Positions 1 to 64,000 of a stretch of DNA of 64,000 bases are shown here, one piece after another. Under the pieces are notes generated by a model. That model made no database searches. It had not been told where the DNA came from and saw only the letters and a program-made list of their open reading frames with translations. Position 1 is the first letter of the stretch. Every line of letters starts with the position of its first letter. The DNA is from Favolaschia claudopus (taxonomy: Eukaryota > Basidiomycota > Agaricomycetes > Agaricales > Mycenaceae). The stretch is taken from positions 558,001 through 622,000 of the forward strand of contig JAWWNJ010000081.1 in the NCBI GenBank assembly GCA_037176885.1. Reading direction: 5' to 3'. The position numbers and the translations under genes are program-made.

Positions 1-16
1 TGCGTCGATTTGATAT

Positions 17-310
17 TCATTCTATGCCAGTGGTGGACGCTATCGAGCAAAGCAGGAGTTGAGTTGTAGACGCGGGCATCATTGGCGTCGCCATGTCCGT
101 GAATTCGCGCTTGAAGGGTGCTTTGAATGCGGTCATTGAATGGTGGAATAAGTATACGATGCTTGAGTCTTGCTTGAGCCAGAGAACGTCTTGAATATTT
201 GAAAGCGTATCGAACAATTCGATAAAAAGTACGTTGGGTGTGGCAATACCAAGATCTTCCAGCAGTCCGTTTTGGAAACCCGCAACGTTGAGCAAGTCCT
301 TGAGAGGCAT
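17..310 (-). CDS. Hypothetical protein, 5' exon or short gene
   Basis: An open frame of 97 codons runs from an ATG at 310 to a stop at 17, divergent from CAND1 with about 250 bp between the starts. The product is not recognised. It is mixed hydrophobic and polar, with no signal peptide or clear motif. The stop lies at the window edge, so this may be only a first exon of a gene continuing leftwards, or an exon read through its donor. The composition is more protein-like than that of overlapping frames, but there is no homology argument. Support is weak. Confidence 0.35.
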   Translation of the reverse strand: MPLKDLLNVAGFQNGLLEDLGIATPNVLFIELFDTLSNIQDVLWLKQDSSIVYLFHHSMTAFKAPFKREFTDMATPMMPASTTQLLLCSIASTTGIE

Positions 311-560
311 AAACTAGGCGATGTGGGGATTGATTCGATTGAGCGCGAGTGGTGAACAGGTTGCAGGAGTAGGGAGGGCAGGCGTGAGTGAGCGAGTTCG
401 AGAAGTTGAATGTTCTCTGCGCTGTAGTGGGAGTCGAAGTTCAAGTTGGCACAATGGCAGCGTCCAACTCGTTAGTGGCTGTGCCGAGACTGCTGTTTGT
501 TTGCAATCTGGCGCGTTCTCTTTCAGCCTCTTTCACTTGTTCCTCTTCCAGTTGCCCACC

Positions 561-3500
561 ATGACGAAGGCATATCTAATGACCAGTCTTGTCGAGAAGG
601 TCAGTCAACTTCCTCACTTCCTCTTTCATTTCTGACACGTTATGTGCCCCAATAGATGCAGTCTCCCGACCAGGACTTTCGGTACCATTCGACGCGCCTT
701 TCACGCCGTCCATTCGATAAATGATCCATTCTCAGATTTATGGGCCTCAATGATTTAATGAACGAGATCAAGCAGGATCAGACCTGCTTCGTGGGCGACG
801 AAGCTGTGGAAAACAAAGTCTTGATGCAAGTCTTGGCCCTTGTCGAGGACAAGATTTCAGAAGTGAAGAACCAGGCAGTCAAATGGTGCGTTTCAGTTTC
901 TGGGCTCTATGCGTGTTTGAACAATTGCAGCCTCGGCCAATTGATCAAGATTATCCGCCAGCCGCAGATGGAGACTGTAGTAGATAAACTCATCGATTTT
1001 TCGGGCGGCCAGGATGAAGAATTGCGCGACATTTCTGGCCTTGGTATGTTTCTTCTTCTCGTATGTTCTGTTGACTCAGCTCTACTTAGCCCTCAAGACA
1101 ATCACGGCTGAACTTCCACCGGATGGGAAGATTGCTGCAACTGCTTGCTCCAAATTGACTCCAAAGCTACTGGGTCAAATTTCGAACGTACGCTTCCCCT
1201 GCATATCTTCATAATCCTTATTCATTTTCTCCAGCCAACAACACCTCCAGAAGCGCTAGTCGAAACCCTCGCCATCCTTACCATTCTCATTTCACGCTTC
1301 CCAGCCCATCTCTCCAGCGCCACTCTGTCTCCCCAACCACTGACTGTGCTTGCACCACTATTGGTTCACCCTCGCCCTGTCGTTCGTAAACGCGCTATCG
1401 TCACGCTCGCCCAGTTTGTTCCTATATCTCAAGGTTACCTCTTCACCGACCTGCTTGCGACCCATGTCTTCCCGTTCCTCGCGCCCAACGCCAATCTCGA
1501 GAAACAGCGCACCACGGTGCATTTGATTGCTGCTGTGGCGCGCACGGCGCCGACCCAGATCGCACCCGTCCTAGCGGAGATCGTTCCGGGTGTCCTCAAG
1601 GCCGTGCAGCGCGACGACGACGAGCTCCGAGAGGGCGGTTTGCAGGTAAGCGTCATTTGGATTTTTTTGCGGGTGTTGTGCTGATGACGAGTTTAGGCGC
1701 TTGAGGCGTTGCTGTTGCGGTGCCCGACGGAGATTACGCCGTATGTCGCCCCCATCACACAGGCAGGCATTCAGTACATCAAGTATGATCCTGTATGTCT
1801 ACAATTATGTGTTGTTTTTGCCATCCTTCCCACTCCATTTTCTTCAGAACTACGCAGGCGACGATGAAGACGAGGAAATGGCAGACGCAGACGACGATGA
1901 CGACGAGGCTGAGTTGGACGAGTAAGAGTTTTAATTCTTGTTCCTGCTGCATGACTGAGTTCAAAATCAAAGGTATTCCGACGACGAAGACACGTCCTAC
2001 AAAATCCGTCGTTCAGCAACAAAACTACTCGCAGCTATCGTGGGCACGCGCCCCGATCTTCTTTCCTCTATCTACAAAGACGTTTCGCCGGTGCTGATTT
2101 CGCGCTTCGGCGACCGTGAAGAGACTGTGAGACTGGAAGTTTGGGCTACGTACGTCGTGCTCCTCAATCAGACTGCGCTCTATGCCAGCCAGCCGCAGAG
2201 CAAAGCTCCAGAAGACTCTTCGCTGAAGCGTAAACGCGATCCGGAAACTATGGACGTTGAGGAAGGGCCGTACAGTTTGCTTAAAGCACAGGTCCCTGCC
2301 CTCTCCAAGGCTCTCCTCAATCAACTCAAGTCGGCGAAGACCCCGCCTGCGACGCTGCAGGCTGGGTTCGCGCTGCTTCATACGCTGCTTGATGTGCTTC
2401 CTGGGTCCCTGGCGAGCCAGGTGGCCTCGATCGCAGCCACTTCGAAATCTATCCTTTCACAACCTCCATCCACTTCGACCTCGACGCTCCATTTGGCATG
2501 TTTGTCGTTCCTTGTCCTTTTCTTTGCGACGCATTCGCCGCCGACTTTCACGCCGTCGCTGAGCAACCTTACACCGGCGCTGCTTCGCAGTCTTGGCGAG
2601 CGGCACCCTCGTGTTGCGTCTGAGACTTTCCGCGTCTTTTCAGCACTGCTTAACGCGCTGAAACCGGTCAAAGCCGGCGGAGAGTGGGCGGAGGCGGTCT
2701 ACGAGCAGGCTGTTGCGCGGCTCACCGCGCATGACACGGACGCTGAGGTGCGGGCTTGTGCTGAGGCGTGTGTTGGCGACTTGTGGGTGTGCGCGACGGA
2801 TGTCGTAAGGAGTCGGGATCGGCGTGAGTGGGAAGTGATTTGTCGGGCGGGTGCGAAGACGGAGGGGGCGGTTAAGGTTGTCACGCGGGTTGCGAAAGAG
2901 GTGCCTGGGGCGTTGGGAGATCAGTGGGTTAATGGGTGCGTTGAGTGGGCGATGGGGTTGTTGAAGCGGGGAGGGCGAGGTGGTAAGATGGAGATTTTCC
3001 AGGGGCTTGATGTTTTGTTGCGCAGGTTTGTGTGGGCTTGCATTTTTCCTTCTATCTGTCCGCTGATCGTTTTTCGTTTAGTTATACGGAAGGTGTTCCG
3101 GCAGCTCTGCCACCGGCCCTTGTGCCACAGATCAAGCCATACCTCTCGACGAGCGATATCCCGCTTTTGTCTCAAGGTCTTTCACTACTGGCGCTTTTGT
3201 TGGAATTGGCCCCGACGACGACGTTCCCTGAGATAGAGAGCGACCTTCTTCCTGACGTTTATCGCATTGCGCACTCGCCGTTGGTCTCCGGCGCTGCGCT
3301 GGACTCGCTCCTGAGCTTCTGTGCTGCGCTTGTGAGCGCGGACAATCAGATCGCGACGCATTTGGTGCCCAACCTTGTGATTGCTGTTGAGAAAGCTCCG
3401 AAGGCGGATGCGAGCCCGAGTAATGTTGCGAAAGCGGTGGCGCAGATTGTGAAGAGCCAGCAGGCGATCGCTGCGGGTACGATTGCGCAGTACGCTAAGA

Positions 3501-5012
3501 ACATCAAGGTCGGATTTCGGTCTTCTGGTTCTTGGTGTCTATCGACTAATGCGCGTGTGTGCGTAGAAAACTTCCAAGGCGAAGACCCAAACCGTTGTGC
3601 TCAGTCTTCTCATCCTCGGGGAGCTGGGACGTTTCATGTATGTGCTGCTTATCTGACTATCCGCTGGCCCCGGTTGTTTAACAGTTCTCGATAGTGATAT
3701 GTCTAATCAGCAAGACATATTCCGGGATGCGATTGAGCATTTTGCTGGAGAGCAAGAAGAAATTCGTGCGGCCGCTTCGTTCGCGGCTGGCAACATCGCT
3801 ATTGGGAATCTGCCGCAGTTCTTACCTGCTATTGTCAAGATTGTCAAGAGCGATCCGAAGAAGCGGCTGTTGTCGCTACATGCACTGAAAGAGGCATGTT
3901 CTTTTTTGTGCCTATTCACTAGTAGTCTGAGTTTGAGTTCAGGTCGTCACGCATTGCTCTCAAGGACAGCTGGAGGGCGTTGCCGATATGCTTTGGGTCC
4001 CGCTGTTCGAGAACTCCGAAAACTCTGAAGAGACCACGCGCAATGTGGCTGCCGCCTGTCTTGGGAAATTGGCTACGACTCATCCCTCGAGATACCTGCC
4101 ACAGCTACATGTAACTGACCCGCTGAAATTGTTCCATGTTTCTTCTCATCTGTCTTGTAGGCTCGTGTCCAAGACCCCAGTGCTGACGCTCGCGCCACGG
4201 TTGTGTCTGCGATCCGATACACTTTTGCTGAGACATCGTCATCGTACGACGAGTTGCTCGCGCCGCTTCTTGTGGACTTCTTGTCCCTCATGCTTGATGA
4301 AGATTTGGTATCTCGGATGCTTTGTTGCCTTATCGCACTCTGATATTCTACTGCAGACTGTTCGACGACTGGCGTTGTCTGCCTTGAATTCGGCGGCGCG
4401 CACAAAGCCTCATCTAATTCGCGAACATCTACCTGCTCTCCTGCCTAGCCTGTACAGGGAAACGATCATCAACCCCGACCTCATCCGCACTGTGCAGATG
4501 GGCCCATGGACGCACAAGGTCGATGACGGGTTGGATGCTCGAAAAACGGCTTACGAGACTATGTATACTCTGGTGCGAATATGTTGGTCTGATAATTTTG
4601 CAAGGCTAACATAGTTCAACAGCTTGACACTTGTCTGGCGAAGCTCGAGCTGCCCACGTTCCTTGGACGTGTGCTCCCCGGCCTAGCAGACGATTCTGAT
4701 GAGATCAAGGTCATTTCGCATATGATGCTCTTCAGGTTATCCCAGGTGGCTCCCGCTGCCGTCTCGCAGAAACTGGACGAGGCAACGCCGGAATTGGAAA
4801 AGACGATGAAAGGAGCAACAGTGACGAAAGACACCGTGAAGCAAGACCTGGAGCGGGCGGCGGAGCTACAGCGTAGTGCTCTCCGTGCAGTAGCTGCTCT
4901 CAGCAAGATCGCTGGTAACGGGGCTTCGCCCAGATTCGACGCATTTGTGGAGGAGTTGAAGAAGAACCCGCAGTGGGGGAGTGAATTTAAAGAATTAGCC
5001 GCACAGGCTTAA
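561..5012 (+). CDS. CAND1: CAND1/TIP120 cullin exchange factor, HEAT-repeat protein
   Basis: CAND1 binds unneddylated cullin-RBX1 and exchanges the substrate-receptor modules of SCF-type ubiquitin ligases. Sixteen exons fit in phase: 561-599, 656-681, 736-885, 931-1043, 1090-1187, 1235-1645, 1697-1792, 1848-1921, 1973-3025, 3082-3508, 3567-3637, 3695-3893, 3943-4110, 4161-4307, 4357-4572 and 4623-5012. They give 1225 aa, against about 1230 in animals. Family landmarks are collinear: NDLM near the N-terminus, VVRKRAIV, DDDELRE, an acidic DDEDEE stretch followed by YSDDEDTSYKIRR, PVLISRF, a LPQFLP/LHALKE region, GPWTHKVDDGLDARK and a C-terminal RSALRAVAAL helix. Intron 12 uses a GC donor (GAG|GCATGT). 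No frameshift or internal stop is seen, so this is an intact host gene. The start at 561 precedes a second in-frame ATG at 579. Confidence 0.95.
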
Positions 5013-5291
5013 TGTACAAGTCTTGTTTTCAATTGCTTTCTACAGTATCAACAAATATCATACGCATTCAACATTCCTCTTCGAAATACCTTTCGTAGAA
5101 GCCGTTGTCGCTGTGTGTCTGTGGGGTTCTTGAAGGCTTTTTCAGTGCGCGTGAAGCCATCTGATTCCACGATCCCGTGCCGTGCAAATAATGTACAAAC
5201 AAACGGTTGGCGCTCTTTGCGCCTTTTTCTCGTGCCACTTCCTCCCCCATTCTCCACCATATAACGCCTCCGTTCACGACTTCCACGAATC

Positions 5292-6012
5292 ATGCAGAGT
5301 CCAGGGTCCAAGAGTCAGTTCCAACAGACGTCCGCCGAAAGCTTTGAGGCCAGCTTAATGGCCGGGGGATATGGCGTTTATGTGCGCAGCCGACCTCTTG
5401 TTCCTATGCTTCAGTTCTCTCACTACGGCTGCACAGAAAACTACTGAATGGGTTCGTCAACCGCAATTCTCTGGTGATTTCCCCACTCCGCCACCACGAC
5501 CCCCAAAACCCACAATCATCCAACCCATTGAACTCCCGCCCCCTTTGACGGAGAAACAGAAGCGGAAGAAACGGCGGATAGAGAAGTTTCGGAACGGCGG
5601 GTTTGGTCCTCCGCAGCGGCTGTTCGCGGGCCATTTGAACGGGTTCGGCAGGGTGATACTAGACGAGAGCCCCCTCAACGGCAGTTACATGGATGGAACG
5701 GTGGGGGCTGGGAGGCGTGCTATGGGTGAGAAGGGGCGCAAGAAAGCAGCAACGGAGTTGGCAGCAAAGGAGCGGGAGAAGAAAGACCGGGAACTTACTT
5801 TGGACGACGTGCCGACACATCCCAATTGGCCGGATGATGATTTTCCATGGCGGTTGCAGGAGGAGCGGAGAGTGCAGCTTCAGAAGCAGGATCGAGAGCT
5901 GAGAATGCGCTATATTGAGGAATTTTTTGCTGGGGACACAGACGACGAGGAACTGGAGGATGCCGTGGAGAGATCATATATGGAGCGAGAGCCTGTAGCC
6001 CGTGGTTCATAA
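5292..6012 (+). CDS. Hypothetical basic/acidic low-complexity protein
   Basis: The second exon (5437-6012) is open from an acceptor GCACAG at 5431-5436. The best start is ATG at 5292, giving a short first exon that joins in phase 0 through a weak donor at 5382 (GTGCGC) or 5376 (GTTTAT). The resulting protein is about 220 aa. It begins Ser/Gln-rich, has a Pro-rich stretch (PTPPPRPPKP), a basic EKQKRKKRRIEKFRNGG segment that could be a nuclear localisation signal, Lys/Glu-rich helices, a TLDDVPTHPNWPDDDFPW motif and an acidic tail. I do not recognise the family. An alternative start at 5371, without the intron, would give a hydrophobic N-terminus; I consider that less likely. It lies tandem to CAND1, about 280 bp downstream. 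Confidence 0.6.
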
Positions 6013-6788
6013 TTCACCACTCTTGCGAATTCCGGAAACACCAATAGTGCGTTATATGGCCGGAGGGAACAAGTTGGCGACCGGCCGTCGCTGGTTAACG
6101 ATGACTGTGGGTGGTCCACGATGGCCTGAAGTCAACAGCTTGCGACAACGTGAGGTGATGCGAACCGCCGCAAACCACCGGAGAGCACCGGTGTTACTGT
6201 ACTGATGGCGGACGGAAGGGCGGTGGAAGGTATTCCCTGCAGCACCTTCGTTGCAAGGGATATGATGCACAGTGGTCCTGCAGCGATTTCCGTGCACTCA
6301 ACTTCATGCACCAAATTGCCTATTTGCGGAACTTAGGGCGCGAGTCGATTTTTTCCCACAAAATGACATTTTTGACACTATAGTATCCCCCAACACCTGT
6401 GCCCCCACGTGACCCCGGATCTTCCGCATCAAAGATGGACACCTTCCCGCCATTGTTCAAGTCCGCAGGAACTTGACAAGTTCTTTGGCCACACTTTTCG
6501 CCACTTTTACGACTTTTCACTTTTTGCTGTTCTTTTGGTGGGTCCTTTTTGAGTTGGAATTTTCTTTTTCCTCTTTCAGTTCTTTGAGTTATGCCTGTGA
6601 CTTTCGTAGTGTTCTTTCGCTGCTGCTTTTCAGCGGCTTGAACAAGTAAGTAAAAGTTTCTTGCGGTGATAGAGTCGAGTTAGACACCGGGCGCTAAAAC
6701 AGGACTACCAGTCCGCGTTGAAGTCGCCGAATGAAACTGTACTTCAATATAGAGCTAGTATCTACCACAGTAAGATAATATACAAAAT
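6013..6788. other. Intergenic, no gene seen
   Basis: No frame with coding character is visible on either strand. There is a pyrimidine-rich stretch near 6490-6600 but no recognisable RNA gene or repeat. It separates the host genes from the transposon-rich part of the window. Confidence 0.5.
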
Positions 6789-8650
6789 TTAAAATGCAAT
6801 CTCATGCGAGTCATGATCTGCGTACTTGTTGACATAAAAAGCATTAAAGGCGTTCAAAGTATTCGAAGAATCAAAGTCCGTTAGAGGAAGAAATTCTTTG
6901 CCAGCCATGCCTATGAGGTGCGCGGCACGAAGCAAGGTATCAACATGGACAACGGCAATAGCGCGTTCATGTGGGCGTCCACGAATGAAGTCTGAAGTTA
7001 CCCTCCATAGTCCCGTATCCGGACAAGGTTCGTCTCCGTAAGGAGAAAACCAGTGTATCAACGTGCAAGGATAGTCAGTGCCTTGATACTTGAAGCGAAA
7101 GAGGAGATGTACACGTGCAGCGTGTAGACCACGGAAACCCGGTGCATCGGGATCATGCTCAAGAAAAACACAGTTGTATCTCGGGGGTCCGCGGTACCAC
7201 AATGTCGTGGCGCGGATACGCTCGTGGTGCATGCCACCCACACCACAGACATCGCTCGGAGCATAGAAAACTGCCCGAGCAGAGCTGTACATAAATACAC
7301 ACTCCTCGAACTCAGGACAGTCGGCCATGGGGGCTTCAGCGCCGGGAACACGCGCATCTGGATTGAGCTGGTCATACAAGAAGCGCTGGATGAGTTCCTG
7401 GAGACGAGGCTGCCCAATATGAACAGCGAGATGATGGACGTCACGGGGGACCTTGCGCACTGAGGGAGACAGTGGTGAGAAAGGATATAGAATAATCAAG
7501 AAAAAGAAGCATACCATAGGTTTTTGCCAATTTCACCTCCCCAAAACACATCGGTCCCGCAACGTCACCCTGATCAACATGCTCGTCGTCGTGGTCAGGA
7601 GGAGGTTCTGACTGCGGCAGCGGTGGCGGTAGTGGAAGGAGAGCACCGTCCAGCATTCCGCGGGCAGTGAAGTCAACCCGCGCCGCCCCCAATTTGTCGA
7701 GACGCTGGTTGGTGAGAAGGATTTGGCCGAGGGGTTTGTTGCGGCTGGGGCGTCGATAAGGCTTCTTGACAGCCTTGATATGTTCCGACTCGGTGATGGA
7801 AGAGCATAAGCTGTTTGGGGCACCGAAAGCTTGTATGAGAGGGCTGTAGTGAACCATGGAATGTTGCCGAGGGAGAGAGAATCCGTTGGGCCGAATGAGT
7901 TGAAAGATTTTACGTGCTTGGTGGAATCGCTCGACAGTAGCGTCAATGGCAAGCAAGGTGTCTTCGTCAATGACAGACCGACGCACGAGATGGCAGAATT
8001 CCGTGATGTGGGCGACGGTCTGCTCGACCTCAGGAGGTACACGCCCCGCAATGGCAGGGAGATAAACCTGTAGAATTGTTAATTGATAAACTGTGGGCAA
8101 GCGGGATGGAGTAAAAACCTTCATTCCCTTTGAATCATTTCCCGTCCATTGCTTGAAGCCCCTCCCCACTGGAAATTGCGCAGCCCCGGAAACGGAGGCG
8201 TGACAGCAATCCTAAATAGAGCTAACGTCAGACAATGAATCTTATCCAAAAAGGACACCCGCCGTCTATCGACATCAGCCAAGATTCTCTCCGCCTCAGC
8301 CGGCTCGTGAACCGTGCGGATGTACTCTTCGACCCAGTCGACAACGTGATCTTTGAAGGTTCCTTTAATGATTTGATGAAGAAGATCCATCGAGATCAAC
8401 TCGTGGATGTCGGCGCGCGGAAAATCAGAAGTGAAGGGCTATGTAGCATCAAGGTGAATAAGAGAGCACGAGCAGTTGATTCAAATGAGACTCACAATGA
8501 TATCACCAACAATTCTGAGGTCGTCCCACAGCTCCTTCAATGTACACCCATCCAGCAGTGTCTCGGTATGCTCCTTCGACCGTCTCGGACTAATCTGATC
8601 GAGATTGTGCGCCGGTGAAAGACAGCTACGCCAGAATGTGAATAACAATA
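6789..8650 (-). pseudogene. Plavaka-type (CMC superfamily) transposase, 5'-truncated
   Basis: Collinear blocks match the C-terminal half of agaricomycete Plavaka transposases: KELWDDLRIVGDI (exon to 8496), PFTSDFPRADIHELISMDLLHQIIKGTF (from 8438), GRGFKQWTGNDSK, VYLPAIAGRVP, LPRQHSMVHYSPLI, FGAPNSLCSSITESEHIKAVKKP, LTNQRLDKL, and a C-terminus ending NAFYVNKYADHDSHEIAF. Introns at 8439-8495, 8068-8118 and 7460-7514 have good GT-AG ends and keep phase; another near 8220 is likely. A one-base frame break lies near 8170, just before GRGFKQW. The N-terminal half, including the zinc finger and first catalytic region, is missing beyond about 8650, where LTR-like sequence begins. The remnant is inactive. 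No terminal inverted repeats were found. Confidence 0.85.
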
Positions 8651-9376
8651 AGAATGAACGTCGGCGTGGAGTGAATCACTATTGAGGACAATGACCCTGC
8701 ACGATGACGCGCACGCTCGCGCGCTACGCGTGTAGAATGACAAGTTGCGAGGCGCTGTTTGTTTGTCAACAGCTTCCGACTCATCACAGATCATCCGCCC
8801 CGCACGCCGCTCCGCCTTTCTCTGCTACCACCACCATCCACCGCGCGGTCCCGCCCCGTTGGCACGAGTTTCACTCGGGTCTTCGGGCCTTTCTCTCTCT
8901 TTTCATTGGACAACTCTATTCTATCTGTTCTGCACTGCCTGTTCCTGGAGATCACTGCACTATCTAGTTCTTGGGATTTCCTGAAGTAGGGCTTTTCCTC
9001 TCATCTTGGCTATCTCTTCCACATGGACTCTCTTATTCATCTATCTACTGCCCTTTTCACATGTTCTCCGGTATTTATTCTGTACTCAAAGTACGAATAC
9101 GAAGCTTTTGATCCCACATCTGAAGTCTTGATATTAGTTTTCGTCTCGCTTCGCCGCCGCCTCCGTCTACGTCTACGTCTACGTCTACGTCTTCGCCTAT
9201 CGCCCACGTCTACACCTACGCCTTCGCCGCCGTCTCGTCTTAGTTTTATCTGGTTTTCTTTGCGCTCGGTCCCAGTTGTCAGTCACGGCGCTGGTTCGTT
9301 TTGAAGCACTTGCTTTTACTTTAGTTCTTGTCTTCTCCTTTGAGCCTTCGTGCTCAGGACGTCGATAAGCGTGTCA
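8651..9376 (+). repeat. Probable 5' LTR remnant of a decayed Gypsy element
   Basis: The stretch has no coding frame with protein character. It ends in CA at 9375-9376, three bases before a primer-binding site at 9380, as an LTR would. It holds pyrimidine-rich blocks and a CGTCTA microsatellite. No matching 3' LTR is present in the window, so its left limit is uncertain and was set where Plavaka homology stops. Confidence 0.45.
9164..9192. repeat. CGTCTA hexanucleotide microsatellite
   Basis: Nearly five tandem copies of CGTCTA, followed by degenerate CGTCTT and CGCCTA units to about 9230. It lies inside the presumed LTR/leader. Confidence 0.85.
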
Positions 9377-9379
9377 TTT

Positions 9380-9397
9380 TGGAGCCCACCGCGAGGG
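9380..9397 (+). other. Primer-binding site of decayed Gypsy element
   Basis: TGGAGCCCACCGCGAGGG starts with TGG, as expected for pairing with a tRNA CCA end. It is identical to the first 18 bases of the sites at 32318-32336 (plus) and 21280-21262 (minus), so three LTR families in this window use the same primer tRNA. Confidence 0.85.
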
Positions 9398-9638
9398 TTT
9401 CAAAATTGCATCCAGTTCCTCTCACAACTTGCGCCGTACCGAGCGCCGCACTCTCCGTCTCGAATTTCTTGACATCCAACAAAATCCCTCCGATCTTCTC
9501 GATACCACTCCATTTGACGATTTATTTCAAATCGTTCCTGATTGCCTCGCACATCACAACAATCTATCCCCGCACTCGCCCTCGTCGCCGACTTTAGCTT
9601 GGCTTTTCAATAACCCTCCCACTCCAATCGACCTCGAC

Positions 9639-10957
9639 ATGGCTGACCAAGCCCGTCCTACCCCCATGCCCGCTCGCGGTGATCGTAATGCACCCCAATT
9701 CGACTTAAAGAAGCCTCACGAGCTTCGTCGCTACTTCGGGGACATCGAATTTCTATTCGAGCGAGCGGCTGTTACCGATTCTACCCAAAAGAAGAAACAC
9801 GCGACTCGTTTCCTCTCCGTTGAAGATCAAGAGATTTGGGAAGCGCTCCCTTCTTTTGACGATGTCAACCAGTCGTATGACACGTTCAAAGCTGCCGTCT
9901 TGAAGCTTTACGCTGGCAACGATGAGGACCGCCGTTTTGAGATTTCCGACTTGGATTCTCTTATCGGTCAGTATTCTCGTGTCGGCCTGCTCAATCTCGA
10001 TGATTTGAAGACATTTTACTGTCAATTTCTTCGTATTACAACCTACCTCATATCCAAACATCGTCTTCTGAGGCTGAACAAAGCTGTTCATTCCTCCGCG
10101 CCATGTGTCCTGCTTCATTCGCCACTGAAGTCCGCCGTCGACTTCAAATCAAGAAGCCTGATGTTCATCCCGCCGATCCGTACGCCTTATCTGACCTCTA
10201 TGAGGCAGCTGAGTTCGCACTCGCTGGATCTGGTGGTGCCCTGGTTTTCGATACCGGGCCCTCAGCTTCCGCCCCATCGTCGTCGCCGCCTGTCGTTGAA
10301 ATTAAACCCGACCCCGGTATTGCCGCCCTTGTTGGTTCTATGGCAAAACTTATTGAGGTTCTTGCTCAAAAATCCCAGCCGTCTGACGGCTCCAGTGGAA
10401 ATAACTAACGGCAGCGCCCGGACGGTTGTGGTTATTGCAGTGGCACCGACCATTTCAGAAGTGGTTGTCAACATGTGCTCGATGACATCCGCGCTGGCAA
10501 ATGCCGCCGCAACTCGGATGGTCGTGTTGTTCTTCCTACCGGCGCATTTGTTCCGCGTGCTATCACTGGCAAAAATCTTCGCGAACGTATCGAGAAATGG
10601 CACGAGCAAAACCCCGGCCAACTCACCGCTGCTCAATTGTTGGTTGAAGTTGCCGTTGATCATTTATCGGCCGCTGCTTCTTCTACGACTCATACCTATA
10701 CTCTCTCGGATGAAGAGCATATTTTGACGCTTCAACATGAGATTAATGCGCTGTGTACTCGCGCTCAAGCCAAACGCGCACTTGAGTCTCAGCATTCCGA
10801 GGAGGAACCTGATAGAACTATTCCTCCTCCTGCACCTGCTCCTGTGCCGGCTCCTCAAGCTACCGCCACCAGAGGTGGTAGCATAAAGTATACAAACCTG
10901 TATGTAGCCAGTTCAGAAAATTGTCTTCGAGCGTGTATCCAGACAGGCCCTGGCTAG
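9639..10957 (+). pseudogene. gag: Gypsy Gag, frameshifted and followed by no pol
   Basis: Starting at ATG 9639 (MADQARPTPMPARGD), a capsid-like helical region runs to about 10045. The frame then shifts by one base to a second frame (TSSSEAEQSCSFLRAM, PADPYALSDLYEAAEFALAG), which hits a TAA at 10406 and reopens into a zinc knuckle CGYCSGTDHFRSGC (CX2CX4HX4C). The start resembles the Gag of Element 2 (MADDGNNNPV... DRNAP). After the knuckle comes a Pro-rich tail to 10957, then nothing resembling protease, reverse transcriptase or integrase. This is a 3'-truncated, decayed element. The next 200 bp carry no feature I can name. Confidence 0.8.
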
Positions 10958-11162
10958 GGTAACGCTCAGCCATTTTTTGGGCTTTTTCTGTCGCCGGCCC
11001 CGTCCCCGGCTTGTTTGATGGCCTTGATCCATAGATTGAGATAAGGTGTCCCCAAATCAATCATCTTTCTGCCTTCTATGCCTTATCTATCTTGACAGCT
11101 ACTCCTACGACACCCAAAAAGGAAAATAAATCAGGTTTTCATTCAAAAGTGATTCTCGTCTA

Positions 11163-11858
11163 CTATTCGGCCGTCCCACTAGGCGCTATCCCATCTTCCA
11201 TATTCGCCGCCATTCTCTCGTCCTCCTCGAGTGCAAGCCGCACAGCCGCCGCTGCAGAATTATTCCAATTCTGCCTAAAGCGAAGGGCCAGACGGCGTGT
11301 CAGCGAGGCTTGGCGAGCCGCGTATGCCTGTAATCCCACACGCACATCGGCCGACATAGCCCGCGTCACGGTGCGCCTCTCCTCCCACCACATCCCGCGC
11401 CACGCCAAGAACCGTAGGACCCGTCGCATTTCTTCACGCAGCAAATCCACCTCCTCTACCCATCTATCCCTCCTCGCCTTTGCCCTCGACCACTCCACGC
11501 GGACTGCTACAGGGTATCTGTAAGTCCTGATTTGAGTTGAGAAGTTATTATTGTGAGACGTACCGTCGACGAGCTCTTCATCATCTGCATCAGGGCCACC
11601 TCCCTGAGTCCAAATCCAAGACATTTTCCGGCGACTGGCGGACGCAACAGCCCTCCCTTTCCTATCTTTCTTGCTCACCCTCGACCCCACAACACCCAAC
11701 CTAGCCCTCGCCGCCGTATCGGGTTCCTCATCCTGATCCAACCGAATATGCTCGTCCTCAAGCTCTCGGAACGCTGAGCACTCCTCCTCCCCTCTTAATT
11801 TGATCAGAGCCCTTCTTGCACGTTGATACTTCGTTGCGGCGCTGTTAATGTGTTCCGT
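11163..11858 (-). pseudogene. KDZ transposase, C-terminal part split off by Element 1
   Basis: Reading leftwards from 11858, codons EHINSAATKYQRARRAL begin exactly at the end of the LTR. An intron follows near 11525-11566, then typical KDZ C-terminal blocks: MSWIWTQGG, VEWSRAKARRDRW, LREEMRRVLRFLAWRGMWWEERR, LQAYAARQASL, to a stop at 11163. The missing upstream part is at 22614-25636. Joining the two through a single CCGT target-site copy restores the frame (RVT then EHINSA). Apart from the insertion the piece has no stop or frameshift, so the KDZ gene was probably intact when Element 1 arrived. Confidence 0.9.
11855..11858. repeat. Target-site duplication, left copy (CCGT)
   Basis: CCGT directly abuts the left LTR and is repeated at 22614-22617 next to the right LTR. 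Both copies are KDZ transposase codons, and one copy is needed for the uninterrupted frame. Confidence 0.85.
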
Positions 11859-13189
11859 TGAAACGCTGACTATAGGGCAACTATGGAAAACACCCAAGAA
11901 ATGAAAGGAATTAAATCCCTAATCAAATCTTAAATATAATCCTAAACCACTATGAGATCGACGTGCGAGGTTCGGGGTTCCAGTCCAGTATAGACTGTGG
12001 CAATCCAACTATTCTAAACACTCAAAATATACTAACTTAAGCTTTCGCGATTGCTGACTTTGTACAGAGAACGTCTATACGAGTCCTATGTTGACACAGG
12101 AAGTGTGGGTTTCAACAAGGGTTTGAGATGTAACTCTTCTCAAGAGGTTTAGGTGTTTAAGTCGCTTGTTAAGCCAATATATTCCACGCGTAAGATGTCC
12201 AATAACTGTTTCACGCGTCCCGTAGGTCAAAAGTTCTTATAATTCCACGCGTAAGTTCCCAAAATTTCCAATATTCCACGCGTACAATTCAAGATATGAT
12301 CCAACAGACAATATATATTGACGAAACAAACCAAAGAAACAAATAAGCTTCTGGAGTTTATCTCGAATGGAGTCCAACTTCTAGTTGTTCACGAAGCCGA
12401 CACTGGCTTGACGCTCACAGCTAGAGGAGGGAATCCACTGGAGTACCAGTACAGGAAACGATGCCTTTTATACCTTTCACTAATAAATAATAAGAGACCG
12501 AACAGTTGACAAACGGGTATAATGTGAGAGAAACTAGGGCCCGCTATGCCCTCGCCCTATCCTTGGTGGCCAGAACAGGGAATAGATCAAAGGTTCATTC
12601 AATCCAAGTCCTTATCCCGATCATTATGTTATGACAGTGGGCCGCAGCGGCCCAATCAATATTGCCCAACTTGGCAGTAATACCCTTGGTATCATTGTCC
12701 CTCTTCGGACCTTGCTCCGTGATCGTAATACGGCGGCAGCCAACTCGGCATGACGTGTAGTTCCTTTGTAGGAATATTCTACTTCCGCAAATCCCTCGCA
12801 ATTGGTTTATAGAATTATTCGTGAAAGCCTCTTGCCTCCAGGAAACACTCCTTCTGGCCTTTCGGCAGGTTCTTATAAGTCCCAAGTTATATCCCACTCA
12901 TTCTGCCTTTGGTCGGAACACAGGGTGACTCCCAATCCTATTCCGGATGGTTAGAGACCTATCGTGATAGGTCTGTTCTGGAATATTATAACTTCCACGC
13001 TATACCAGCGCAGTCGTAGACAGTGCCAGACCTCCCACTTAGTGTATAATCCTTTAACTGGCCGTTCAGGCAAACGCCAGTCCTCATACGAGCGTATTCC
13101 CGTGGTATTTAATGTATTACTCTTTTAATACAATAGCACTTGAACTGAAAATGAATAAATTCAGCCCTGGCCCAATACCGGGTCTATCA
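11859..13189 (-). repeat. 3' LTR of Element 1
   Basis: 1331 bp, bounded by TG...CA in minus orientation and near-identical to 21283-22613. The differences I noted by eye are near 12048, 12204, 12667 and 12916. It carries four ACGCGT sites and a TTTCGCGATTGCT motif. Confidence 0.92.
12186..12283. promoter_or_regulatory. Cluster of four ACGCGT (MCB-like) sites in the LTR
   Basis: ACGCGT occurs at 12186, 12213, 12247 and 12278. Three copies lie in a longer TTCCACGCGTA unit. The same cluster recurs in the other LTR at 21610-21707. ACGCGT is the MluI cell-cycle box bound by MBF in ascomycete yeasts; its use here is an inference. Confidence 0.5.
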
Positions 13190-13224
13190 TCTCCCCTTTT
13201 CATAAATTGAGTGTCCCCACTCAA
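13190..13224 (-). other. Polypurine tract and GGGA hairpin of Element 1
   Basis: In minus orientation AAAAGGGGAGA (13200-13190) directly precedes the 3' LTR, as a plus-strand primer site should. Six bases upstream is a perfect 7-bp stem TTGAGTG/CACTCAA closing a GGGA loop (13207-13224). The same arrangement with a different stem lies before the 3' LTR of Element 2. Confidence 0.8.
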
Positions 13225-13586
13225 CACTTGGTCCCTATTTTGCGCCCTCTTTGCGCTATCAAAAGTGTTTCCCACAGTCATTCGGCTAACTCGGCTATCG
13301 CGACCGGTGTGGTCCCGCGAGATTTGCTTCCGTTGATAGACAGCGGGATCCTCGCTTAGATCCCGAAAACACTTATAAGTGTTCATTATAGCCTATACTG
13401 ACGCCTACAACCGCCAATTGTTGTGTTCTGAGTGTGCGGAGTTTGCGCGAGCAAAGTGGGTCCGTGCGCATCAATAAATCCACGTGATTTATGTTTGTTT
13501 TGCCGCAGCTTTTCTCCCACTTTCTCTGCTCTTCCCACCACAACCACCTATCGCGAATACTCAAACTACAGCTCTAGCTCACTGTC

Positions 13587-16500
13587 ATGGGTACGTGGCT
13601 GGCTTATATTTGTAGTATAGAGTCTCACAGGTCGCCTTGGGCTGTTTTACAGCTCAAGTCACTCAGAACGCTGCCCTCACCATCGAGAACGCATTCAACA
13701 CTTTTCGCGTCAGCCCGCACACCCTATTCCTGGACTCCATGTCGGTGATCCAGTACCAGGCTGCAGCTGCTGAGGGACGTCACATCGTCCCTTACAAGCT
13801 TAAGCCCGAGGACTTCAGCTATCCAGCTGGACTTCGCCCGTTCTTCCCGCTCCACGCCTCGGAACTCGTTCGCGACTACCCGCTCAACGGCGCGGATGTC
13901 CACTGTCTGCAACTCTTCATCCACCCGGTTACTATCTGGCTACTCCCCTACGTCCGCGACGTCTATCGCTCTCACCAGACGAACCCCGACTGGCTAGCCT
14001 GGCTCCTTCAACATTTCGAACCAATTGCTGTGAGCATTCGCGAATGCTCATTTTCAGCGCTTTTTGCTGACTTCAACTTTTCAGCGACTGATCTCCCGTT
14101 ACTACGAGGCTTTTGACATCACAGATGTCTTCGACCAGCTGCTCGTCGCCATCCACAACATTGGGAGAATGTTCGAGAAGGCCTACCCCGGACGATGGAA
14201 GCAGCCTTATCGCATCCTTCCCATGTCCTTTGAGGGTCGGGACATTAGCAGGGTACGTCGTCCCTTATTCGTGACAGATCTCATATTGATAAAACTTCTT
14301 GGTTTTTCAGATTCTGCACCTCTCTTTGCAGTTCACCCTGCCCGGGATCATCGAGTTCGAGGACCACTTCCCTTGCACAGAGCTCGGGCCGACGTTCTAC
14401 GAAGAATCCTGTCTCCGCGATATCAACAACGAATACTTCGACCGTTTCATTCGTTACTGCGCCCTCGTCGCCTACCAAGGGGCTGAGGTTGAGGGCAAGT
14501 TCGACGAAGCTAGTGTCGCCAAAATCAAGCCTCTAATGGACCAAAGCGTCTTCCCTTTGGTGAGTTTCCATCCTCTTTCTGACCTTTCGTGATAGCTAAT
14601 GCTTCTCAATGTTTAGGCCAAATTGGATCAGGTCATCGGCAACATCGACAACCGCTCTTTCATCGACGCCATCCTCAACTCTGCTTGGACAGTCTGGTCC
14701 CTCATCCCTGAGAAGGATCGCAACCCTGGCTGGGAAGCCGCCCTGCCCGAAGCTCGTATCTGGGGCTATTCTCTCCCACAGAGATACCGTCTTCCTAGTG
14801 GCAAGAGGACTCGGCCGCCAAAATTCAGTCTCTGGCGCGACTGCTCGCATCGCGACTACGTTGCCGACGCCTGGTTCAAAGTCAACAACCTCCCTCTCCC
14901 CAGCGGCTCATTAGCGCGACCTCTCACGCCTCCGTCCTCTGAGTCTCGCTCGCCTACTCCCGAGGTCAAGCCTCCAGCGCTCTCTCGCTCGTCCAGCTTT
15001 GGCAGTGCTGGCCCCGCACTCGGTGGCCCCTCGCCCTCTAGCGTTGCCAAGTTCTTCAACTTTGGCGACGGATCCAGCAGCCCGGACCCTATCGCGATTG
15101 ATACTGCGACTGCTCCCACTGTAAGTCCTAAGTTTCTTTACTCAGTACTTTGCGCTGATTGTCCCTTCTTAGGACGTTCCCGCTCCTCAGACTCCCAGGG
15201 CTGGTTCATCCGCCCCCGTAGTCAGACTTCCAACTCCGCGTTCGGGCGCGTCGTCTGGTAGTGCCTTCGCCGCTGGATTTGCAGCTGGCGCAGCTTCGCG
15301 TGGTCCTGACGATGGACCTTCTGTGACTGGTGGCGAGGAGGGTCCAGACATTGGTATGGGCAACGACGACCCTTTCGTGATTGATGCCTCCGCCCCTGCG
15401 GGCACATCTCAGGTACTCTTTACCTATTCTTCCTTTCATTATTGGTCACTCATGCTTTTGTAGGACGATGCGACGCTTCCGACCCCTCAGGCTGGCTCGA
15501 CCGCGGCTATCGCGACAGATGCCCCACCTGCGTCTGGTCTTCGCCGAAGCCCGCGTGGTGCGTCCAAAGTAAGACTCTTGTCTTAACATTCGTTTCCCAA
15601 TTGCTAATGGTCTCTCTTTAGACCAATGATGAGCACGAGGAGGCAACGGCTGGTCCTACTGCCGACGAGTCGGACACCGAGTCCAATTCTCGTTCTTCCA
15701 AGCGCAAACGCGCTGAGGAAGAGTCGTTCAAGCCTGCTGGAGATGATGACCAGGATAGCGGTCTCTCCGACGGCGAATCCGAGGTCTCTCCGCCTCATAA
15801 ACGCTCGAAGAAGGGCAATCGCGATAGCGAGGAACCGTCGCCCTTGAAGGGTAAAAGCAAGAGCAAGGGCAAGAAGAAGGCTGACGAGTCTTCCCCTGGC
15901 CCCGCTGAGGTTCGGACCACTCGTGGTGCTTCGCAGGCTCACAAAGAAGACCCCTACGAGGTGGAAGGCTTTGAGCCGACCACGTTCGATATCCGCGCAG
16001 CGAAGGAAGGTCTTGGGATCCTCCCCAAGAGCTTCCAAGCTTCTCTCCTCAAGGGTACAAGCGTTTTGGTACGTCAATTGCTTTCCCTTTGCCTCATTCT
16101 TAACGATTGAGCATTCATGATAGCGTCTCCTGGGCTGCGGAAATTGTATGATTCGCAACCGCAAGTGCCGTCGCGAGAATGGCCATGCTCGCTGTGATGC
16201 CTGCGTCAAGAGCGGCATGTCTCGGTGCTCGGATATTTTCTCTATCCCCGAGTACCTTCAGGTCGTCAACTTCCTGGAGCCGCTTACGGTCTTCTCTGAC
16301 CAAAGTACGTTTCTCTTCAAATTGTTTTCCAACGCAACTCTAACTTCGTCAATGTAGGCTGGAACTCTGCCTTTAACGAGCTCCGCGACGCTCACTACTC
16401 CCAGATCCTCTGTGATCGGCAAGTGGCTATCGCGAATGCTCGCCTTCTCCGCGCGCGCGCCAACTTGCGTGCGCTTATGAACGGTTCCGAGGTGGCCTTC

Positions 16501-16881
16501 AAAGGCAAGGTCATTCCTGGGATCGATTCTGTTGCGGAGGAGGAGGTAGAGTTTTATACCAAACTCTTCAAGACCGCGCGTAAAGATTCCGAGCGCGAGT
16601 TTTACATGCCTGACGGCACTCGTGCTGACGAGTATTACGATGAATACGACTCGCAATACGAAGGCTCGCAGGGATCGGCGATGGACGAAGAGGAAGGCGA
16701 AGAGGTGCGGGTGATCGCGGTGGAGGATGCTGAGGCTCCCAGAGAGCCTTCTCCTATGCAGGAGGACGCTCCTGTCACTCGCGAGCCAGCCGCTGCAACT
16801 ATCTCCCTCGACGACGCCATTGCTGCAGATGAAGCTGGTCGCGACGAGTTTGTCGAAGGTTCCTCCGGAGGAGGAACTTGA
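13587..16881 (+). CDS. Cargo gene A: 932-aa six-cysteine cluster protein
   Basis: Ten exons fit in phase: 13587-13590, 13653-14029, 14085-14252, 14311-14559, 14617-15120, 15173-15412, 15464-15568, 15622-16068, 16124-16304 and 16358-16881. They give 932 aa without an internal stop. The first ~300 residues are a globular, aromatic-rich domain. A Pro/Ser/Ala-rich linker follows, then clusters of basic residues (SKRKRAEEE, HKRSKKG, KGKSKSKGKKK) that look nuclear. At about residues 702-732 is a cluster CGNC...C...CDAC...C with spacing CX2CX6CX8CX2CX7C, as in fungal Zn2Cys6 binuclear clusters. A helical region and an acidic tail end the protein. It lies antisense in Element 1, nearest the 3' LTR. 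The counterpart in Element 2 is gene I (943 aa, same place). The function is unknown; DNA binding is inferred only from the cluster. Confidence 0.8.
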
Positions 16882-17394
16882 TTTTTGTAAGTCCTTTCTT
16901 ACTTATTCCATATCTTAACTGACTCTTTCAGTTAGATGTTATATTATACACTACCAAGATGGACTTTTCGCTATTGCTCCGAATCGGACGAATGCGCGCG
17001 CGCTCCCAATTGCTTTGAACATTTGTATATCTCGAAATCTCTGTACATATCTCTCGATATTGTCGTACTTTGCTTGATTTCTTTGATATTGTCTTAGCTA
17101 TTGTTTCGGGACCTTACGATACATGGGCCTGATTTTGTATATTGCTATACCGCCCTTAATTGTATCGCTGCTGCCTCAAATGAGGCTTTTTCTCCATTCG
17201 CGAATGCTTAAATCCTAAGTCACCAGTCCTTTCTGATGCCTCATGCGCATTTATCGATTAAGGAAATTTTGTCGCGATTGCCTCGCTGTACGGACACCGT
17301 TCCGTCTTTCCCCAATAGTAAATAATCCAACTCTTTGGACCTATTTAAGCGCAATCATGAAAGTGTTTTCGTTGGCTCCCCAACTTTATTCTCC

Positions 17395-18198
17395 ATGTCG
17401 ACACGTCCCTTCGTTAGCCGTCATGGTCTCCCCGTTGTTCCTGTCCTTAAGGGGACTGCCTCTATGCACGAATTCCCTATCCTCACTCCGGACTCCGCCA
17501 GACGTCTTGGCAAGCACACGAGTGCAAATGAGTTACTCTCATCGGTACGGGTATTTTCTATCACGAAAGCTAGCCACTGCTAATACTCTCGATCTTAGAA
17601 CCCTGCGGTTGATTCCAATACCAATCCCATACTGCAGACTACCTGCGTGCAGTCTGGGACTTTCTATAAGTGGTCTCAACCTTGCACGGATTGCATGGTC
17701 GCTGGTACTGGTGCTACCTGCACTTTTACCCAACGTCTCAAGTTCGTGGAGGTCTTGGAGGCACGACGCGTCTTTGCCCAGGAGGTGATCTTTACCACCA
17801 ACTCCAATCCTGGTGCGTTTGCCTACTTCCTGACCTATCGCGATTGCTTACTTTCTTTCCCAGCCGAGGCTTATCGCGAGTGGGAAGTCCAGTTCTTCGC
17901 TGACTGTCAAGTGGCTTTCCACCTCTTTAACAAGAGCATCGCTCCTTTCGACAAACAGCGCTTTTCCATGCTGTCCCAAGTCGAGGCCATTCACGACTTT
18001 ACTCGTCTTAGCTACTTGCACATGCTCTTTGGCGTCTACGATTATCCTACTGATGTGAAGACACTTGTCATTCAGCGTATGCAGGGTATGCAGGAGGCTT
18101 TCGAGCTATCGGCTGTGGAGGACTGTATGGTCCAGGAGATAGTGCGACTAAGCTTGTACAGTAATTGTAGAGCTGGTAGTCCCTCTAGCTCTCAGTAG
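17395..18198 (+). CDS. Cargo gene B: small cysteine-cluster protein, cluster partly lost
   Basis: Exons 17395-17544, 17599-17812 and 17864-18198 (intron phases 0 and 1) give about 232 aa. Exon 2 holds CTDCMVAGTGATC, the second half of the six-cysteine cluster, and one upstream Cys. The first CX2C is absent, so only four of six ligands remain. The C-terminal AEAYREWEVQFFADCQVAFHLF matches AEAAQRLSFYFEARLVFHLL in gene H of Element 2. Three exons and the same phases are shared with genes H, K and J. The second intron is 51 nt, open when retained, and contains TATCGCGATTGCTTAC. Loss of the first half-cluster may change or abolish zinc binding. Confidence 0.72.
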
Positions 18199-18620
18199 TA
18201 TAAGATCGATTCCTCTCCACTTGTAGAGTCCCTTAGAGTAGTTCATAGCTCTTAGGAATCCATGTGTTTGTCAAGGAACGACCGAATTCTACTTCCTCAG
18301 TCAATCGCGAAAGCCATCTTTGCTTATTCCTATCGCTATCTCATCTTCGGATCGCTTGCGTCAAAAGACCAAGACAGACTGGTGCGGTTCTCTGTTCCAC
18401 TTCCTATTTCGGTAATTTTCCTGTTTCGGTCGTATTACGCTTTGATTCGCGAACACATGCGGCATCCTTATTCCGCTTATCCCGATCACAGTATTTCTTA
18501 TACCGATCAAAGTTTCCCTTTATATTTCTGAACTCCAGAGTCTATAGAAATCCTAAGTCCTTTTAGGATTCAACTCCGGCCGCTCATTCCGCTTATCCCG
18601 CAATCTATCACGATTGCTCC

Positions 18621-18662
18621 TACTCCTCCCCTTTTCATAAATTTTAACTGTCCCCAGTTAAA
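18621..18662 (-). repeat. Internal second copy of the PPT-hairpin module
   Basis: CTCCCCTTTTCATAAATT here is identical to 13191-13208 at the true polypurine tract. It is again followed by a perfect stem, TTTAACTG/CAGTTAAA around TCCC (GGGA in element sense), at 18643-18662. The stem bases differ from those at 13207-13224 but still pair. Confidence 0.75.
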
Positions 18663-18761
18663 CTCTTTATGACGGAGTCCATCCACTCGCCTAGCTATAA
18701 AGAGCTAGCCTTCTACACTCCTTACAGCAGTATCTTTTCTCAGTATCCCTTTCTCAAGAAC

Positions 18762-20271
18762 ATGGCTCGCTCTGGTCTCACTAAAGGTCAACACGACGTG
18801 ATCGTCGGTGTCGCAGACAGTGTTTCTGCGACCAAGTACCCCGACCGTGCTAAGCAGCGCACATTCCTCGACCAACAGACTGTTACTTTGGTGTGTTTTC
18901 ATATTTTAACGCTTTTCGCGAATGCTCATAGCGTTGTCAGGACTCGTTCTCTGGCCTTCTCGGCGAGATTGCGAAGGACAAGACTCTCTATGATGCTTTC
19001 TATAGCGTCAAAAACAGCTACCACCAGACTGCTGTCGGCTCCAACGGCGTCATTGGAGGTCGCTATCCTCTTATTCTCGAGTTGTGTGCTAAGATCAAGG
19101 CCGAGCGCGAGCTTCAACGAGGAAACACCGTAGCTTCTCAGCAAGCACACCGTACCGAACTCGAAGAGGCTCGTGCTCAGGCTGACGATCAAGAGAGCAA
19201 GAATTCGCGAAAGCCCCGCGCTCCTCGCGCTAAGGTAGTTCTCCTTATTCCTGCTTGTCTCGATTGCTCATTTACTCTGCCAGAAGGACAATAAAACTAA
19301 GAAGTCCAAGGCCACTATCGAAGATGGAGATGAATCTCCCTTCGACGACTCTGAGCTTCCTGGTTTTGTGGACGACGCCATGATTGTGGACGACTCCGTG
19401 CGTTTATCATTCATTATTGCTGTCATTAATTCTGACTTTGCAAATTTAGAACGACGCAAGTGCCTCTGGTCACCGGGCGACTCAGTCTCTTGACGAGCGC
19501 AACCCTGCGGTGAGTATTGACCTGTCACGATAGCTTCCTTCTCGCCACTTCCTCTTATTGCTGCCTCAGACTTCGCAGTCTGGGAGTACGCGTCCTTCTT
19601 CGGTACGCCTCTCGTTCCTTCGCATCAAGGGGATTGACCGAAACTCTGCTTCCTATATCAAGGCTATGGCCATTCTTGCCCGTACTGACCCAAGTTCAGC
19701 GTCAGCCATCGTCGTTGAAGACTTCCCCGTCCCACCACCACGGAAACGTGCACGTCCCTCACAGCCACTCGCGCATGAGGACTCAGTCGAGCAGTACGAT
19801 GGTGCGTTTAGCTTTCGCGATTGCTTCTAAGCCAGCTTCTGACTTATTTCCCAGCAACCGACTTATCAGTTAACAACCCAACAGTCCGCCAAACTGTTGC
19901 CGAAGCGCGGGACGCCGTCAAAAGCTCCACAGCCGATTCGATGGGCGCATTACGACTCCAAGAAGCAGAACTTCGCTCGCGAGTCGGCTTCGAGAATGCC
20001 CAACTCCGGTATCACCTTGATCACCGCGAGTACTTGCTCACCGATCTTCGACGCGTCCTCGATGCCCAGCATAAGCGGGAACAGGTACTACCCACCGGTA
20101 ATGCCTAACTACCCTCTTTCGTGAGCAGCTTCCCTTTTTCCCGAAAGGGTGCTAACCCCTTTCTTAACAGAACCGGACGCGAGTTGCAGAACTCCCTCAA
20201 CTGCGGAGGTCCACCTTCCACTCTCTGCCCTTATTGTTCTGTTAATTACCACTCTCCTCGTCATTGCTTTT
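18762..20271 (+). CDS. Cargo gene C: coiled-coil protein with C-terminal CCHC knuckle
   Basis: Exons 18762-18890, 18941-19234, 19284-19397, 19450-19509, 19570-19801, 19855-20097 and 20171-20271 give about 390 aa. I chose ATG 18762 over the in-frame ATG 18669 because exon 1 is then 129 nt, exactly as in gene G of Element 2, with the same phase-0 intron. The N-terminal domain (VADSVSATKY... AKDKTLYDAFYSVKNSYHQ) aligns with G (LVKYSPPESRKNQ... EDKSAVLREAIFTSREYYHS). A Ser/Asp-rich middle, a basic patch (PPRKRARPSQ) and a long helix (RLQEAELRSRVGFENAQLR) follow. The last exon, reached through a donor at 20098, ends in CPYCSVNYHSPRHC, a CX2CX4HX4C zinc knuckle absent from G. Without that splice the frame stops at 20108. 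Confidence 0.72.
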
Positions 20272-20332
20272 AGAGTCTACACTTCCGCTCATTAGCCGTA
20301 TACCCCGACCAACTCTTTTCAGTCGTTACAGC

Positions 20333-21096
20333 CTATCGCGAATGCCAACTAGTATTCTCCTTAGAATATTTCGCTACACTCCTTTCAATGTGACTCTGTG
20401 TTTTTGCCTTTGACTCTTGTGGAACTCCTCTTTTGTTCCGTGCTGAGTCTAAGCCCAGAGCTTCTTCGCTCTCTTCATCATCTGAGTCCGACATGTTCTC
20501 ATTACTATCGGCGCCTTTCACGATTGCTCCAGGCTTTTTCAGATGAACTTCGTTCAACTGCAGACCCGTTCCAACGAACGGATCTTCTTTTGAGTCTTTT
20601 TCAATTGGGCCTTCTAACATCTCTCTCGATAATTCAATCGAGTCGAATTTTTTTTTTGATGGCCAACTCGACTCTTTTGTTTTGGTGCTGCTCGAGCAGT
20701 ACAACTCTAAATTGAGCTGTCCAGCTTTTACAGCTTTTGACCCGCCCTCCTCACATAGAAGAAGGTGCGGTTTTGTGTGTTGATACAACCGAGGGAGAGT
20801 CTAGAGGACTGGTGTGTTCCTTTTCGACTTCCTTTTAGATGGTAGATTGTGCGCTCTTGTTCGACAGAGTATTCGTGATAGCTATTTGCTTTCCCTTTGT
20901 ACGCTGTAACCCGTTCCTTGGCTTTGGCTCGAGATTGTGATCTCCCTGCCTCAGCAGGACTACGCTTTTTCTTCCTAGGAAGAGGATCTAAGTCTGATGG
21001 TGTGGATAACCGACTAGACCGGCGTGGTTTAGGTTTCGCGAATGATGTGGAAGCAAGTTCGCCATCCGCAGATATTTCTGACGAGTCTGGTTGCAC
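20333..21096 (-). CDS. Element 1 sense-strand ORF(s), unrecognised
   Basis: Just inside the primer-binding site, the sense strand has an ATG at 21096. It opens a basic, Ser/Lys-rich frame with likely nuclear signals (KPKPRRSSR, LPRKKKRS) to 20728. A second overlapping frame continues to 20333 (charged, NMSDSDDEESEEALGLDS). An intron or one frameshift could join them, but no splice pair was convincing. This is the gag position, yet no zinc knuckle or capsid similarity is visible. It may be a degenerate gag leader or noncoding. Confidence 0.35.
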
Positions 21097-21261
21097 CGAA
21101 ATGTTGACCTAAGTCAACGGCGCTTTTAACGAATAATTCGTTCTTCTCGGATGTAAGTCCAAGGTATAATCCTGTATAGGAAGGTAGAGATATTTCTATA
21201 CGCAACAAGTCCAAACTTGGCTCGAGATTTCTACTTTGAAGTATAGAAATAGATGGATGAA

Positions 21262-21280
21262 CCCCTCGCGGTGGGCTCCA
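21262..21280 (-). other. Primer-binding site of Element 1
   Basis: On the minus strand TGGAGCCCACCGCGAGGGG begins 2 nt (TC) after the 5' LTR end. It is identical over 19 nt, with the same 2-nt spacer, to the site of Element 2 at 32318-32336. Confidence 0.92.
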
Positions 21281-21282
21281 GA

Positions 21283-22613
21283 TGAAACGCTGACTATAGG
21301 GCAACTATGGAAAACACCCAAGAAATGAAAGGAATTAAATCCCTAATCAAATCTTAAATATAATCCTAAACCACTATGAGATCGACGTGCGAGGTTCGGG
21401 GTTCCAGTCCAGTATAGACTGTGGCAATCCAACTATTCTAAACACTCAAAATATACTAACTTAAGCTTTCGCAATTGCTGACTTTGTACAGAGAACGTCT
21501 ATACGAGTCCTATGTTGACACAGGAAGTGTGGGTTTCAACAAGGGTTTGAGATGTAACTCTTCTCAAGAGGTTTAGGTGTTTAAGTCGCTTGTTAAGCCA
21601 ATATATTCCACGCGTAAGATGTCCGATAACTGTTTCACGCGTCCCGTAGGTCAAAAGTTCTTATAATTCCACGCGTAAGTTCCCAAAATTTCCAATATTC
21701 CACGCGTACAATTCAAGATATGATCCAACAGACAATATATATTGACGAAACAAACCAAAGAAACAAATAAGCTTCTGGAGTTTATCTCGAATGGAGTCCA
21801 ACTTCTAGTTGTTCACGAAGCCGACACTGGCTTGACGCTCACAGCTAGAGGAGGGAATCCACTGGAGTACCAGTACAGGAAACGATGCCTTTTATACCTT
21901 TCACTAATAAATAATAAGAGACCGAACAGTTGACAAACGGGTATAATGTGAGAGAAACTAGGGCCCGCTATGCCCTCGCCCTATCCTTGGTGGCCAGAAC
22001 AGGGAATAGATCAAAGGTTCATTCAATCCAAGTCCTTATCCCGATCATTATGTTATGACAGTGGGCCGCAGCGGCCCAATCAATATGGCCCAACTTGGCA
22101 GTAATACCCTTGGTATCATTGTCCCTCTTCGGACCTTGCTCCGTGATCGTAATACGGCGGCAGCCAACTCGGCATGACGTGTAGTTCCTTTGTAGGAATA
22201 TTCTACTTCCGCAAATCCCTCGCAATTGGTTTATAGAATTATTCGTGAAAGCCTCTTGCCTCCAGGAAACACTCCTTCTGGCCTTTCGGCAGGTTCTTAT
22301 AAGTCCCAAGTTATATCCCACTCATTCTGCCTTTGGTCAGAACACAGGGTGACTCCCAATCCTATTCCGGATGGTTAGAGACCTATCGTGATAGGTCTGT
22401 TCTGGAATATTATAACTTCCACGCTATACCAGCGCAGTCGTAGACAGTGCCAGACCTCCCACTTAGTGTATAATCCTTTAACTGGCCGTTCAGGCAAACG
22501 CCAGTCCTCATACGAGCGTATTCCCGTGGTATTTAATGTATTACTCTTTTAATACAATAGCACTTGAACTGAAAATGAATAAATTCAGCCCTGGCCCAAT
22601 ACCGGGTCTATCA
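21283..22613 (-). repeat. 5' LTR of Element 1
   Basis: 1331 bp, nearly identical to 11859-13189, in the same orientation, and adjacent to the primer-binding site. It carries the ACGCGT cluster at 21610-21707. Confidence 0.92.
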
Positions 22614-22617
22614 CCGT
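22614..22617. repeat. Target-site duplication, right copy (CCGT)
   Basis: CCGT abuts the 5' LTR and matches 11855-11858 beyond the other LTR. Confidence 0.85.
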
Positions 22618-25600
22618 GACGCGCTCAATCAACGTCGCTGCCCTCGTCCCTCCTCGCTGCCCCACCAGGTGCTCCTCGCGGTAGTTGATAAGATGGCGTT
22701 TTGCGTGTAATTTGCTCCGCAGCGTCTTGATCCCGTCGTGAAGCTGCCCTTCGCGCAGACGACCCTCTTTCTCCGCTAAACCATCGACACAATCTCCCGC
22801 AGCTGGCGAAACGAGGCCCGAGGGCAAGCAAAGGGTGATATCCTCGGCGAGCGGCGGCGGCAAGTCCGAGTCCCGTCCCTCCTCCGCGTCTCGCAATTGC
22901 TCGACGGCACCGGGCATATACATTGCCTGCAACCTCCGGAAGCGTTTGAGCTTCACATAGAAGGTGCGGCGCATGTCCGTAACGCGCTCGTTATGCTCAG
23001 TCGTAAGCAGCGGACGACCCTTCACTTCCCTCCGAATACGATCCCTGTCCATCCGTCAGTTCAGGTCCCCTCATTTCTGACTATTGAGAAACTCACTGGT
23101 GCTCCTCCAGCTGCAATCCTAACACCATAAACGCGCTAGCGCTGGACTTATGCACTGCCGACCGTCCGTTGGCAGCCTCCTCGAGCTCCTCTTTTGCCAA
23201 AGCAAGACGAATCGCCGCTTCTCCCGAAGCTACACAACACCATTAGCGCTCACAAAATTGGCATTTAAGGCAGATACACTTACTGCCCTTCGCATCCTCC
23301 CATTGGTAGGGATTCCTCTTCGTTCTGTCCGCCTTCCAAGCTTCAATCATCCCTTCCCATTCAGCTCGTAGCTCCGGATCCAGCGTATGATCTACCTCAT
23401 CAAAGGCAGCGAGCTGACGATCGCGTTCGTCTATCGCAATGACCAACTTACGAGGCAGTGTCGTCCCTGTGAGCTGAGTCAGTGACGTTCGTTCTATTAA
23501 TCGAGTTGATACGCACCTTGCCTGACGTTCTTCTCAAAGTTATGGCGATCCACCTTGTCCTCAAACGCGTCCTCACGCGCCCCCCAGTTCATCTCCTTCA
23601 TCGCCGTCGATGCCCCATTAAAATCGGACCAAACCCTCTCTGTACCTTCGCCGTCTGTTCTCCCCACCCCGGTCTGGTAGGTCAAAGAGTTCTCGACTTG
23701 ACATGAACGCTCGTGCGCGGTAGCATGCCAGACGGGAAGCCCATAGACGACTTTCGTGCTGTCGAAATCCAGTCGCATTTCAGCTGGGAACTTGGCGCAG
23801 CGGCTTTGAAAGTTGACACGCCACTGGCAGGCGATGTCGTATGCTATAGCGAGGTACAATATCGTGACGCCCATCAGCGACGCCAACAAGATATAATCCA
23901 TGTTGATGTACCTAGCAAACAGGACATGAGGGCGCGCGCAGGATGATGCGGAAGAAAAGACGTACCGCTCCCCCTTTTGTAAATCACCAAGTCCTTGGGG
24001 GCGCAGCAACTCGTGTCGAGCGCATATTACAGCGCCGACGCCCGAGGCTCGCAACCCTGTCGTCAGCCTTGTCTCTTTTTGAGCCAAGGCTGCGAAGGCT
24101 ATACACGTACTCACCTGTATATCGACCGTCAGTTTCAATACAGATAAAAACAAAAACAGTTCAAGGAATAAATTGCTCACGTCTTTTTCTGGAACGTGGT
24201 TAACAATCATCCGTTTATAGCCCGTCCCCTCCACTACATATCCCCACCCCGGACCCAACGGCGGATCGTCACGAGCGTTGGGGCGCAAACGATTGCGAAG
24301 CCGAAAATTTGCGTCCATTGCTAATATCAACATGAATAAGAATCTAAACGGTTTTAATAGCAAGCTCGTGACAACAGAAAGGGTGTGATACGAACTGGAA
24401 TTCTGGTGCCACTTCCCTCCAGCCTTCCGGTAGGTTGATACCTTCTTGAGGGCAAGCCCAGCAGCGCACAGCGCACTCTCCTCTTGCTGTTCCCTCCAAC
24501 CCACCAGCATCGTGGGCGCGACCAGCCCGCTTCAAGCGCAGCAAAAACGCAAATTGCCGGCTAACGAGTCGTAAAGTCTTGTGTCGATCCTAAAAACGTG
24601 TTGTTAGCTTTCTGCGCGTTCCGCGGCATGAATAGACTCCTACTCACCGGCGCCTCCGAGACCCCAGAGGCATCCGTCGTTAATTCCATCGTGCGCATAA
24701 AATCGTGCGCCGTTAAATCGCCGACAACGTTAAGCAAGCGAAAAACGTCCAGTGTCGCGAATGTCGCGCAGGTAGCAGGATCCACCGTACTGGCGGGGTA
24801 CCAACCGTTGCGGAGAAGTTGTTGTAGGTTGTTGGCGTGGTCGGAGAGGTTGCAGGCGCAGTAGCGAAAACGTATCTCGTGAATGTGCGGGAAATCAAGA
24901 ACTACCATGGAGCGCTCGGCCGGGGCAGCGTGAGGACAAGGGTAACCGCCGTGCCCTAGTTGGTATACCACGCCCAGGGACGCTAGACCGATGCGCATCC
25001 AGAAATTTCCTTTCCACTCCTGTAACGCGCGTTAGCTTCGATTTCAATATACGGATGCTTGCCATACCTCAACTATATGCAGATGTAGCACCGAATGTCG
25101 ACTTCTGACACAACCCAGACACTGCGTGAACACGCCGCAGCTTTTGCATCGAAAACGGCGGGATTCCTCCTCAAATCTCTCTTGACAGCAGGCACATTTC
25201 TCAGTGTTGTCGCCAGGGCCTTCGTGCCGAAGAATTTCGTCAAGAAACATGGGTGCTAAACGCCGCCATGCCCGCATGGGGTCATCCTACCAACTCGAGC
25301 GTTCAGAAAATTAAATCCAGGAGTCTGACAGAAGTAGAAACCCACCGAAGTCTCATACCGCTTCCTCTTCTCACCTGAACTCTCTGCTTCAGCCTCAGCA
25401 GCTTCTTCAGCGTTCTCTTCAAGCGGAGTCCAGCTGCCCAGTAAATCCAGCTCATTGGGTGCGCGAGACTGCTTGCGCTGAACATTTACTGCTCTGCGAA
25501 CACCGCGACGACCGTCCTGCGAGGAGTGAAACTCGCTGTCTTGCGTAGTGTCTCCCGGTCTCTCTTCGTATTCAACAAAAGACTCTTGCCGCCGAGATCT

Positions 25601-25636
25601 AGTCGGTGTGCGCGTTGGTGAGCTGCGAGCGGACAT
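22614..25636 (-). pseudogene. KDZ transposase, N-terminal and core part
   Basis: From ATG 25636 leftwards, multi-exon sequence matches KDZ (Kyakuja-Dileera-Zisupton) transposases of agaricomycetes. Blocks in order: a Ser/Arg-rich start; a CxC cysteine-cluster region (CACCQERF, FRCKSCGVFTQCLGC); LGHGGYPCPHAAPAERSMVV; AMDANFRLRNRLRPNARDDP; TRLTTGLRASGVGAVICARHE; YDIACQW; GLPVWHATAHERSCQ; DGEGTERVWSDFNGASTAMKEMNWG; and RSKLHAKRHLINYREEHLVGQRGGTRAATLIERVT at the break. GT-AG introns of about 50 nt separate the blocks. The frame is broken only by Element 1 at 22613; the C-terminus resumes at 11858. Its neighbours (25886-29737) look like the rest of the same transposon. Confidence 0.9.
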
Positions 25637-25885
25637 TTGCAAGGCAAGAAAGATCTCGTACGGAGATAGACCACACCCAGACGCGTCATTTGGAAGATCT
25701 TCGGGCCGTCGGGCTGCGTCGGGCTGCAGAATTTCGTCGCAAACCAGCCCGACCGACCTGCAGTCGTGCAAGTGTACTGAGATGGAGTTGTTGATAGTTG
25801 AGGCCACCGCCAAACAAGAATTCGCACAAATTTCCTTTTTTACTACTCGCAAACCAATCGCAAACTCTACTTGTTATAAATGTAT

Positions 25886-27019
25886 CTAGTTTTCAAGAGG
25901 AATCAAATTCAGTCTGGATTTCTGAACAACCAAAGTCCCGTCCGGCGCCACGAAAGCAAAAACTTGGCGACGAAGATGCGGGTGGTGTTTCCCATCCTTG
26001 CAGTCACACCGCACCTCTTGTGGGGTCGGGCTCATACCTATGATCTTGATTGTACGTTACTCATAAGAAAGAAGCTAATGGAAATGACCCACGTACCTCC
26101 AAATCATGGCCTTCGTCCTCATCGTCAGACTTGGAGAGTGGAATCAGAGGCGGCATCTCGTCGTCTGAGTTGTCGTCGTCGTTGCCGACCATCGCCTCAG
26201 CGTCTTCAGCCCTTATTGCACGAAGGACATTCTTGATGATTGAGTCAGCTTTGGCTTCGATAAGGTTGCTGAGGTCCAAAGGGGGGGTGGCGAGCCAAAA
26301 CAGGCGGCGCGAGCGCGTACTTTCCTCATCTTCATCAACCTGGTCTTCAGAACCGTCGTTGGAGGCCGCAGCGGTCGTGGCGGCAGTGGAATCATCAGCA
26401 GAGGCGGCGGCGGCGGACGGAGTGGAATCTTCAGCGGCGGCGGCAGCCGGAGTACGGTCCTCAGCAGAGGCAGAGTCTCTGTCGATATGCCGGTAAGCCG
26501 CGAGTGACTATGACAAGTTTGAAGAGCGAGGAAGCACTCACGTATCGTCGAACGAGTCGGTCCAAGAGCTGGGGCGGCCCATACCCATAACCTCGGTGGC
26601 GTAGGCGTTCAGTAGCCATTGGCAAGTCATGTCGTATGAGAGTTCAATGCGAGCCCGACGTTCCGCAACGTCCCCGCCAGTCATCCCGGACTCGGAGTGT
26701 CCATAAGCGCGGTACTCTTCGCGAAAATGCTGGACTATGTTTTCGACGATGTAACTATACAAGGCGCAATCATGAGGGGGGGGAGAAAATGCACATCTAC
26801 AGCGGAAACACACCTTGGGAGACCCACAATGCGAGTGGTCGACACAAATTCATAGCCCAGAGCCTTGAACGCCTTGCGGAAGGGCTCTAGAACAAAGAAA
26901 TGCTTGTTAATATCATACTCATTGAAAATCACACTGCGAGGTTCACCTTGCTCGACGGAGGCCGCTGGAGGGGGGGGGGAAGCGGTAGCAGGGCACGGGG
27001 AGGGACGAGTGGAGGGCAT
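25886..27019 (-). CDS. KDZ-associated protein of unknown function, 318 aa
   Basis: Exons 26814-27019, 26542-26754, 26093-26478 and 25886-26037 join in phase to about 318 aa. The gene lies 250 bp upstream of the KDZ transposase on the same strand. Its start is 290 bp from, and divergent to, the TET/JBP-like gene. A Pro-rich N-terminus leads into a compact helical domain (DINKHFFVLEPFRKAFKALG, YIVENIVQHFREEYRAYG). Next comes an Ala/Asp/Glu-rich low-complexity stretch, then an acidic segment (VGNDDDNSDDE) and a C-terminal block VRCDCKDGKHHPHLRRQ. The final exon uses a donor at GAGGTAC|GTGGGT; the nearer GTACGT donor would lead into a stop. I do not recognise the family. Its position suggests a transposon accessory protein. 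Confidence 0.65.
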
Positions 27020-27308
27020 GTTGTGGTGCCACGAAGTCCATGCGCTCGCGGTTTATAAAATCTGGGATCAAACGAGTCGAACCGATCCCGGGTCGGTTCG
27101 TCACCGAAAACGGTATGAGCTGATCGCACGCGTACACAAAATCGCTACCATCATTCGGGAGGATAACCCCGCGAGCGTTACTGCCCCCCAAAAGGTTAAA
27201 AGCATTGCTAAGGACAAAAAGAAAACGCCTCACCGTTCCAACTTGGCGCTCCAGACTCGTACCACTGCTTTCTTTTTCCCCCAACAGAATTCCGTTTCCT
27301 TCCTCCTC

Positions 27309-28902
27309 ATGCGCCGCATCATCAATCCCTCCAGAGTTATCCCCCCAGCCCGTGCGCCAATCCCGGGCAGACGTCTCTTCGACTATGACACCATGCGGCT
27401 CACACTGTCCGAACAACTTGAGCCGCATATCGACTTCGACCTCAAAGCTCGTCTGGCCGAAGAGCTCTCCATCAACGACCCGTCTCTGCCTTATGCTGGA
27501 GATCCCCTACCAGAAGAGCTTCCTCCTCCTCCTCGCGCCGGCTACGCGAATGCCTCCACCCAAACAGAAACTCGTCTCACTCGCTGTCTTCCGGCTGATA
27601 CTCGCAAGGCGAGAAGGGCGCGGCTAGCCGTGGAACGCTCGGAACGATTTCGCAGACTGTGGGCCGCCGCGATGAACGTGCGCGACAACCATGCCGTGCG
27701 CCACGTCAACCCCCACGCAGAAATTCATGTGCAGCAAGGAGGGAAGTTTGACATCAGTCTCCTTGAAGACCGCGATTACGCCTTGGATGAGGTCGTAGGT
27801 CCGCAATCTCGGTTTCGTTTGCGTTTAATCCCTTGGCGCGGAGGGTAGGCATATTCATAATTCATGCGTACGAGGACTTATCTTTGTTTTCAGGTCACCG
27901 CGCGCCGTGTTTTCGCAGAGACATCTGGCCTTGATGCTTGCGGGTCGCACCCACAACGGGGAATACCAGCGCGACGTCTTGGATCCCATATATCGAGATT
28001 GTGTGCGGGAGAGAGACGCGTACAAGCTTAGACATCCAGACGCAGAGCCAGAAAAGATCGTGTTATCCGGTGGAATTGGCGACAACTTCAATCGGCACGA
28101 GTTTCGCGTAAGTCCATTTGTCTTCAGACTGCCCAAGAGGTGTTGCTTATTGACGGTTCAGGATCGCCCGCCGCCCGTCGGCCATATGGCGGACACGCTG
28201 GCGTTCATTGCGCTCTTCTCCACGCTGGCGATGTGCAATTTGATAGGATTTGGGAATGGTAAGTCACGTGTGTCCTTCGGCTTTATCGGATACTTCATCG
28301 TTGTCCCAGGAATCTTCAAGCTATTCTGCCCTGCCGCGTACGACACCTTGAATGAAGACAAAGAAGACATGCTGAGGCACAACCCCAACGCCTACTACCC
28401 CAACGAGGCCAGCGTCTTTCCGGCGGCCACCATGGAGCTCGGCGGGCCCCATTTCAATATTCACGACCATCGCGGCGACCTCCGCGACATGGAGCCAGCT
28501 GGATGGAACATACTCACCGCTCTCGGCAAGTACAGCGCCTTTCGCGGCGGGCATGTTATCTTCTGGGAGCTTGGGCTCGTTATCCAGTTCCCGCCCGGAA
28601 GTTCTATCCTCCTTCCCGCCGGCCTCATACACTATTCGTTCGTGAAAGTCGATGATCATGAAACACGATTCTCCATGTTGCAGTGGGCAGGGGCGGGGGT
28701 GCGGCGCTTCTTGGACAACGGAGGCCGTTTGGACATGGAATTTGCGGCCAAAGCAACCCCCAACGAGCACGCGGGGCGCGAGCATCGTCGCGAGATCGCC
28801 CACGAGATCGCCATCAACTCGTTCCCCCGCCCCACCGACTTTAATGAACGACGCATCACATTCCCGTACCCCGGTGTTAACCCTCCTAGTGCTACTCATT
28901 AG
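27309..28902 (+). CDS. TET/JBP-like 2-oxoglutarate/Fe(II) dioxygenase of the KDZ element
   Basis: Exons 27309-27844, 27894-28107, 28162-28258 and 28310-28902 give about 479 aa. The C-terminal half has the layout of fungal TET/JBP domains: TMELGGPHFNIHDHRGD, GWNILTALGKY, GGHVIFWELGLVIQFPPGSSILLPAGLIHYS (distal His) and ETRFSMLQW (Arg for 2-oxoglutarate). Such enzymes oxidise 5-methylcytosine, and in basidiomycetes many TET/JBP genes travel inside KDZ transposons (Iyer and colleagues, 2014). The N-terminal part is Arg/Glu-rich and of unknown role. The proximal iron motif is unusual: HDHRGD, with no plain HxD at the expected spacing, so activity is uncertain. The last intron is 51 nt and open, so intron retention would not break the frame. 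Confidence 0.75.
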
Positions 28903-29166
28903 TTATTATCTAGCATTCGATATCTTGTCTATAAGCAGAGAAATATTAACAGCGACTTCCTTCAAGTTTTTTTCTTTCGATGCGAGTTTGTACGAAAACC
29001 GAGTAAATTCAAGATATGTGAATACAAAGGAGAACGGAACGGTGGATTGAGGGCGACGGAATACAAATGAGATGAGACGACAGCATGTCCACGTACGAAA
29101 CTTCAAAGCAAATCCACAGCATAATGTCCAGCAAATAGTCAAAACCATCCCCGCTACGATGCATGC

Positions 29167-29737
29167 CTAGGGGCCAGCGAACCTCATCCGTGCCTTCAGA
29201 TCCATCTCCTCGTCGATTGTGAGCTCATCGTCAGACTGAGTGCATTGGGAGTTAGGTGTGTCCTGGCGGACGACTCGCGGGTGATGATTGGAGTCTGAGG
29301 GTCGCTTGTTGTAGGACGTGAGCCTCTTGACGGCGGCTCTCTCGTTATTAGTGCCTCGTCTGCGACGCCTGGATGGCATTCATAGGGAAGAAAGAGGAAA
29401 CGAGGCGAGTGTCACTCACTCGAGATAATCGCGGCGATGTTGCGCCGCTCTCACCGCGTAACCCAGTCGAATGGCGGGTGGAGCTGCGCGCACCTGGGCG
29501 CGAGTCCTGGGATAGTATTAGCATTGGGTACATTGGGTACAGGGGCAGACGTGAGCCACTTACGCTTGCATTCGCGCTCGCGCCTTCTCGTTGACTTTCG
29601 CCTTGTTGCTACGAGACTATAAGGGTTGAGCTAACGAGGAATAAAGAAAGCTAGGCTCACCGTTGCCGATATTCCCATGCTGAGTGTGCTCTTCTATCCT
29701 GTAGTTCCTCTTGAGTGTATTGCCGTTTTCGCCCCAT
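29167..29737 (-). CDS. Small basic protein, MGRKRxY family, 136 aa
   Basis: Four exons (29661-29737, 29564-29608, 29420-29506 and 29167-29368) join in phase to 136 aa. The start MGRKRQYTQEELQDRRAHSAWEYRQR is followed by NKAKVNEKARARMQA and an Ala-rich helical segment (AAPPAIRLGYAVRAAQHRRDY). It ends RRRRRGTNNERAAVKR with a short acidic tail. Similar MGR-basic-helix proteins recur in agaricomycete genomes without an assigned role, as far as I recall. The basic helix suggests DNA binding; that is inference. It is probably the outermost gene of the KDZ transposon. Confidence 0.65.
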
Positions 29738-30502
29738 GAAGGTCAAGACCAAGCAACGAGCGTGGCAGTGCTCATTCACAGCGAAATGGATTCCTACTGT
29801 CGAAGAGACGAGGTTGGAGAAGGGGATACCGAGAGGATGAGTGAATACTTACATTGTATTGATGTGCCAAGATAATCCGAGCGTTGTCGAGTGGAAAAGT
29901 TGCTGAGGAGCTCGAGATATATACGACCGAGTAGCGGGTGACTGGTACTAGCGACAAGCGTGCCAGGAGATTGAGAGTGTCGCCGATTGTAGACGTAGAT
30001 TCCTTGCAAGAGAGAAGGATTAAACGGGAGACGGTCGAGTGGACTTTGTTGAATTTTGGAGGAAGGGTGTCGAGACGGGAGGAAAGAGAGTTGTGATATT
30101 ATCCTGTAACTGGTAAATTAGCGTGATTAGGGCAGTTCGTCATCGAAATCGCACATTGTCGAATGAGGAGATATTACAGGCTAATTTCCGCGCGCGTTGG
30201 GCTCATAACGCTTACAAGACAACACAGAGAGATTATGGGCAGCTAGAAGGTGGAATGGGAGGCACAGTAGATCGAAAAGCTACGTTAGTGACACAAGTCA
30301 CATCGTGACCAACACGCTAATTACACGCTAATTATACGGTCTTCAAGTCAAAGTTCTGCTCTCTCAATAAATTTCTTTTCGTTTACACACATTCAAAGAG
30401 GGGGGGCATCGCAAAAGTGTATTCATTGTTGTAAAAAAAAGCATATCAAACAGTGAGCGAGAACTAACAACGACCCTAAACTACGCGCGAGAGAGGACCC
30501 GA
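29738..30502. other. Noncoding left flank of Element 2
   Basis: No convincing gene. A short imperfect inverted repeat is present: AATTAGCGTGATTAG near 30116 against CTAATTACACGCTAATT near 30318. It might mark a transposon end, but no partner was found left of the KDZ genes. An AT-rich stretch with short G and A runs precedes the LTR. Confidence 0.35.
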
Positions 30503-32315
30503 TGATAGGGCCGCTCAGCGGCTAGGCATGAAATGCCCGGAATTTATCGATTTTCGAGACCTATCAGCGGGAGAAGTGAGGCTAGGATACTAGAAGATAT
30601 GCCCGTCCTCGCGGGCAGTATCTTATTGCTGTGGATAGCCGACAAGCTGGTGGGACACCAACGGGTAGCAGCGGCTTAGCGACGTTTCCCTAAACATGGG
30701 TGCGAGACTCTGCCGCTGACTATTTCTAAACTGCCGGGCCAAGAGACTTAGCGGGAAACTACTATCTCAAGGTGCTGGAGGCGACTAAGAGGAACTACCA
30801 ACCTCCCTGAGGTTAGGCGCTCACCCGCCGACCAACATGAAGAAGATCTAGCGGGGGACCATACTGAGTTCAACTTCGAACTCAGGACGGCCACCACTCT
30901 ACCGACGAACAGGATCACCGGCAGGCTCTACCCGAGCACGCCGGCTGATTACGGACAGCCGGGACTTAACCGACTGCCAGCGGGAGCACCTCGGAGCCAG
31001 CGGCTATCCAGCCAACGGCTCTGTCAGAATGATGAGAAAGGACATGGCGAGTTCCCGGGGGCATTTCCCGCTGATTGCGGACAACCCGAACGGCGAGTGG
31101 CGAGCCGCTAACGCGACTCGGCTCTCCCTATTATCCCTGGAACTTAGACGGTTCTGAAGATAGAATACGAGACGAACTTGACCGCTTTCGAGCCGTTGAC
31201 TAACTACTCAGCGGGAAGCCTTTTCGACTTCAACTCGACCAGCGGCAGGACCATATTATGAAGGAGGAATTTCGTGTCCCCTCCCGGGGACATGGCAACC
31301 AGCACGCCATTGCACTGCAATAAGGCGCAATACCCACCCGCCCGCATGGACTTTCTCCGGGAGGCAGTCTTTTCACTCACGACTCGCAATCCTGAATATA
31401 CCATTGGTTCCCAGCGGGCGCGGCATCAAACTTGGACACTCTCTCATCATGATTTTATTTGGTTGTTTCTGCTCCCGCTGCATGTATTTAATCCCCCGGT
31501 GTACTTTTTGTTACTCAGTCAATTACCTACCCGTAGACAAGGGCAGTTTGTAGCGGACTCTAGAATTTGAATTGAACTTTGAAAGAGACTAGACTTGATA
31601 TCTGAGAGAGATTCGAGTGATACGGAAAGACTTGTGGCATACCGAGCCGCCAGAACTTTGAGAGCCCCGCCAGCCTTTGAGCCCGAGCCCTCCTGAAATA
31701 CGAAGCCCCGTTTCTTGCTGTTCCGCGGTATAACCAAGACCCCCGTTCGAGCTTGATTCCGCGCCGTCGACGCCCCGTGTGCCAGCCGTTCCGCGGTATA
31801 ACCAAGACCCCCGTTCGAGCTCGCCGCCGCGTAGTGGTGTAACTGCCCGGGTCACTGTTAGTGTCCGCGCCATCGACATAAGAGCCCCGCTTCTCGCCAG
31901 AGCCGCGCCGGTCGTATAAGAACCCCGTCCCGCTGAGCCGCGCCTTCTGCCCGCCGGTTGTCATCCAGAAAGCTTCTTGCCGGTTGACGATCCACTACCG
32001 GGCGACGCTTTTCTATTGGCACGGAGACCCTCCCCGCTAGACTCAGAATTTCTCATTTCGAAGTCTCAGAAAGAGTGACTCTTCGCTTCTCCCGCTGCGA
32101 ATCGTTTTGCCCGCTACGTTCTCGCTAGACAATCTAGTAGTTCATCCCGCTCAAACGTAGCGACCTTGATTGATTGAAGCTTGCACAAGTATTCTGAGGG
32201 ACGATACGTGCTCCCGCCACCCCGAACACACACACACACACACGTCGTATTGGATTAGATTTTGTGATTTTATATTTCGGTATATTTCACGCCTACACCT
32301 ACACGCACCGTTTCA
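30503..32315 (+). repeat. 5' LTR of Element 2
   Basis: 1813 bp, TGATAGGGCC...CACCGTTTCA. It contains 13 copies of AGCGGG/CCCGCT by eye count, an internal tandem duplication of a TTCCGCGGTATAACCAAGAC unit (about 31723 and 31788), and a CA microsatellite near 32226. Confidence 0.93.
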
Positions 32316-32317
32316 TC

Positions 32318-32336
32318 TGGAGCCCACCGCGAGGGG
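32318..32336 (+). other. Primer-binding site of Element 2
   Basis: TGGAGCCCACCGCGAGGGG lies 2 nt after the 5' LTR and is identical to the site of Element 1. Confidence 0.93.
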
Positions 32337-32857
32337 TGACAGATTATTTGTGTCAAGTCGAAAGAAATCACTTGTGGACGCTGCTTTTAAAACTAGCACG
32401 AACCATCCGCCGGTTGACTCGAGAATAGAATATACACCCGCCCGTTGAGCCGATAGCTCCAGGCCCGCTATAGAAGATTTTGCCATTTAGTTTCGGAAGA
32501 GACGTGGCTTCAGAAGGACGATCCGCTAGAGCACCACCACCAAAACCTCGGTCGACCAACACTAGCCTACGTGCCGCTGCCGCTGCTCTCGAACTCGAGA
32601 CTGACGATCCTTCCCGCCCGCCTGTTGCTCTTGCCCGGGAACTCTATTCTCTGCGCGGACGAACCCAAGCTCACGCTTATCGTACCCGCCAAACCCAGTC
32701 GTTGAGCCCCTCTGCTCCGCTGGAACAACAAACCTCAACTCAACCGCCCGGCACAAGACCTGTTACGCCCGACGGTGCAGCTACCCAGTCGTCAACGACT
32801 CTTTCGTCTGTCTCTTCACCACTACTCAACACTTCACCAACCCCTTCAAACAATCCG

Positions 32858-34411
32858 ATGGCTGACGACGGCAACAACAACCCTGTCGTTCGAGGAAAGA
32901 AGCGCGCGCCGGAACCATGGGACAGGAACGCCCCGCTCTTCAAAGAGGAAGAGCCGGAGGAACTCGTTCGTTTCCTGGACCATGTGGAGCGTATGATGGA
33001 ATTAGATGAGACGCCGGATGATAAGAAGAACGAGTTTGTCTGCCGCTATACTGCTCAGGCAACCGCCGAGGAATGGCGGCAATTCGCCTCGTATTCTAAG
33101 AAGTTCGACGACTTTAAGAAAGAAATCCTGGAAAATTACCCGTCCGTAGTCGACCAAAAGAAGGGCTCTGTGCAGAAATTGCACCGGCAGCTTCGTAAGT
33201 TCACGGAAGAGGGGATCGACCGGGATGATGAAGACGAACTCATGCGCCTAATGCGCGTCATGAACGTCGAGGCGAACAAGCTTCTCGATTCGAAATTAAT
33301 TTCGCACCGGGAGGCTCTCCCGATGTTCTTCTCCAAGTTGAGTCCTGAGTTCAAGGAACGGATTCTGGAGAACCTCGAGCGGAAACCTCCCGCTGCCGGG
33401 GATGATGCTGACGAGCCAGAGGTCCGCACATGGACGCTGGCCGAGGTCATGACTGAAGCCAAAAGGATCGCAAAACGCTCGACCGCTAACTCTGAGTTCT
33501 TTGGCGCCTCTGACCGGGGTTACTCGAGCAAGTCCAAGACCTCCAGCGGGTCTGGAAAGGCGTCGAGCGGGCGATCCATACTACCTCACCCAAACGTGAC
33601 GGTAAAGAAAGAGGAAGAGGACCCTAACAAGTCCCTTCTTGAGACGATTAAGGTGTCGGTCGTCACTATGATGGAGCGGCTGGATAACCAGACCTCCCAA
33701 TTAAAAGAGATCGACGCCGCGACCAAGAAGAGGATGGCCGAGTTGGAGTCCTTCTATAAGTCCCTACCGGGCAGAGTCCCAGGCGCCGCTGACTCCCAGT
33801 CTTTCCCGCGAATGCCAACCGTGCAATTCAAAGGGAACCTGGCGGATCAGGGGTGTCTTTATTGCGACAAGTTCGGGCACTTTAGAGATAAGTGTCTCAT
33901 TCGGCAAGCCCACATAGGGAGTGGAAAGATGAAGGTCGTAGGGTTCAGAGACTGTTTCCCCGATGGGATACCAATCCCGAAAGACGGGCACAAGTCCAAG
34001 AAGCAGCAGGTAGAGGAGTACCGCCCGGCCGCCCAACCCACGGCCGCTGCGCAAAACTACCAGTCTGTCTTCGCTCAGCTCTCCGTTCTTGACATGGACG
34101 AGCAGGAGCTGGAAGCCGCGCAAGCCGCGTTCAGCCAGAACGAGGAATTCTACTATGACCCGAGAGAAGAAGAATTGGTTTCCTTGCGAGCTGAGCAAGT
34201 AAACCTCCAGCGGCAAGTGACGCAACTCCAGTCGCATGGTTCAGGGGGTGTTCAACCACCCCTTGTGGCTCATCAAAGCCAATCTCCCCCGCCGCAATTC
34301 GACGCCAACGCTGTTGCGATTCTGCTGGCGGCTGTCTCAGCGAACTCTCGCTCTTCCAACGGGGCTGGTCCTTCCCGAACGGGGAACAGCGTCGAAGGTG
34401 AGCATTTTTAG
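32858..34411 (+). CDS. gag: Gag polyprotein of Element 2
   Basis: The frame is open from 32480, but the first ATG is at 32858. That start (MADDGNNN) parallels the Gag start of the decayed element at 9639. The 517-aa product has a capsid-like helical domain (EELVRFLDHVERMMEL, FDDFKKEILENYPSV, EALPMFFSKLSPEFKERIL). A Ser-rich linker, a coiled segment and a zinc knuckle CLYCDKFGHFRDKC (CX2CX4HX4C, about residue 333) follow. Gag would form the particle and bind genomic RNA. The frame ends at TAG 34409-34411. A candidate intron at 34398-34489 would bypass that stop and fuse Gag in frame to the protease. Confidence 0.88.
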   Translation: MADDGNNNPVVRGKKRAPEPWDRNAPLFKEEEPEELVRFLDHVERMMELDETPDDKKNEFVCRYTAQATAEEWRQFASYSKKFDDFKKEILENYPSVVDQKKGSVQKLHRQLRKFTEEGIDRDDEDELMRLMRVMNVEANKLLDSKLISHREALPMFFSKLSPEFKERILENLERKPPAAGDDADEPEVRTWTLAEVMTEAKRIAKRSTANSEFFGASDRGYSSKSKTSSGSGKASSGRSILPHPNVTVKKEEEDPNKSLLETIKVSVVTMMERLDNQTSQLKEIDAATKKRMAELESFYKSLPGRVPGAADSQSFPRMPTVQFKGNLADQGCLYCDKFGHFRDKCLIRQAHIGSGKMKVVGFRDCFPDGIPIPKDGHKSKKQQVEEYRPAAQPTAAAQNYQSVFAQLSVLDMDEQELEAAQAAFSQNEEFYYDPREEELVSLRAEQVNLQRQVTQLQSHGSGGVQPPLVAHQSQSPPPQFDANAVAILLAAVSANSRSSNGAGPSRTGNSVEGEHF

Positions 34412-34489
34412 AGAGTTCGAGGAAGGGGGCCAAGGGGAAACCCACTGCGGATAAGCCCCCGGAGAACCGACAAGCACGCCCGCCCGCAG
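34398..34489 (+). other. Candidate alternative intron joining gag to pol
   Basis: GTGAGC at 34398 and CGCCCGCAG ending at 34489 define a 92-nt intron that contains the gag stop. Splicing leaves phase 1 (GAA G) and resumes with GA AAG AAA ATG in the protease frame. Seen in sequence; use of the intron is unproven. Confidence 0.45.
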
Positions 34490-34497
34490 GAAAGAAA

Positions 34498-35661
34498 ATG
34501 GAAGTTGTGATGCCGAAGTTGCCCTATAAACCGAGGACGATACGAAAGCCCGCTGTCGAAGCACAGCCGGCGATCGTGGAGACCAAGGAAAAGGAGCGGG
34601 AGGAGACAGAAGAACAAAATGGCACTCAGCCGCCGGAACTTCCGTATAGGAACGTTCCCCCGGTCAAGCCAGCCAAAAGGCCCAACGAACCTAGAGTTCG
34701 GCCGGCGGGAAATCCGCAGGCGGCGGCCAACGAAAAGAACTACGAGTTGAAGGCGCCCGTAGAGGACCAGGAAGATGAGGAGGTCGAATCCTTGATAAAG
34801 GAGATCTTTGGAAACCTGGAAATAGCACTCCCGCTGGGGAGGCTGTTCGCTCTCAGCCCGAAGTTGCTGCGTCAGGCTAAGGCGTTGCTCTCGAAAAAGA
34901 GAGTCTCGCCTGCTGTTCGAGTCACCCTTGAGCAATTGATTAGCCACGCAGAGAAAGAAGCCGACGAAGATGATGAGTCCTCCAGCGTAGCCTTGGAGGA
35001 CCTCCCTTACGAAGCGTTAGTTCAGGTCTCAACTGTGGCCGATGGACTCATGCCAGCGGGAGCTCTCATCACTGTCGACCCGGCAGTGCAATATTGGCAG
35101 TCGGTAGCCGATGGTGAGCCGGTGAGAGAAATCTTCGTCGCGATCTCCGAAGCTTCTGCTGGGGAATCAGCGGCCCTGAGAGTGGTCTTCCCGCTCATTC
35201 ATGGAGCCGCCGAAGTCGAATGCATTCTGGATGGTGGATCACAGATCGTGTCCATGGCCCTGTCGGTAGCCACCGAGCTGGGAGTCAGCTGGGACCCCGA
35301 TAACTGTATCCACATGATGAGCGCCAACGGGCAAACCGAAAAGTCAGTCGGGTTAGCGAGGAACGTCCCCTTCAGGTTCGGCGATATGACTGTGTACCTA
35401 CAAGTGCATGTTATACGGAACCCGGCATACAAAGTGCTGCTGGGGCGGCCCTTCGAAATTCTGACCGCCAGCGGTATCAAAAATACTTCTGACGGGAACC
35501 AGTTCCTGACTCTGACCGACCCCTCCACTTCGAAGCGGGTGGTCGTCCCTACCTTCCCCAGGGGTCAGCGGCGGCAGGTGCGGCGCGTACAAAACGATGC
35601 GCCACCGGCTGCGCAGACGAGCGGCGAAGAGGAACAAAATTTTCAGAATTCGAGGAGTTGA
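34498..35661 (+). CDS. pol: Pol segment 1: retropepsin-type aspartic protease
   Basis: About 387 aa. The first half is Pro/Glu/Lys-rich. The protease core includes the active-site motif ILDGGSQIVSM (DGGS in place of DTGS, about residue 244), a flap-like HMMSANGQ region and VLLGRPFEIL, the retropepsin ILGR-like motif. It matures Gag and Pol. The frame lies -1 relative to gag and overlaps the next segment by four bases at 35658-35661. Confidence 0.85.
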   Translation: MEVVMPKLPYKPRTIRKPAVEAQPAIVETKEKEREETEEQNGTQPPELPYRNVPPVKPAKRPNEPRVRPAGNPQAAANEKNYELKAPVEDQEDEEVESLIKEIFGNLEIALPLGRLFALSPKLLRQAKALLSKKRVSPAVRVTLEQLISHAEKEADEDDESSSVALEDLPYEALVQVSTVADGLMPAGALITVDPAVQYWQSVADGEPVREIFVAISEASAGESAALRVVFPLIHGAAEVECILDGGSQIVSMALSVATELGVSWDPDNCIHMMSANGQTEKSVGLARNVPFRFGDMTVYLQVHVIRNPAYKVLLGRPFEILTASGIKNTSDGNQFLTLTDPSTSKRVVVPTFPRGQRRQVRRVQNDAPPAAQTSGEEEQNFQNSRS

Positions 35662-38039
35662 TTAACCATCAAGGAGAGTTAGCGGTTCAGATAGAACTGG
35701 ACGAGAATAATGTTCCTAGAATTTGCGCTTTGATGAAATCTGGAGAAGAGGGGTTTTCGATGGCCGAGACGAAAATGGCCTACCTAGCGGCTGCCATGCC
35801 AGAAGTTGATGACAAACCCGCTGCTCAGCTATTTCAGGAATATAATGAGCAGCTGACAGAAGGAAAGAACGTCGGCGAATCCTATGTAGCCATCGTAGCT
35901 AATATAACGGATAAAGTCAGAGAGAAACTGAAGGACCCAGCCGCTGTGTTCATGACAGCCGGTGCCGATGTTGAGTCGCTCAAACAGGAGCGGTCTCGGC
36001 ATTCAGCGGGGGAGCGCTGTCAGTGCTGCGACTACGCCGACTGGGTGGTGCCCGGGTTCGAACACAACGAAACGAAAGTGGTGTTGATGGAGGAAATCGT
36101 TCCCGAGGATCACCCGCCTGAAGTCGAGGTGAAGGAGGTGTTCTCGAAGAAATATAAGCCGGTAGCGCTGAAAGTAAAGCCGGTCCTCGAGCCGCTCCCT
36201 CCCGAGTTCAGGATAGAAAGAAATATCATTGGGGATCCGCTGCAGAATCTCGTCCCGCTAGACCCTCACCCGCCAGAGTTCGTTCCCGTAGGGAGGTACA
36301 CAGCGGAAAGGAAAGCGGTAGTGGACGAACTGCATAATGATGGGTTCCTGAATGATGAAGAGATGAAGCTGGTTCATCACATGTTATCTATACACGAAAA
36401 TACAGTAGCATGGGATGACAGTGAACGAGGAACTTTCAGGACGGATTTCTTCCCGCCAGTCAAGTTCCCGGTGAAAGCAGACCATAAGGTCTGGGTGGAA
36501 AGAAATATTCCCATCCCGCCGGGACAACTGGAAGAAGTCTGCAAGGTGCTTAGGGCGAGTATCGACGCCAATATCTACGAACCATCCAACGGCTCGTACC
36601 GCACGAAGTACTTTGGAGTTCTGAAGAGTGATAAGAAGTCAATTCGGTTAGTGCATTCGTTGGAGCCGCTGAACGCGGTAACCATTGCGCACTCTGGGGT
36701 GCCTCCCGGCGCCGCGGATCTAGCCGAACATTTCGCAGGAAGGGCTTGTGGGTCCACGTTTGATCTTTATTCTGGGTACAACCACCGGCTGATTGACCCG
36801 GAATCTCGAGATTACACGACCTTCCAAACTCCGTTTGGGGCGCTTCGATTGGTAAGATTGCCGCAGGGTTGGACCAACTCTGTGCCGATCTTCCACGAAG
36901 ACGTAACCTACATCCTGCGAGACGAAATTCCTGCGGTTACCCGGCCGTATATAGATGACGTGCCTGTCGCCGGCGGCTTCACTCGATACGAAAAGCCTGA
37001 CGGGACGTACGAGACCATCCCTGAGAACCCGCTGATAAGGGTCTTTGTGTGGTTACACTTGGTAGACTGCAACCGGGTACTTACCCGGCTAGCCTATTCT
37101 GGGGCGACTGTAAGCGGGAAGAAGTTGCAGATTTGCCGGGGAACCTTTAAGGTGGTCGGCCATGTCTGCTCATACGAGGGCATGCGCCCGGATGAAGATA
37201 GAATCGGCGTCATTGAGCGTTGGGGCCCGCTGAAGGATTTCCACGATGTGAAAGCCTTTCTGGGAACTGTGGGCGTTATGAGGATGTTCATCCAAGACTA
37301 CACGGTCAAAGCTGAACCAATTCAGAAGCTCACCCGGAAAGAAGTCATATTCGAGTGGGGCCCGCCCCAAGACGCCTGCATGAAAGTTCTGAAGAAGGCT
37401 TTGCGAGAATGTCCCGCGCTTAGACCTATAAGATATGAATGGGACACCGAAGTGGTGCTGGCGGTTGATACGTCGTACCTTGGAGTTGGAGTGCATGTGT
37501 ACCAGCGGGATCCTTTGGACCTAAATAAGCGGTACTATGCCCGCTTCAGCTCCATACCTTTGAATGAACGGGAGTCGAGGTATTCTCAGCCCAAGCGGGA
37601 ATTGTTTGGCTTGAAGAGGGCGCTAGACCACATGCAATACTGGCTGTTGGGCTGCCGCAAGCTGGTCGTCGAGACCGACGCTCAGTACCTCAAAGGCATG
37701 TTGGATCACCCGGGAATGGGACCCAACGCTACGATCAACCGCTGGATCGAGGAGATCTTAATGTTTCATTTCACTCTGAAGCATGTACCGGGCAAGACTT
37801 TCGGGCCAGATGGACTCTCCCGCCGGCGTATTCAGCCGGGGGATCCAGAGTATGATCACCCAGAAGACGAGTTCGATAATAACGAGCCGCCGGGTCTTCA
37901 TCCTGAAAGTAGTGCTTGGCCGCCTCTCAAGAATTTCGAGGATTTCAAGCACGATATTGACACCCGAGGTGGATATATGGTAGCTGAATTGGCGGGAGAT
38001 GAGGCTCAGTCAGCCGCTGACTTCGAAAACGACGCCTGA
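35658..38039 (+). CDS. pol: Pol segment 2: reverse transcriptase and RNase H
   Basis: No ATG begins this 793-codon frame, so it must be reached by frameshift or splicing from the protease frame. A candidate intron 35564-35646 (GTCAGC...TTTTCAG) fits the phase. RT blocks: YRTKYFGVLKSDKKSIRLVHS, FDLYSGYNHRLIDPESRDYTTFQTPFG, LPQGWTNSVPIFHEDV and the catalytic YIDD (about residue 430). RNase H: AVDTSYLGVGVHV, RYSQPKRELFGLKRAL and VVETDAQYLKGML, then HVPGKTFGPDGLSRR. All catalytic acidic residues are present. The TGA stop sits in a perfect palindrome ACGCCTGAACAGGCGT (38032-38047). Confidence 0.9.
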   Translation: MINHQGELAVQIELDENNVPRICALMKSGEEGFSMAETKMAYLAAAMPEVDDKPAAQLFQEYNEQLTEGKNVGESYVAIVANITDKVREKLKDPAAVFMTAGADVESLKQERSRHSAGERCQCCDYADWVVPGFEHNETKVVLMEEIVPEDHPPEVEVKEVFSKKYKPVALKVKPVLEPLPPEFRIERNIIGDPLQNLVPLDPHPPEFVPVGRYTAERKAVVDELHNDGFLNDEEMKLVHHMLSIHENTVAWDDSERGTFRTDFFPPVKFPVKADHKVWVERNIPIPPGQLEEVCKVLRASIDANIYEPSNGSYRTKYFGVLKSDKKSIRLVHSLEPLNAVTIAHSGVPPGAADLAEHFAGRACGSTFDLYSGYNHRLIDPESRDYTTFQTPFGALRLVRLPQGWTNSVPIFHEDVTYILRDEIPAVTRPYIDDVPVAGGFTRYEKPDGTYETIPENPLIRVFVWLHLVDCNRVLTRLAYSGATVSGKKLQICRGTFKVVGHVCSYEGMRPDEDRIGVIERWGPLKDFHDVKAFLGTVGVMRMFIQDYTVKAEPIQKLTRKEVIFEWGPPQDACMKVLKKALRECPALRPIRYEWDTEVVLAVDTSYLGVGVHVYQRDPLDLNKRYYARFSSIPLNERESRYSQPKRELFGLKRALDHMQYWLLGCRKLVVETDAQYLKGMLDHPGMGPNATINRWIEEILMFHFTLKHVPGKTFGPDGLSRRRIQPGDPEYDHPEDEFDNNEPPGLHPESSAWPPLKNFEDFKHDIDTRGGYMVAELAGDEAQSAADFENDA

Positions 38040-38099
38040 ACAGGCGTGGGCTTATACCCGCCTTAGTAAGGAATACAGTTTTCGAAGGTCTTCTCTCAG

Positions 38100-39748
38100 T
38101 CAAAGGGGGACGACAAGCCAGCAGGCGAGCCGCTGATCCCTGACCTCGAATTGAAGTACGACCCGACGAAGCGGGAACCGTATTCTGAAGACCAACGATC
38201 GGTAGCGGCGAAGCTAGCGGACGAGCGGCTGCTCCTCATGAAGGAATGGCGGCGAAACACCCTGGCTCGCCCGGATGGCATGAACGACAAAGAGTATAAA
38301 GCTTCTTGCGATTCGCCACCGGCTTCTTCGAGGATGCAGATGGAAAACTCTATCATAAATCCACAACGGGGAGCGCACATCAGTTGGTGGTAGACAAAGA
38401 ACACCGAATGTATATGATGCGAGCGGCTCATGATAGCCTAGCTCATCGCGGCGTCTTTGCTACCAAATCCTTGATAGAAATGCGCTTCTGGTGGCCTGAG
38501 ATGGAGCGGGATGTCACTTGGTACATTAAGACTTGCGAATTGTGTCAATTGAGGCAAAGGACTCTATTAAAGATCCCGCCCGTTGTCACTCATACCCCTT
38601 CGCTCTTCCAAGTGGTACACGTCGACGTGATGGTCGTTGGTACTCCTTCCAACGGCTTCAATAAAATTGTCGACGCCCGCTGCTCTCTCAGCAGCTACAT
38701 AGAAGCGCGGCCGATAAAGAACGAGAATGCCAGAACGCTGGCCTTGTTCTTACTTGAAGATGTGATTTGTAGGTGGGGTTGCCCGGAGGAACTGGTGACA
38801 GATAATGCGCCGGCCTTCCTAGCGGCCGTGGCCTACCTCGAGTCTAAATACGGCATAAGAAATATTAGAGTTTCGCCGTATAATTCTCAAGCCAACGGGA
38901 AAGTCGAAAATGGGCACTTCTCGATGAGGCAATCCTTATGGAAAGCCACTGGCGGGAATCCCAGCAAGTGGTACTGGTTCTTCCCGCAGATGTTGTGGGC
39001 TGACCGGGTCACTATTCGACGAGGAACGGGCTGTTCACCCTACTTTATGGTAACGGGCGCACATCCAATCCTCCCGCTGGATATAGAAGAAGCGACTTGG
39101 CTAGTGCATCTGCCCGGCAGGACTCTAACGACCGCTGAATTAATCGGCTATCGAGCCCAGGCTCTGGCTAAGCACGCCACTCACGTCGAACAGATGAGGG
39201 AACGGGTCACCGACGAGAAACGAGCGAATCTGCGCCGGTACGAGATAGCGCATAAACATACTATCGAAGATTACCATTTCGAGCCGGGAGACTTGGTGCT
39301 CATCAGGAATACGACCGTTGAGAAATCGCTGAATACGAAGATGGCCGCCAGATACCTGGGACCAGTAATTATCATCCGGCGTACGAAAGGTGGAAGTTAT
39401 ATCGTAGCGGAGATGGACGGCTCTGTCTTTCAATCGAAGATTGCTCAGTTCAGAGTGGTCCCCTTCGAGCAGCGGCGCTCTATCAAGCTGCCCGCTGACA
39501 TTCACGACTTAATCGACCTCTCGGCAGAGACGCTAGAAAAGATGGTCCAGGAGGAAGACGGTTATTCTGGAGATGACTTCCAATTCGGGAATGTGAGGTT
39601 AACCCCCAGCGGGACGGCTGACGAAGAGCCGGCTCTGCAGGAGGCCTTGCCCGAGGAAGAAGAAGAGGAAGAGGAACCTGACACGGATGAGCCGCTGCCT
39701 TTCAAACGGAAGACTCGTTCTGCCACGAAAGCCGCTGCGCGGAAATGA
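38100..39748 (+). CDS. pol: Pol segment 3: integrase, with one frame break
   Basis: From 38100 (after an acceptor CTCTCAG) a frame encodes LKYDPTKREPYSEDQRS to about 38297. Homology then continues in the -1 frame from 38306 to a stop at 39748. The integrase has an HHCC zinc domain (HDSLAHRG...CELCQ), the DDE triad (VVHVDVMVVG, LVTDNAPAF, NSQANGKVENGH) and a C-terminal GPVIIIRRTKGGSYIV domain. It ends in an acidic run and basic tail (FKRKTRSATKAAARK). The RT and integrase frames are separated by TGA 38037 and TAG 38064. An intron 37980-38099 would remove both. The remaining break near 38300 looks like a one-base deletion or -1 shift. Confidence 0.85.
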
Positions 39749-39970
39749 ATTACTGCTACGATATCTACGTTACATTTTGAAACGGGATTCGAAGTCCTTG
39801 AGTAATTGTATTGTCTGCATCTCCCGCCAGTGCGCTGCGAACAGGTTGCGCACCCGGGGAGTGTGTGGCGGCCAGCAGAAGGATGAGCCGTGAGGTGTCC
39901 GAAACGATTGAGCCAGTACCGAGGATTCTGAAGAAAGGGGGACCCGCTGGGGGAGCTCTTTAGGAACGAG

Positions 39971-41211
39971 TCAGGGAACATGAGCATCGACGCCGGCAGA
40001 GGAGGACTCGGGGAAGTCGCGAAGGCGAGCCGAGATCTTCTCTCCTTCGTCGAGGAGCTGCTCGCGCCGGGCCAGAGAGCTACGAAGGTTCTCGTGGATG
40101 ACCGCCAGCTCGACCATGATGAAATACATCCGCTTGCGCAAGGCAAGGTGGTTGCTCATGAACTCGGTACCCATCTCGACGACGCTAGCGGCCTCATCGA
40201 CAACAGCACCTGAAGCGGGTGCCGAAGCGTAAAACTCAGCCGTTGCTGTAATAACATTCAGCGGGAAACCACTGACAATGGACGGGAAACTCACCGTTGG
40301 TGAGGAAGGAGTCCTCGTGGAACGGGACGTTGTCGATGCGAGCGCGCTTGTTGCCTTTGCCCTTCTTAGCGGGGGCTGGGCTATGCTGAAAGATTGAAAT
40401 GAATGACAGAAGCTAAAGCAGAAATAACGTGCAACTTACAGCGCGCGCACCCTTCTTGCCCGCCATGGCTGATTTAGCCTTGGGACCGGTAGGGGGAGCC
40501 TTGGGAGCGGGGAGATGCTCATCGTCAACGAGCATCTGGGTGAACAAACACCCAACGGCGATGATAGAAGTGTCAATCGTCAGCTCTACACAGGCCAGCT
40601 GTTAAACGAAAGAACGAACCTCGTCAGCACCAAGGGTGGTGAGAGCGGGCGATGGGGCACGAACGGTGCCTTCGTCCTCGTCCTCAGACTCAGGTTCACC
40701 CTGGGACCGCCCGCGAGTACTCTTCTAGCGGGGGATGATTGTGAGTCAATGGTGAGCACGACAATAAAAGTTAGTGAAACCGACCCGGGTCCCCTTGGAA
40801 GAAGAAACGGTGGAGACGGGCGGGATCGCCTTCTTGGAACGGTCTTCGTGAATGGCCTTGGTGATCCGCCGCAGGGCATCGTACCCAGCGGGGAAGGTCA
40901 CGTCCCGTTTACCATCCGGGTCGTACAAGGAGTGGTAATATTCACGCGAGGTGAAGATTGCCTCACGAAGAACCGCGCTCTTGTCTTCCAAAATGAAAGG
41001 CATGAGCGGGGGAAGGCGCGCCTACGAACGAAAGAATAATGTTAACAAAACGAGACTGGTCAATGTAGCCGGCGGCTCTTACGAGAATCTCGGCGACGTC
41101 CTTGAGCTGGTTTTTACGAGACTCGGGCGGCGAATACTTGACGAGGTTGGCGGCAACGTCCATAGCCTTGAGGAAATCGGCTTTGACGGTGTTGTAATCG
41201 TTTTGAGACAT
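39971..41211 (-). CDS. Cargo gene G: 310-aa coiled-coil protein, counterpart of gene C
   Basis: Six exons (41083-41211, 40785-41021, 40620-40724, 40440-40535, 40295-40385 and 39971-40245) join in phase to 310 aa. Exon 1 is 129 nt with a phase-0 intron, identical to gene C in Element 1. The N-terminal domain carries LVKYSPPESRKNQLKDVAEIL and EDKSAVLREAIFTSREYYHSLYD. A Ser/Glu/Asp-rich middle, a Lys-rich patch (KKGKGNKRARIDN) and a long amphipathic helix (SNHLALRKRMYFIMVELAVIHENLR) follow. There is no zinc knuckle. The gene is antisense to Element 2 and ends 220 bp from the integrase stop, convergent with pol. Two introns contain AGCGGG. The family is unknown. Confidence 0.78.
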
Positions 41212-41632
41212 TTTGGAGGAAGCAGAGTAAAGACAGTAGACGAGGCTGGGGGGTATATCCTGTCCGCCCGCTGCTTCTTATACTCGAGCGGCCGTAATTA
41301 ACGCCGTAAGGATAATTTGGACGAAATTTGGTCAACGGCCGAACTTGGATTACCATTTATGGTAGATGCACCCGCCGGTGGCGCAGAAAATTATTTCAAA
41401 CGCACCCGATCGTTCCGTGGCACGAAAATTTGCTGCCGGGGAACCTGAATTTCCTCTGATCGATCAACTGAGGACAGTTGAGATTTCTGAAAGGGGGAGA
41501 GGTGGGTCACCTAGCACGTCATTTGAGGGCAGCGGGCACATCTTTACCAAGAAATAAATGTTTCCAAGGCCTCACATGGGGCGGGAGCGTGTGTTATCGG
41601 AACGAACTATCCGAAAGTACATGTGCCTGTAT

Positions 41633-42261
41633 CTACACTGCCCGCATCCTAGCCGGAAGATCCAGGAAAAGATTATTGGCGAGAACGTCTAACCGCTCGC
41701 GGATAACAGCAACATACGCAGCCGGGAGATTAGCCGTTTTGGCCTCCTGAAGAAGATGGAAAACCAAGCGGGCCTCGAAGTAAAAAGACAGCCGTTGGGC
41801 TGCCTCTGCGACGTTCCGCCCGACGATTACAGAATGGTATTGTTGCCAGAATGGGAACTGCGCCAGGGTCCCCTCATGAAGGACGTCCCAAGCAGCTAGC
41901 TGTTCCTTCGTAGCCGCTAGAAGCGAGCGGGGAATCAGTTGTGGCGCAACAGATGAGAAAGAAGTCGTCACTTACGATCGGGACCCTCTTTGAAACGGTG
42001 CCGGCGGGCAGCAATTTCATCGGCCAGCTCAGCGGTCTGGGTGTACGAGCAGTTGTGCTTCAGCAAGTAACAGCGGGTGCACGGCGCTCCCCACTCAGTA
42101 AACTCGCAATGAGAACGGGCGTTGAGGCACGCAGAGCATACCCGGCCAGGCTGCCGAATGATGAGGAATTACCCGAGGCAAAATGTTCAGGAACGTACAT
42201 AGTACTCCCTGAGCGGGCCGACGGGGTCATTCGGGAAGAGTGGATGTTCCAGCAAAGACAT
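41633..42261 (-). CDS. Cargo gene H: small six-cysteine cluster protein (173 aa)
   Basis: Exons 42199-42261, 41976-42150 and 41633-41916 (intron phases 0 and 1) give 173 aa. Exon 2 encodes residues 26-55 with CSACLNARSHC, EFTEWGAP and CTRCYLLKHNC: spacing CX2CX6CX8CX2CX6C, as in Zn2Cys6 clusters. Exon 3 is a helical domain (AEAAQRLSFYFEARLVFHLL) matching gene B of Element 1. It is the first of three tandem paralogues H, K and J with the same three-exon plan. Intron 2 holds GAGCGGGG. DNA binding is inferred from the cluster. Confidence 0.78.
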
Positions 42262-42542
42262 GAGTAGACGACTGAAGCAAATGGGACCTTCCCGCCAGCT
42301 TAAATATCTCTCTGAGACCTGGCGGGAGACCCAAAAACAGAGATCGACAGCGGGACTCATTGCACCCGATGCTCCCGGAAGATCCGCAATACATGTGGAA
42401 TATCCAACGAGGTGCTGAGCTCCCGCTGGGCAAAAACACGAGGAAGCTTTGGTTTCTAAGAAGCCTTCCTAATCGGGCAGCTTGAAACAGAGTTTTAAAG
42501 ATGCAAGTTCGTTTGACAGTGGGAATATATTTCCTACTACGC

Positions 42543-43213
42543 TTACGGCCCGATGAACATGACGGGCGGGAGCCTTGCGCCGGACTGGAGGGCTACAGCG
42601 TCTAACCTATCCCGGAGGAGATCTACAATTTCCTTTCGTACGCCCGCCCCCTTCGCGTCAAACCACAGTCCGTACAAGAAGCGTAGCTGGCCAAACCCAA
42701 GGGTGCCGAGCATGGACCTGGCGGCGAGGATGGTGCAAGTACGCACGTCAATGTATCTCTTCTCGTCGAGCCGGGCACCGGCAGCCCGGGCGTACCAGTC
42801 AAACTGAGCGATCCGTCCGGCGGAGGGAGCTAAAATTCACTAAGACCCCCGCTGGAGGTATAAAGATAGAAAGCAGACTTACCTGGCCGAGAGGCTAGGA
42901 GAGTGTCGCGACGACGGCTGTTCTCGGCCTGCCAGACGGACTTCTTAGTGTAGCAGCACAAGGCGGCGCGGCCTATGAACATGCAGCTGAGGCAGGCTTC
43001 ACCCCACTGAATCCAGATGCAATGGCGGTAGTTCTTGAGGCAGCACTGGCATTCGTACTCCGGCTAAGAAGAGGCACCCGTCAGCGGGAGAGCACCAGGA
43101 AAGAACGAAAGACCCACAAACTGAGCTTGAAGTACGAGCTGGTACTCTGAGGGACCGGTGAAGCTCCTAAAGCGTTCTGAGTAAAAAGTCGCTGCCAAAG
43201 AAAAGGCGGGCAT
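42543..43213 (-). CDS. Cargo gene K: small six-cysteine cluster protein (187 aa)
   Basis: Exons 43118-43213, 42883-43063 and 42543-42829 (phases 0 and 1) give 187 aa. Residues 37-68 carry the cluster (CQCCLKNYRHC, IWIQWGEA, CLSCMFIGRAALC), spacing CX2CX6CX8CX2CX8C. The Trp-Gly pair before the fourth Cys is shared with H and J. The C-terminal helical domain (AQFDWYARAAG, LGTLGFGQLRFLYGLWFDAKG) resembles the others only loosely. The first-exon donor is GTGGGT. Both introns contain the AGCGGG motif in one orientation. The gene is tandem to H (280 bp) and J (170 bp). Confidence 0.75.
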
Positions 43214-43385
43214 CGCTCGAAGGACTCACTGGGCACCGGCCGCTATAAGTAAAACCTATAGCCGACGGGTGAGTACCACCGGCTGCCGGACCAAAAGCTC
43301 AGAAGGAATCAGACATCACGATAACGGCTTGCGACCGGGCAAAGAGATTTATTTGACCCTAACGGGGAAAAGCTACTAGCCTGGG

Positions 43386-44128
43386 TTACCGCTCGAAGGT
43401 CTGGCGGCGCGTGCCTTGGGCCAAGGGCACGACGGTCGGAACATTAGAGTCCCGTCGCCTGATATCATGGAGCAGGATAGCTGCGTCGACGTCGCACTGG
43501 GCATGGATCGAGCGATCCTGGGTACGCCACTCGCGTAAAACTCGAGATAGGATGTTGTAGAAATACAGCCGCCGGCTGGAGTGAGCGGCGTGGTTTAGGT
43601 CGTGAGCAATGTCCCAGTCACGAAGGTCGCCAGCAAATTCCTCCCGCCGACGCAAGAAGTCAGCGGGCTCACCGTCCACCGAGCCTATAAACATATCGGG
43701 GCTCAAGCCGCCGAGGCGCAAGTGGTACCAGAGTTCGAGGAATGCAAGGTCGTATAAAGTGCCGCCTGAATGGAATAAGAAAGATGAGGATTTGAAGAGC
43801 GGCAGGACCTACCGCTGCGATAGATGAAAAGTGTCGGAAAGGCTGAAGATGGGTAGGTATACTTGAACCAATCCACCCCGGCGAACAAGCATTTGGGGAC
43901 CTTCGCCTCCCGGCACCTAGTGCACTTAGAGCCCCAGTGAAGAAATTCACAATCTTCGCCGGCGTCACTACAAGGCGTGCAGACGAGATTCGGCTAGCGG
44001 CTGGTTGGACTTGGCGCAGAAGTGTGTTGAGGACAGCCTACCACAGTATAGATCTTGCGCACAAAGTCTTGACTGACCACCGGGAAGAAATGGTAGTCGA
44101 TTAAGACTTCACCTATGGGCTGGGGCAT
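43386..44128 (-). CDS. Cargo gene J: small six-cysteine cluster protein (215 aa)
   Basis: Exons 44042-44128, 43813-43993 and 43386-43765 (phases 0 and 1) give 215 aa. Exon 2 has the same length (181 nt) as in gene K. It holds the cluster at residues 34-64 (CTPCSDAGEDC, EFLHWGSK, CTRCREAKVPKC), spacing CX2CX6CX8CX2CX7C. Exon 3 is Arg/Asp-rich and helical (FLRRREEFAGDLRDWDIAHD). Shared exon plan, phases and cluster show that H, K and J arose by tandem duplication. No stop or frameshift is seen. Confidence 0.76.
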
Positions 44129-44899
44129 GACGATTGAAGGAAAAAGATGGTTTGATTGGCTATCTACCCCTATCGACTATACAAGTACGGTAGCGGGCAG
44201 CTCGGGCCGCCGTGCCAGTCCTACTCTACGTTATCACTCTTACGAGACCAGCGGGAGAAATGAGGAACTAGCCACCCGGTGGAGTCCGAGGGCAGCCGCT
44301 GATAGCTGGATGAGATGCCGCGGGCAATCCCCGCCATCTGATGACCCCGGTGATAAGCACCCTTGCCGCTCGGCATGTTGAAAAACTCGAAGGGTTCACT
44401 GTCAAGCTCGCTCACTAAGTTCTACTCAGCTGGCGGGCGAGGCACTTGGCCAGAATCGCTCGCTTCAGACTCTTACAAGAGGCTCTAGCCGGGAATTCTG
44501 ACTTGGAACTTAAATTGAACTTAAAAGTTTTTCACACTAGGAAGAGCATCGTAAAGAATTTTTATTTTCATCGGCTCTTTGGCCGGCACAAGATGCTATT
44601 TACTATGGGGCATTTAATTTTTATTTGGGGGTCATGGCGGGTGGAATTCCACCAGGCCATGACCGTTTGCAACCAGCGGGGTTATGGGACCCGTGCCCGT
44701 AGTTTTTGATGATTTTTGGGGGCCGCTCGGCCCCCGCGATTATGAATACAGAAATATTTCTGAAGAAAGAAGTCAGTGGAAGCTGGGTACAGCGGGAAAA
44801 CTGGGCAAGTGCTTACTTGCCGCCCGCCCACCCACGAGGAAAGTCTGAAGTTGAGGGTTAGCAGAGGAATGAAGAAAGGTTCAAGTCGAACTTACCGGC

Positions 44900-47800
44900 T
44901 CACGCGTAATCGTCGAAGTCGAAGATGTGGGCATGGACGGTATCGTCCAGCTCACCCGCTGCGTCGACATCTTCGATTTCCCCGGCCTCGACCGACATGG
45001 CATCCGACGCGTCGGGGTCGTCCAGCTGCTCTTGAACGCTGTCGGCGACCTCCTCTTCGCTGCCGTCTTCGCCCGATTCCTCGCCGCTGGATACCTCCTC
45101 GAAAGCAAAAGCTTGAGCTAAGAAGTCCTCCTCGTACAGGTCGGGTGCACCCACCTCGGCTTCCTCCCCGTCGCTGGCGTAGTCGTCGGCGGCTGGCTCT
45201 ACTGCGCGGCCTTTGCCTTTGGATTGAGCTCTTGGCTCAGGCGTTGGCGGGCGGGAACCAAGGTCCATCGCTGTAGCGGGAGAAACGAACTTAGGATTGG
45301 TAAAGAAGATAAGAAAGATAGGAGGACTTACGATCGCGTGGGCCGTCGTCGGCCGACTCCTCCTCAGTTGGAGAAGGGGGCGGGCGGAACTCGTCCTCGG
45401 GAGCGTCCTCGTCGTCGTGCACCACCGGATCAGACTTGACCTTCGACTTCTTCGAATTTCCTGTGTTTCGGCGCGAGCGGGAAGGTTTAGGTTTCTTAAC
45501 CTCCGACTCGTCGGGCAACACGGTAAATTTCCCCCGGGCGTACAATTCGCGGAAGAAGCCGGGCACATTCTGGTGCTTCGCGCTGTACGGGGTGGGATTC
45601 CCATTGAAGTCGAGCGGGTCCAAGTCCTCGGGACCTTCGCCGCTAGCCTGAACGCGAGCTCGAACTAACGAGCCGTCTGGACCGGTCGCTGAGCTTACAA
45701 CGCCCTCCTCGTCGAACAGGAGGTGGAAGCAGTCTTCCGGCTACCAGAAGAATTCAGTGCGAGCGGGAATGAAAACTTAGAAAGAATTTCTTACCTCGAC
45801 CTCCACCCATTGCGGCGGGCGTACGTCGTCCGGGTCGGAGGGGATCAAGAAAAATCCCAGCGGCGCAGCCCGCTCGTTCGCATCGTAAGCCTTGTAAAAG
45901 TTGTACGCGGTGTCGAAGATCGGGATGTCCGCTTCATCCAACAGGGCCATGGGGAAGAATTGCCAGGCGCGAACCTCATTGATGTCCGAGCCGGCGTGAA
46001 GCCCTTGGGTCATGGCAATCCTGAGCATGAGTTCCATGTGCTTCTGTTTCTCCTCGTAGGTCTCGCCGTCGAAACGAGCGACGAAGTCGTCGAAGTTGAC
46101 TTGGCCGCGGGTGACCAGGATAGCGTGAAGCATCTTGAACATCTTCCGGCGCAGTTGAACATAGGCGGCCTCGAGCGAGTTCTGGATGGCGAAGACCGTC
46201 GCGCTGGCCTGATTGACGTCCTCGTTCAAATCGTGCCATTCTGTTGAACTGGTTAGCGGGCGAGAAATAAATATGAAAGAAGTATGACTTACCCGGGCGG
46301 GTCATGAAGACCCATTCCTTGAGCTCGGTGCCCATGAGGCTCAACTCCTCGCCGGTAGCCAAAAATGTGCAGTCCTTCTTGGACTTTTGGCTTGCGCAGG
46401 CAGTGCACTCAGAAGGGAAGCCGACGACTCTGCATTCCGAACCGTTGTGAATGCAACGGATGCAGCGGGGACCGTACTATGTCAGGGTGGTCAGTACGAG
46501 GTGTCACCCGATGAGTTCAACTTCACCTGGGCTTGAAAGAGCTCCATCGTCGAGACGAAGCCGTCGGAGCTCAACGCAAAGAGACCCGTCTCGGGGTCGA
46601 TTGGGAGGTCCAGGCGTCTCGCTGGGTGAGGGTACCCGGTGAGGAACTTTCTGAAGAGTTCCTTGCTGGGAATGTTGAACTCCTCCTTCGACTTCTTGAT
46701 GGTCGGTGGGCTCTGCGGGAAGTCAGTCTCGCCGGGAGAAATTCGATAGACAGAAATTGCGCCGCTCACCGGGTTGATTCCCAGATTCCTGAGAATCATC
46801 CTATGGGAATAATCGGGCACGATGTACCGCAGCGAAGGAACTTCGTCGATGGTGACGTCTTCGTGCGGGTCCCGGGGAGCTGGCTTTGAAGTCGAAGCCT
46901 TGGCGGTCTGCGGGGGTTTCGTTGTGATTACTAGAAAGACAGTTAGCGGCTCGATCGTACTTGAGAAATCTAAAGGAGTTCACTCACGGACGATCGGCTT
47001 CTTGGAGGCTTTCACCTCGGATTCGGAAATGTATTCGATGGGGGGGGTCTATGAAAAATTTATAGTTAACTCTATGTCGGCCTTACACTTGGGACAACAG
47101 CGAGTAACTACTACCTCCTGCCTAGCGGGCGGTTTCCCCTTCTCCTCCTTGATTTTCTTCGCCGGCGAAGTCTCGGCGTTGGTGGATGCTTTGCGTTTTG
47201 AGCCGCTGGCAGCGGCGAGAGGCGAGTCGGCGGGGACGGTTACTTTGCGCTTGATGACTTGGACTCGGTTAGAACCCTCGGAGGCGGGCTGGTCGGTCTA
47301 ATAGAAGGCAAGGTGGTTTAGCGGGGAAACTAGATAGAAGAAAAATGGGCTTACGAGCTTCTTGAATTTCGGGAGCGGCTTCTGTTCCCGCTGTTTGGCC
47401 TCGTCCTAAACGAACGAGAGTCAGCAAAGGGAAGGGAGGCCAACGGGAAGGATTACCTTAGCCGGCGCAACCGGCTTGCTGGGCTGCTCAGAGTCAGCAG
47501 CAGGCTTACCGCCGCCCTTGCCCGAGTTGGATGAGCCGGCGGCGGCTTTGTCGCGACCCTTCGGCTTGTCGCCAGCGGGGTTCGACAACTTGCCTGCTGC
47601 AGAGGCGGAGCCGGTCCCCTTCTTTGAAAGTATGAGTCTCGATTAGGAAGAGGACACTACGGGTCGTCACTTACCGAGGACTTGAGTGGTCTGAACTCCT
47701 CCGGCCTCAACGGCGGCGGGCGGGAAGGGAGGGTGAAATTGGCCACCTCCTTCGTCGGCTCGGGGGGCCGCGCGAGCTGAATGATCAAGTCAGTCGGTAG

Positions 47801-48399
47801 CCGGCGAAAGAAATAAGAGGAAGACGACTTGCCTTTAACTTTTCCATCTCGGGCTTGCTCAAAGCCAGACCCCAAAGCTCTGGGTGGTCGTGTCGCGGAT
47901 CGATGCGTTTGAGCTGCCGGCCGAGATAGTAGGATAGGGCGGTTGCGTAGGGAGGAACAGACTCTTCGCTCCCCCGGGCAAAGTTGAGGCCCGCCCGGTG
48001 AATTCTCTATTAAGAATTCTTCAGGAAAGACGAATACGAGAAGATGTAGCGGGGACTTACCAGTTCGCTATCCAGACTGCGTATCAGATTCTCGACTTCG
48101 TGGGGCTTCATCTGGTCCGCAACGCCGGGGGTGATGAGCTTCTTCACCGCTTTGAACTTGTTGGGCTTGTCCCGCCAGGCGGACCAGAAGTCGATTCGCT
48201 CGGTCAAGTTGACCGGCGACTGCTTGACCTTGGCCTTGGAGGAAGAAGCCGCCGATGGTACAGCAGCGGGAGTCCTCGACGGGGCAGGAGTGGAGATTGA
48301 AGGCGAAGCCGCCCGGGTAGACGCCTTAGAGGCACGAGAACCAGGACGAGCAGCCGATGCAGACGGGCGGGGGCGGGGAGTCTTCTTGTCGTCTTCCAT
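44900..48399 (-). CDS. Cargo gene I: 943-aa six-cysteine cluster protein, counterpart of gene A
   Basis: Thirteen exons join in phase: 48061-48399, 47833-48006, 47675-47776, 47457-47621, 47355-47405, 47115-47297, 46988-47048, 46770-46930, 46527-46712, 46293-46476, 45795-46240, 45332-45740 and 44900-45270. They give 943 aa, close to the 932 aa of gene A. The N-terminus is Ser/Pro/Arg-rich, then Lys-rich low-complexity blocks with likely nuclear signals. The cluster at residues 479-510 (CIRCIHNGSEC, CTACASQKSKKDC) has spacing CX2CX6CX8CX2CX8C. A helical domain follows (WHDLNEDVNQASATVFAIQNS), which aligns with the region after the cluster in A. The tail is very acidic. Intron 2 has a GC donor (AAG|GCAAGT). 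Five introns contain AGCGGG. The gene is antisense to Element 2, next to the 3' LTR, the same place as gene A. Confidence 0.8.
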
Positions 48400-49073
48400 C
48401 TCGCGGGTGGGACTTCACGAAATGAACCGCTGGGAATTGGAAAGTGATCCCCCGTGCAAGGCACTTAAGATCGTCGCCGGGCAGAAAGATATAATGATGA
48501 GGGCCAGAGGAAAGAAGGCAAGGGGGTGCCCAATCAGGGAATCGGTGGGGAATCCACCTAGAAACCTCTCGAGTCTTTTTACCTCTCGAGGTCGGAGTTC
48601 GAATGTTTTGATGGGATTCTCTGAAAAATTTTCATGAGAAACATTTGAATGGAGAAGCGGGGGGTCGCTGCGGCTTCTTTGATCCAAAACATTCCAGATT
48701 GCGACCGCATACAACGGCCTTAGAGAGCGCAGGGTTAGCTGCATGGGTTAGAGTTCGACCCTAGTGCTTCTCAAATTGATGTACTTCCGAAAGTGGCAAT
48801 GGTGACGCCTCATAATGAAAATGACGGCATCGCCGGCCGCGGCGAGAAGTTAAGGCGGGAAGCTGTCAACGGAAGTAGAGTGGGAATCTAAAATTAGGTC
48901 GCCACGAGTCCTTCGTTAAGGTTTTCTCTCATGAAATACCAAAGGGGACGAACGGGAACCGGGCCTCACTGGCGGCCCGTTCGTTATCTAAAATTATTCC
49001 AAGACAGAAGTTTGTCTTGAAGTCCCCTTCCCCGGGAAGATGGATAAGATCTCTAGCGGGCGATCCCAAGTCG
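48400..49073. promoter_or_regulatory. Noncoding spacer upstream of gene I
   Basis: No coding frame is supported. As the only spacer between gene I and the 3' LTR, it presumably holds the gene I promoter on the minus strand and part of the element's 3' untranslated RNA on the plus strand. A TAGCGGGCG motif lies near 49065. Confidence 0.45.
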
Positions 49074-49109
49074 TCAACTCGGGAGAGTTGAAATCTAGAA
49101 AGGGGGAGA
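49074..49109 (+). other. GGGA hairpin and polypurine tract of Element 2
   Basis: A perfect 7-bp stem TCAACTC/GAGTTGA closes a GGGA loop (49074-49091). After five bases comes AGAAAGGGGGAGA (49097-49109), which abuts the 3' LTR. The arrangement matches Element 1 with different stem bases. Confidence 0.82.
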
Positions 49110-50921
49110 TGACAGGGCCGCTCAGCGGCTAGGCATGAAATGCCCGGAATTTATCGATTTTCGAAACCTATCAGCGGGAGAAGTGAGGCTAGGATACTAG
49201 AAGATATGCCCGTCCTCGCAGGCAGTATCTTATTGCTGTGGATAGCCGACAAGCTGGTGGGACACCAACGGGTAGCAGCGGCTTAGCGACGTTTCCCTAA
49301 ACATGGGTGCGAGACTCTGCCGCTGACTATTTCTAAACTGCCGGGCCAAGAGACTTAGTGGGAAACTACTATCTCAAGGTGCTGGAGGCGACTAAGAGGA
49401 ACTACCAACCTCCCTGAGGTTAGGCGCTCACCCGCCGACCAACATGAAGAAGATCTAGCGGGGGACCATACTGAGTTCAACTTCGAACTCAGGACGGCCA
49501 CCACTCTACCGACGAACAGGATCACCGGCAGGCTCTACCCGAGCACGCCGGCTGATTACGGACAGCCGGGACTTAACCGACTGCCAGCGGGAGCCCCTCG
49601 GAGCCAGCGGCTATCCAGCCAACGGCTCTGTCAGAATGATGAGAAGGACATGGCGAGTTGCCGGGGGCATTTCCCGCTGATTGCGGACAACCCGAACGGC
49701 GAGTGGCGAGCCGCTAACGCGACTCGGCTCTCCCTATTATCCCTGGAACTTAGACGGTTCTGAAGATAGAATACGAGACGAACTTGACCGCTTTCGAGCC
49801 GTTGACTAACTACTCAGCGGGAAGCCTTTTCGACTTCAACTCGACCAGCGGCAGGACCATATTATGAAGGAGGAATTTCGTGTCCCCTCCCGGGGACATG
49901 GCAACCAGCACGCCATTGCACTGCAATAAGGCGCAATACCCACCCGCCCGCATGGACTTTCTCCGGGAGGCGGTCTTTTCACTCACGACTCGCAATCCTG
50001 AATATACCATTGGTTCCCAGCGGGCGCGGCATCAAACTTGGACACTCTCGCATCATGATTTTATTTGGTTGTTTCTGCTCCCGCTGCATGTATTTAATCT
50101 CCCGGTGTACTTTTTGTTACTCAGTCAATTACCTACCCGTAGACAAGGGCAGTTTGTAGCGGACTCTAGAATTTGAATTGAACTTTGAAAGAGACTAGAC
50201 TTGATATCTGAGAGAGATTCGAGTGATACGGAAAGACTTGTGGCATACCGAGCCGCCAGAACTTTGAGAGCCCCGCCAGCCTTTGAGCCCGAGCCCTCCT
50301 GAAATACGAAGCCCCGTTTCTTGCTGTTCCGCGGTATAACCAAGACCCCCGTTCGAGCTTGATTCCGCGCCGTCGACGCCCCGTGTGCCAGCCGTTCCGC
50401 GGTATAACCAAGACCCCCGTTCGAGCTCGCCGCCGCGTAGTGGTGTAACTGCCCGGGTCACTGTTAGTGTCCGCGCCATCGACATAAGAGCCCCGCTTCT
50501 CGCCAGAGCCGCGCCGGTCGTATAAGAACCCCGTCCCGCTGAGCCGCGCCTTCTGCCCGCCGGTTGTCATCCAGAAAGCTTCTTGCCGGTTGACGATCCA
50601 CTACCGGGCGACGCTTTTCTATTGGCACGGAGACCCTCCCCGCTAGACTCAGAATTTCTCATTTCGAAGTCTCAGAAAGAGTGACTCTTCGCTTCTCCCG
50701 CTGCGAATCGTTTTGCCCGCTACGTTCTCGCTAGACAATCTAGTAGTTCGTCCCGCTCAAACGTAGCGACCTTGATTGATTGAAGCTTGCACAAGTATTC
50801 TGAGGGACGATACGTGCTCCCGCCACCCCGAACACACACACACACACACGTCGTATTGGATTAGATTTTGTGATTTTATATTTCGGTATATTTCACGCCT
50901 ACACCTACACGCACCGTTTCA
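49110..50921 (+). repeat. 3' LTR of Element 2
   Basis: 1812 bp, starting TGACAGGGCC and ending CACCGTTTCA. It is near-identical to 30503-32315, with a one-base deletion near 49646 and about ten substitutions. Confidence 0.93.
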
Positions 50922-52858
50922 ACGGGCTAGCACCATTCGCTTGGAGCTTTTTCTTGAATCGCCGTTCTGCCAAATTGAGCGGTGCCATTTGTGGGTGCTG
51001 GTTGACTGCAACAAAGGGTTCTGGTTCTAAGTTGTGGTTGACGCCAACTTCATCTTCATCCACCAAGTTCAACTTTGGGCCGTTCTGTCGTTGACGTCTG
51101 CGGGCCACAAATACTGCGGCCAAAAAGGCAGCACAGAGGACTAGGCCTCCGACAACTCCACCAACCACAGCGGCAACAGGTGATGCTCTTGCGGACACTG
51201 GGGGTGGAGTGGACCTCGGTGGCGCAGTGGAACTCGGGGGCAATGACGCTGAGCCTGAAGAGGCTGTGGAAGGCAAAGTTGGTGACGGTGCTGGAATGAG
51301 GTCAACTGTGAAGGTCTGTCTCATAGGGCTACTGCACGAACCACCATCACCTTGCTCTGACAGATCTGCAAACCCAATTTGTGGTGGGCTGCCTTGCCGC
51401 AACACTGTATATACACCTCTCTGCAAAATATGTTAATGACAACTTGAGCAAATTACATGAGAATCAAGTTGACTGACCAAAAATGGCTGGCCGAAATTCC
51501 AATCAGTCTGGTGTGAACCTATGAACACACCCAGGCACTGTGTATCATTGCCATCATTTTGATAAGTCCTCGGGATTGGCGTACCACCATTCAACTCTGC
51601 CGGGTCAAGCGTCCAGCTACGTCCCCCAAAGGACACTGAAATGTGCAAGGCGGTGGAGCATGCTTGAATGAAATGAAATGAAGTCCAGTTGAGTATAACA
51701 TCAGTTATGACGTACGATATTGATAAGCTCCAGGGTGGTTAGGGATTGGACTCGCCCCCGGAACTTGTGCCCAGATGGCTGCAACGGAGCTTATTGGGCC
51801 ATAGATCCCTGTTGCTGCCACCTCGAAAATGACATTGTTGTTGCGGCTTTGTGTGAGTGTTATCTCACGTCCTTGAATTGTGAGTGCTAAGAGTGGAATT
51901 AAGAATGAGAGAATGACCTTGATCAACATTGAGAATCAGAGATTTAGCATACGCACTTGTGATGTTTAGCGCCCAAAACGAAGTGGATGTTGAATTCAAA
52001 AACTCAATGTCGCCAGTATACAACGACGAGTTTGTTCCACCAAATGTGAATACTCCCAGTCCACTGGTGTTGTGCAACCGTGAAAGCCAGATGCCCATCT
52101 CCGGCGCATCGACGGGGTTGGTCGAGAGAAGGGATTGCCATATTGAGGGCAGATTTTGGAAAGAGGCGTCAGGGAAACCGAGTCCAAAAGTGGCACTGGC
52201 AGTGGCGCCGGAGTAGTTTTGGATTACAACTGGAGTGGATGGCTTGAATCACACACAACTGGACCAAGGAATGACCACGCACAAAAGGATGCGTCCAAAA
52301 CAGAGAATGGACCAAAGCCAATTACGTCTGTGAAAACACTTCCGGGGATGGGAGCCGCACCAAGCGGGGTGATAGTTTGCATGCTGGTTGATTTGTTTTG
52401 CGCAGACGATGAGTCGCTGTAGTTGAACAGAGTCTCGGTACCGACGCTGCTGCTGCATGACTTGGAGTCCAAATTGCATCCGACAACTATGGTACCGGGA
52501 TCATTGAAAGAGAGTACAAGGGGGATGATCTGTGTTCTGGAAAGGGATGAGTGCGCTTAAAAAATTACCATGGGCAATTCACGAACGGTGTGCCAAGACT
52601 GATGGGAATGAGGTATTGCTCATCTGCCTGTAGGTACTATGTCAGTATGAGTCGACCTCTGGTTGAGCACCCGCGAATCACAAAACTAAGACCGTCATCC
52701 ACCCTGTTCCTCCGCTCGACACCGAGCAAGGAACGGGACACGGCGGAGTCGGAATGAGACAACACCTGGCGAATGAGCGGAAGGTGAACAGGCTCTCCGT
52801 ATGCTGGAGAAGACGAGGAGACTATAGACCCTGAAACCAACCAAATGAGTAAGAACAT
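50922..52858 (-). pseudogene. Pepsin-like (A1) membrane protein, copy 1, 3'-truncated by Element 2
   Basis: From ATG 52858 (hydrophobic signal MFLLIWLVSGSIVSS) several exons encode an A1-peptidase-like fold. Blocks: DEQYLIPISLGTP, LGFPDASFQNLPSIWQSLL, EMGIWLSRLHNTSGLGVFTFGGTN, a second lobe ending QVPGAS, SFGGRSWTLDPAELN, CLGVFIG and a C-terminal strand GVYTVLRQGSPPQIGFADLS. A Ser/Pro stalk, one transmembrane helix (VVGGVVGGLVLCAAFLAAVFVA) and a basic cytoplasmic tail follow, cut at 50922 by the LTR. The first catalytic motif reads DPGT. In the second the Asp is replaced (AATGIYGP), so peptidase activity is unlikely. Exon joints near 52640 are unresolved. Copy 2 lies at 59893-62007. Confidence 0.7.
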
Positions 52859-52938
52859 GGAGAAGGAGGAGGAGGAGGGTTAGAAAGGCGCCGTGAATGA
52901 GGCAGCCAGAGGAGGAAGACCTTCACTTTGTGTCAGCA

Positions 52939-53056
52939 ACGGGAGATGATCATGAAAACAGCAGCTCTGAACGGGAGATGATCATTGAGAACGGAAGCGC
53001 TGGTAGGCAGGCGCTGCATAGCAATGGGAGATGATCATGCAACGGGAGATGATCAT
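52939..53056. repeat. Four copies of an ACGGGAGATGATCAT unit
   Basis: GGGAGATGATCAT occurs four times upstream of the pepsin-like gene, starting near 52941, 52973, 53026 and 53043, each containing the palindrome ATGATCAT. Two copies are at the matching place in the duplicate (62096-62141). They could be a regulator site or a decayed satellite. Confidence 0.6.
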
Positions 53057-54460
53057 GGAAACAGCAGCACTGATAGGAAGGCAGGTGCATATCATCAGCA
53101 ACGGGGTCTGTGTGGAGGTAGTGTGGAGGGTGACCGATGACCAGAGGCACAAGTATGTGTATTCCATTTTTATGGACTGCGCTCTGCCCAAGCTCCGAGC
53201 TCGACACTGCTGAAATGATCCTGGGATTCCTGTCCTGTACTATTCGTGGAAAAATGGAAGGCTAGAGTCATCTCACCTTAGCACTGTTATGAGTAAATGA
53301 AATTGATGTTACTACATGTTGAGCAAATAGAAACAACTCAAGTTGAAGAAAGAGTACTTACCAGTCCCTTGGACATTGCTTGAGTGAGAGTATTGAATTG
53401 CTGTAAGTTGCTAGTCTGTTATTGACCGCAATCACTTGCACGGTCGCCCGTATTATTACCAATCGTCAGAGTTTGAATATCTTCCCACGGCTTGCTCCCC
53501 TTATTTTAACGTTGTGCACCTTCTTTAAGCAAACTTTTGCTGACAAAGTGCCTTCTATGGTGTATCAAAACAGGTCTATCTACTGACATTTGCGAAATTT
53601 CTTTCTCAAATGTGGTGAATTGAACGTCCTGTGACTGTCAAATTGACAGGATTTGTCAGCCATTTCTGAATCTTGTCGTTGCCTGCATATTTTGTCTGGA
53701 TGTGACTGACAAGTCTGTTCATTTAGAAATGAGAAAGGTCAGTGAAGCCAATTTTTTTGCTTAAAACACACTTGAAGCTATGAAAAGAAGCAGAAGAAAT
53801 TTCTGATTATGTAATAAGGCGGGCGACTGCTTGGCCGACGGACCTTCTCAACAGACTACAACAACTGCAGGTACGAGGACTCTTGTTGTAGTGTCTGTCT
53901 ATGAGAGACTAGTAAGTTGCAGGCAGCGATACATATGATCAAACAAACCAGAAGATAGATGAGGCGGCAGCTTAACCTTTAGAATATGTTACATGGATCG
54001 CTGTTGAGCAGCGGCAGGAAATGTTTCTCAGTCAATTCTCAATGAACAACAAAAACTCCAGATTCTCCAATGCAATTTGAAGACCGGGGCGCCAACCAAG
54101 ACTTTGCCTTGAAGACATTGAATCTGAAACGAGCGCTCTCGAGTAATATGCCCGCCGGTGGAAAGTTCGCTGGCGGCCACCACTGGCCACCAGTGGACAT
54201 TGGCGGACGCTGCTGGACGACGTGATCCAGTGACGGCAGCGAAGTCCATTGATTCTCGCTGTTTCCCACTGACCCACGCGCATATCCGCACTGGATTCTG
54301 GTGGAAATCGCTGGGAGTCAGCGGAAAGCGCCGGTTTATACAAGTTTATTCGGAAAATATTGAGTTCATGGCAACTTTTAGACTCCGTCTTGAAGGGATG
54401 CGAGATTTTGTGTGTCTGCTTCAAGGTTCAGCATGGTTTTGAACCTGTACATATGTTTAC
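53057..54460. other. Noncoding or decayed sequence
   Basis: To about 53290 the stretch still matches the duplicated region near 62320. Beyond that I see no supported gene. Around 54170-54320 short CCAGTGG/CCACTGG units cluster, including the near-palindrome CCACTGGCCACCAGTGG. Confidence 0.4.
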
Positions 54461-54652
54461 TCACGGTTCAAATGCGAAACTGTTAGCTAACACGAGCCCA
54501 AGATTATATTCTCTTGGTTGAATGTGAAGCCCCAATTCGACTAGATAAGTTGGTTGGACTTCATCGTAGCCTCTTTCGGAGTTTTCCATCGTCAAAATCA
54601 ACAAGTCTTCTCTCTGCTTTGCTTCATCAAAAGAGTTGAAGAGAACAGACAT
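54461..54652 (-). CDS. Short hypothetical ORF (63 aa)
   Basis: The composition is protein-like (FDEAKQREDLLILTMENSERGYDEV, LVELGLHIQPREYNL), with a start at 54652. No family is recognised, and no partner exons were found. It could be a fragment of a decayed gene. Confidence 0.25.
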   Translation of the reverse strand: MSVLFNSFDEAKQREDLLILTMENSERGYDEVQPTYLVELGLHIQPREYNLGLVLANSFAFEP

Positions 54653-56002
54653 CTAGATTCTTTATAAACGGCGCTATAACTGTATACCTCCTGTATTTGC
54701 CTTTTATATTTTCGGTAGAAAAGAGCACACAGGTCAAAATACGCTCAACCCAAGCTTCTCAAGAGTCAACCACCTTGACTCACGCCGATATGGTTTGAAT
54801 ATGTTGAGCTATCTAGATTCTAAATTAGTTAAGCCCAGAACATGCTGAGAACTCAATGGATTCCACTGGACTACAATGGAAATCGGTGGGGAGCGGCTTC
54901 CAACATAAACCAGCAGATTCCAGTGGAGTCCAGTGAAAAACGAAAGACCACCGGAATCCAATGCCGCCTTGCCGGACAGCGTTGGCGTCCGGCAATCAAC
55001 ACTGGAAATCAGCTGGTTACCCCCTCCGCGTATATTACTGCCTTATTCCGCGCACTCCTGGCGGTGCCTGTGCAAGCTTTGATTAACCCTTTTTTCGGCT
55101 TGACCTTTGAATTACAGTAAGTAGGGGCAACCGCACCGGCATGACTGTGGCAGACTGCCGAAAGAACATCTTTTCAGCCACAGTCAACCGGAACTCAGCT
55201 GTGTGCTTCATTTTGAGAAACAAAGAAAACTTGTACCGATAGATAGGCTATAGGCATGACAGCCGTGATTCGGCGGGCAAACATTCTTGATCTGCGGATC
55301 GCTCAGCACTGATGCTTTCCAAGGCATGACTAAACACAGCCAACACATACTTTATTTGGCGGCGGCCCCCGCGGCTATTTGTTCCGCGCAACGAAATGCA
55401 AGCGTCCCAGGGGAGCCTAACCTAAAGGTTAAGCAACCACAGATCATAATGAGTAAGTGGACCCTGGAGGTCAATGTATCTAGAAATAATTCTCCAGTCC
55501 ATGAGTACACAGCTATCCCCCCAATCATCGGAATTCTATGTCAATCCAATGGATGACGAAGATTCGTATATTGATTGCTCTCCGCATGAAAACTCATCGA
55601 AATCCTATGGGTCCCATCAATTCCTTTGGAAAGCTAGTGGAAAATTGGACGGCGATCAGCATCAATCCCAGCCGTTACCAAGAGATACGGCCAAACTGTT
55701 TGGAATCCAATGAATATACACCCCATAAAATTCCGGTGTCTGGCGGGATAGACGTGTAGTCCAGGCTTGACATGATGGCGGGAATGATGTTGGGTTGACG
55801 TGCACGATCAGAGATGGAGCTAATTCAACACTGATGTGGGACATTGATAATCACCGAGCACTTGATAATTACTTAGTGCTAAATAGCTCTGTATTTATGC
55901 GTAATTAGCGCCTGCTTGGGATAAATCAAAAACGACCACTATTAGCATTGCCATATATCCCGCGTAAGTATCAGTACTTATGTGGGAGTAACAGGTGCTC
56001 CG
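54653..56002. other. Noncoding, decayed repeat-like sequence
   Basis: No gene supported. Around 54850-55020 and 55480-55690 there are many loosely repeated TGGATTCCACTGGA-like units, continuing the CCAGTGG theme at 54170-54320. This suggests an old satellite or transposon end. Confidence 0.35.
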
Positions 56003-56212
56003 GGGTGTACTTTTTGTTACTCAATCAATTACCCAACAATTACCTACCAGTAGACAAGGGCAGTTTGTAGTGGACTCTAGAATTTGAATTGAAGCTTTGA
56101 ACGAGACTAGATTTGATATCTGAGAGAGATTTGAGTGATACAGAAAGACTTGTGACTACCAAGCTGCCAGAACTTTGAGAGCCCCACTGGCCTTTGTGTC
56201 TGAGCTAGTGCA
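56003..56212 (+). repeat. Decayed LTR fragment of the Element 2 family
   Basis: GTGTACTTTTTGTTACTCA onwards matches the LTR interior around 31500-31690 at moderate divergence, with no LTR ends. It is an old solo-LTR remnant. Confidence 0.8.
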
Positions 56213-56293
56213 GCTGGCGATATAATTTCGCAGCTATTTTGCCAGGCGATTTTATCACGTGTTCATATTACATAATAAGATAATGCCACATAA

Positions 56294-56660
56294 ATCTAGA
56301 GTAAATCCTCGATATTGAAGTCCTCGCCGCCCCCATCACGAACAACATTCAAGGTGGCAGGCTCCTCAGCGGGCGCTACATTGTCAAGAGCCTTCTTAAT
56401 CAACGCGAAGCTGTATATTTCGCCCTTCATCAGCGACGGAGGTGATTTTTTTCCGGTGTACCTGATTTCTTCTGATTTGAACCCATGCCGGACGCCTCAG
56501 CATCTCCGAGTGTAGCGGGGAACTCTTCATCATCAGCCTCCTCCACGCCTCCCATCCCCTCCTCTTCATCAGCATCCTCATCAACAAGGTGCTTGTCCAG
56601 ATCAGCAAAGACAGCTTCAACCCCCGAACTGGAATCGTCTGTCTCCGTTGTCATCATCCA
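56294..56660 (-). CDS. Acidic C-terminal ORF remnant
   Basis: A minus-strand acidic frame (VEAVFADLDKHLVDEDADEEEG) from 56657 to about 56460 is followed in another frame by LMKGEIYSFALIKKALDNVAP and EDFNIEDLL before a stop near 56296. It looks like the end of a gene with an unresolved intron or frameshift. The family is unknown. The next 370 bp up to the hAT repeats hold nothing I can name. Confidence 0.3.
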
Positions 56661-57030
56661 AAAGTGTTTGGAGATAAAGAAGGACAGCTGTCATGGAGAA
56701 AGGAAGGAGACTTTCCAGACAAATCCCAGGAAACCAACATAGCAACCATCTCCAGGACATAGCCGCGTCATGCACAGCCGAATTAAGGAGTTGAAACATG
56801 TAACATGATAAGCTGTGCGTGCATTGCCAAGAACACAGCCTACAAGCAGAGGCACAGGGATGGACAGCCTAGCAATGGACACAGCCTTAGTAGGACTATA
56901 TATAACTCATTCAATACCTATAAAAACCCCAACTTGTAGTAGATAGTTTCTCTTCTTAATCCAATCCCCCCAGTTACTTGCACTCAAATCTTCACACGCC
57001 CGTCCCCTTTTGGATTCATCTGATGACAAC

Positions 57031-57180
57031 TTAGTGCGGCATCTGTTCTGAACACTACTAGCGCGGCATCTGTTACTACTTAGCGCGGTATCTGTTCTTG
57101 TTTTTTTTGTTTAGCGCGGGCATCTGATAAATCTGTTTACGACTTAGCGCGGCATCTGATACGACTTAGCGCGGCATCTG
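57031..57180. repeat. Subterminal TAGCGCGGCATCTG repeats of a hAT element
   Basis: Six copies of a 14-base unit TAG(C/T)GCGG(C/T)ATCTG, one with an extra G, lie in direct orientation over 150 bp. They are followed by two copies of GGTAA(C/A)GTCTTGC(C/A)TACGAGAC at 57224 and 57318. Short subterminal repeats bound by transposase are typical of hAT ends, and a hAT C-terminus lies just to the right with its 3' end facing them. Confidence 0.65.
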
Positions 57181-57490
57181 CTATACGAAATAGCGGAACC
57201 GAGCTTCCCCAGTTACGACATCTGGTAACGTCTTGCCTACGAGACTTACCTCCGCGTGCTCATTTCGAGGTGCGCACCCCATTTTTAGTGAAATACAGCT
57301 TTACTGCGACACAACGTGGTAAAGTCTTGCATACGAGACCTTATCCCCAGCACATTCCCACGCCCCTCTTCACATTCCCACCCCTTCCTATGCTTACGAA
57401 TTCACCCACTTCCCACAACTCACTCCCTTATCACAACCAAAGAGAAACTCCCGAATAACGTCACTTCCGGAGGACCTCTTGTATAACACA

Positions 57491-58068
57491 TTATACGCTT
57501 GACACCGTTGCAACTGACGCCATTGGTTGCTCCCATCGCCCGCTCAGGTTGTCGCTCTTTTCAAGTGGCGGAGCATCTGGTTTGTGCATACGTGTACTTT
57601 TTGATTCGCCTTTTGACGCTTTAAGCAGATTTGCTTCGGCCACATAGCTGCTCCGGACCTTGGCAAGTTTGTCAAAGGTATCCACGGAAAGGCTGTTTCT
57701 CTTAGGCGACTGGATTCCGTCAAGAGCAGAAAAGACACGCTCAATCTCGGCAGCGTGGGGGGACGATGGAGGAGGATGGCACCGGCAAAAGATTTTAACG
57801 GGTGCTCAGTGGCGGAGATCGGTAGCTTCATCCACCAGGTACGTGCATCCTTATTTCCACCAGCAAATTTACCCCGACACCCGTAGTATTCCTCGATATC
57901 GTCACATAGTTTGATGCATTCGGCATGGGACCATTTCCACTTGTCCTTGGCCACCTGGAGCGCGTAGAATTTGTAGTCGCGCAGCGTGTATCCATCAAGT
58001 TCGACAACTGTGAACTTCCGACAAAATGGGTGGAGGAATAGTGCAAGGCGATGGATGGGGGTGGCAAG
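57491..58068 (-). pseudogene. hAT transposase, C-terminal dimerisation region
   Basis: From 58068 leftwards: LFLHPFCRKFTVVELDGY, LRDYKFYALQVAKDKWKW, GGNKDARTWWMKLPISATEHPLKSFAGAIL. Then, in a shifted frame, come HAAEIERVFSALDGIQSPKRNSLSV and DTFDKLAKVRSSYVAEANLL to a stop at 57491. This is the hAT C-terminal dimerisation (hATC) pattern. At least one frameshift lies near 57760. The 5' part is cut at about 58070, where an LTR fragment begins. Confidence 0.75.
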
Positions 58069-58078
58069 TCATGCGGAA

Positions 58079-58599
58079 CCAGACCCCCGTTCGTGATCGC
58101 CGCTGCGTAGTGGTGTTAAGCGCCTCGGGTCACTGTTAGTGTCCGCGCCATCGACGTAAGAGCCCCGCTCCTCGCCAGAGCCGCGCCAGTTGAATAAGAA
58201 CCCCGTCCCCGCTGAGCCGCGCCTTCTGCCCGCCGGTTGTCATCCAGAAAGCTTCTTGCCGGTTGACGATCCACTACCGAGTGAAGCATTTCTATTGGCA
58301 CGGAGACCCTCCCCGCTAGACTCAGAATTTCTCATTTCGAAGTCTCAGAAAGAGTGACTCTTCGCTTCTCCCGCTGCGAATCATTTTGCCCGCTACGTTC
58401 TCGCTAGACAATCTAGTAGTTCGTCCCGCTCAAACGTAGCGACCTTGATTGATTGAAGCTTGCACAAGTATTCTGAGGGACGATACGTGCTCCCGCCACC
58501 CCGAACACACACACACACACACACACGTCGTATTGGATTAGATTTAGTGATTTTTATATTTGGGTATATTTCACGCCTACACCTACACGCACCGTTTCA
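58079..58599 (+). repeat. Truncated LTR of the Element 2 family
   Basis: Matches LTR positions about 31806-32315 with few differences, including the CA microsatellite and the terminal CACCGTTTCA. The left part of the LTR is missing, replaced by hAT sequence. The 350 bp that follow hold no gene. Confidence 0.85.
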
Positions 58600-58952
58600 C
58601 CGGTATACACAGTGATTACATTGATAGATTTTGCGCTTCGAGGCGTTGCCAACCTCAAGGACAAAAGTGTAATGGGTTTTGAAAAGGTCAGGAAGGACTT
58701 TCATCGTGGTGGCAAGAGGAGGAAACAACTTTAGAGGGATTTCCGTAGGTCTGTATAAACGAATCCTTATTTATTTGTTGTACTTGGCCATCAATAATAC
58801 GAAACCATTATTCTGCACGCTACTATGGCCTGTCCAAAATAATAACGGCATCAATCTTATCGCCAAGTCGCCACCGGCCCTTGCTCAGATCGCCGGTTAT
58901 CGCCAGGGTGGCAAGGCGATATGGCGATTTAAATTGCCATCGCCATCAGCTT

Positions 58953-59605
58953 TAGTCTGAGCCCTCCTGAAATACGATGCCCCGTTTCTTGCCGTTCCGT
59001 GGTATTGGAAAACCCCTGTTTGTGCTTGATTCCACACCGTCCACGCCCAGTGTGCCCTGCTGTTCCGCTGTATTCAAAGACCCCCCGTTTGAGCTCGCCG
59101 CATCGTAGTGGTGTAAGTGCCCAGGCCACTGTTAGTGTCCGCGCCATTGACGTAAGAGCCCCGCTCTTGCCTGAGCCGTGCCAGTTGAATAAGTGCCTCG
59201 TCCCCCTGAATCACGTGTTCTGCCTGCCGGTTGCCATCCAGAAAGCTTCTTGCCGGTTGACGATCCACTACCAGCTGACACTTTCCTATTGGCACGGAGA
59301 CCCTCCCCGCTAGACTCAGAATTTCTCATTTCGAAAGTCTCATATAAAGTGACTCTTCGCTTCTCCCGCTGCGAACCGTTTTGCCCGCTACGTTCTCGCT
59401 GGACAATCTAGTAGTTCGTCCTGCTCAAACGTAGCAATTTTGATTGATCGAGGCTTGCACAAGTGCTCTGAGGGACAATACGTGCTCCTGCCACCCCAAA
59501 ACACACACACACACACACACACATTTCATATTGATTCATATTGGATTGGATTTGTGATTTATATTTCAGTGTATTTCACACCTATACCTACACACACCAT
59601 TTCAG
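58953..59605 (+). repeat. Diverged LTR fragment of the Element 2 family
   Basis: Matches LTR positions about 31684-32315 but with many more changes than the preceding fragment, ending CACCATTTCA. It is an older insertion. A poly-A-rich stretch follows near 59785-59830. Confidence 0.8.
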
Positions 59606-59892
59606 CGTCTTTGTAACAAGTTCTGTGAACGGGTTTAGGAATTGTTTTTATTGTCCGGTATAAGAGACTATGTGCCTCCCCTGAATTTGTGTCTCGTTGT
59701 TGAGATGATGGGAGCATTCAACTACACTTACTAATATATACAGTATGCTAACGACAGTCCTTGAGACTGGAAATTGTCCAACGAAAAAAAAAAGAAAAGA
59801 AAAAAAAAAACTAAAAACTAAAACACCAAAAAACTGTAAACTACAATTTCGGATGATAACATGGCGGTGTCATTGGCCCGGAACCCCCGGGA

Positions 59893-62007
59893 TCACATTC
59901 TGTCAATTGTCGCAACCTCCTCTGTCAAATTTCTCAGCTGTTCCATCACTGAGATATCCGCAGCTGCAGTTGGCGAGGGAGAACTGCCATTTTCTCCTCC
60001 ACTGGCACTCTTGCTGGGCTGAGTTGCTGGACTTGGACCAGCATCAATCCAATATGGATAGCTCAAGCTTGCACCATTTGCTTGGAGCTTTTTCTTGAAT
60101 CGCCGTTCTGCAGAGTTGAGCGGTGCCATTTCCGGACGCTGGTCGACTGCGACAAAGGGTTCTGGTGTCAAGTCGCGGTTGACGCCACCTTCATCTTCAT
60201 CCATCAAAATCGGGTGGTCCTGTCGTCGACGTCCTGTGGGTCAAAAATACTGCAGCCAAAAGAGCAGCACAGAGAACTAGGCCTCCGACCACTCCGCCAA
60301 CCACAACGGCAACAGCTGATTTCTTTGCGGGAGACTTGGGGTGGAGTGCTAGACTGGGGGGTAACGATGGAACTAGGAGGCGATGACGCCGAACCCGAAG
60401 GGGGCTGCGGAAGGCAAAGTCGGTGACGGTGCTGGAGTGAGGGTCAACGGTGAAGGTCTGTCTCATGGGACTACTGGCACGAACCACCACCACCTTGCTC
60501 GGAAAGTTCTGCAAACCCAACTGCTGGCGGATTACCTTGCCTCAACACTGTATACACGCCTCTCTGTAAGATGTGTTAATGCCATCTTGGGCAAATGAAA
60601 TTAAGTTCAAGTTGACTGACCAAAAATGGCTGGCCGAAAGACCAATCAGGCTGGTCCGCCCACTAATCACACCCAAGCACTGTGTATCGTTGTCACCATA
60701 AGTCTTCAGGGCCGCGACCGTTCCCACCATTCAACTCTGCAGGGTCAAACGTCCAGCTACGTCCTCCAAAGGACACTGAAACATTCAAGGGTGGTGGAGC
60801 ATGCTTGAATGAAATGAAGGGCCAGTTGAGGCCAGTTGAGTAAAACAGCAGCTATGACGTACGATATTGATATTTCCAGGGGATAACAGACCGGCTCCCG
60901 GTACTTGTGCCCAAATGGCTGCAACAGAGCTCATTGGGCCCATAGATTGCTGCCGTTGCCCACGTCAAAACTGACAGTGTTGTGTGCGGCTTTGTGTGAG
61001 TGTTAGCTCACGTCCTTGAATTGTGAGTGCTAAGAGTGAAATTAAGAATGAGAGAATGACCTTGATCAACATTGAGAATCAGAGATTTAGCATACGCACT
61101 TGTGGATGTTCAGTGCCCAAAACGAAGTGGGATGTTGAATTCAAAAACTCGATGTCGCCAGTATACAACGACCGAGTTTGTTCCACCAAATGTGAATACT
61201 CCCAGTCCCACTGGTGTTGTGCAACCGTGAAAGCCAGATGCCCATCTCCGGCGCATCAACAGGGTTGGTTGAAAGCAGGGATTGCCATATTGAAGGCAGA
61301 TTTTGGAAAGAGGCGCTGGGGAAACCGAGTCCGAAAGCGCCCAGCAATTCCCCCGAAGTAGACTTGGATTACAACTGGAGTGGGTGGCTTGAATCACACA
61401 CAACTGGACCAAGGAATGACCACGCACAAAAGGATGCGTCCAAAACAGAGAATGGACCAAAGCCAATTACGTCTGTGAAAACACTTCCGGGGATGGGATC
61501 CGTGCCAAGCGGGGTGATAGTTTGCATGCTGGTTGATTTGTTTTGCGCAGACGATGAGTCGCTGTAGTTGAACAGAGTCTCGGGACCGACGCTGCTGCTG
61601 CATGACTTGGAGTCCCAAATTGCATCCGACAACCATGGTACCGGGAACATTGAAAGAGAGTACAAGAGGGACGATTTGTGTCCTGGGAAGGGATGAGTGC
61701 ACTGAAAAATTGCCACGGGTGATTCACGAACGGTGTGCCAAAACTGATGGGAATGAGGTATTGCTCAAGTGCCTGTAGGTACTATCTCAGTATGAGTCGA
61801 CGTGCGATTGAGTACCCGAGAATCACAAAACTAAGACCGTCATCGACCGTGTTCCTCCGCTCGACACCGAGCAAGGAACGGGAGACACGGCGGAGTTGGA
61901 ATGAGAACACACCTGGCGAATGAGCGGAAGGTGAATAGGCTCTCCGTATGCTGGAGAAAACAAGGAGACTATAGACACTGAAACCCAACCAAATGAGTAT
62001 AGAACAT
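59893..62007 (-). pseudogene. Pepsin-like membrane protein, copy 2
   Basis: Diverged duplicate of 50922-52858 with the same block order, transmembrane segment (VVVGGVVGGLVLCAALLAAVFL) and stalk. It extends further at the C-terminus (KLQANGASLSYPYWIDAG, to 59893), showing what copy 1 lost to Element 2. Small indels break the frame in several places, for example in the signal peptide near 62000 and in the second lobe near 60950. It is probably a pseudogene. Confidence 0.65.
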
Positions 62008-62141
62008 GGAGGAGGAGGAGGAGGAGGGTTAGAAAGTGCGCCGTGAATGAGGCAGTGAGAGGAGGGATTAAAACGACCTTCACTTTGTGTCAGCAACGGG
62101 AGATGATCATTCAAACAGCAGCGCTGAACGGGAGATAATCA

Positions 62142-62867
62142 TTGAAAACAGAGGCGCTAGTAGGCAGGCGCCGCATATTATTATAAACGGCGTATGTGTG
62201 GAGGGTGACCAGAGGCACAAGCGTTTATTCCATTTTTATGGACTGCGCTGTGCCCAAAACCAACCCTCCTAGGATTATCCTGTTAAGTCCCGTAATATTC
62301 GGGGAAAATAGAAGGCTAGAGTCGGCTTCGATCAAAGCCCGACGGTGTTCTTTTTGAAACCGTTTGTTTTTTCGTATGTTTTGCCCAGGCCGTAAACGAT
62401 AAACAGAAATAAAACAAAGGATTGAACGGTTACCCACCTTTGTTCGAATTGGCCCGCCAGAAATCGTCGTTCGTTGAACCGCCGACACTTGATCTTCAAG
62501 GGGAAGATTTGAGGCAAAACACCCCCGTACCTCCACGGCGACAATCTGATGTTGCCAACACCGCTCCGAACTGGGCACAACAGAGTTTGGTGCGTCAACG
62601 AGTCTTAGATATCATTGGGCGCTCATCTTACCGTTGAATGTCTTGAATCAATGTACTGGATTCATTCCAGGAAATTCTTTCGAGGCCATTATCAGGGATA
62701 TTGATATTGTTCGATCCGAGTCGGGAAGAACAGCGAAACAAGGTGGGACGATAGGCAGCATACAGCGGTAGTATGCAGTCTCAATATAGTTTGGGAAGAA
62801 GACAGAGATGACACATGTAAGGGTCGTATCTGGGCACCAGGGTCTGATTCGTCTGAAGGACACAACT
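62142..62867. other. No gene seen
   Basis: To about 62320 the region matches sequence upstream of the copy 1 pepsin-like gene. The rest has no coding frame of convincing composition. Confidence 0.4.
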
Positions 62868-63188
62868 TCAAGAGGACAAGAGCGGTGATACAGTCATCCA
62901 GGAGAAATACTGGAAGTATGTGTAGTTGATCATGGCGTGTGTCTCCGCGCGCTTGCGCCACATCGCGCATTGCGTTTGCAGAGCATTTATTTCTGCTTGA
63001 GTGCATGCAAGGGTGGCTGCCTGGGGTGACGGGGTGGGCACAAGGGTCGGCTGATTGGAAGTGGACGATGAAGTGGAGGCTGAGACGGAGGCGGAAGCGG
63101 GTGGTGGGTTGATCTCATTGAGAAAGACTCTGCGTATCTGCGGGAGGATGTGCGGGCGGAGGTGGACGGGGACGAGTTCCGGATTCAC
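62868..63188 (-). CDS. Hypothetical ORF, no ATG at its start
   Basis: The frame VHLRPHILPQIRRVFLNEINPP, a Ser/Thr/Pro linker, then INALQTQCAMWRKRAETHA and a hydrophobic end looks coding, but an in-frame TGA lies just upstream of 63188 and no acceptor is clear. It is perhaps an internal exon or a decayed gene. The 580 bp to its right hold no supported gene. Confidence 0.3.
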   Translation of the reverse strand: MNPELVPVHLRPHILPQIRRVFLNEINPPPASASVSASTSSSTSNQPTLVPTPSPQAATLACTQAEINALQTQCAMWRKRAETHAMINYTYFQYFSWMTVSPLLSS

Positions 63189-63773
63189 AATTACTCAGGC
63201 GCTTGTTGAGAAGGACTTTTCGCGCCTCCAGTACAATGGGTGCATACTACGCGACATTGACACGACAGAGCAGAGACAAGGAAGGTTCGGCAACTTCCGG
63301 TTCACACGACCAATCAAAATCCCTTTTTGCTTGTCTCATGAGTCATCAATTTCCTGCTTGCACGCTCAGCGCTCAGATCTCAGAGGCCGGCAAATTGCAA
63401 ACCGAATGACTGCCATATTACTCCCCCATGTCTCTGCCCTTGACTTGGACCACGTTTTCCTGGCATCTTGGCTGTGAATTGTTGGTGGACTCACCAAACT
63501 TAACCTCGCGCCTCAGCGAGATTAAAGATGGAAGTGAAGGAGTCAAGGATGTGGGCAAGTCTCCAAGACAATACAGGTCTGAGTCGTCCATGCGCCGTGA
63601 CGGTACGTACGTTCACTTAGTCTTAATCTAGTGTTCATCATGCCTCAAGCCAATTTTGCTTTTTTCAGGCGCTACTGTGGTGACAACGGGTTCGCGGAAA
63701 GCTTCGGAATCGATCGTCTCCACGCTCTCAGCTTTTCCCAATCTCGATAGCATTAAGACAATGAGGCTCTGTA

Positions 63774-63902
63774 ATGAATGAACGCCTCATCAACCCTATC
63801 ACTGTCGGTCTCTTATCGCAGCCGCCGCCTTTACAGGTCCTCTCTGCCATCCACTCTTTCTATGAGGATATCGGCGTCGACATTGACAGAACGACGCGTT
63901 AA
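63774..63902 (+). CDS. Small ORF (42 aa)
   Basis: ATG 63774 opens INPITVGLLSQPPPLQVLSAIH and ends DIGVDIDRTTR at TAA 63900-63902. The composition is protein-like but the ORF is too short to judge. It could be an exon of a gene running off the window. Confidence 0.2.
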   Translation: MNERLINPITVGLLSQPPPLQVLSAIHSFYEDIGVDIDRTTR

Positions 63903-64000
63903 CGCTGAACGAGTTGTCCTGTGTCGAAGTCGCATTCGAATATAGGATTTGGGATGGATGCGCTCCGGCGGGACCGAGGGAGGTGAAGTAGTATGATGAG

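Follow-up and report, generated by a model that had tools for sequence, protein, structure and literature searches.

Two LTR retrotransposons in the window, the whole 64,000-nucleotide stretch of Favolaschia claudopus DNA that was analysed, carry intron-bearing antisense genes, several of them encoding predicted Zn2Cys6-like proteins, and the family of each element has a short motif of its own scattered through its coding and non-coding DNA. An antisense Zn2Cys6 protein likely binds the scattered motif of its own family and would thereby keep that family open for transcription, a reading to which we assign a probability of roughly 0.6.

Judged by sequence, Element 1 (E1) and Element 2 (E2) are recent LTR elements (Table 1); the LTR pairs are 99.7% identical over 1331 bp in E1 and 99.4% identical over 1815 bp in E2, near-identity that speaks for recent activity. 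CCGT flanks E1 on both sides and is a likely target-site duplication. The same primer-binding sequence, TGGAGCCCACCGCGAGG, lies beside both 5' LTRs, which places E1 on the minus strand and E2 on the plus strand. E2 has the LTRs, primer-binding site, and protease-RT-RNase H-integrase order of a Ty3/Gypsy element; Pfam matched its protease, RNase H, and integrase zinc-binding domains, and its RT, at 29.0 bits, fell just short of the 29.6-bit cut-off. RT and integrase occupy separate frames in this copy, whereas in many others the integrase lies within a single open frame of 1417 aa. Seven gag, protease, RT, integrase, and pol queries all matched E2 and gave no match in the interior of E1 (E 0.01); with an LTR pair and primer-binding site and no gag-pol match, E1 has the make-up of a non-autonomous LTR element. 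A KDZ transposase fragment lies between the two elements.

Table 1. Features of E1 and E2, with positions counted from the first letter of the window.
Feature	Position	Strand	Description or basis
Element 1 (E1)	11859..22613	-	LTR element without gag-pol match
E1 3' LTR	11859-13189		LTR pair
E1 5' LTR	21283-22613		LTR pair
E1 primer-binding sequence	21264..21280	-	Identical in E2
E1 motif field	13190..22613	.	37 sites TCGYGA/TCACGA in introns, intergenic DNA, exons, LTR
Gene A	13587..16881	+	932 aa, 10 exons, antisense in E1; exon chain
Zn2Cys6-like exon 9 of gene A (CGNCMIRNRKCRRENGHARCDACVKSGMSRC)	16124-16304	+	Cysteine cluster
Gene B	17395..18198	+	232 aa, 3 exons, antisense in E1; four conserved cysteines
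Gene C	18669..20108	+	391 aa, 6 exons, antisense in E1
Element 2 (E2)	30501..50921	+	Ty3/Gypsy-type with own gag-pol; LTRs, Pfam
E2 LTR pair	30501-32315 / 49108-50921
E2 primer-binding sequence	32318..32334	+	Adjoins 5' LTR
E2 motif field	30501..49107	.	80 sites AGCGGG (51 plus, 29 minus) in LTR, introns, intergenic DNA, antisense exons, gag-pol
E2 gag, protease, RT-RNase H, integrase frames	32474..39748	+	ORFs, Pfam
Gene G	39971..41211	-	310 aa, 6 exons, antisense in E2
Gene J	41633..42261	-	173 aa, 3 exons, antisense in E2; Zn2Cys6-like exon 41976-42150
Gene K	42543..43213	-	187 aa, 3 exons, antisense in E2; Zn2Cys6-like exon 42883-43063
Gene H	43386..44128	-	215 aa, 3 exons, antisense in E2; Zn2Cys6-like exon 43813-43993
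Gene I	44900..48399	-	943 aa, 13 exons, antisense in E2; Zn2Cys6-like exon 46293-46476

Genes A, B, and C lie on the plus strand and I, H, K, J, and G on the minus strand, and are thus antisense to E1 and E2, respectively. All eight models, whose exon edges were picked by hand, can be read without a break from ATG to the stop codon once their introns are removed; these are GT-AG introns, with a single GC-AG exception in I. LTR pairs, primer-binding sites, strands, and gene models together bear out the first-pass annotation in its claim of two LTR retrotransposons with intron-bearing antisense genes; its exon counts also stand for A and B and for the genes of E2, and gene C has six exons rather than the seven proposed. 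The splice dinucleotides of the E1 genes are kept at 18 of 18 sites in copy L033, 15 of 16 in L035, and 14 of 16 in L034, one C intron each in L035 and L034 falling in an alignment gap and being left uncounted. Retrotransposition removes introns from the sense strand and preserves antisense introns; since sense introns are lost in the RNA intermediate, antisense genes would keep theirs.

The further claim that both elements hold the same gene set is correct for B, which is related to H, J, and K (shuffled scores reached the real one in 0 of 300 trials). By shuffle or profile, the similarity of A to I is weak (12 of 300 shuffles reached the score) and that of C to G is not significant (27 of 300), C and G having in common just their six exons and identical intron phases. 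Within E2, BLAST aligned J with K (E 9e-11) and H with J (E 1e-9). In all six cysteine proteins the exon lengths show the cysteine-cluster exon flanked by a phase-0 intron upstream and a phase-1 intron downstream.

The Zn2Cys6 consensus comprises six cysteines spaced CX2CX6CX5-12CX2CX6-8C, and the cysteine spacing of A, I, H, J, and K fits it; that of B, which retains four of the six cysteines, does not. The Pfam Zn_clus model (PF00172) matched A (12.4 bits, E 0.18) and J (14.1 bits, E 0.053) below its cut-off of 21 bits and was absent among the matches listed for I, H, K, and B; outside this domain, no Pfam match of these proteins exceeded its cut-off. Against the PDB, 9 of the 11 matches of profile A1 were Zn2Cys6 factors (best E 0.11). 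An AlphaFold2 model of J (pLDDT 74) had 24 PDB matches, all to Zn2Cys6 DNA-binding domains and all weak (best E 0.26), and 15 of the 19 matches of the A model (mean pLDDT 62) were to this fold, the other four being ribosomal; CBF3, whose Cep3 is a Zn2Cys6 protein, is counted among the 15. Neither model had a Foldseek match in the PDB at E 0.001, the best E for the two being 0.25-0.26. The cysteine-cluster exons are described here as predicted to resemble the fungal Zn2Cys6 DNA-binding fold; they are like Gal4, Leu3, Put3, and Hap1 in cysteine spacing and predicted fold, and unlike them in lying below the Pfam cut-off and being encoded by a retrotransposon.

Copies of the module are numerous in the host genome and keep one orientation. 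Integrase loci of the E2 family number at least 94 at an identity threshold of 84%; G is antisense to the integrase in all 76 listed pairs (18 of the 94 integrases having no G among the matches listed) and J in 79 of 80, and the same analysis gave a further 9 of 9 antisense. G or J is listed within 6 kb of at least 86 of the 94 integrases and is antisense in 85 of those 86. In two related families, with integrase places grouped by hand, the A-type Zn exon is antisense in 26 of 26 pairs, and in the L010 family an RT is listed within about 3 kb of seven of nine Zn places and is antisense in all seven, as compared by eye. The Zn exon of gene A has 61 matches in the host genome, none with an internal stop, and the gene B exon has 114; at C132 and at C162, a B-like gene has an RT on the other strand at a distance of about 6 kb.

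Purifying selection acts on genes A, B, and C, with dN/dS of 0.06-0.28 overall: between E1 and L033, 0.06-0.08 for A and 0.26-0.28 for B; between E1 and L035, 0.09-0.10 for A, 0.17-0.24 for B, and 0.15-0.22 for C; and between E1 and L034, 0.12 for C. For the antisense genes of two other families, dN/dS is 0.35-0.67 (L010-L016) and 0.35-0.44 (L027-L032); the antisense gene of L032 lacks one cluster cysteine. That of L015 is spread over different frames, and its dN/dS (0.34-0.69, from pieces in different frames) was dropped for that reason; the L015 pol value is unreliable and was likewise left out. Orientation and dN/dS well below 1 uphold the proposal of a stable heritable module. They contradict an origin by accidental capture of host genes later retained as passengers, which is very improbable for genes found in many copies and in six family groups. 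Protein searches also speak against such capture, having listed just four annotated Favolaschia claudopus proteins, likely other copies of the elements' genes: A matched none, I matched one (P0001, 93% over 711 aa), and a profile of H, J, K, and B matched three (P0002-P0004, 69-87% identical to B and with the same four cysteines).

Short motifs dispersed through each element, which had escaped the earlier sequence reading, rank first among all 6-mers tested. In E1, TCGCGA, with an extended form of approximately C-Y-W-W-TCGCGA-W-W-GC-Y, occurs 24 times against 1.86 expected (first of 1996 6-mers). The longer [AT]TCGCGA[AT][ATG]GC is found six times in introns (0.01 expected), three times in intergenic DNA (0.01), twice in one LTR (0.00), and five times in exons (0.22 under synonymous shuffling), and is absent from nine other parts of the window tested. 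In E2, AGCGGG occurs 80 times against 12.4 expected (first of 2061). Its counts exceed expectation in LTR (14 vs. 1.45), introns (10 vs. 0.36), intergenic DNA (13 vs. 2.25), antisense exons (19 vs. 6.8), and gag-pol (24 vs. 5.5), each unequalled in 300 shuffles. Dinucleotide and synonymous shuffles and the ranking of all 6-mers rule out a chance origin, and Tandem Repeats Finder reported no tandem array in E1 or E2. The use of both strands by AGCGGG favours recognition as DNA over recognition as RNA. Outside coding DNA, motif positions surpass the remainder in conservation by just a small margin between E1 and L033 (0.95 vs. 0.90) and show no advantage with L035 (0.94 vs. 0.94) or L034 (0.45 vs. 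0.48).

Each of the six family groups with an antisense Zn gene has a dispersed motif, and these motifs are of five types. The families of L010 and L027, whose pol proteins are 60% identical over 924 aa, have CGGASTC and GCCGGA, respectively. Untrimmed 10-kb pieces contain 33 (L010), 31 (L015), and 37 (L016) CGGASTC sites and 43 (L027) and 44 (L032) GCCGGA sites, compared with 0-9 and 1-28 in 18 control pieces, from which L019 (2.1 kb, a relative of the E2 LTR) was left out. An intron of the antisense gene contains CGGACTC in L010 and, in L027, CGTCCGG, another enriched word of that family. Of 24 RT pieces, 21 lacked a relaxed Zn2Cys6 pattern on both strands; the other three, L010, L016, and L027, had matches on the antisense strand only. 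Two pieces picked, as a prospective test, by integrase only, L036 and L037, each proved to have an antisense Zn2Cys6-like match (CX2CX8C instead of CX2CX6C in L037) and a strong motif (TCGCGA and CCGCGG, respectively). Alignment of L033, L035, and L036 to E1 gave 88-95%, and their common TCGCGA is accordingly mostly a matter of descent; L034 and L037 have CCGCGG in common without detectable DNA similarity (CCGCGG was counted since CCGCGGA counts double palindromic sites), and no A-type gene was found within the piece of L037 analysed. The TTTCGCGAATGCT of E1 and the TTTCCGCGGATGCT of L034 differ symmetrically. CGG, the usual half site of Zn2Cys6 proteins, is present in the motifs of E2, L034, L037, L010, and L027, i.e., in five of six family groups.

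The motif could instead be a host-factor site or a habit of composition, codon use, or splice sites, the antisense proteins acting otherwise, e.g., in particle assembly or RNA packaging. This is unlikely. The E2 motif in introns is often CCCGCT adjoining a branch-site-like CTRAY, as such a habit would have it, but both orientations occur, and intergenic DNA and LTRs have sites too, which opposes a branch-site context. The excess in coding DNA survives synonymous shuffling in the families of E1, E2, L010, and L027, the pol genes of L010 and L027 containing 12 and 17 of their own motifs against 3.3 and 4.7 expected from codon choice (maximum of 300 shuffles, 9 and 11). Motif type varies among family groups, and both pieces picked by integrase only fitted.

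Some control loci favour a host factor or habit, in that L018, L025, L026, and L028 show enriched 6-mers or raised density with no Zn gene found. A 6-mer at log10 p < -10 occurs in 3 of 18 control loci (L018, L025, and L026 among 15, and none of L029-L031). As dispersed motifs these three were rejected, being periodic or partly clustered (a 1.05-kb period in L025, 14 of 15 sites within 1 kb in L018, and 11 of 25 CGACCC sites within 130 bp in L026), and were still counted against the motif reading. Occupied 500-bp bins separated E1 and E2 clearly from controls and the L010 family only just, did not separate the L027 family, and scored L025 above the L010 family; the weak contrast for L010 and L027 arises partly because the pieces extend past the element. 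Raised GCCGGA frequency is likewise seen in the L010 family (3.1-3.5 per kb; 14 sites vs. 6.6 expected in L010 pol, maximum 14) and in L028 (2.8 per kb; 58% GC), the element part of L010, L015, L016, L027, and L032 having been judged from the first motif sites, which flatters the contrast in per-kb figures.

Under the preferred reading, in which the antisense protein binds the motif and keeps its family open, the gene would encode a Zn2Cys6 DNA-binding protein that recognizes the family motif; binding at many sites along the element would remove or prevent silencing, or activate the LTR, mainly to the benefit of its own family. The reader would be the large protein (A in E1, I in E2, and the single antisense protein of the L010 and L027 pieces), as suggested by the L036 fragment, which has an A-type gene and TCGCGA and no match to B or C. 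Antisense placement would allow the genes to keep their introns and use their own promoters. E1 may be a non-autonomous passenger that keeps reader and motif and borrows replication machinery. That the genes serve the elements, as the first-pass annotation held, is a fair inference, the family motifs being the concrete link.

A reader with dispersed sites also suits repression, and the antisense Zn2Cys6 proteins might bind the motif as a brake that represses the element or limits copy number, a rather unlikely alternative for which the large E2 family would offer many targets. Antisense regulators of retroviruses can act in that way. HTLV-1, an animal retrovirus, encodes the bZIP protein HBZ on its antisense strand; we know of no dispersed family motif for HBZ. 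HBZ and its nuclear localization are described in PMC11963269, and the antisense proteins here would resemble it as nuclear regulators of a retroelement. Near-identical LTRs and a large family indicate recent activity, and the survival of the genes in E1 despite its lack of a gag-pol match is more easily explained by help to the element; both points weigh against a brake, neither decisively.

To our knowledge, the only mobile elements known to counter silencing in a sequence-specific way are one group of plant DNA transposons. VANC of Arabidopsis VANDAL (MULE) transposons is an anti-silencing protein that binds DNA sequence-specifically (PMC5735166; PMC10398659), and silencing relief or LTR activation from many bound sites is proposed here by analogy with it. 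E1 and E2 would be like VANC elements in encoding a sequence-specific DNA-binding protein, and are like them in having a short motif amplified in introns, intergenic DNA, and terminal regions that differs among related elements; the family motif is concentrated in the element's own non-coding DNA. VANC belongs to plant DNA transposons and its targets are often tandem repeats, whereas the present elements are fungal LTR retrotransposons with intron-bearing antisense genes, a Zn2Cys6-like domain predicted from sequence, and dispersed motifs that extend into coding DNA.

Literature searches listed no fungal case, in agreement with the first-pass annotation, which knew of no such fungal system; the principle is not unheard of, since plant LTR elements have antisense accessory ORFs. 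As far as the main text of the source goes, plant Retand LTR retrotransposons carry antisense ORFs with a TRP28 domain and are similar in having an antisense coding region between pol and the 3' LTR (found here in most copies of the E2 family and two related families), conservation across families, predicted DNA binding, and some non-autonomous members; they differ in domain, in tandem arrays, and in having no family-specific binding motif, and the word intron is absent from that text (PMC11963269). A Pfam search of the eight proteins, listed up to E 10, did not include TRP28 (PF04195); in that range HMMER filters drop most matches above about 0.1. TET/JBP genes on fungal DNA transposons are thought to counter silencing, and that study found no retrotransposon with TET/JBP (PMC12730594); these encode an enzyme, whereas the E1/E2 protein is a predicted sequence reader.

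The odds are about even that this is a fungal, independently evolved reader-and-address system in which protein and motif co-evolved family by family (from CGA- to CGG-type palindromes between E1 and L034) and each family de-silences only itself. If true, retrotransposons would have yielded their first system of sequence-specific self-recognition, together with a record, within one genome, of an arms race in Zn2Cys6 DNA specificity, providing a natural series of protein-motif pairs for how that specificity changes. A fungal retrotransposon version with a different fold would mean that counter-silencing evolved more than once, and would explain the persistence of intron-bearing antisense genes in retroelements; the role of antisense ORFs in LTR retrotransposons, a long-standing question, becomes directly testable by binding assays.

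The window lies within contig C81 (positions 558001-622000) of the 264.6-Mb host genome and holds two LTR elements, E1 and the Ty3/Gypsy-type E2, whose primer-binding sequences are identical. E2 encodes protease, RT, RNase H, and integrase; at E 0.01 the E1 interior gave no match to seven queries (gag, protease, RT, integrase, pol) that do match E2. E1 is flanked by CCGT, a likely target-site duplication; no matching duplication flanks E2 despite the likeness of its LTRs, and E2 perhaps marks a recombined locus. Besides its family motif, E1 has a second repeated word, ACGCGT, found eight times in both LTRs together (11859-13189, 21283-22613), often within TTCCACGCGT, and 11 times elsewhere in the window. 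The primer-binding sequence recurs near 9378, at a gag-like fragment that is apparently a third, truncated element. The ORF between E1 and E2, which by eye we take to resemble a TET/JBP-type dioxygenase, gave nothing in a Pfam search at E 0.01. To the right of E2, a 2.1-kb duplication (50926-53020 and 60067-62177; 87% identity) surrounds E2-LTR-like fragments at 58077-59604.

Elements and neighboring features, with positions in the window
Feature	Position	Strand	Remarks
gag-like fragment	9369-10957	plus	matches E2 gag at E 7e-10
E1	11859-22613	minus	LTR pair, 99.7% identity; recent element
KDZ transposase fragment	23500-24531	minus	Pfam KDZ, E 1.9e-52; between E1 and E2 (22614-30500)
ORF	27829-28902	plus	between E1 and E2
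E2	30501-50921	plus	LTR pair, 99.4% identity; recent element

Eight antisense gene models (A, B, and C in E1; I, H, K, J, and G in E2) can each be read from ATG across short introns to a stop codon. Six contain a cysteine-rich exon, always flanked by one phase-0 and one phase-1 intron, and five of these six have the cysteine spacing of the fungal Zn2Cys6 DNA-binding domain. Pfam scores of the cysteine exons are below the cut-off for this domain; in a PDB search with a profile of the exons, Zn2Cys6 factors made up nine of 11 matches. Among the PDB matches of predicted models, the Zn2Cys6 fold accounts for 24 of 24 for the J exon (best E 0.26) and for 15 of 19 for the A exon, whose model is weaker. 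Annotated Favolaschia claudopus proteins match I and B, which makes that mushroom or a near relative the likely source of the window; homology of C and G, paired in the first-pass annotation, is not supported by sequence comparison.

Each element is enriched in a short word of its own. TCGCGA (extended form approximately C-Y-W-W-TCGCGA-W-W-GC) ranks first by enrichment among 1996 6-mers in E1, with 24 observed against 1.86 expected; AGCGGG ranks first among 2061 in E2 (80 against 12.4) and occurs on both strands (51/29). Introns and intergenic DNA are rich in sites of both motifs, and counts in the antisense exons and gag-pol exceed the expectation from synonymous shuffling. To the right of E2 there are 16 AGCGGG sites, 10 of them inside E2-LTR-like fragments. 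Such motifs may originate with a host factor; the reading preferred here is that the large antisense protein, a predicted Zn2Cys6 factor, would read its own family's motif on DNA, at the many sites present in each element.

Gene and motif were compared across a small family sample, 20 pieces downstream of RT and then four more, taken from 150 RT matches listed. The Zn2Cys6 pattern was found in three of the first 20 (L010, L016, and L027), antisense every time; L015 and L032 carry relatives that look damaged. The two families concerned each have a strong motif: CGGASTC in L010, L015, and L016, and GCCGGA in L027 and L032. Among 18 other RT pieces a 6-mer is strongly enriched in three (L018, L025, and L026), where it is periodic or partly clustered; GCCGGA density is raised in L028, and likewise in L010 and its relatives. 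Although 60% identical to each other, the pol genes of L010 and L027 are each enriched in their own family's motif beyond codon choice. The single intron of the L010 antisense gene contains the family motif, and the intron of the L027 gene contains CGTCCGG, another enriched word of that family. The L010-type Zn domain also has matches at five other places (two on C1, then C12:488705, C125, and C235; 56% over 35 residues, E 0.0095), which are perhaps a further family.

As an advance test, an integrase search led to two more related families, from each of which one piece (L036 and L037) was fetched with its motif and gene not yet seen. In both, a Zn2Cys6-like match lies antisense and one motif is strong: in L036 the gene is A-type and the motif TCGCGA (15 against 1.5 expected); in L037 the match is J-like, with one spacing wider, and the motif is CCGCGG (15 against 1.44). 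The L036 piece has no match to B or C, which points to A as the motif-linked gene. Its TCGCGA is mostly common descent with E1, because the two align across 4163 of 6000 bp at 88% identity. In L034, a piece whose Zn exon is 39% identical to that of E1, TTTCCGCGGATGCTC stands in place of the E1 form TTTCGCGAATGCTC, a symmetric change.

The arrangement recurs in the host genome, with all family counts given as minimum values. For the E2 family, 94 or more integrase loci were counted (identity at least 84%); G lies within 5 kb of integrase at at least 76 of them, antisense and downstream in 76 of 76, and J within 6 kb at at least 80, antisense in 79 and on the same strand in one. In 26 of 26 cases from two related pol-bearing families, whose integrase groups were sorted by hand, integrase and the A-type Zn exon lie on opposite strands. 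A-B-C order and common strand are kept in L033, L034, and L035, and splice dinucleotides of the E1 genes are kept at 18 of 18 (L033), 15 of 16 (L035), and 14 of 16 (L034) counted sites. For the E1 genes, dN/dS is 0.06-0.10 (A), 0.17-0.28 (B), and 0.12-0.22 (C); the antisense gene of the L010 and L027 families gives 0.35-0.67. L010:4666-10000 and L016:4700-10000 are 97% alike overall, with dS of 0.14-0.23 in the antisense gene vs. 0.015-0.016 in pol, as if the gene, judged from these two copies, had been exchanged or were evolving faster. Between L033 and E1, the A and B coding parts (dS 0.43-0.74) are more diverged than the 92%-identical intergenic DNA, a mosaic that suggests recombination between families.

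Several related systems are described in the literature. Plant Retand elements have antisense ORFs with predicted DNA binding, and family-specific tandem arrays are noted for them (PMC11963269); fungal DNA transposons carry TET/JBP genes, and that study found no TET/JBP retrotransposon (PMC12730594). In the literature searched here, which mostly excludes subscription papers, no retrotransposon of a fungus was listed that pairs antisense genes for DNA binding with family motifs. VANC proteins of Arabidopsis read family motifs on DNA and counter silencing (PMC5735166, PMC10398659). The mechanism proposed for E1 and E2 would resemble that of VANC, with a family motif read at many sites; antisense placement would permit introns and separate promoters. 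The predicted Zn2Cys6 protein may instead repress; by analogy with VANC, reading of the motif would counter silencing or activate the family.
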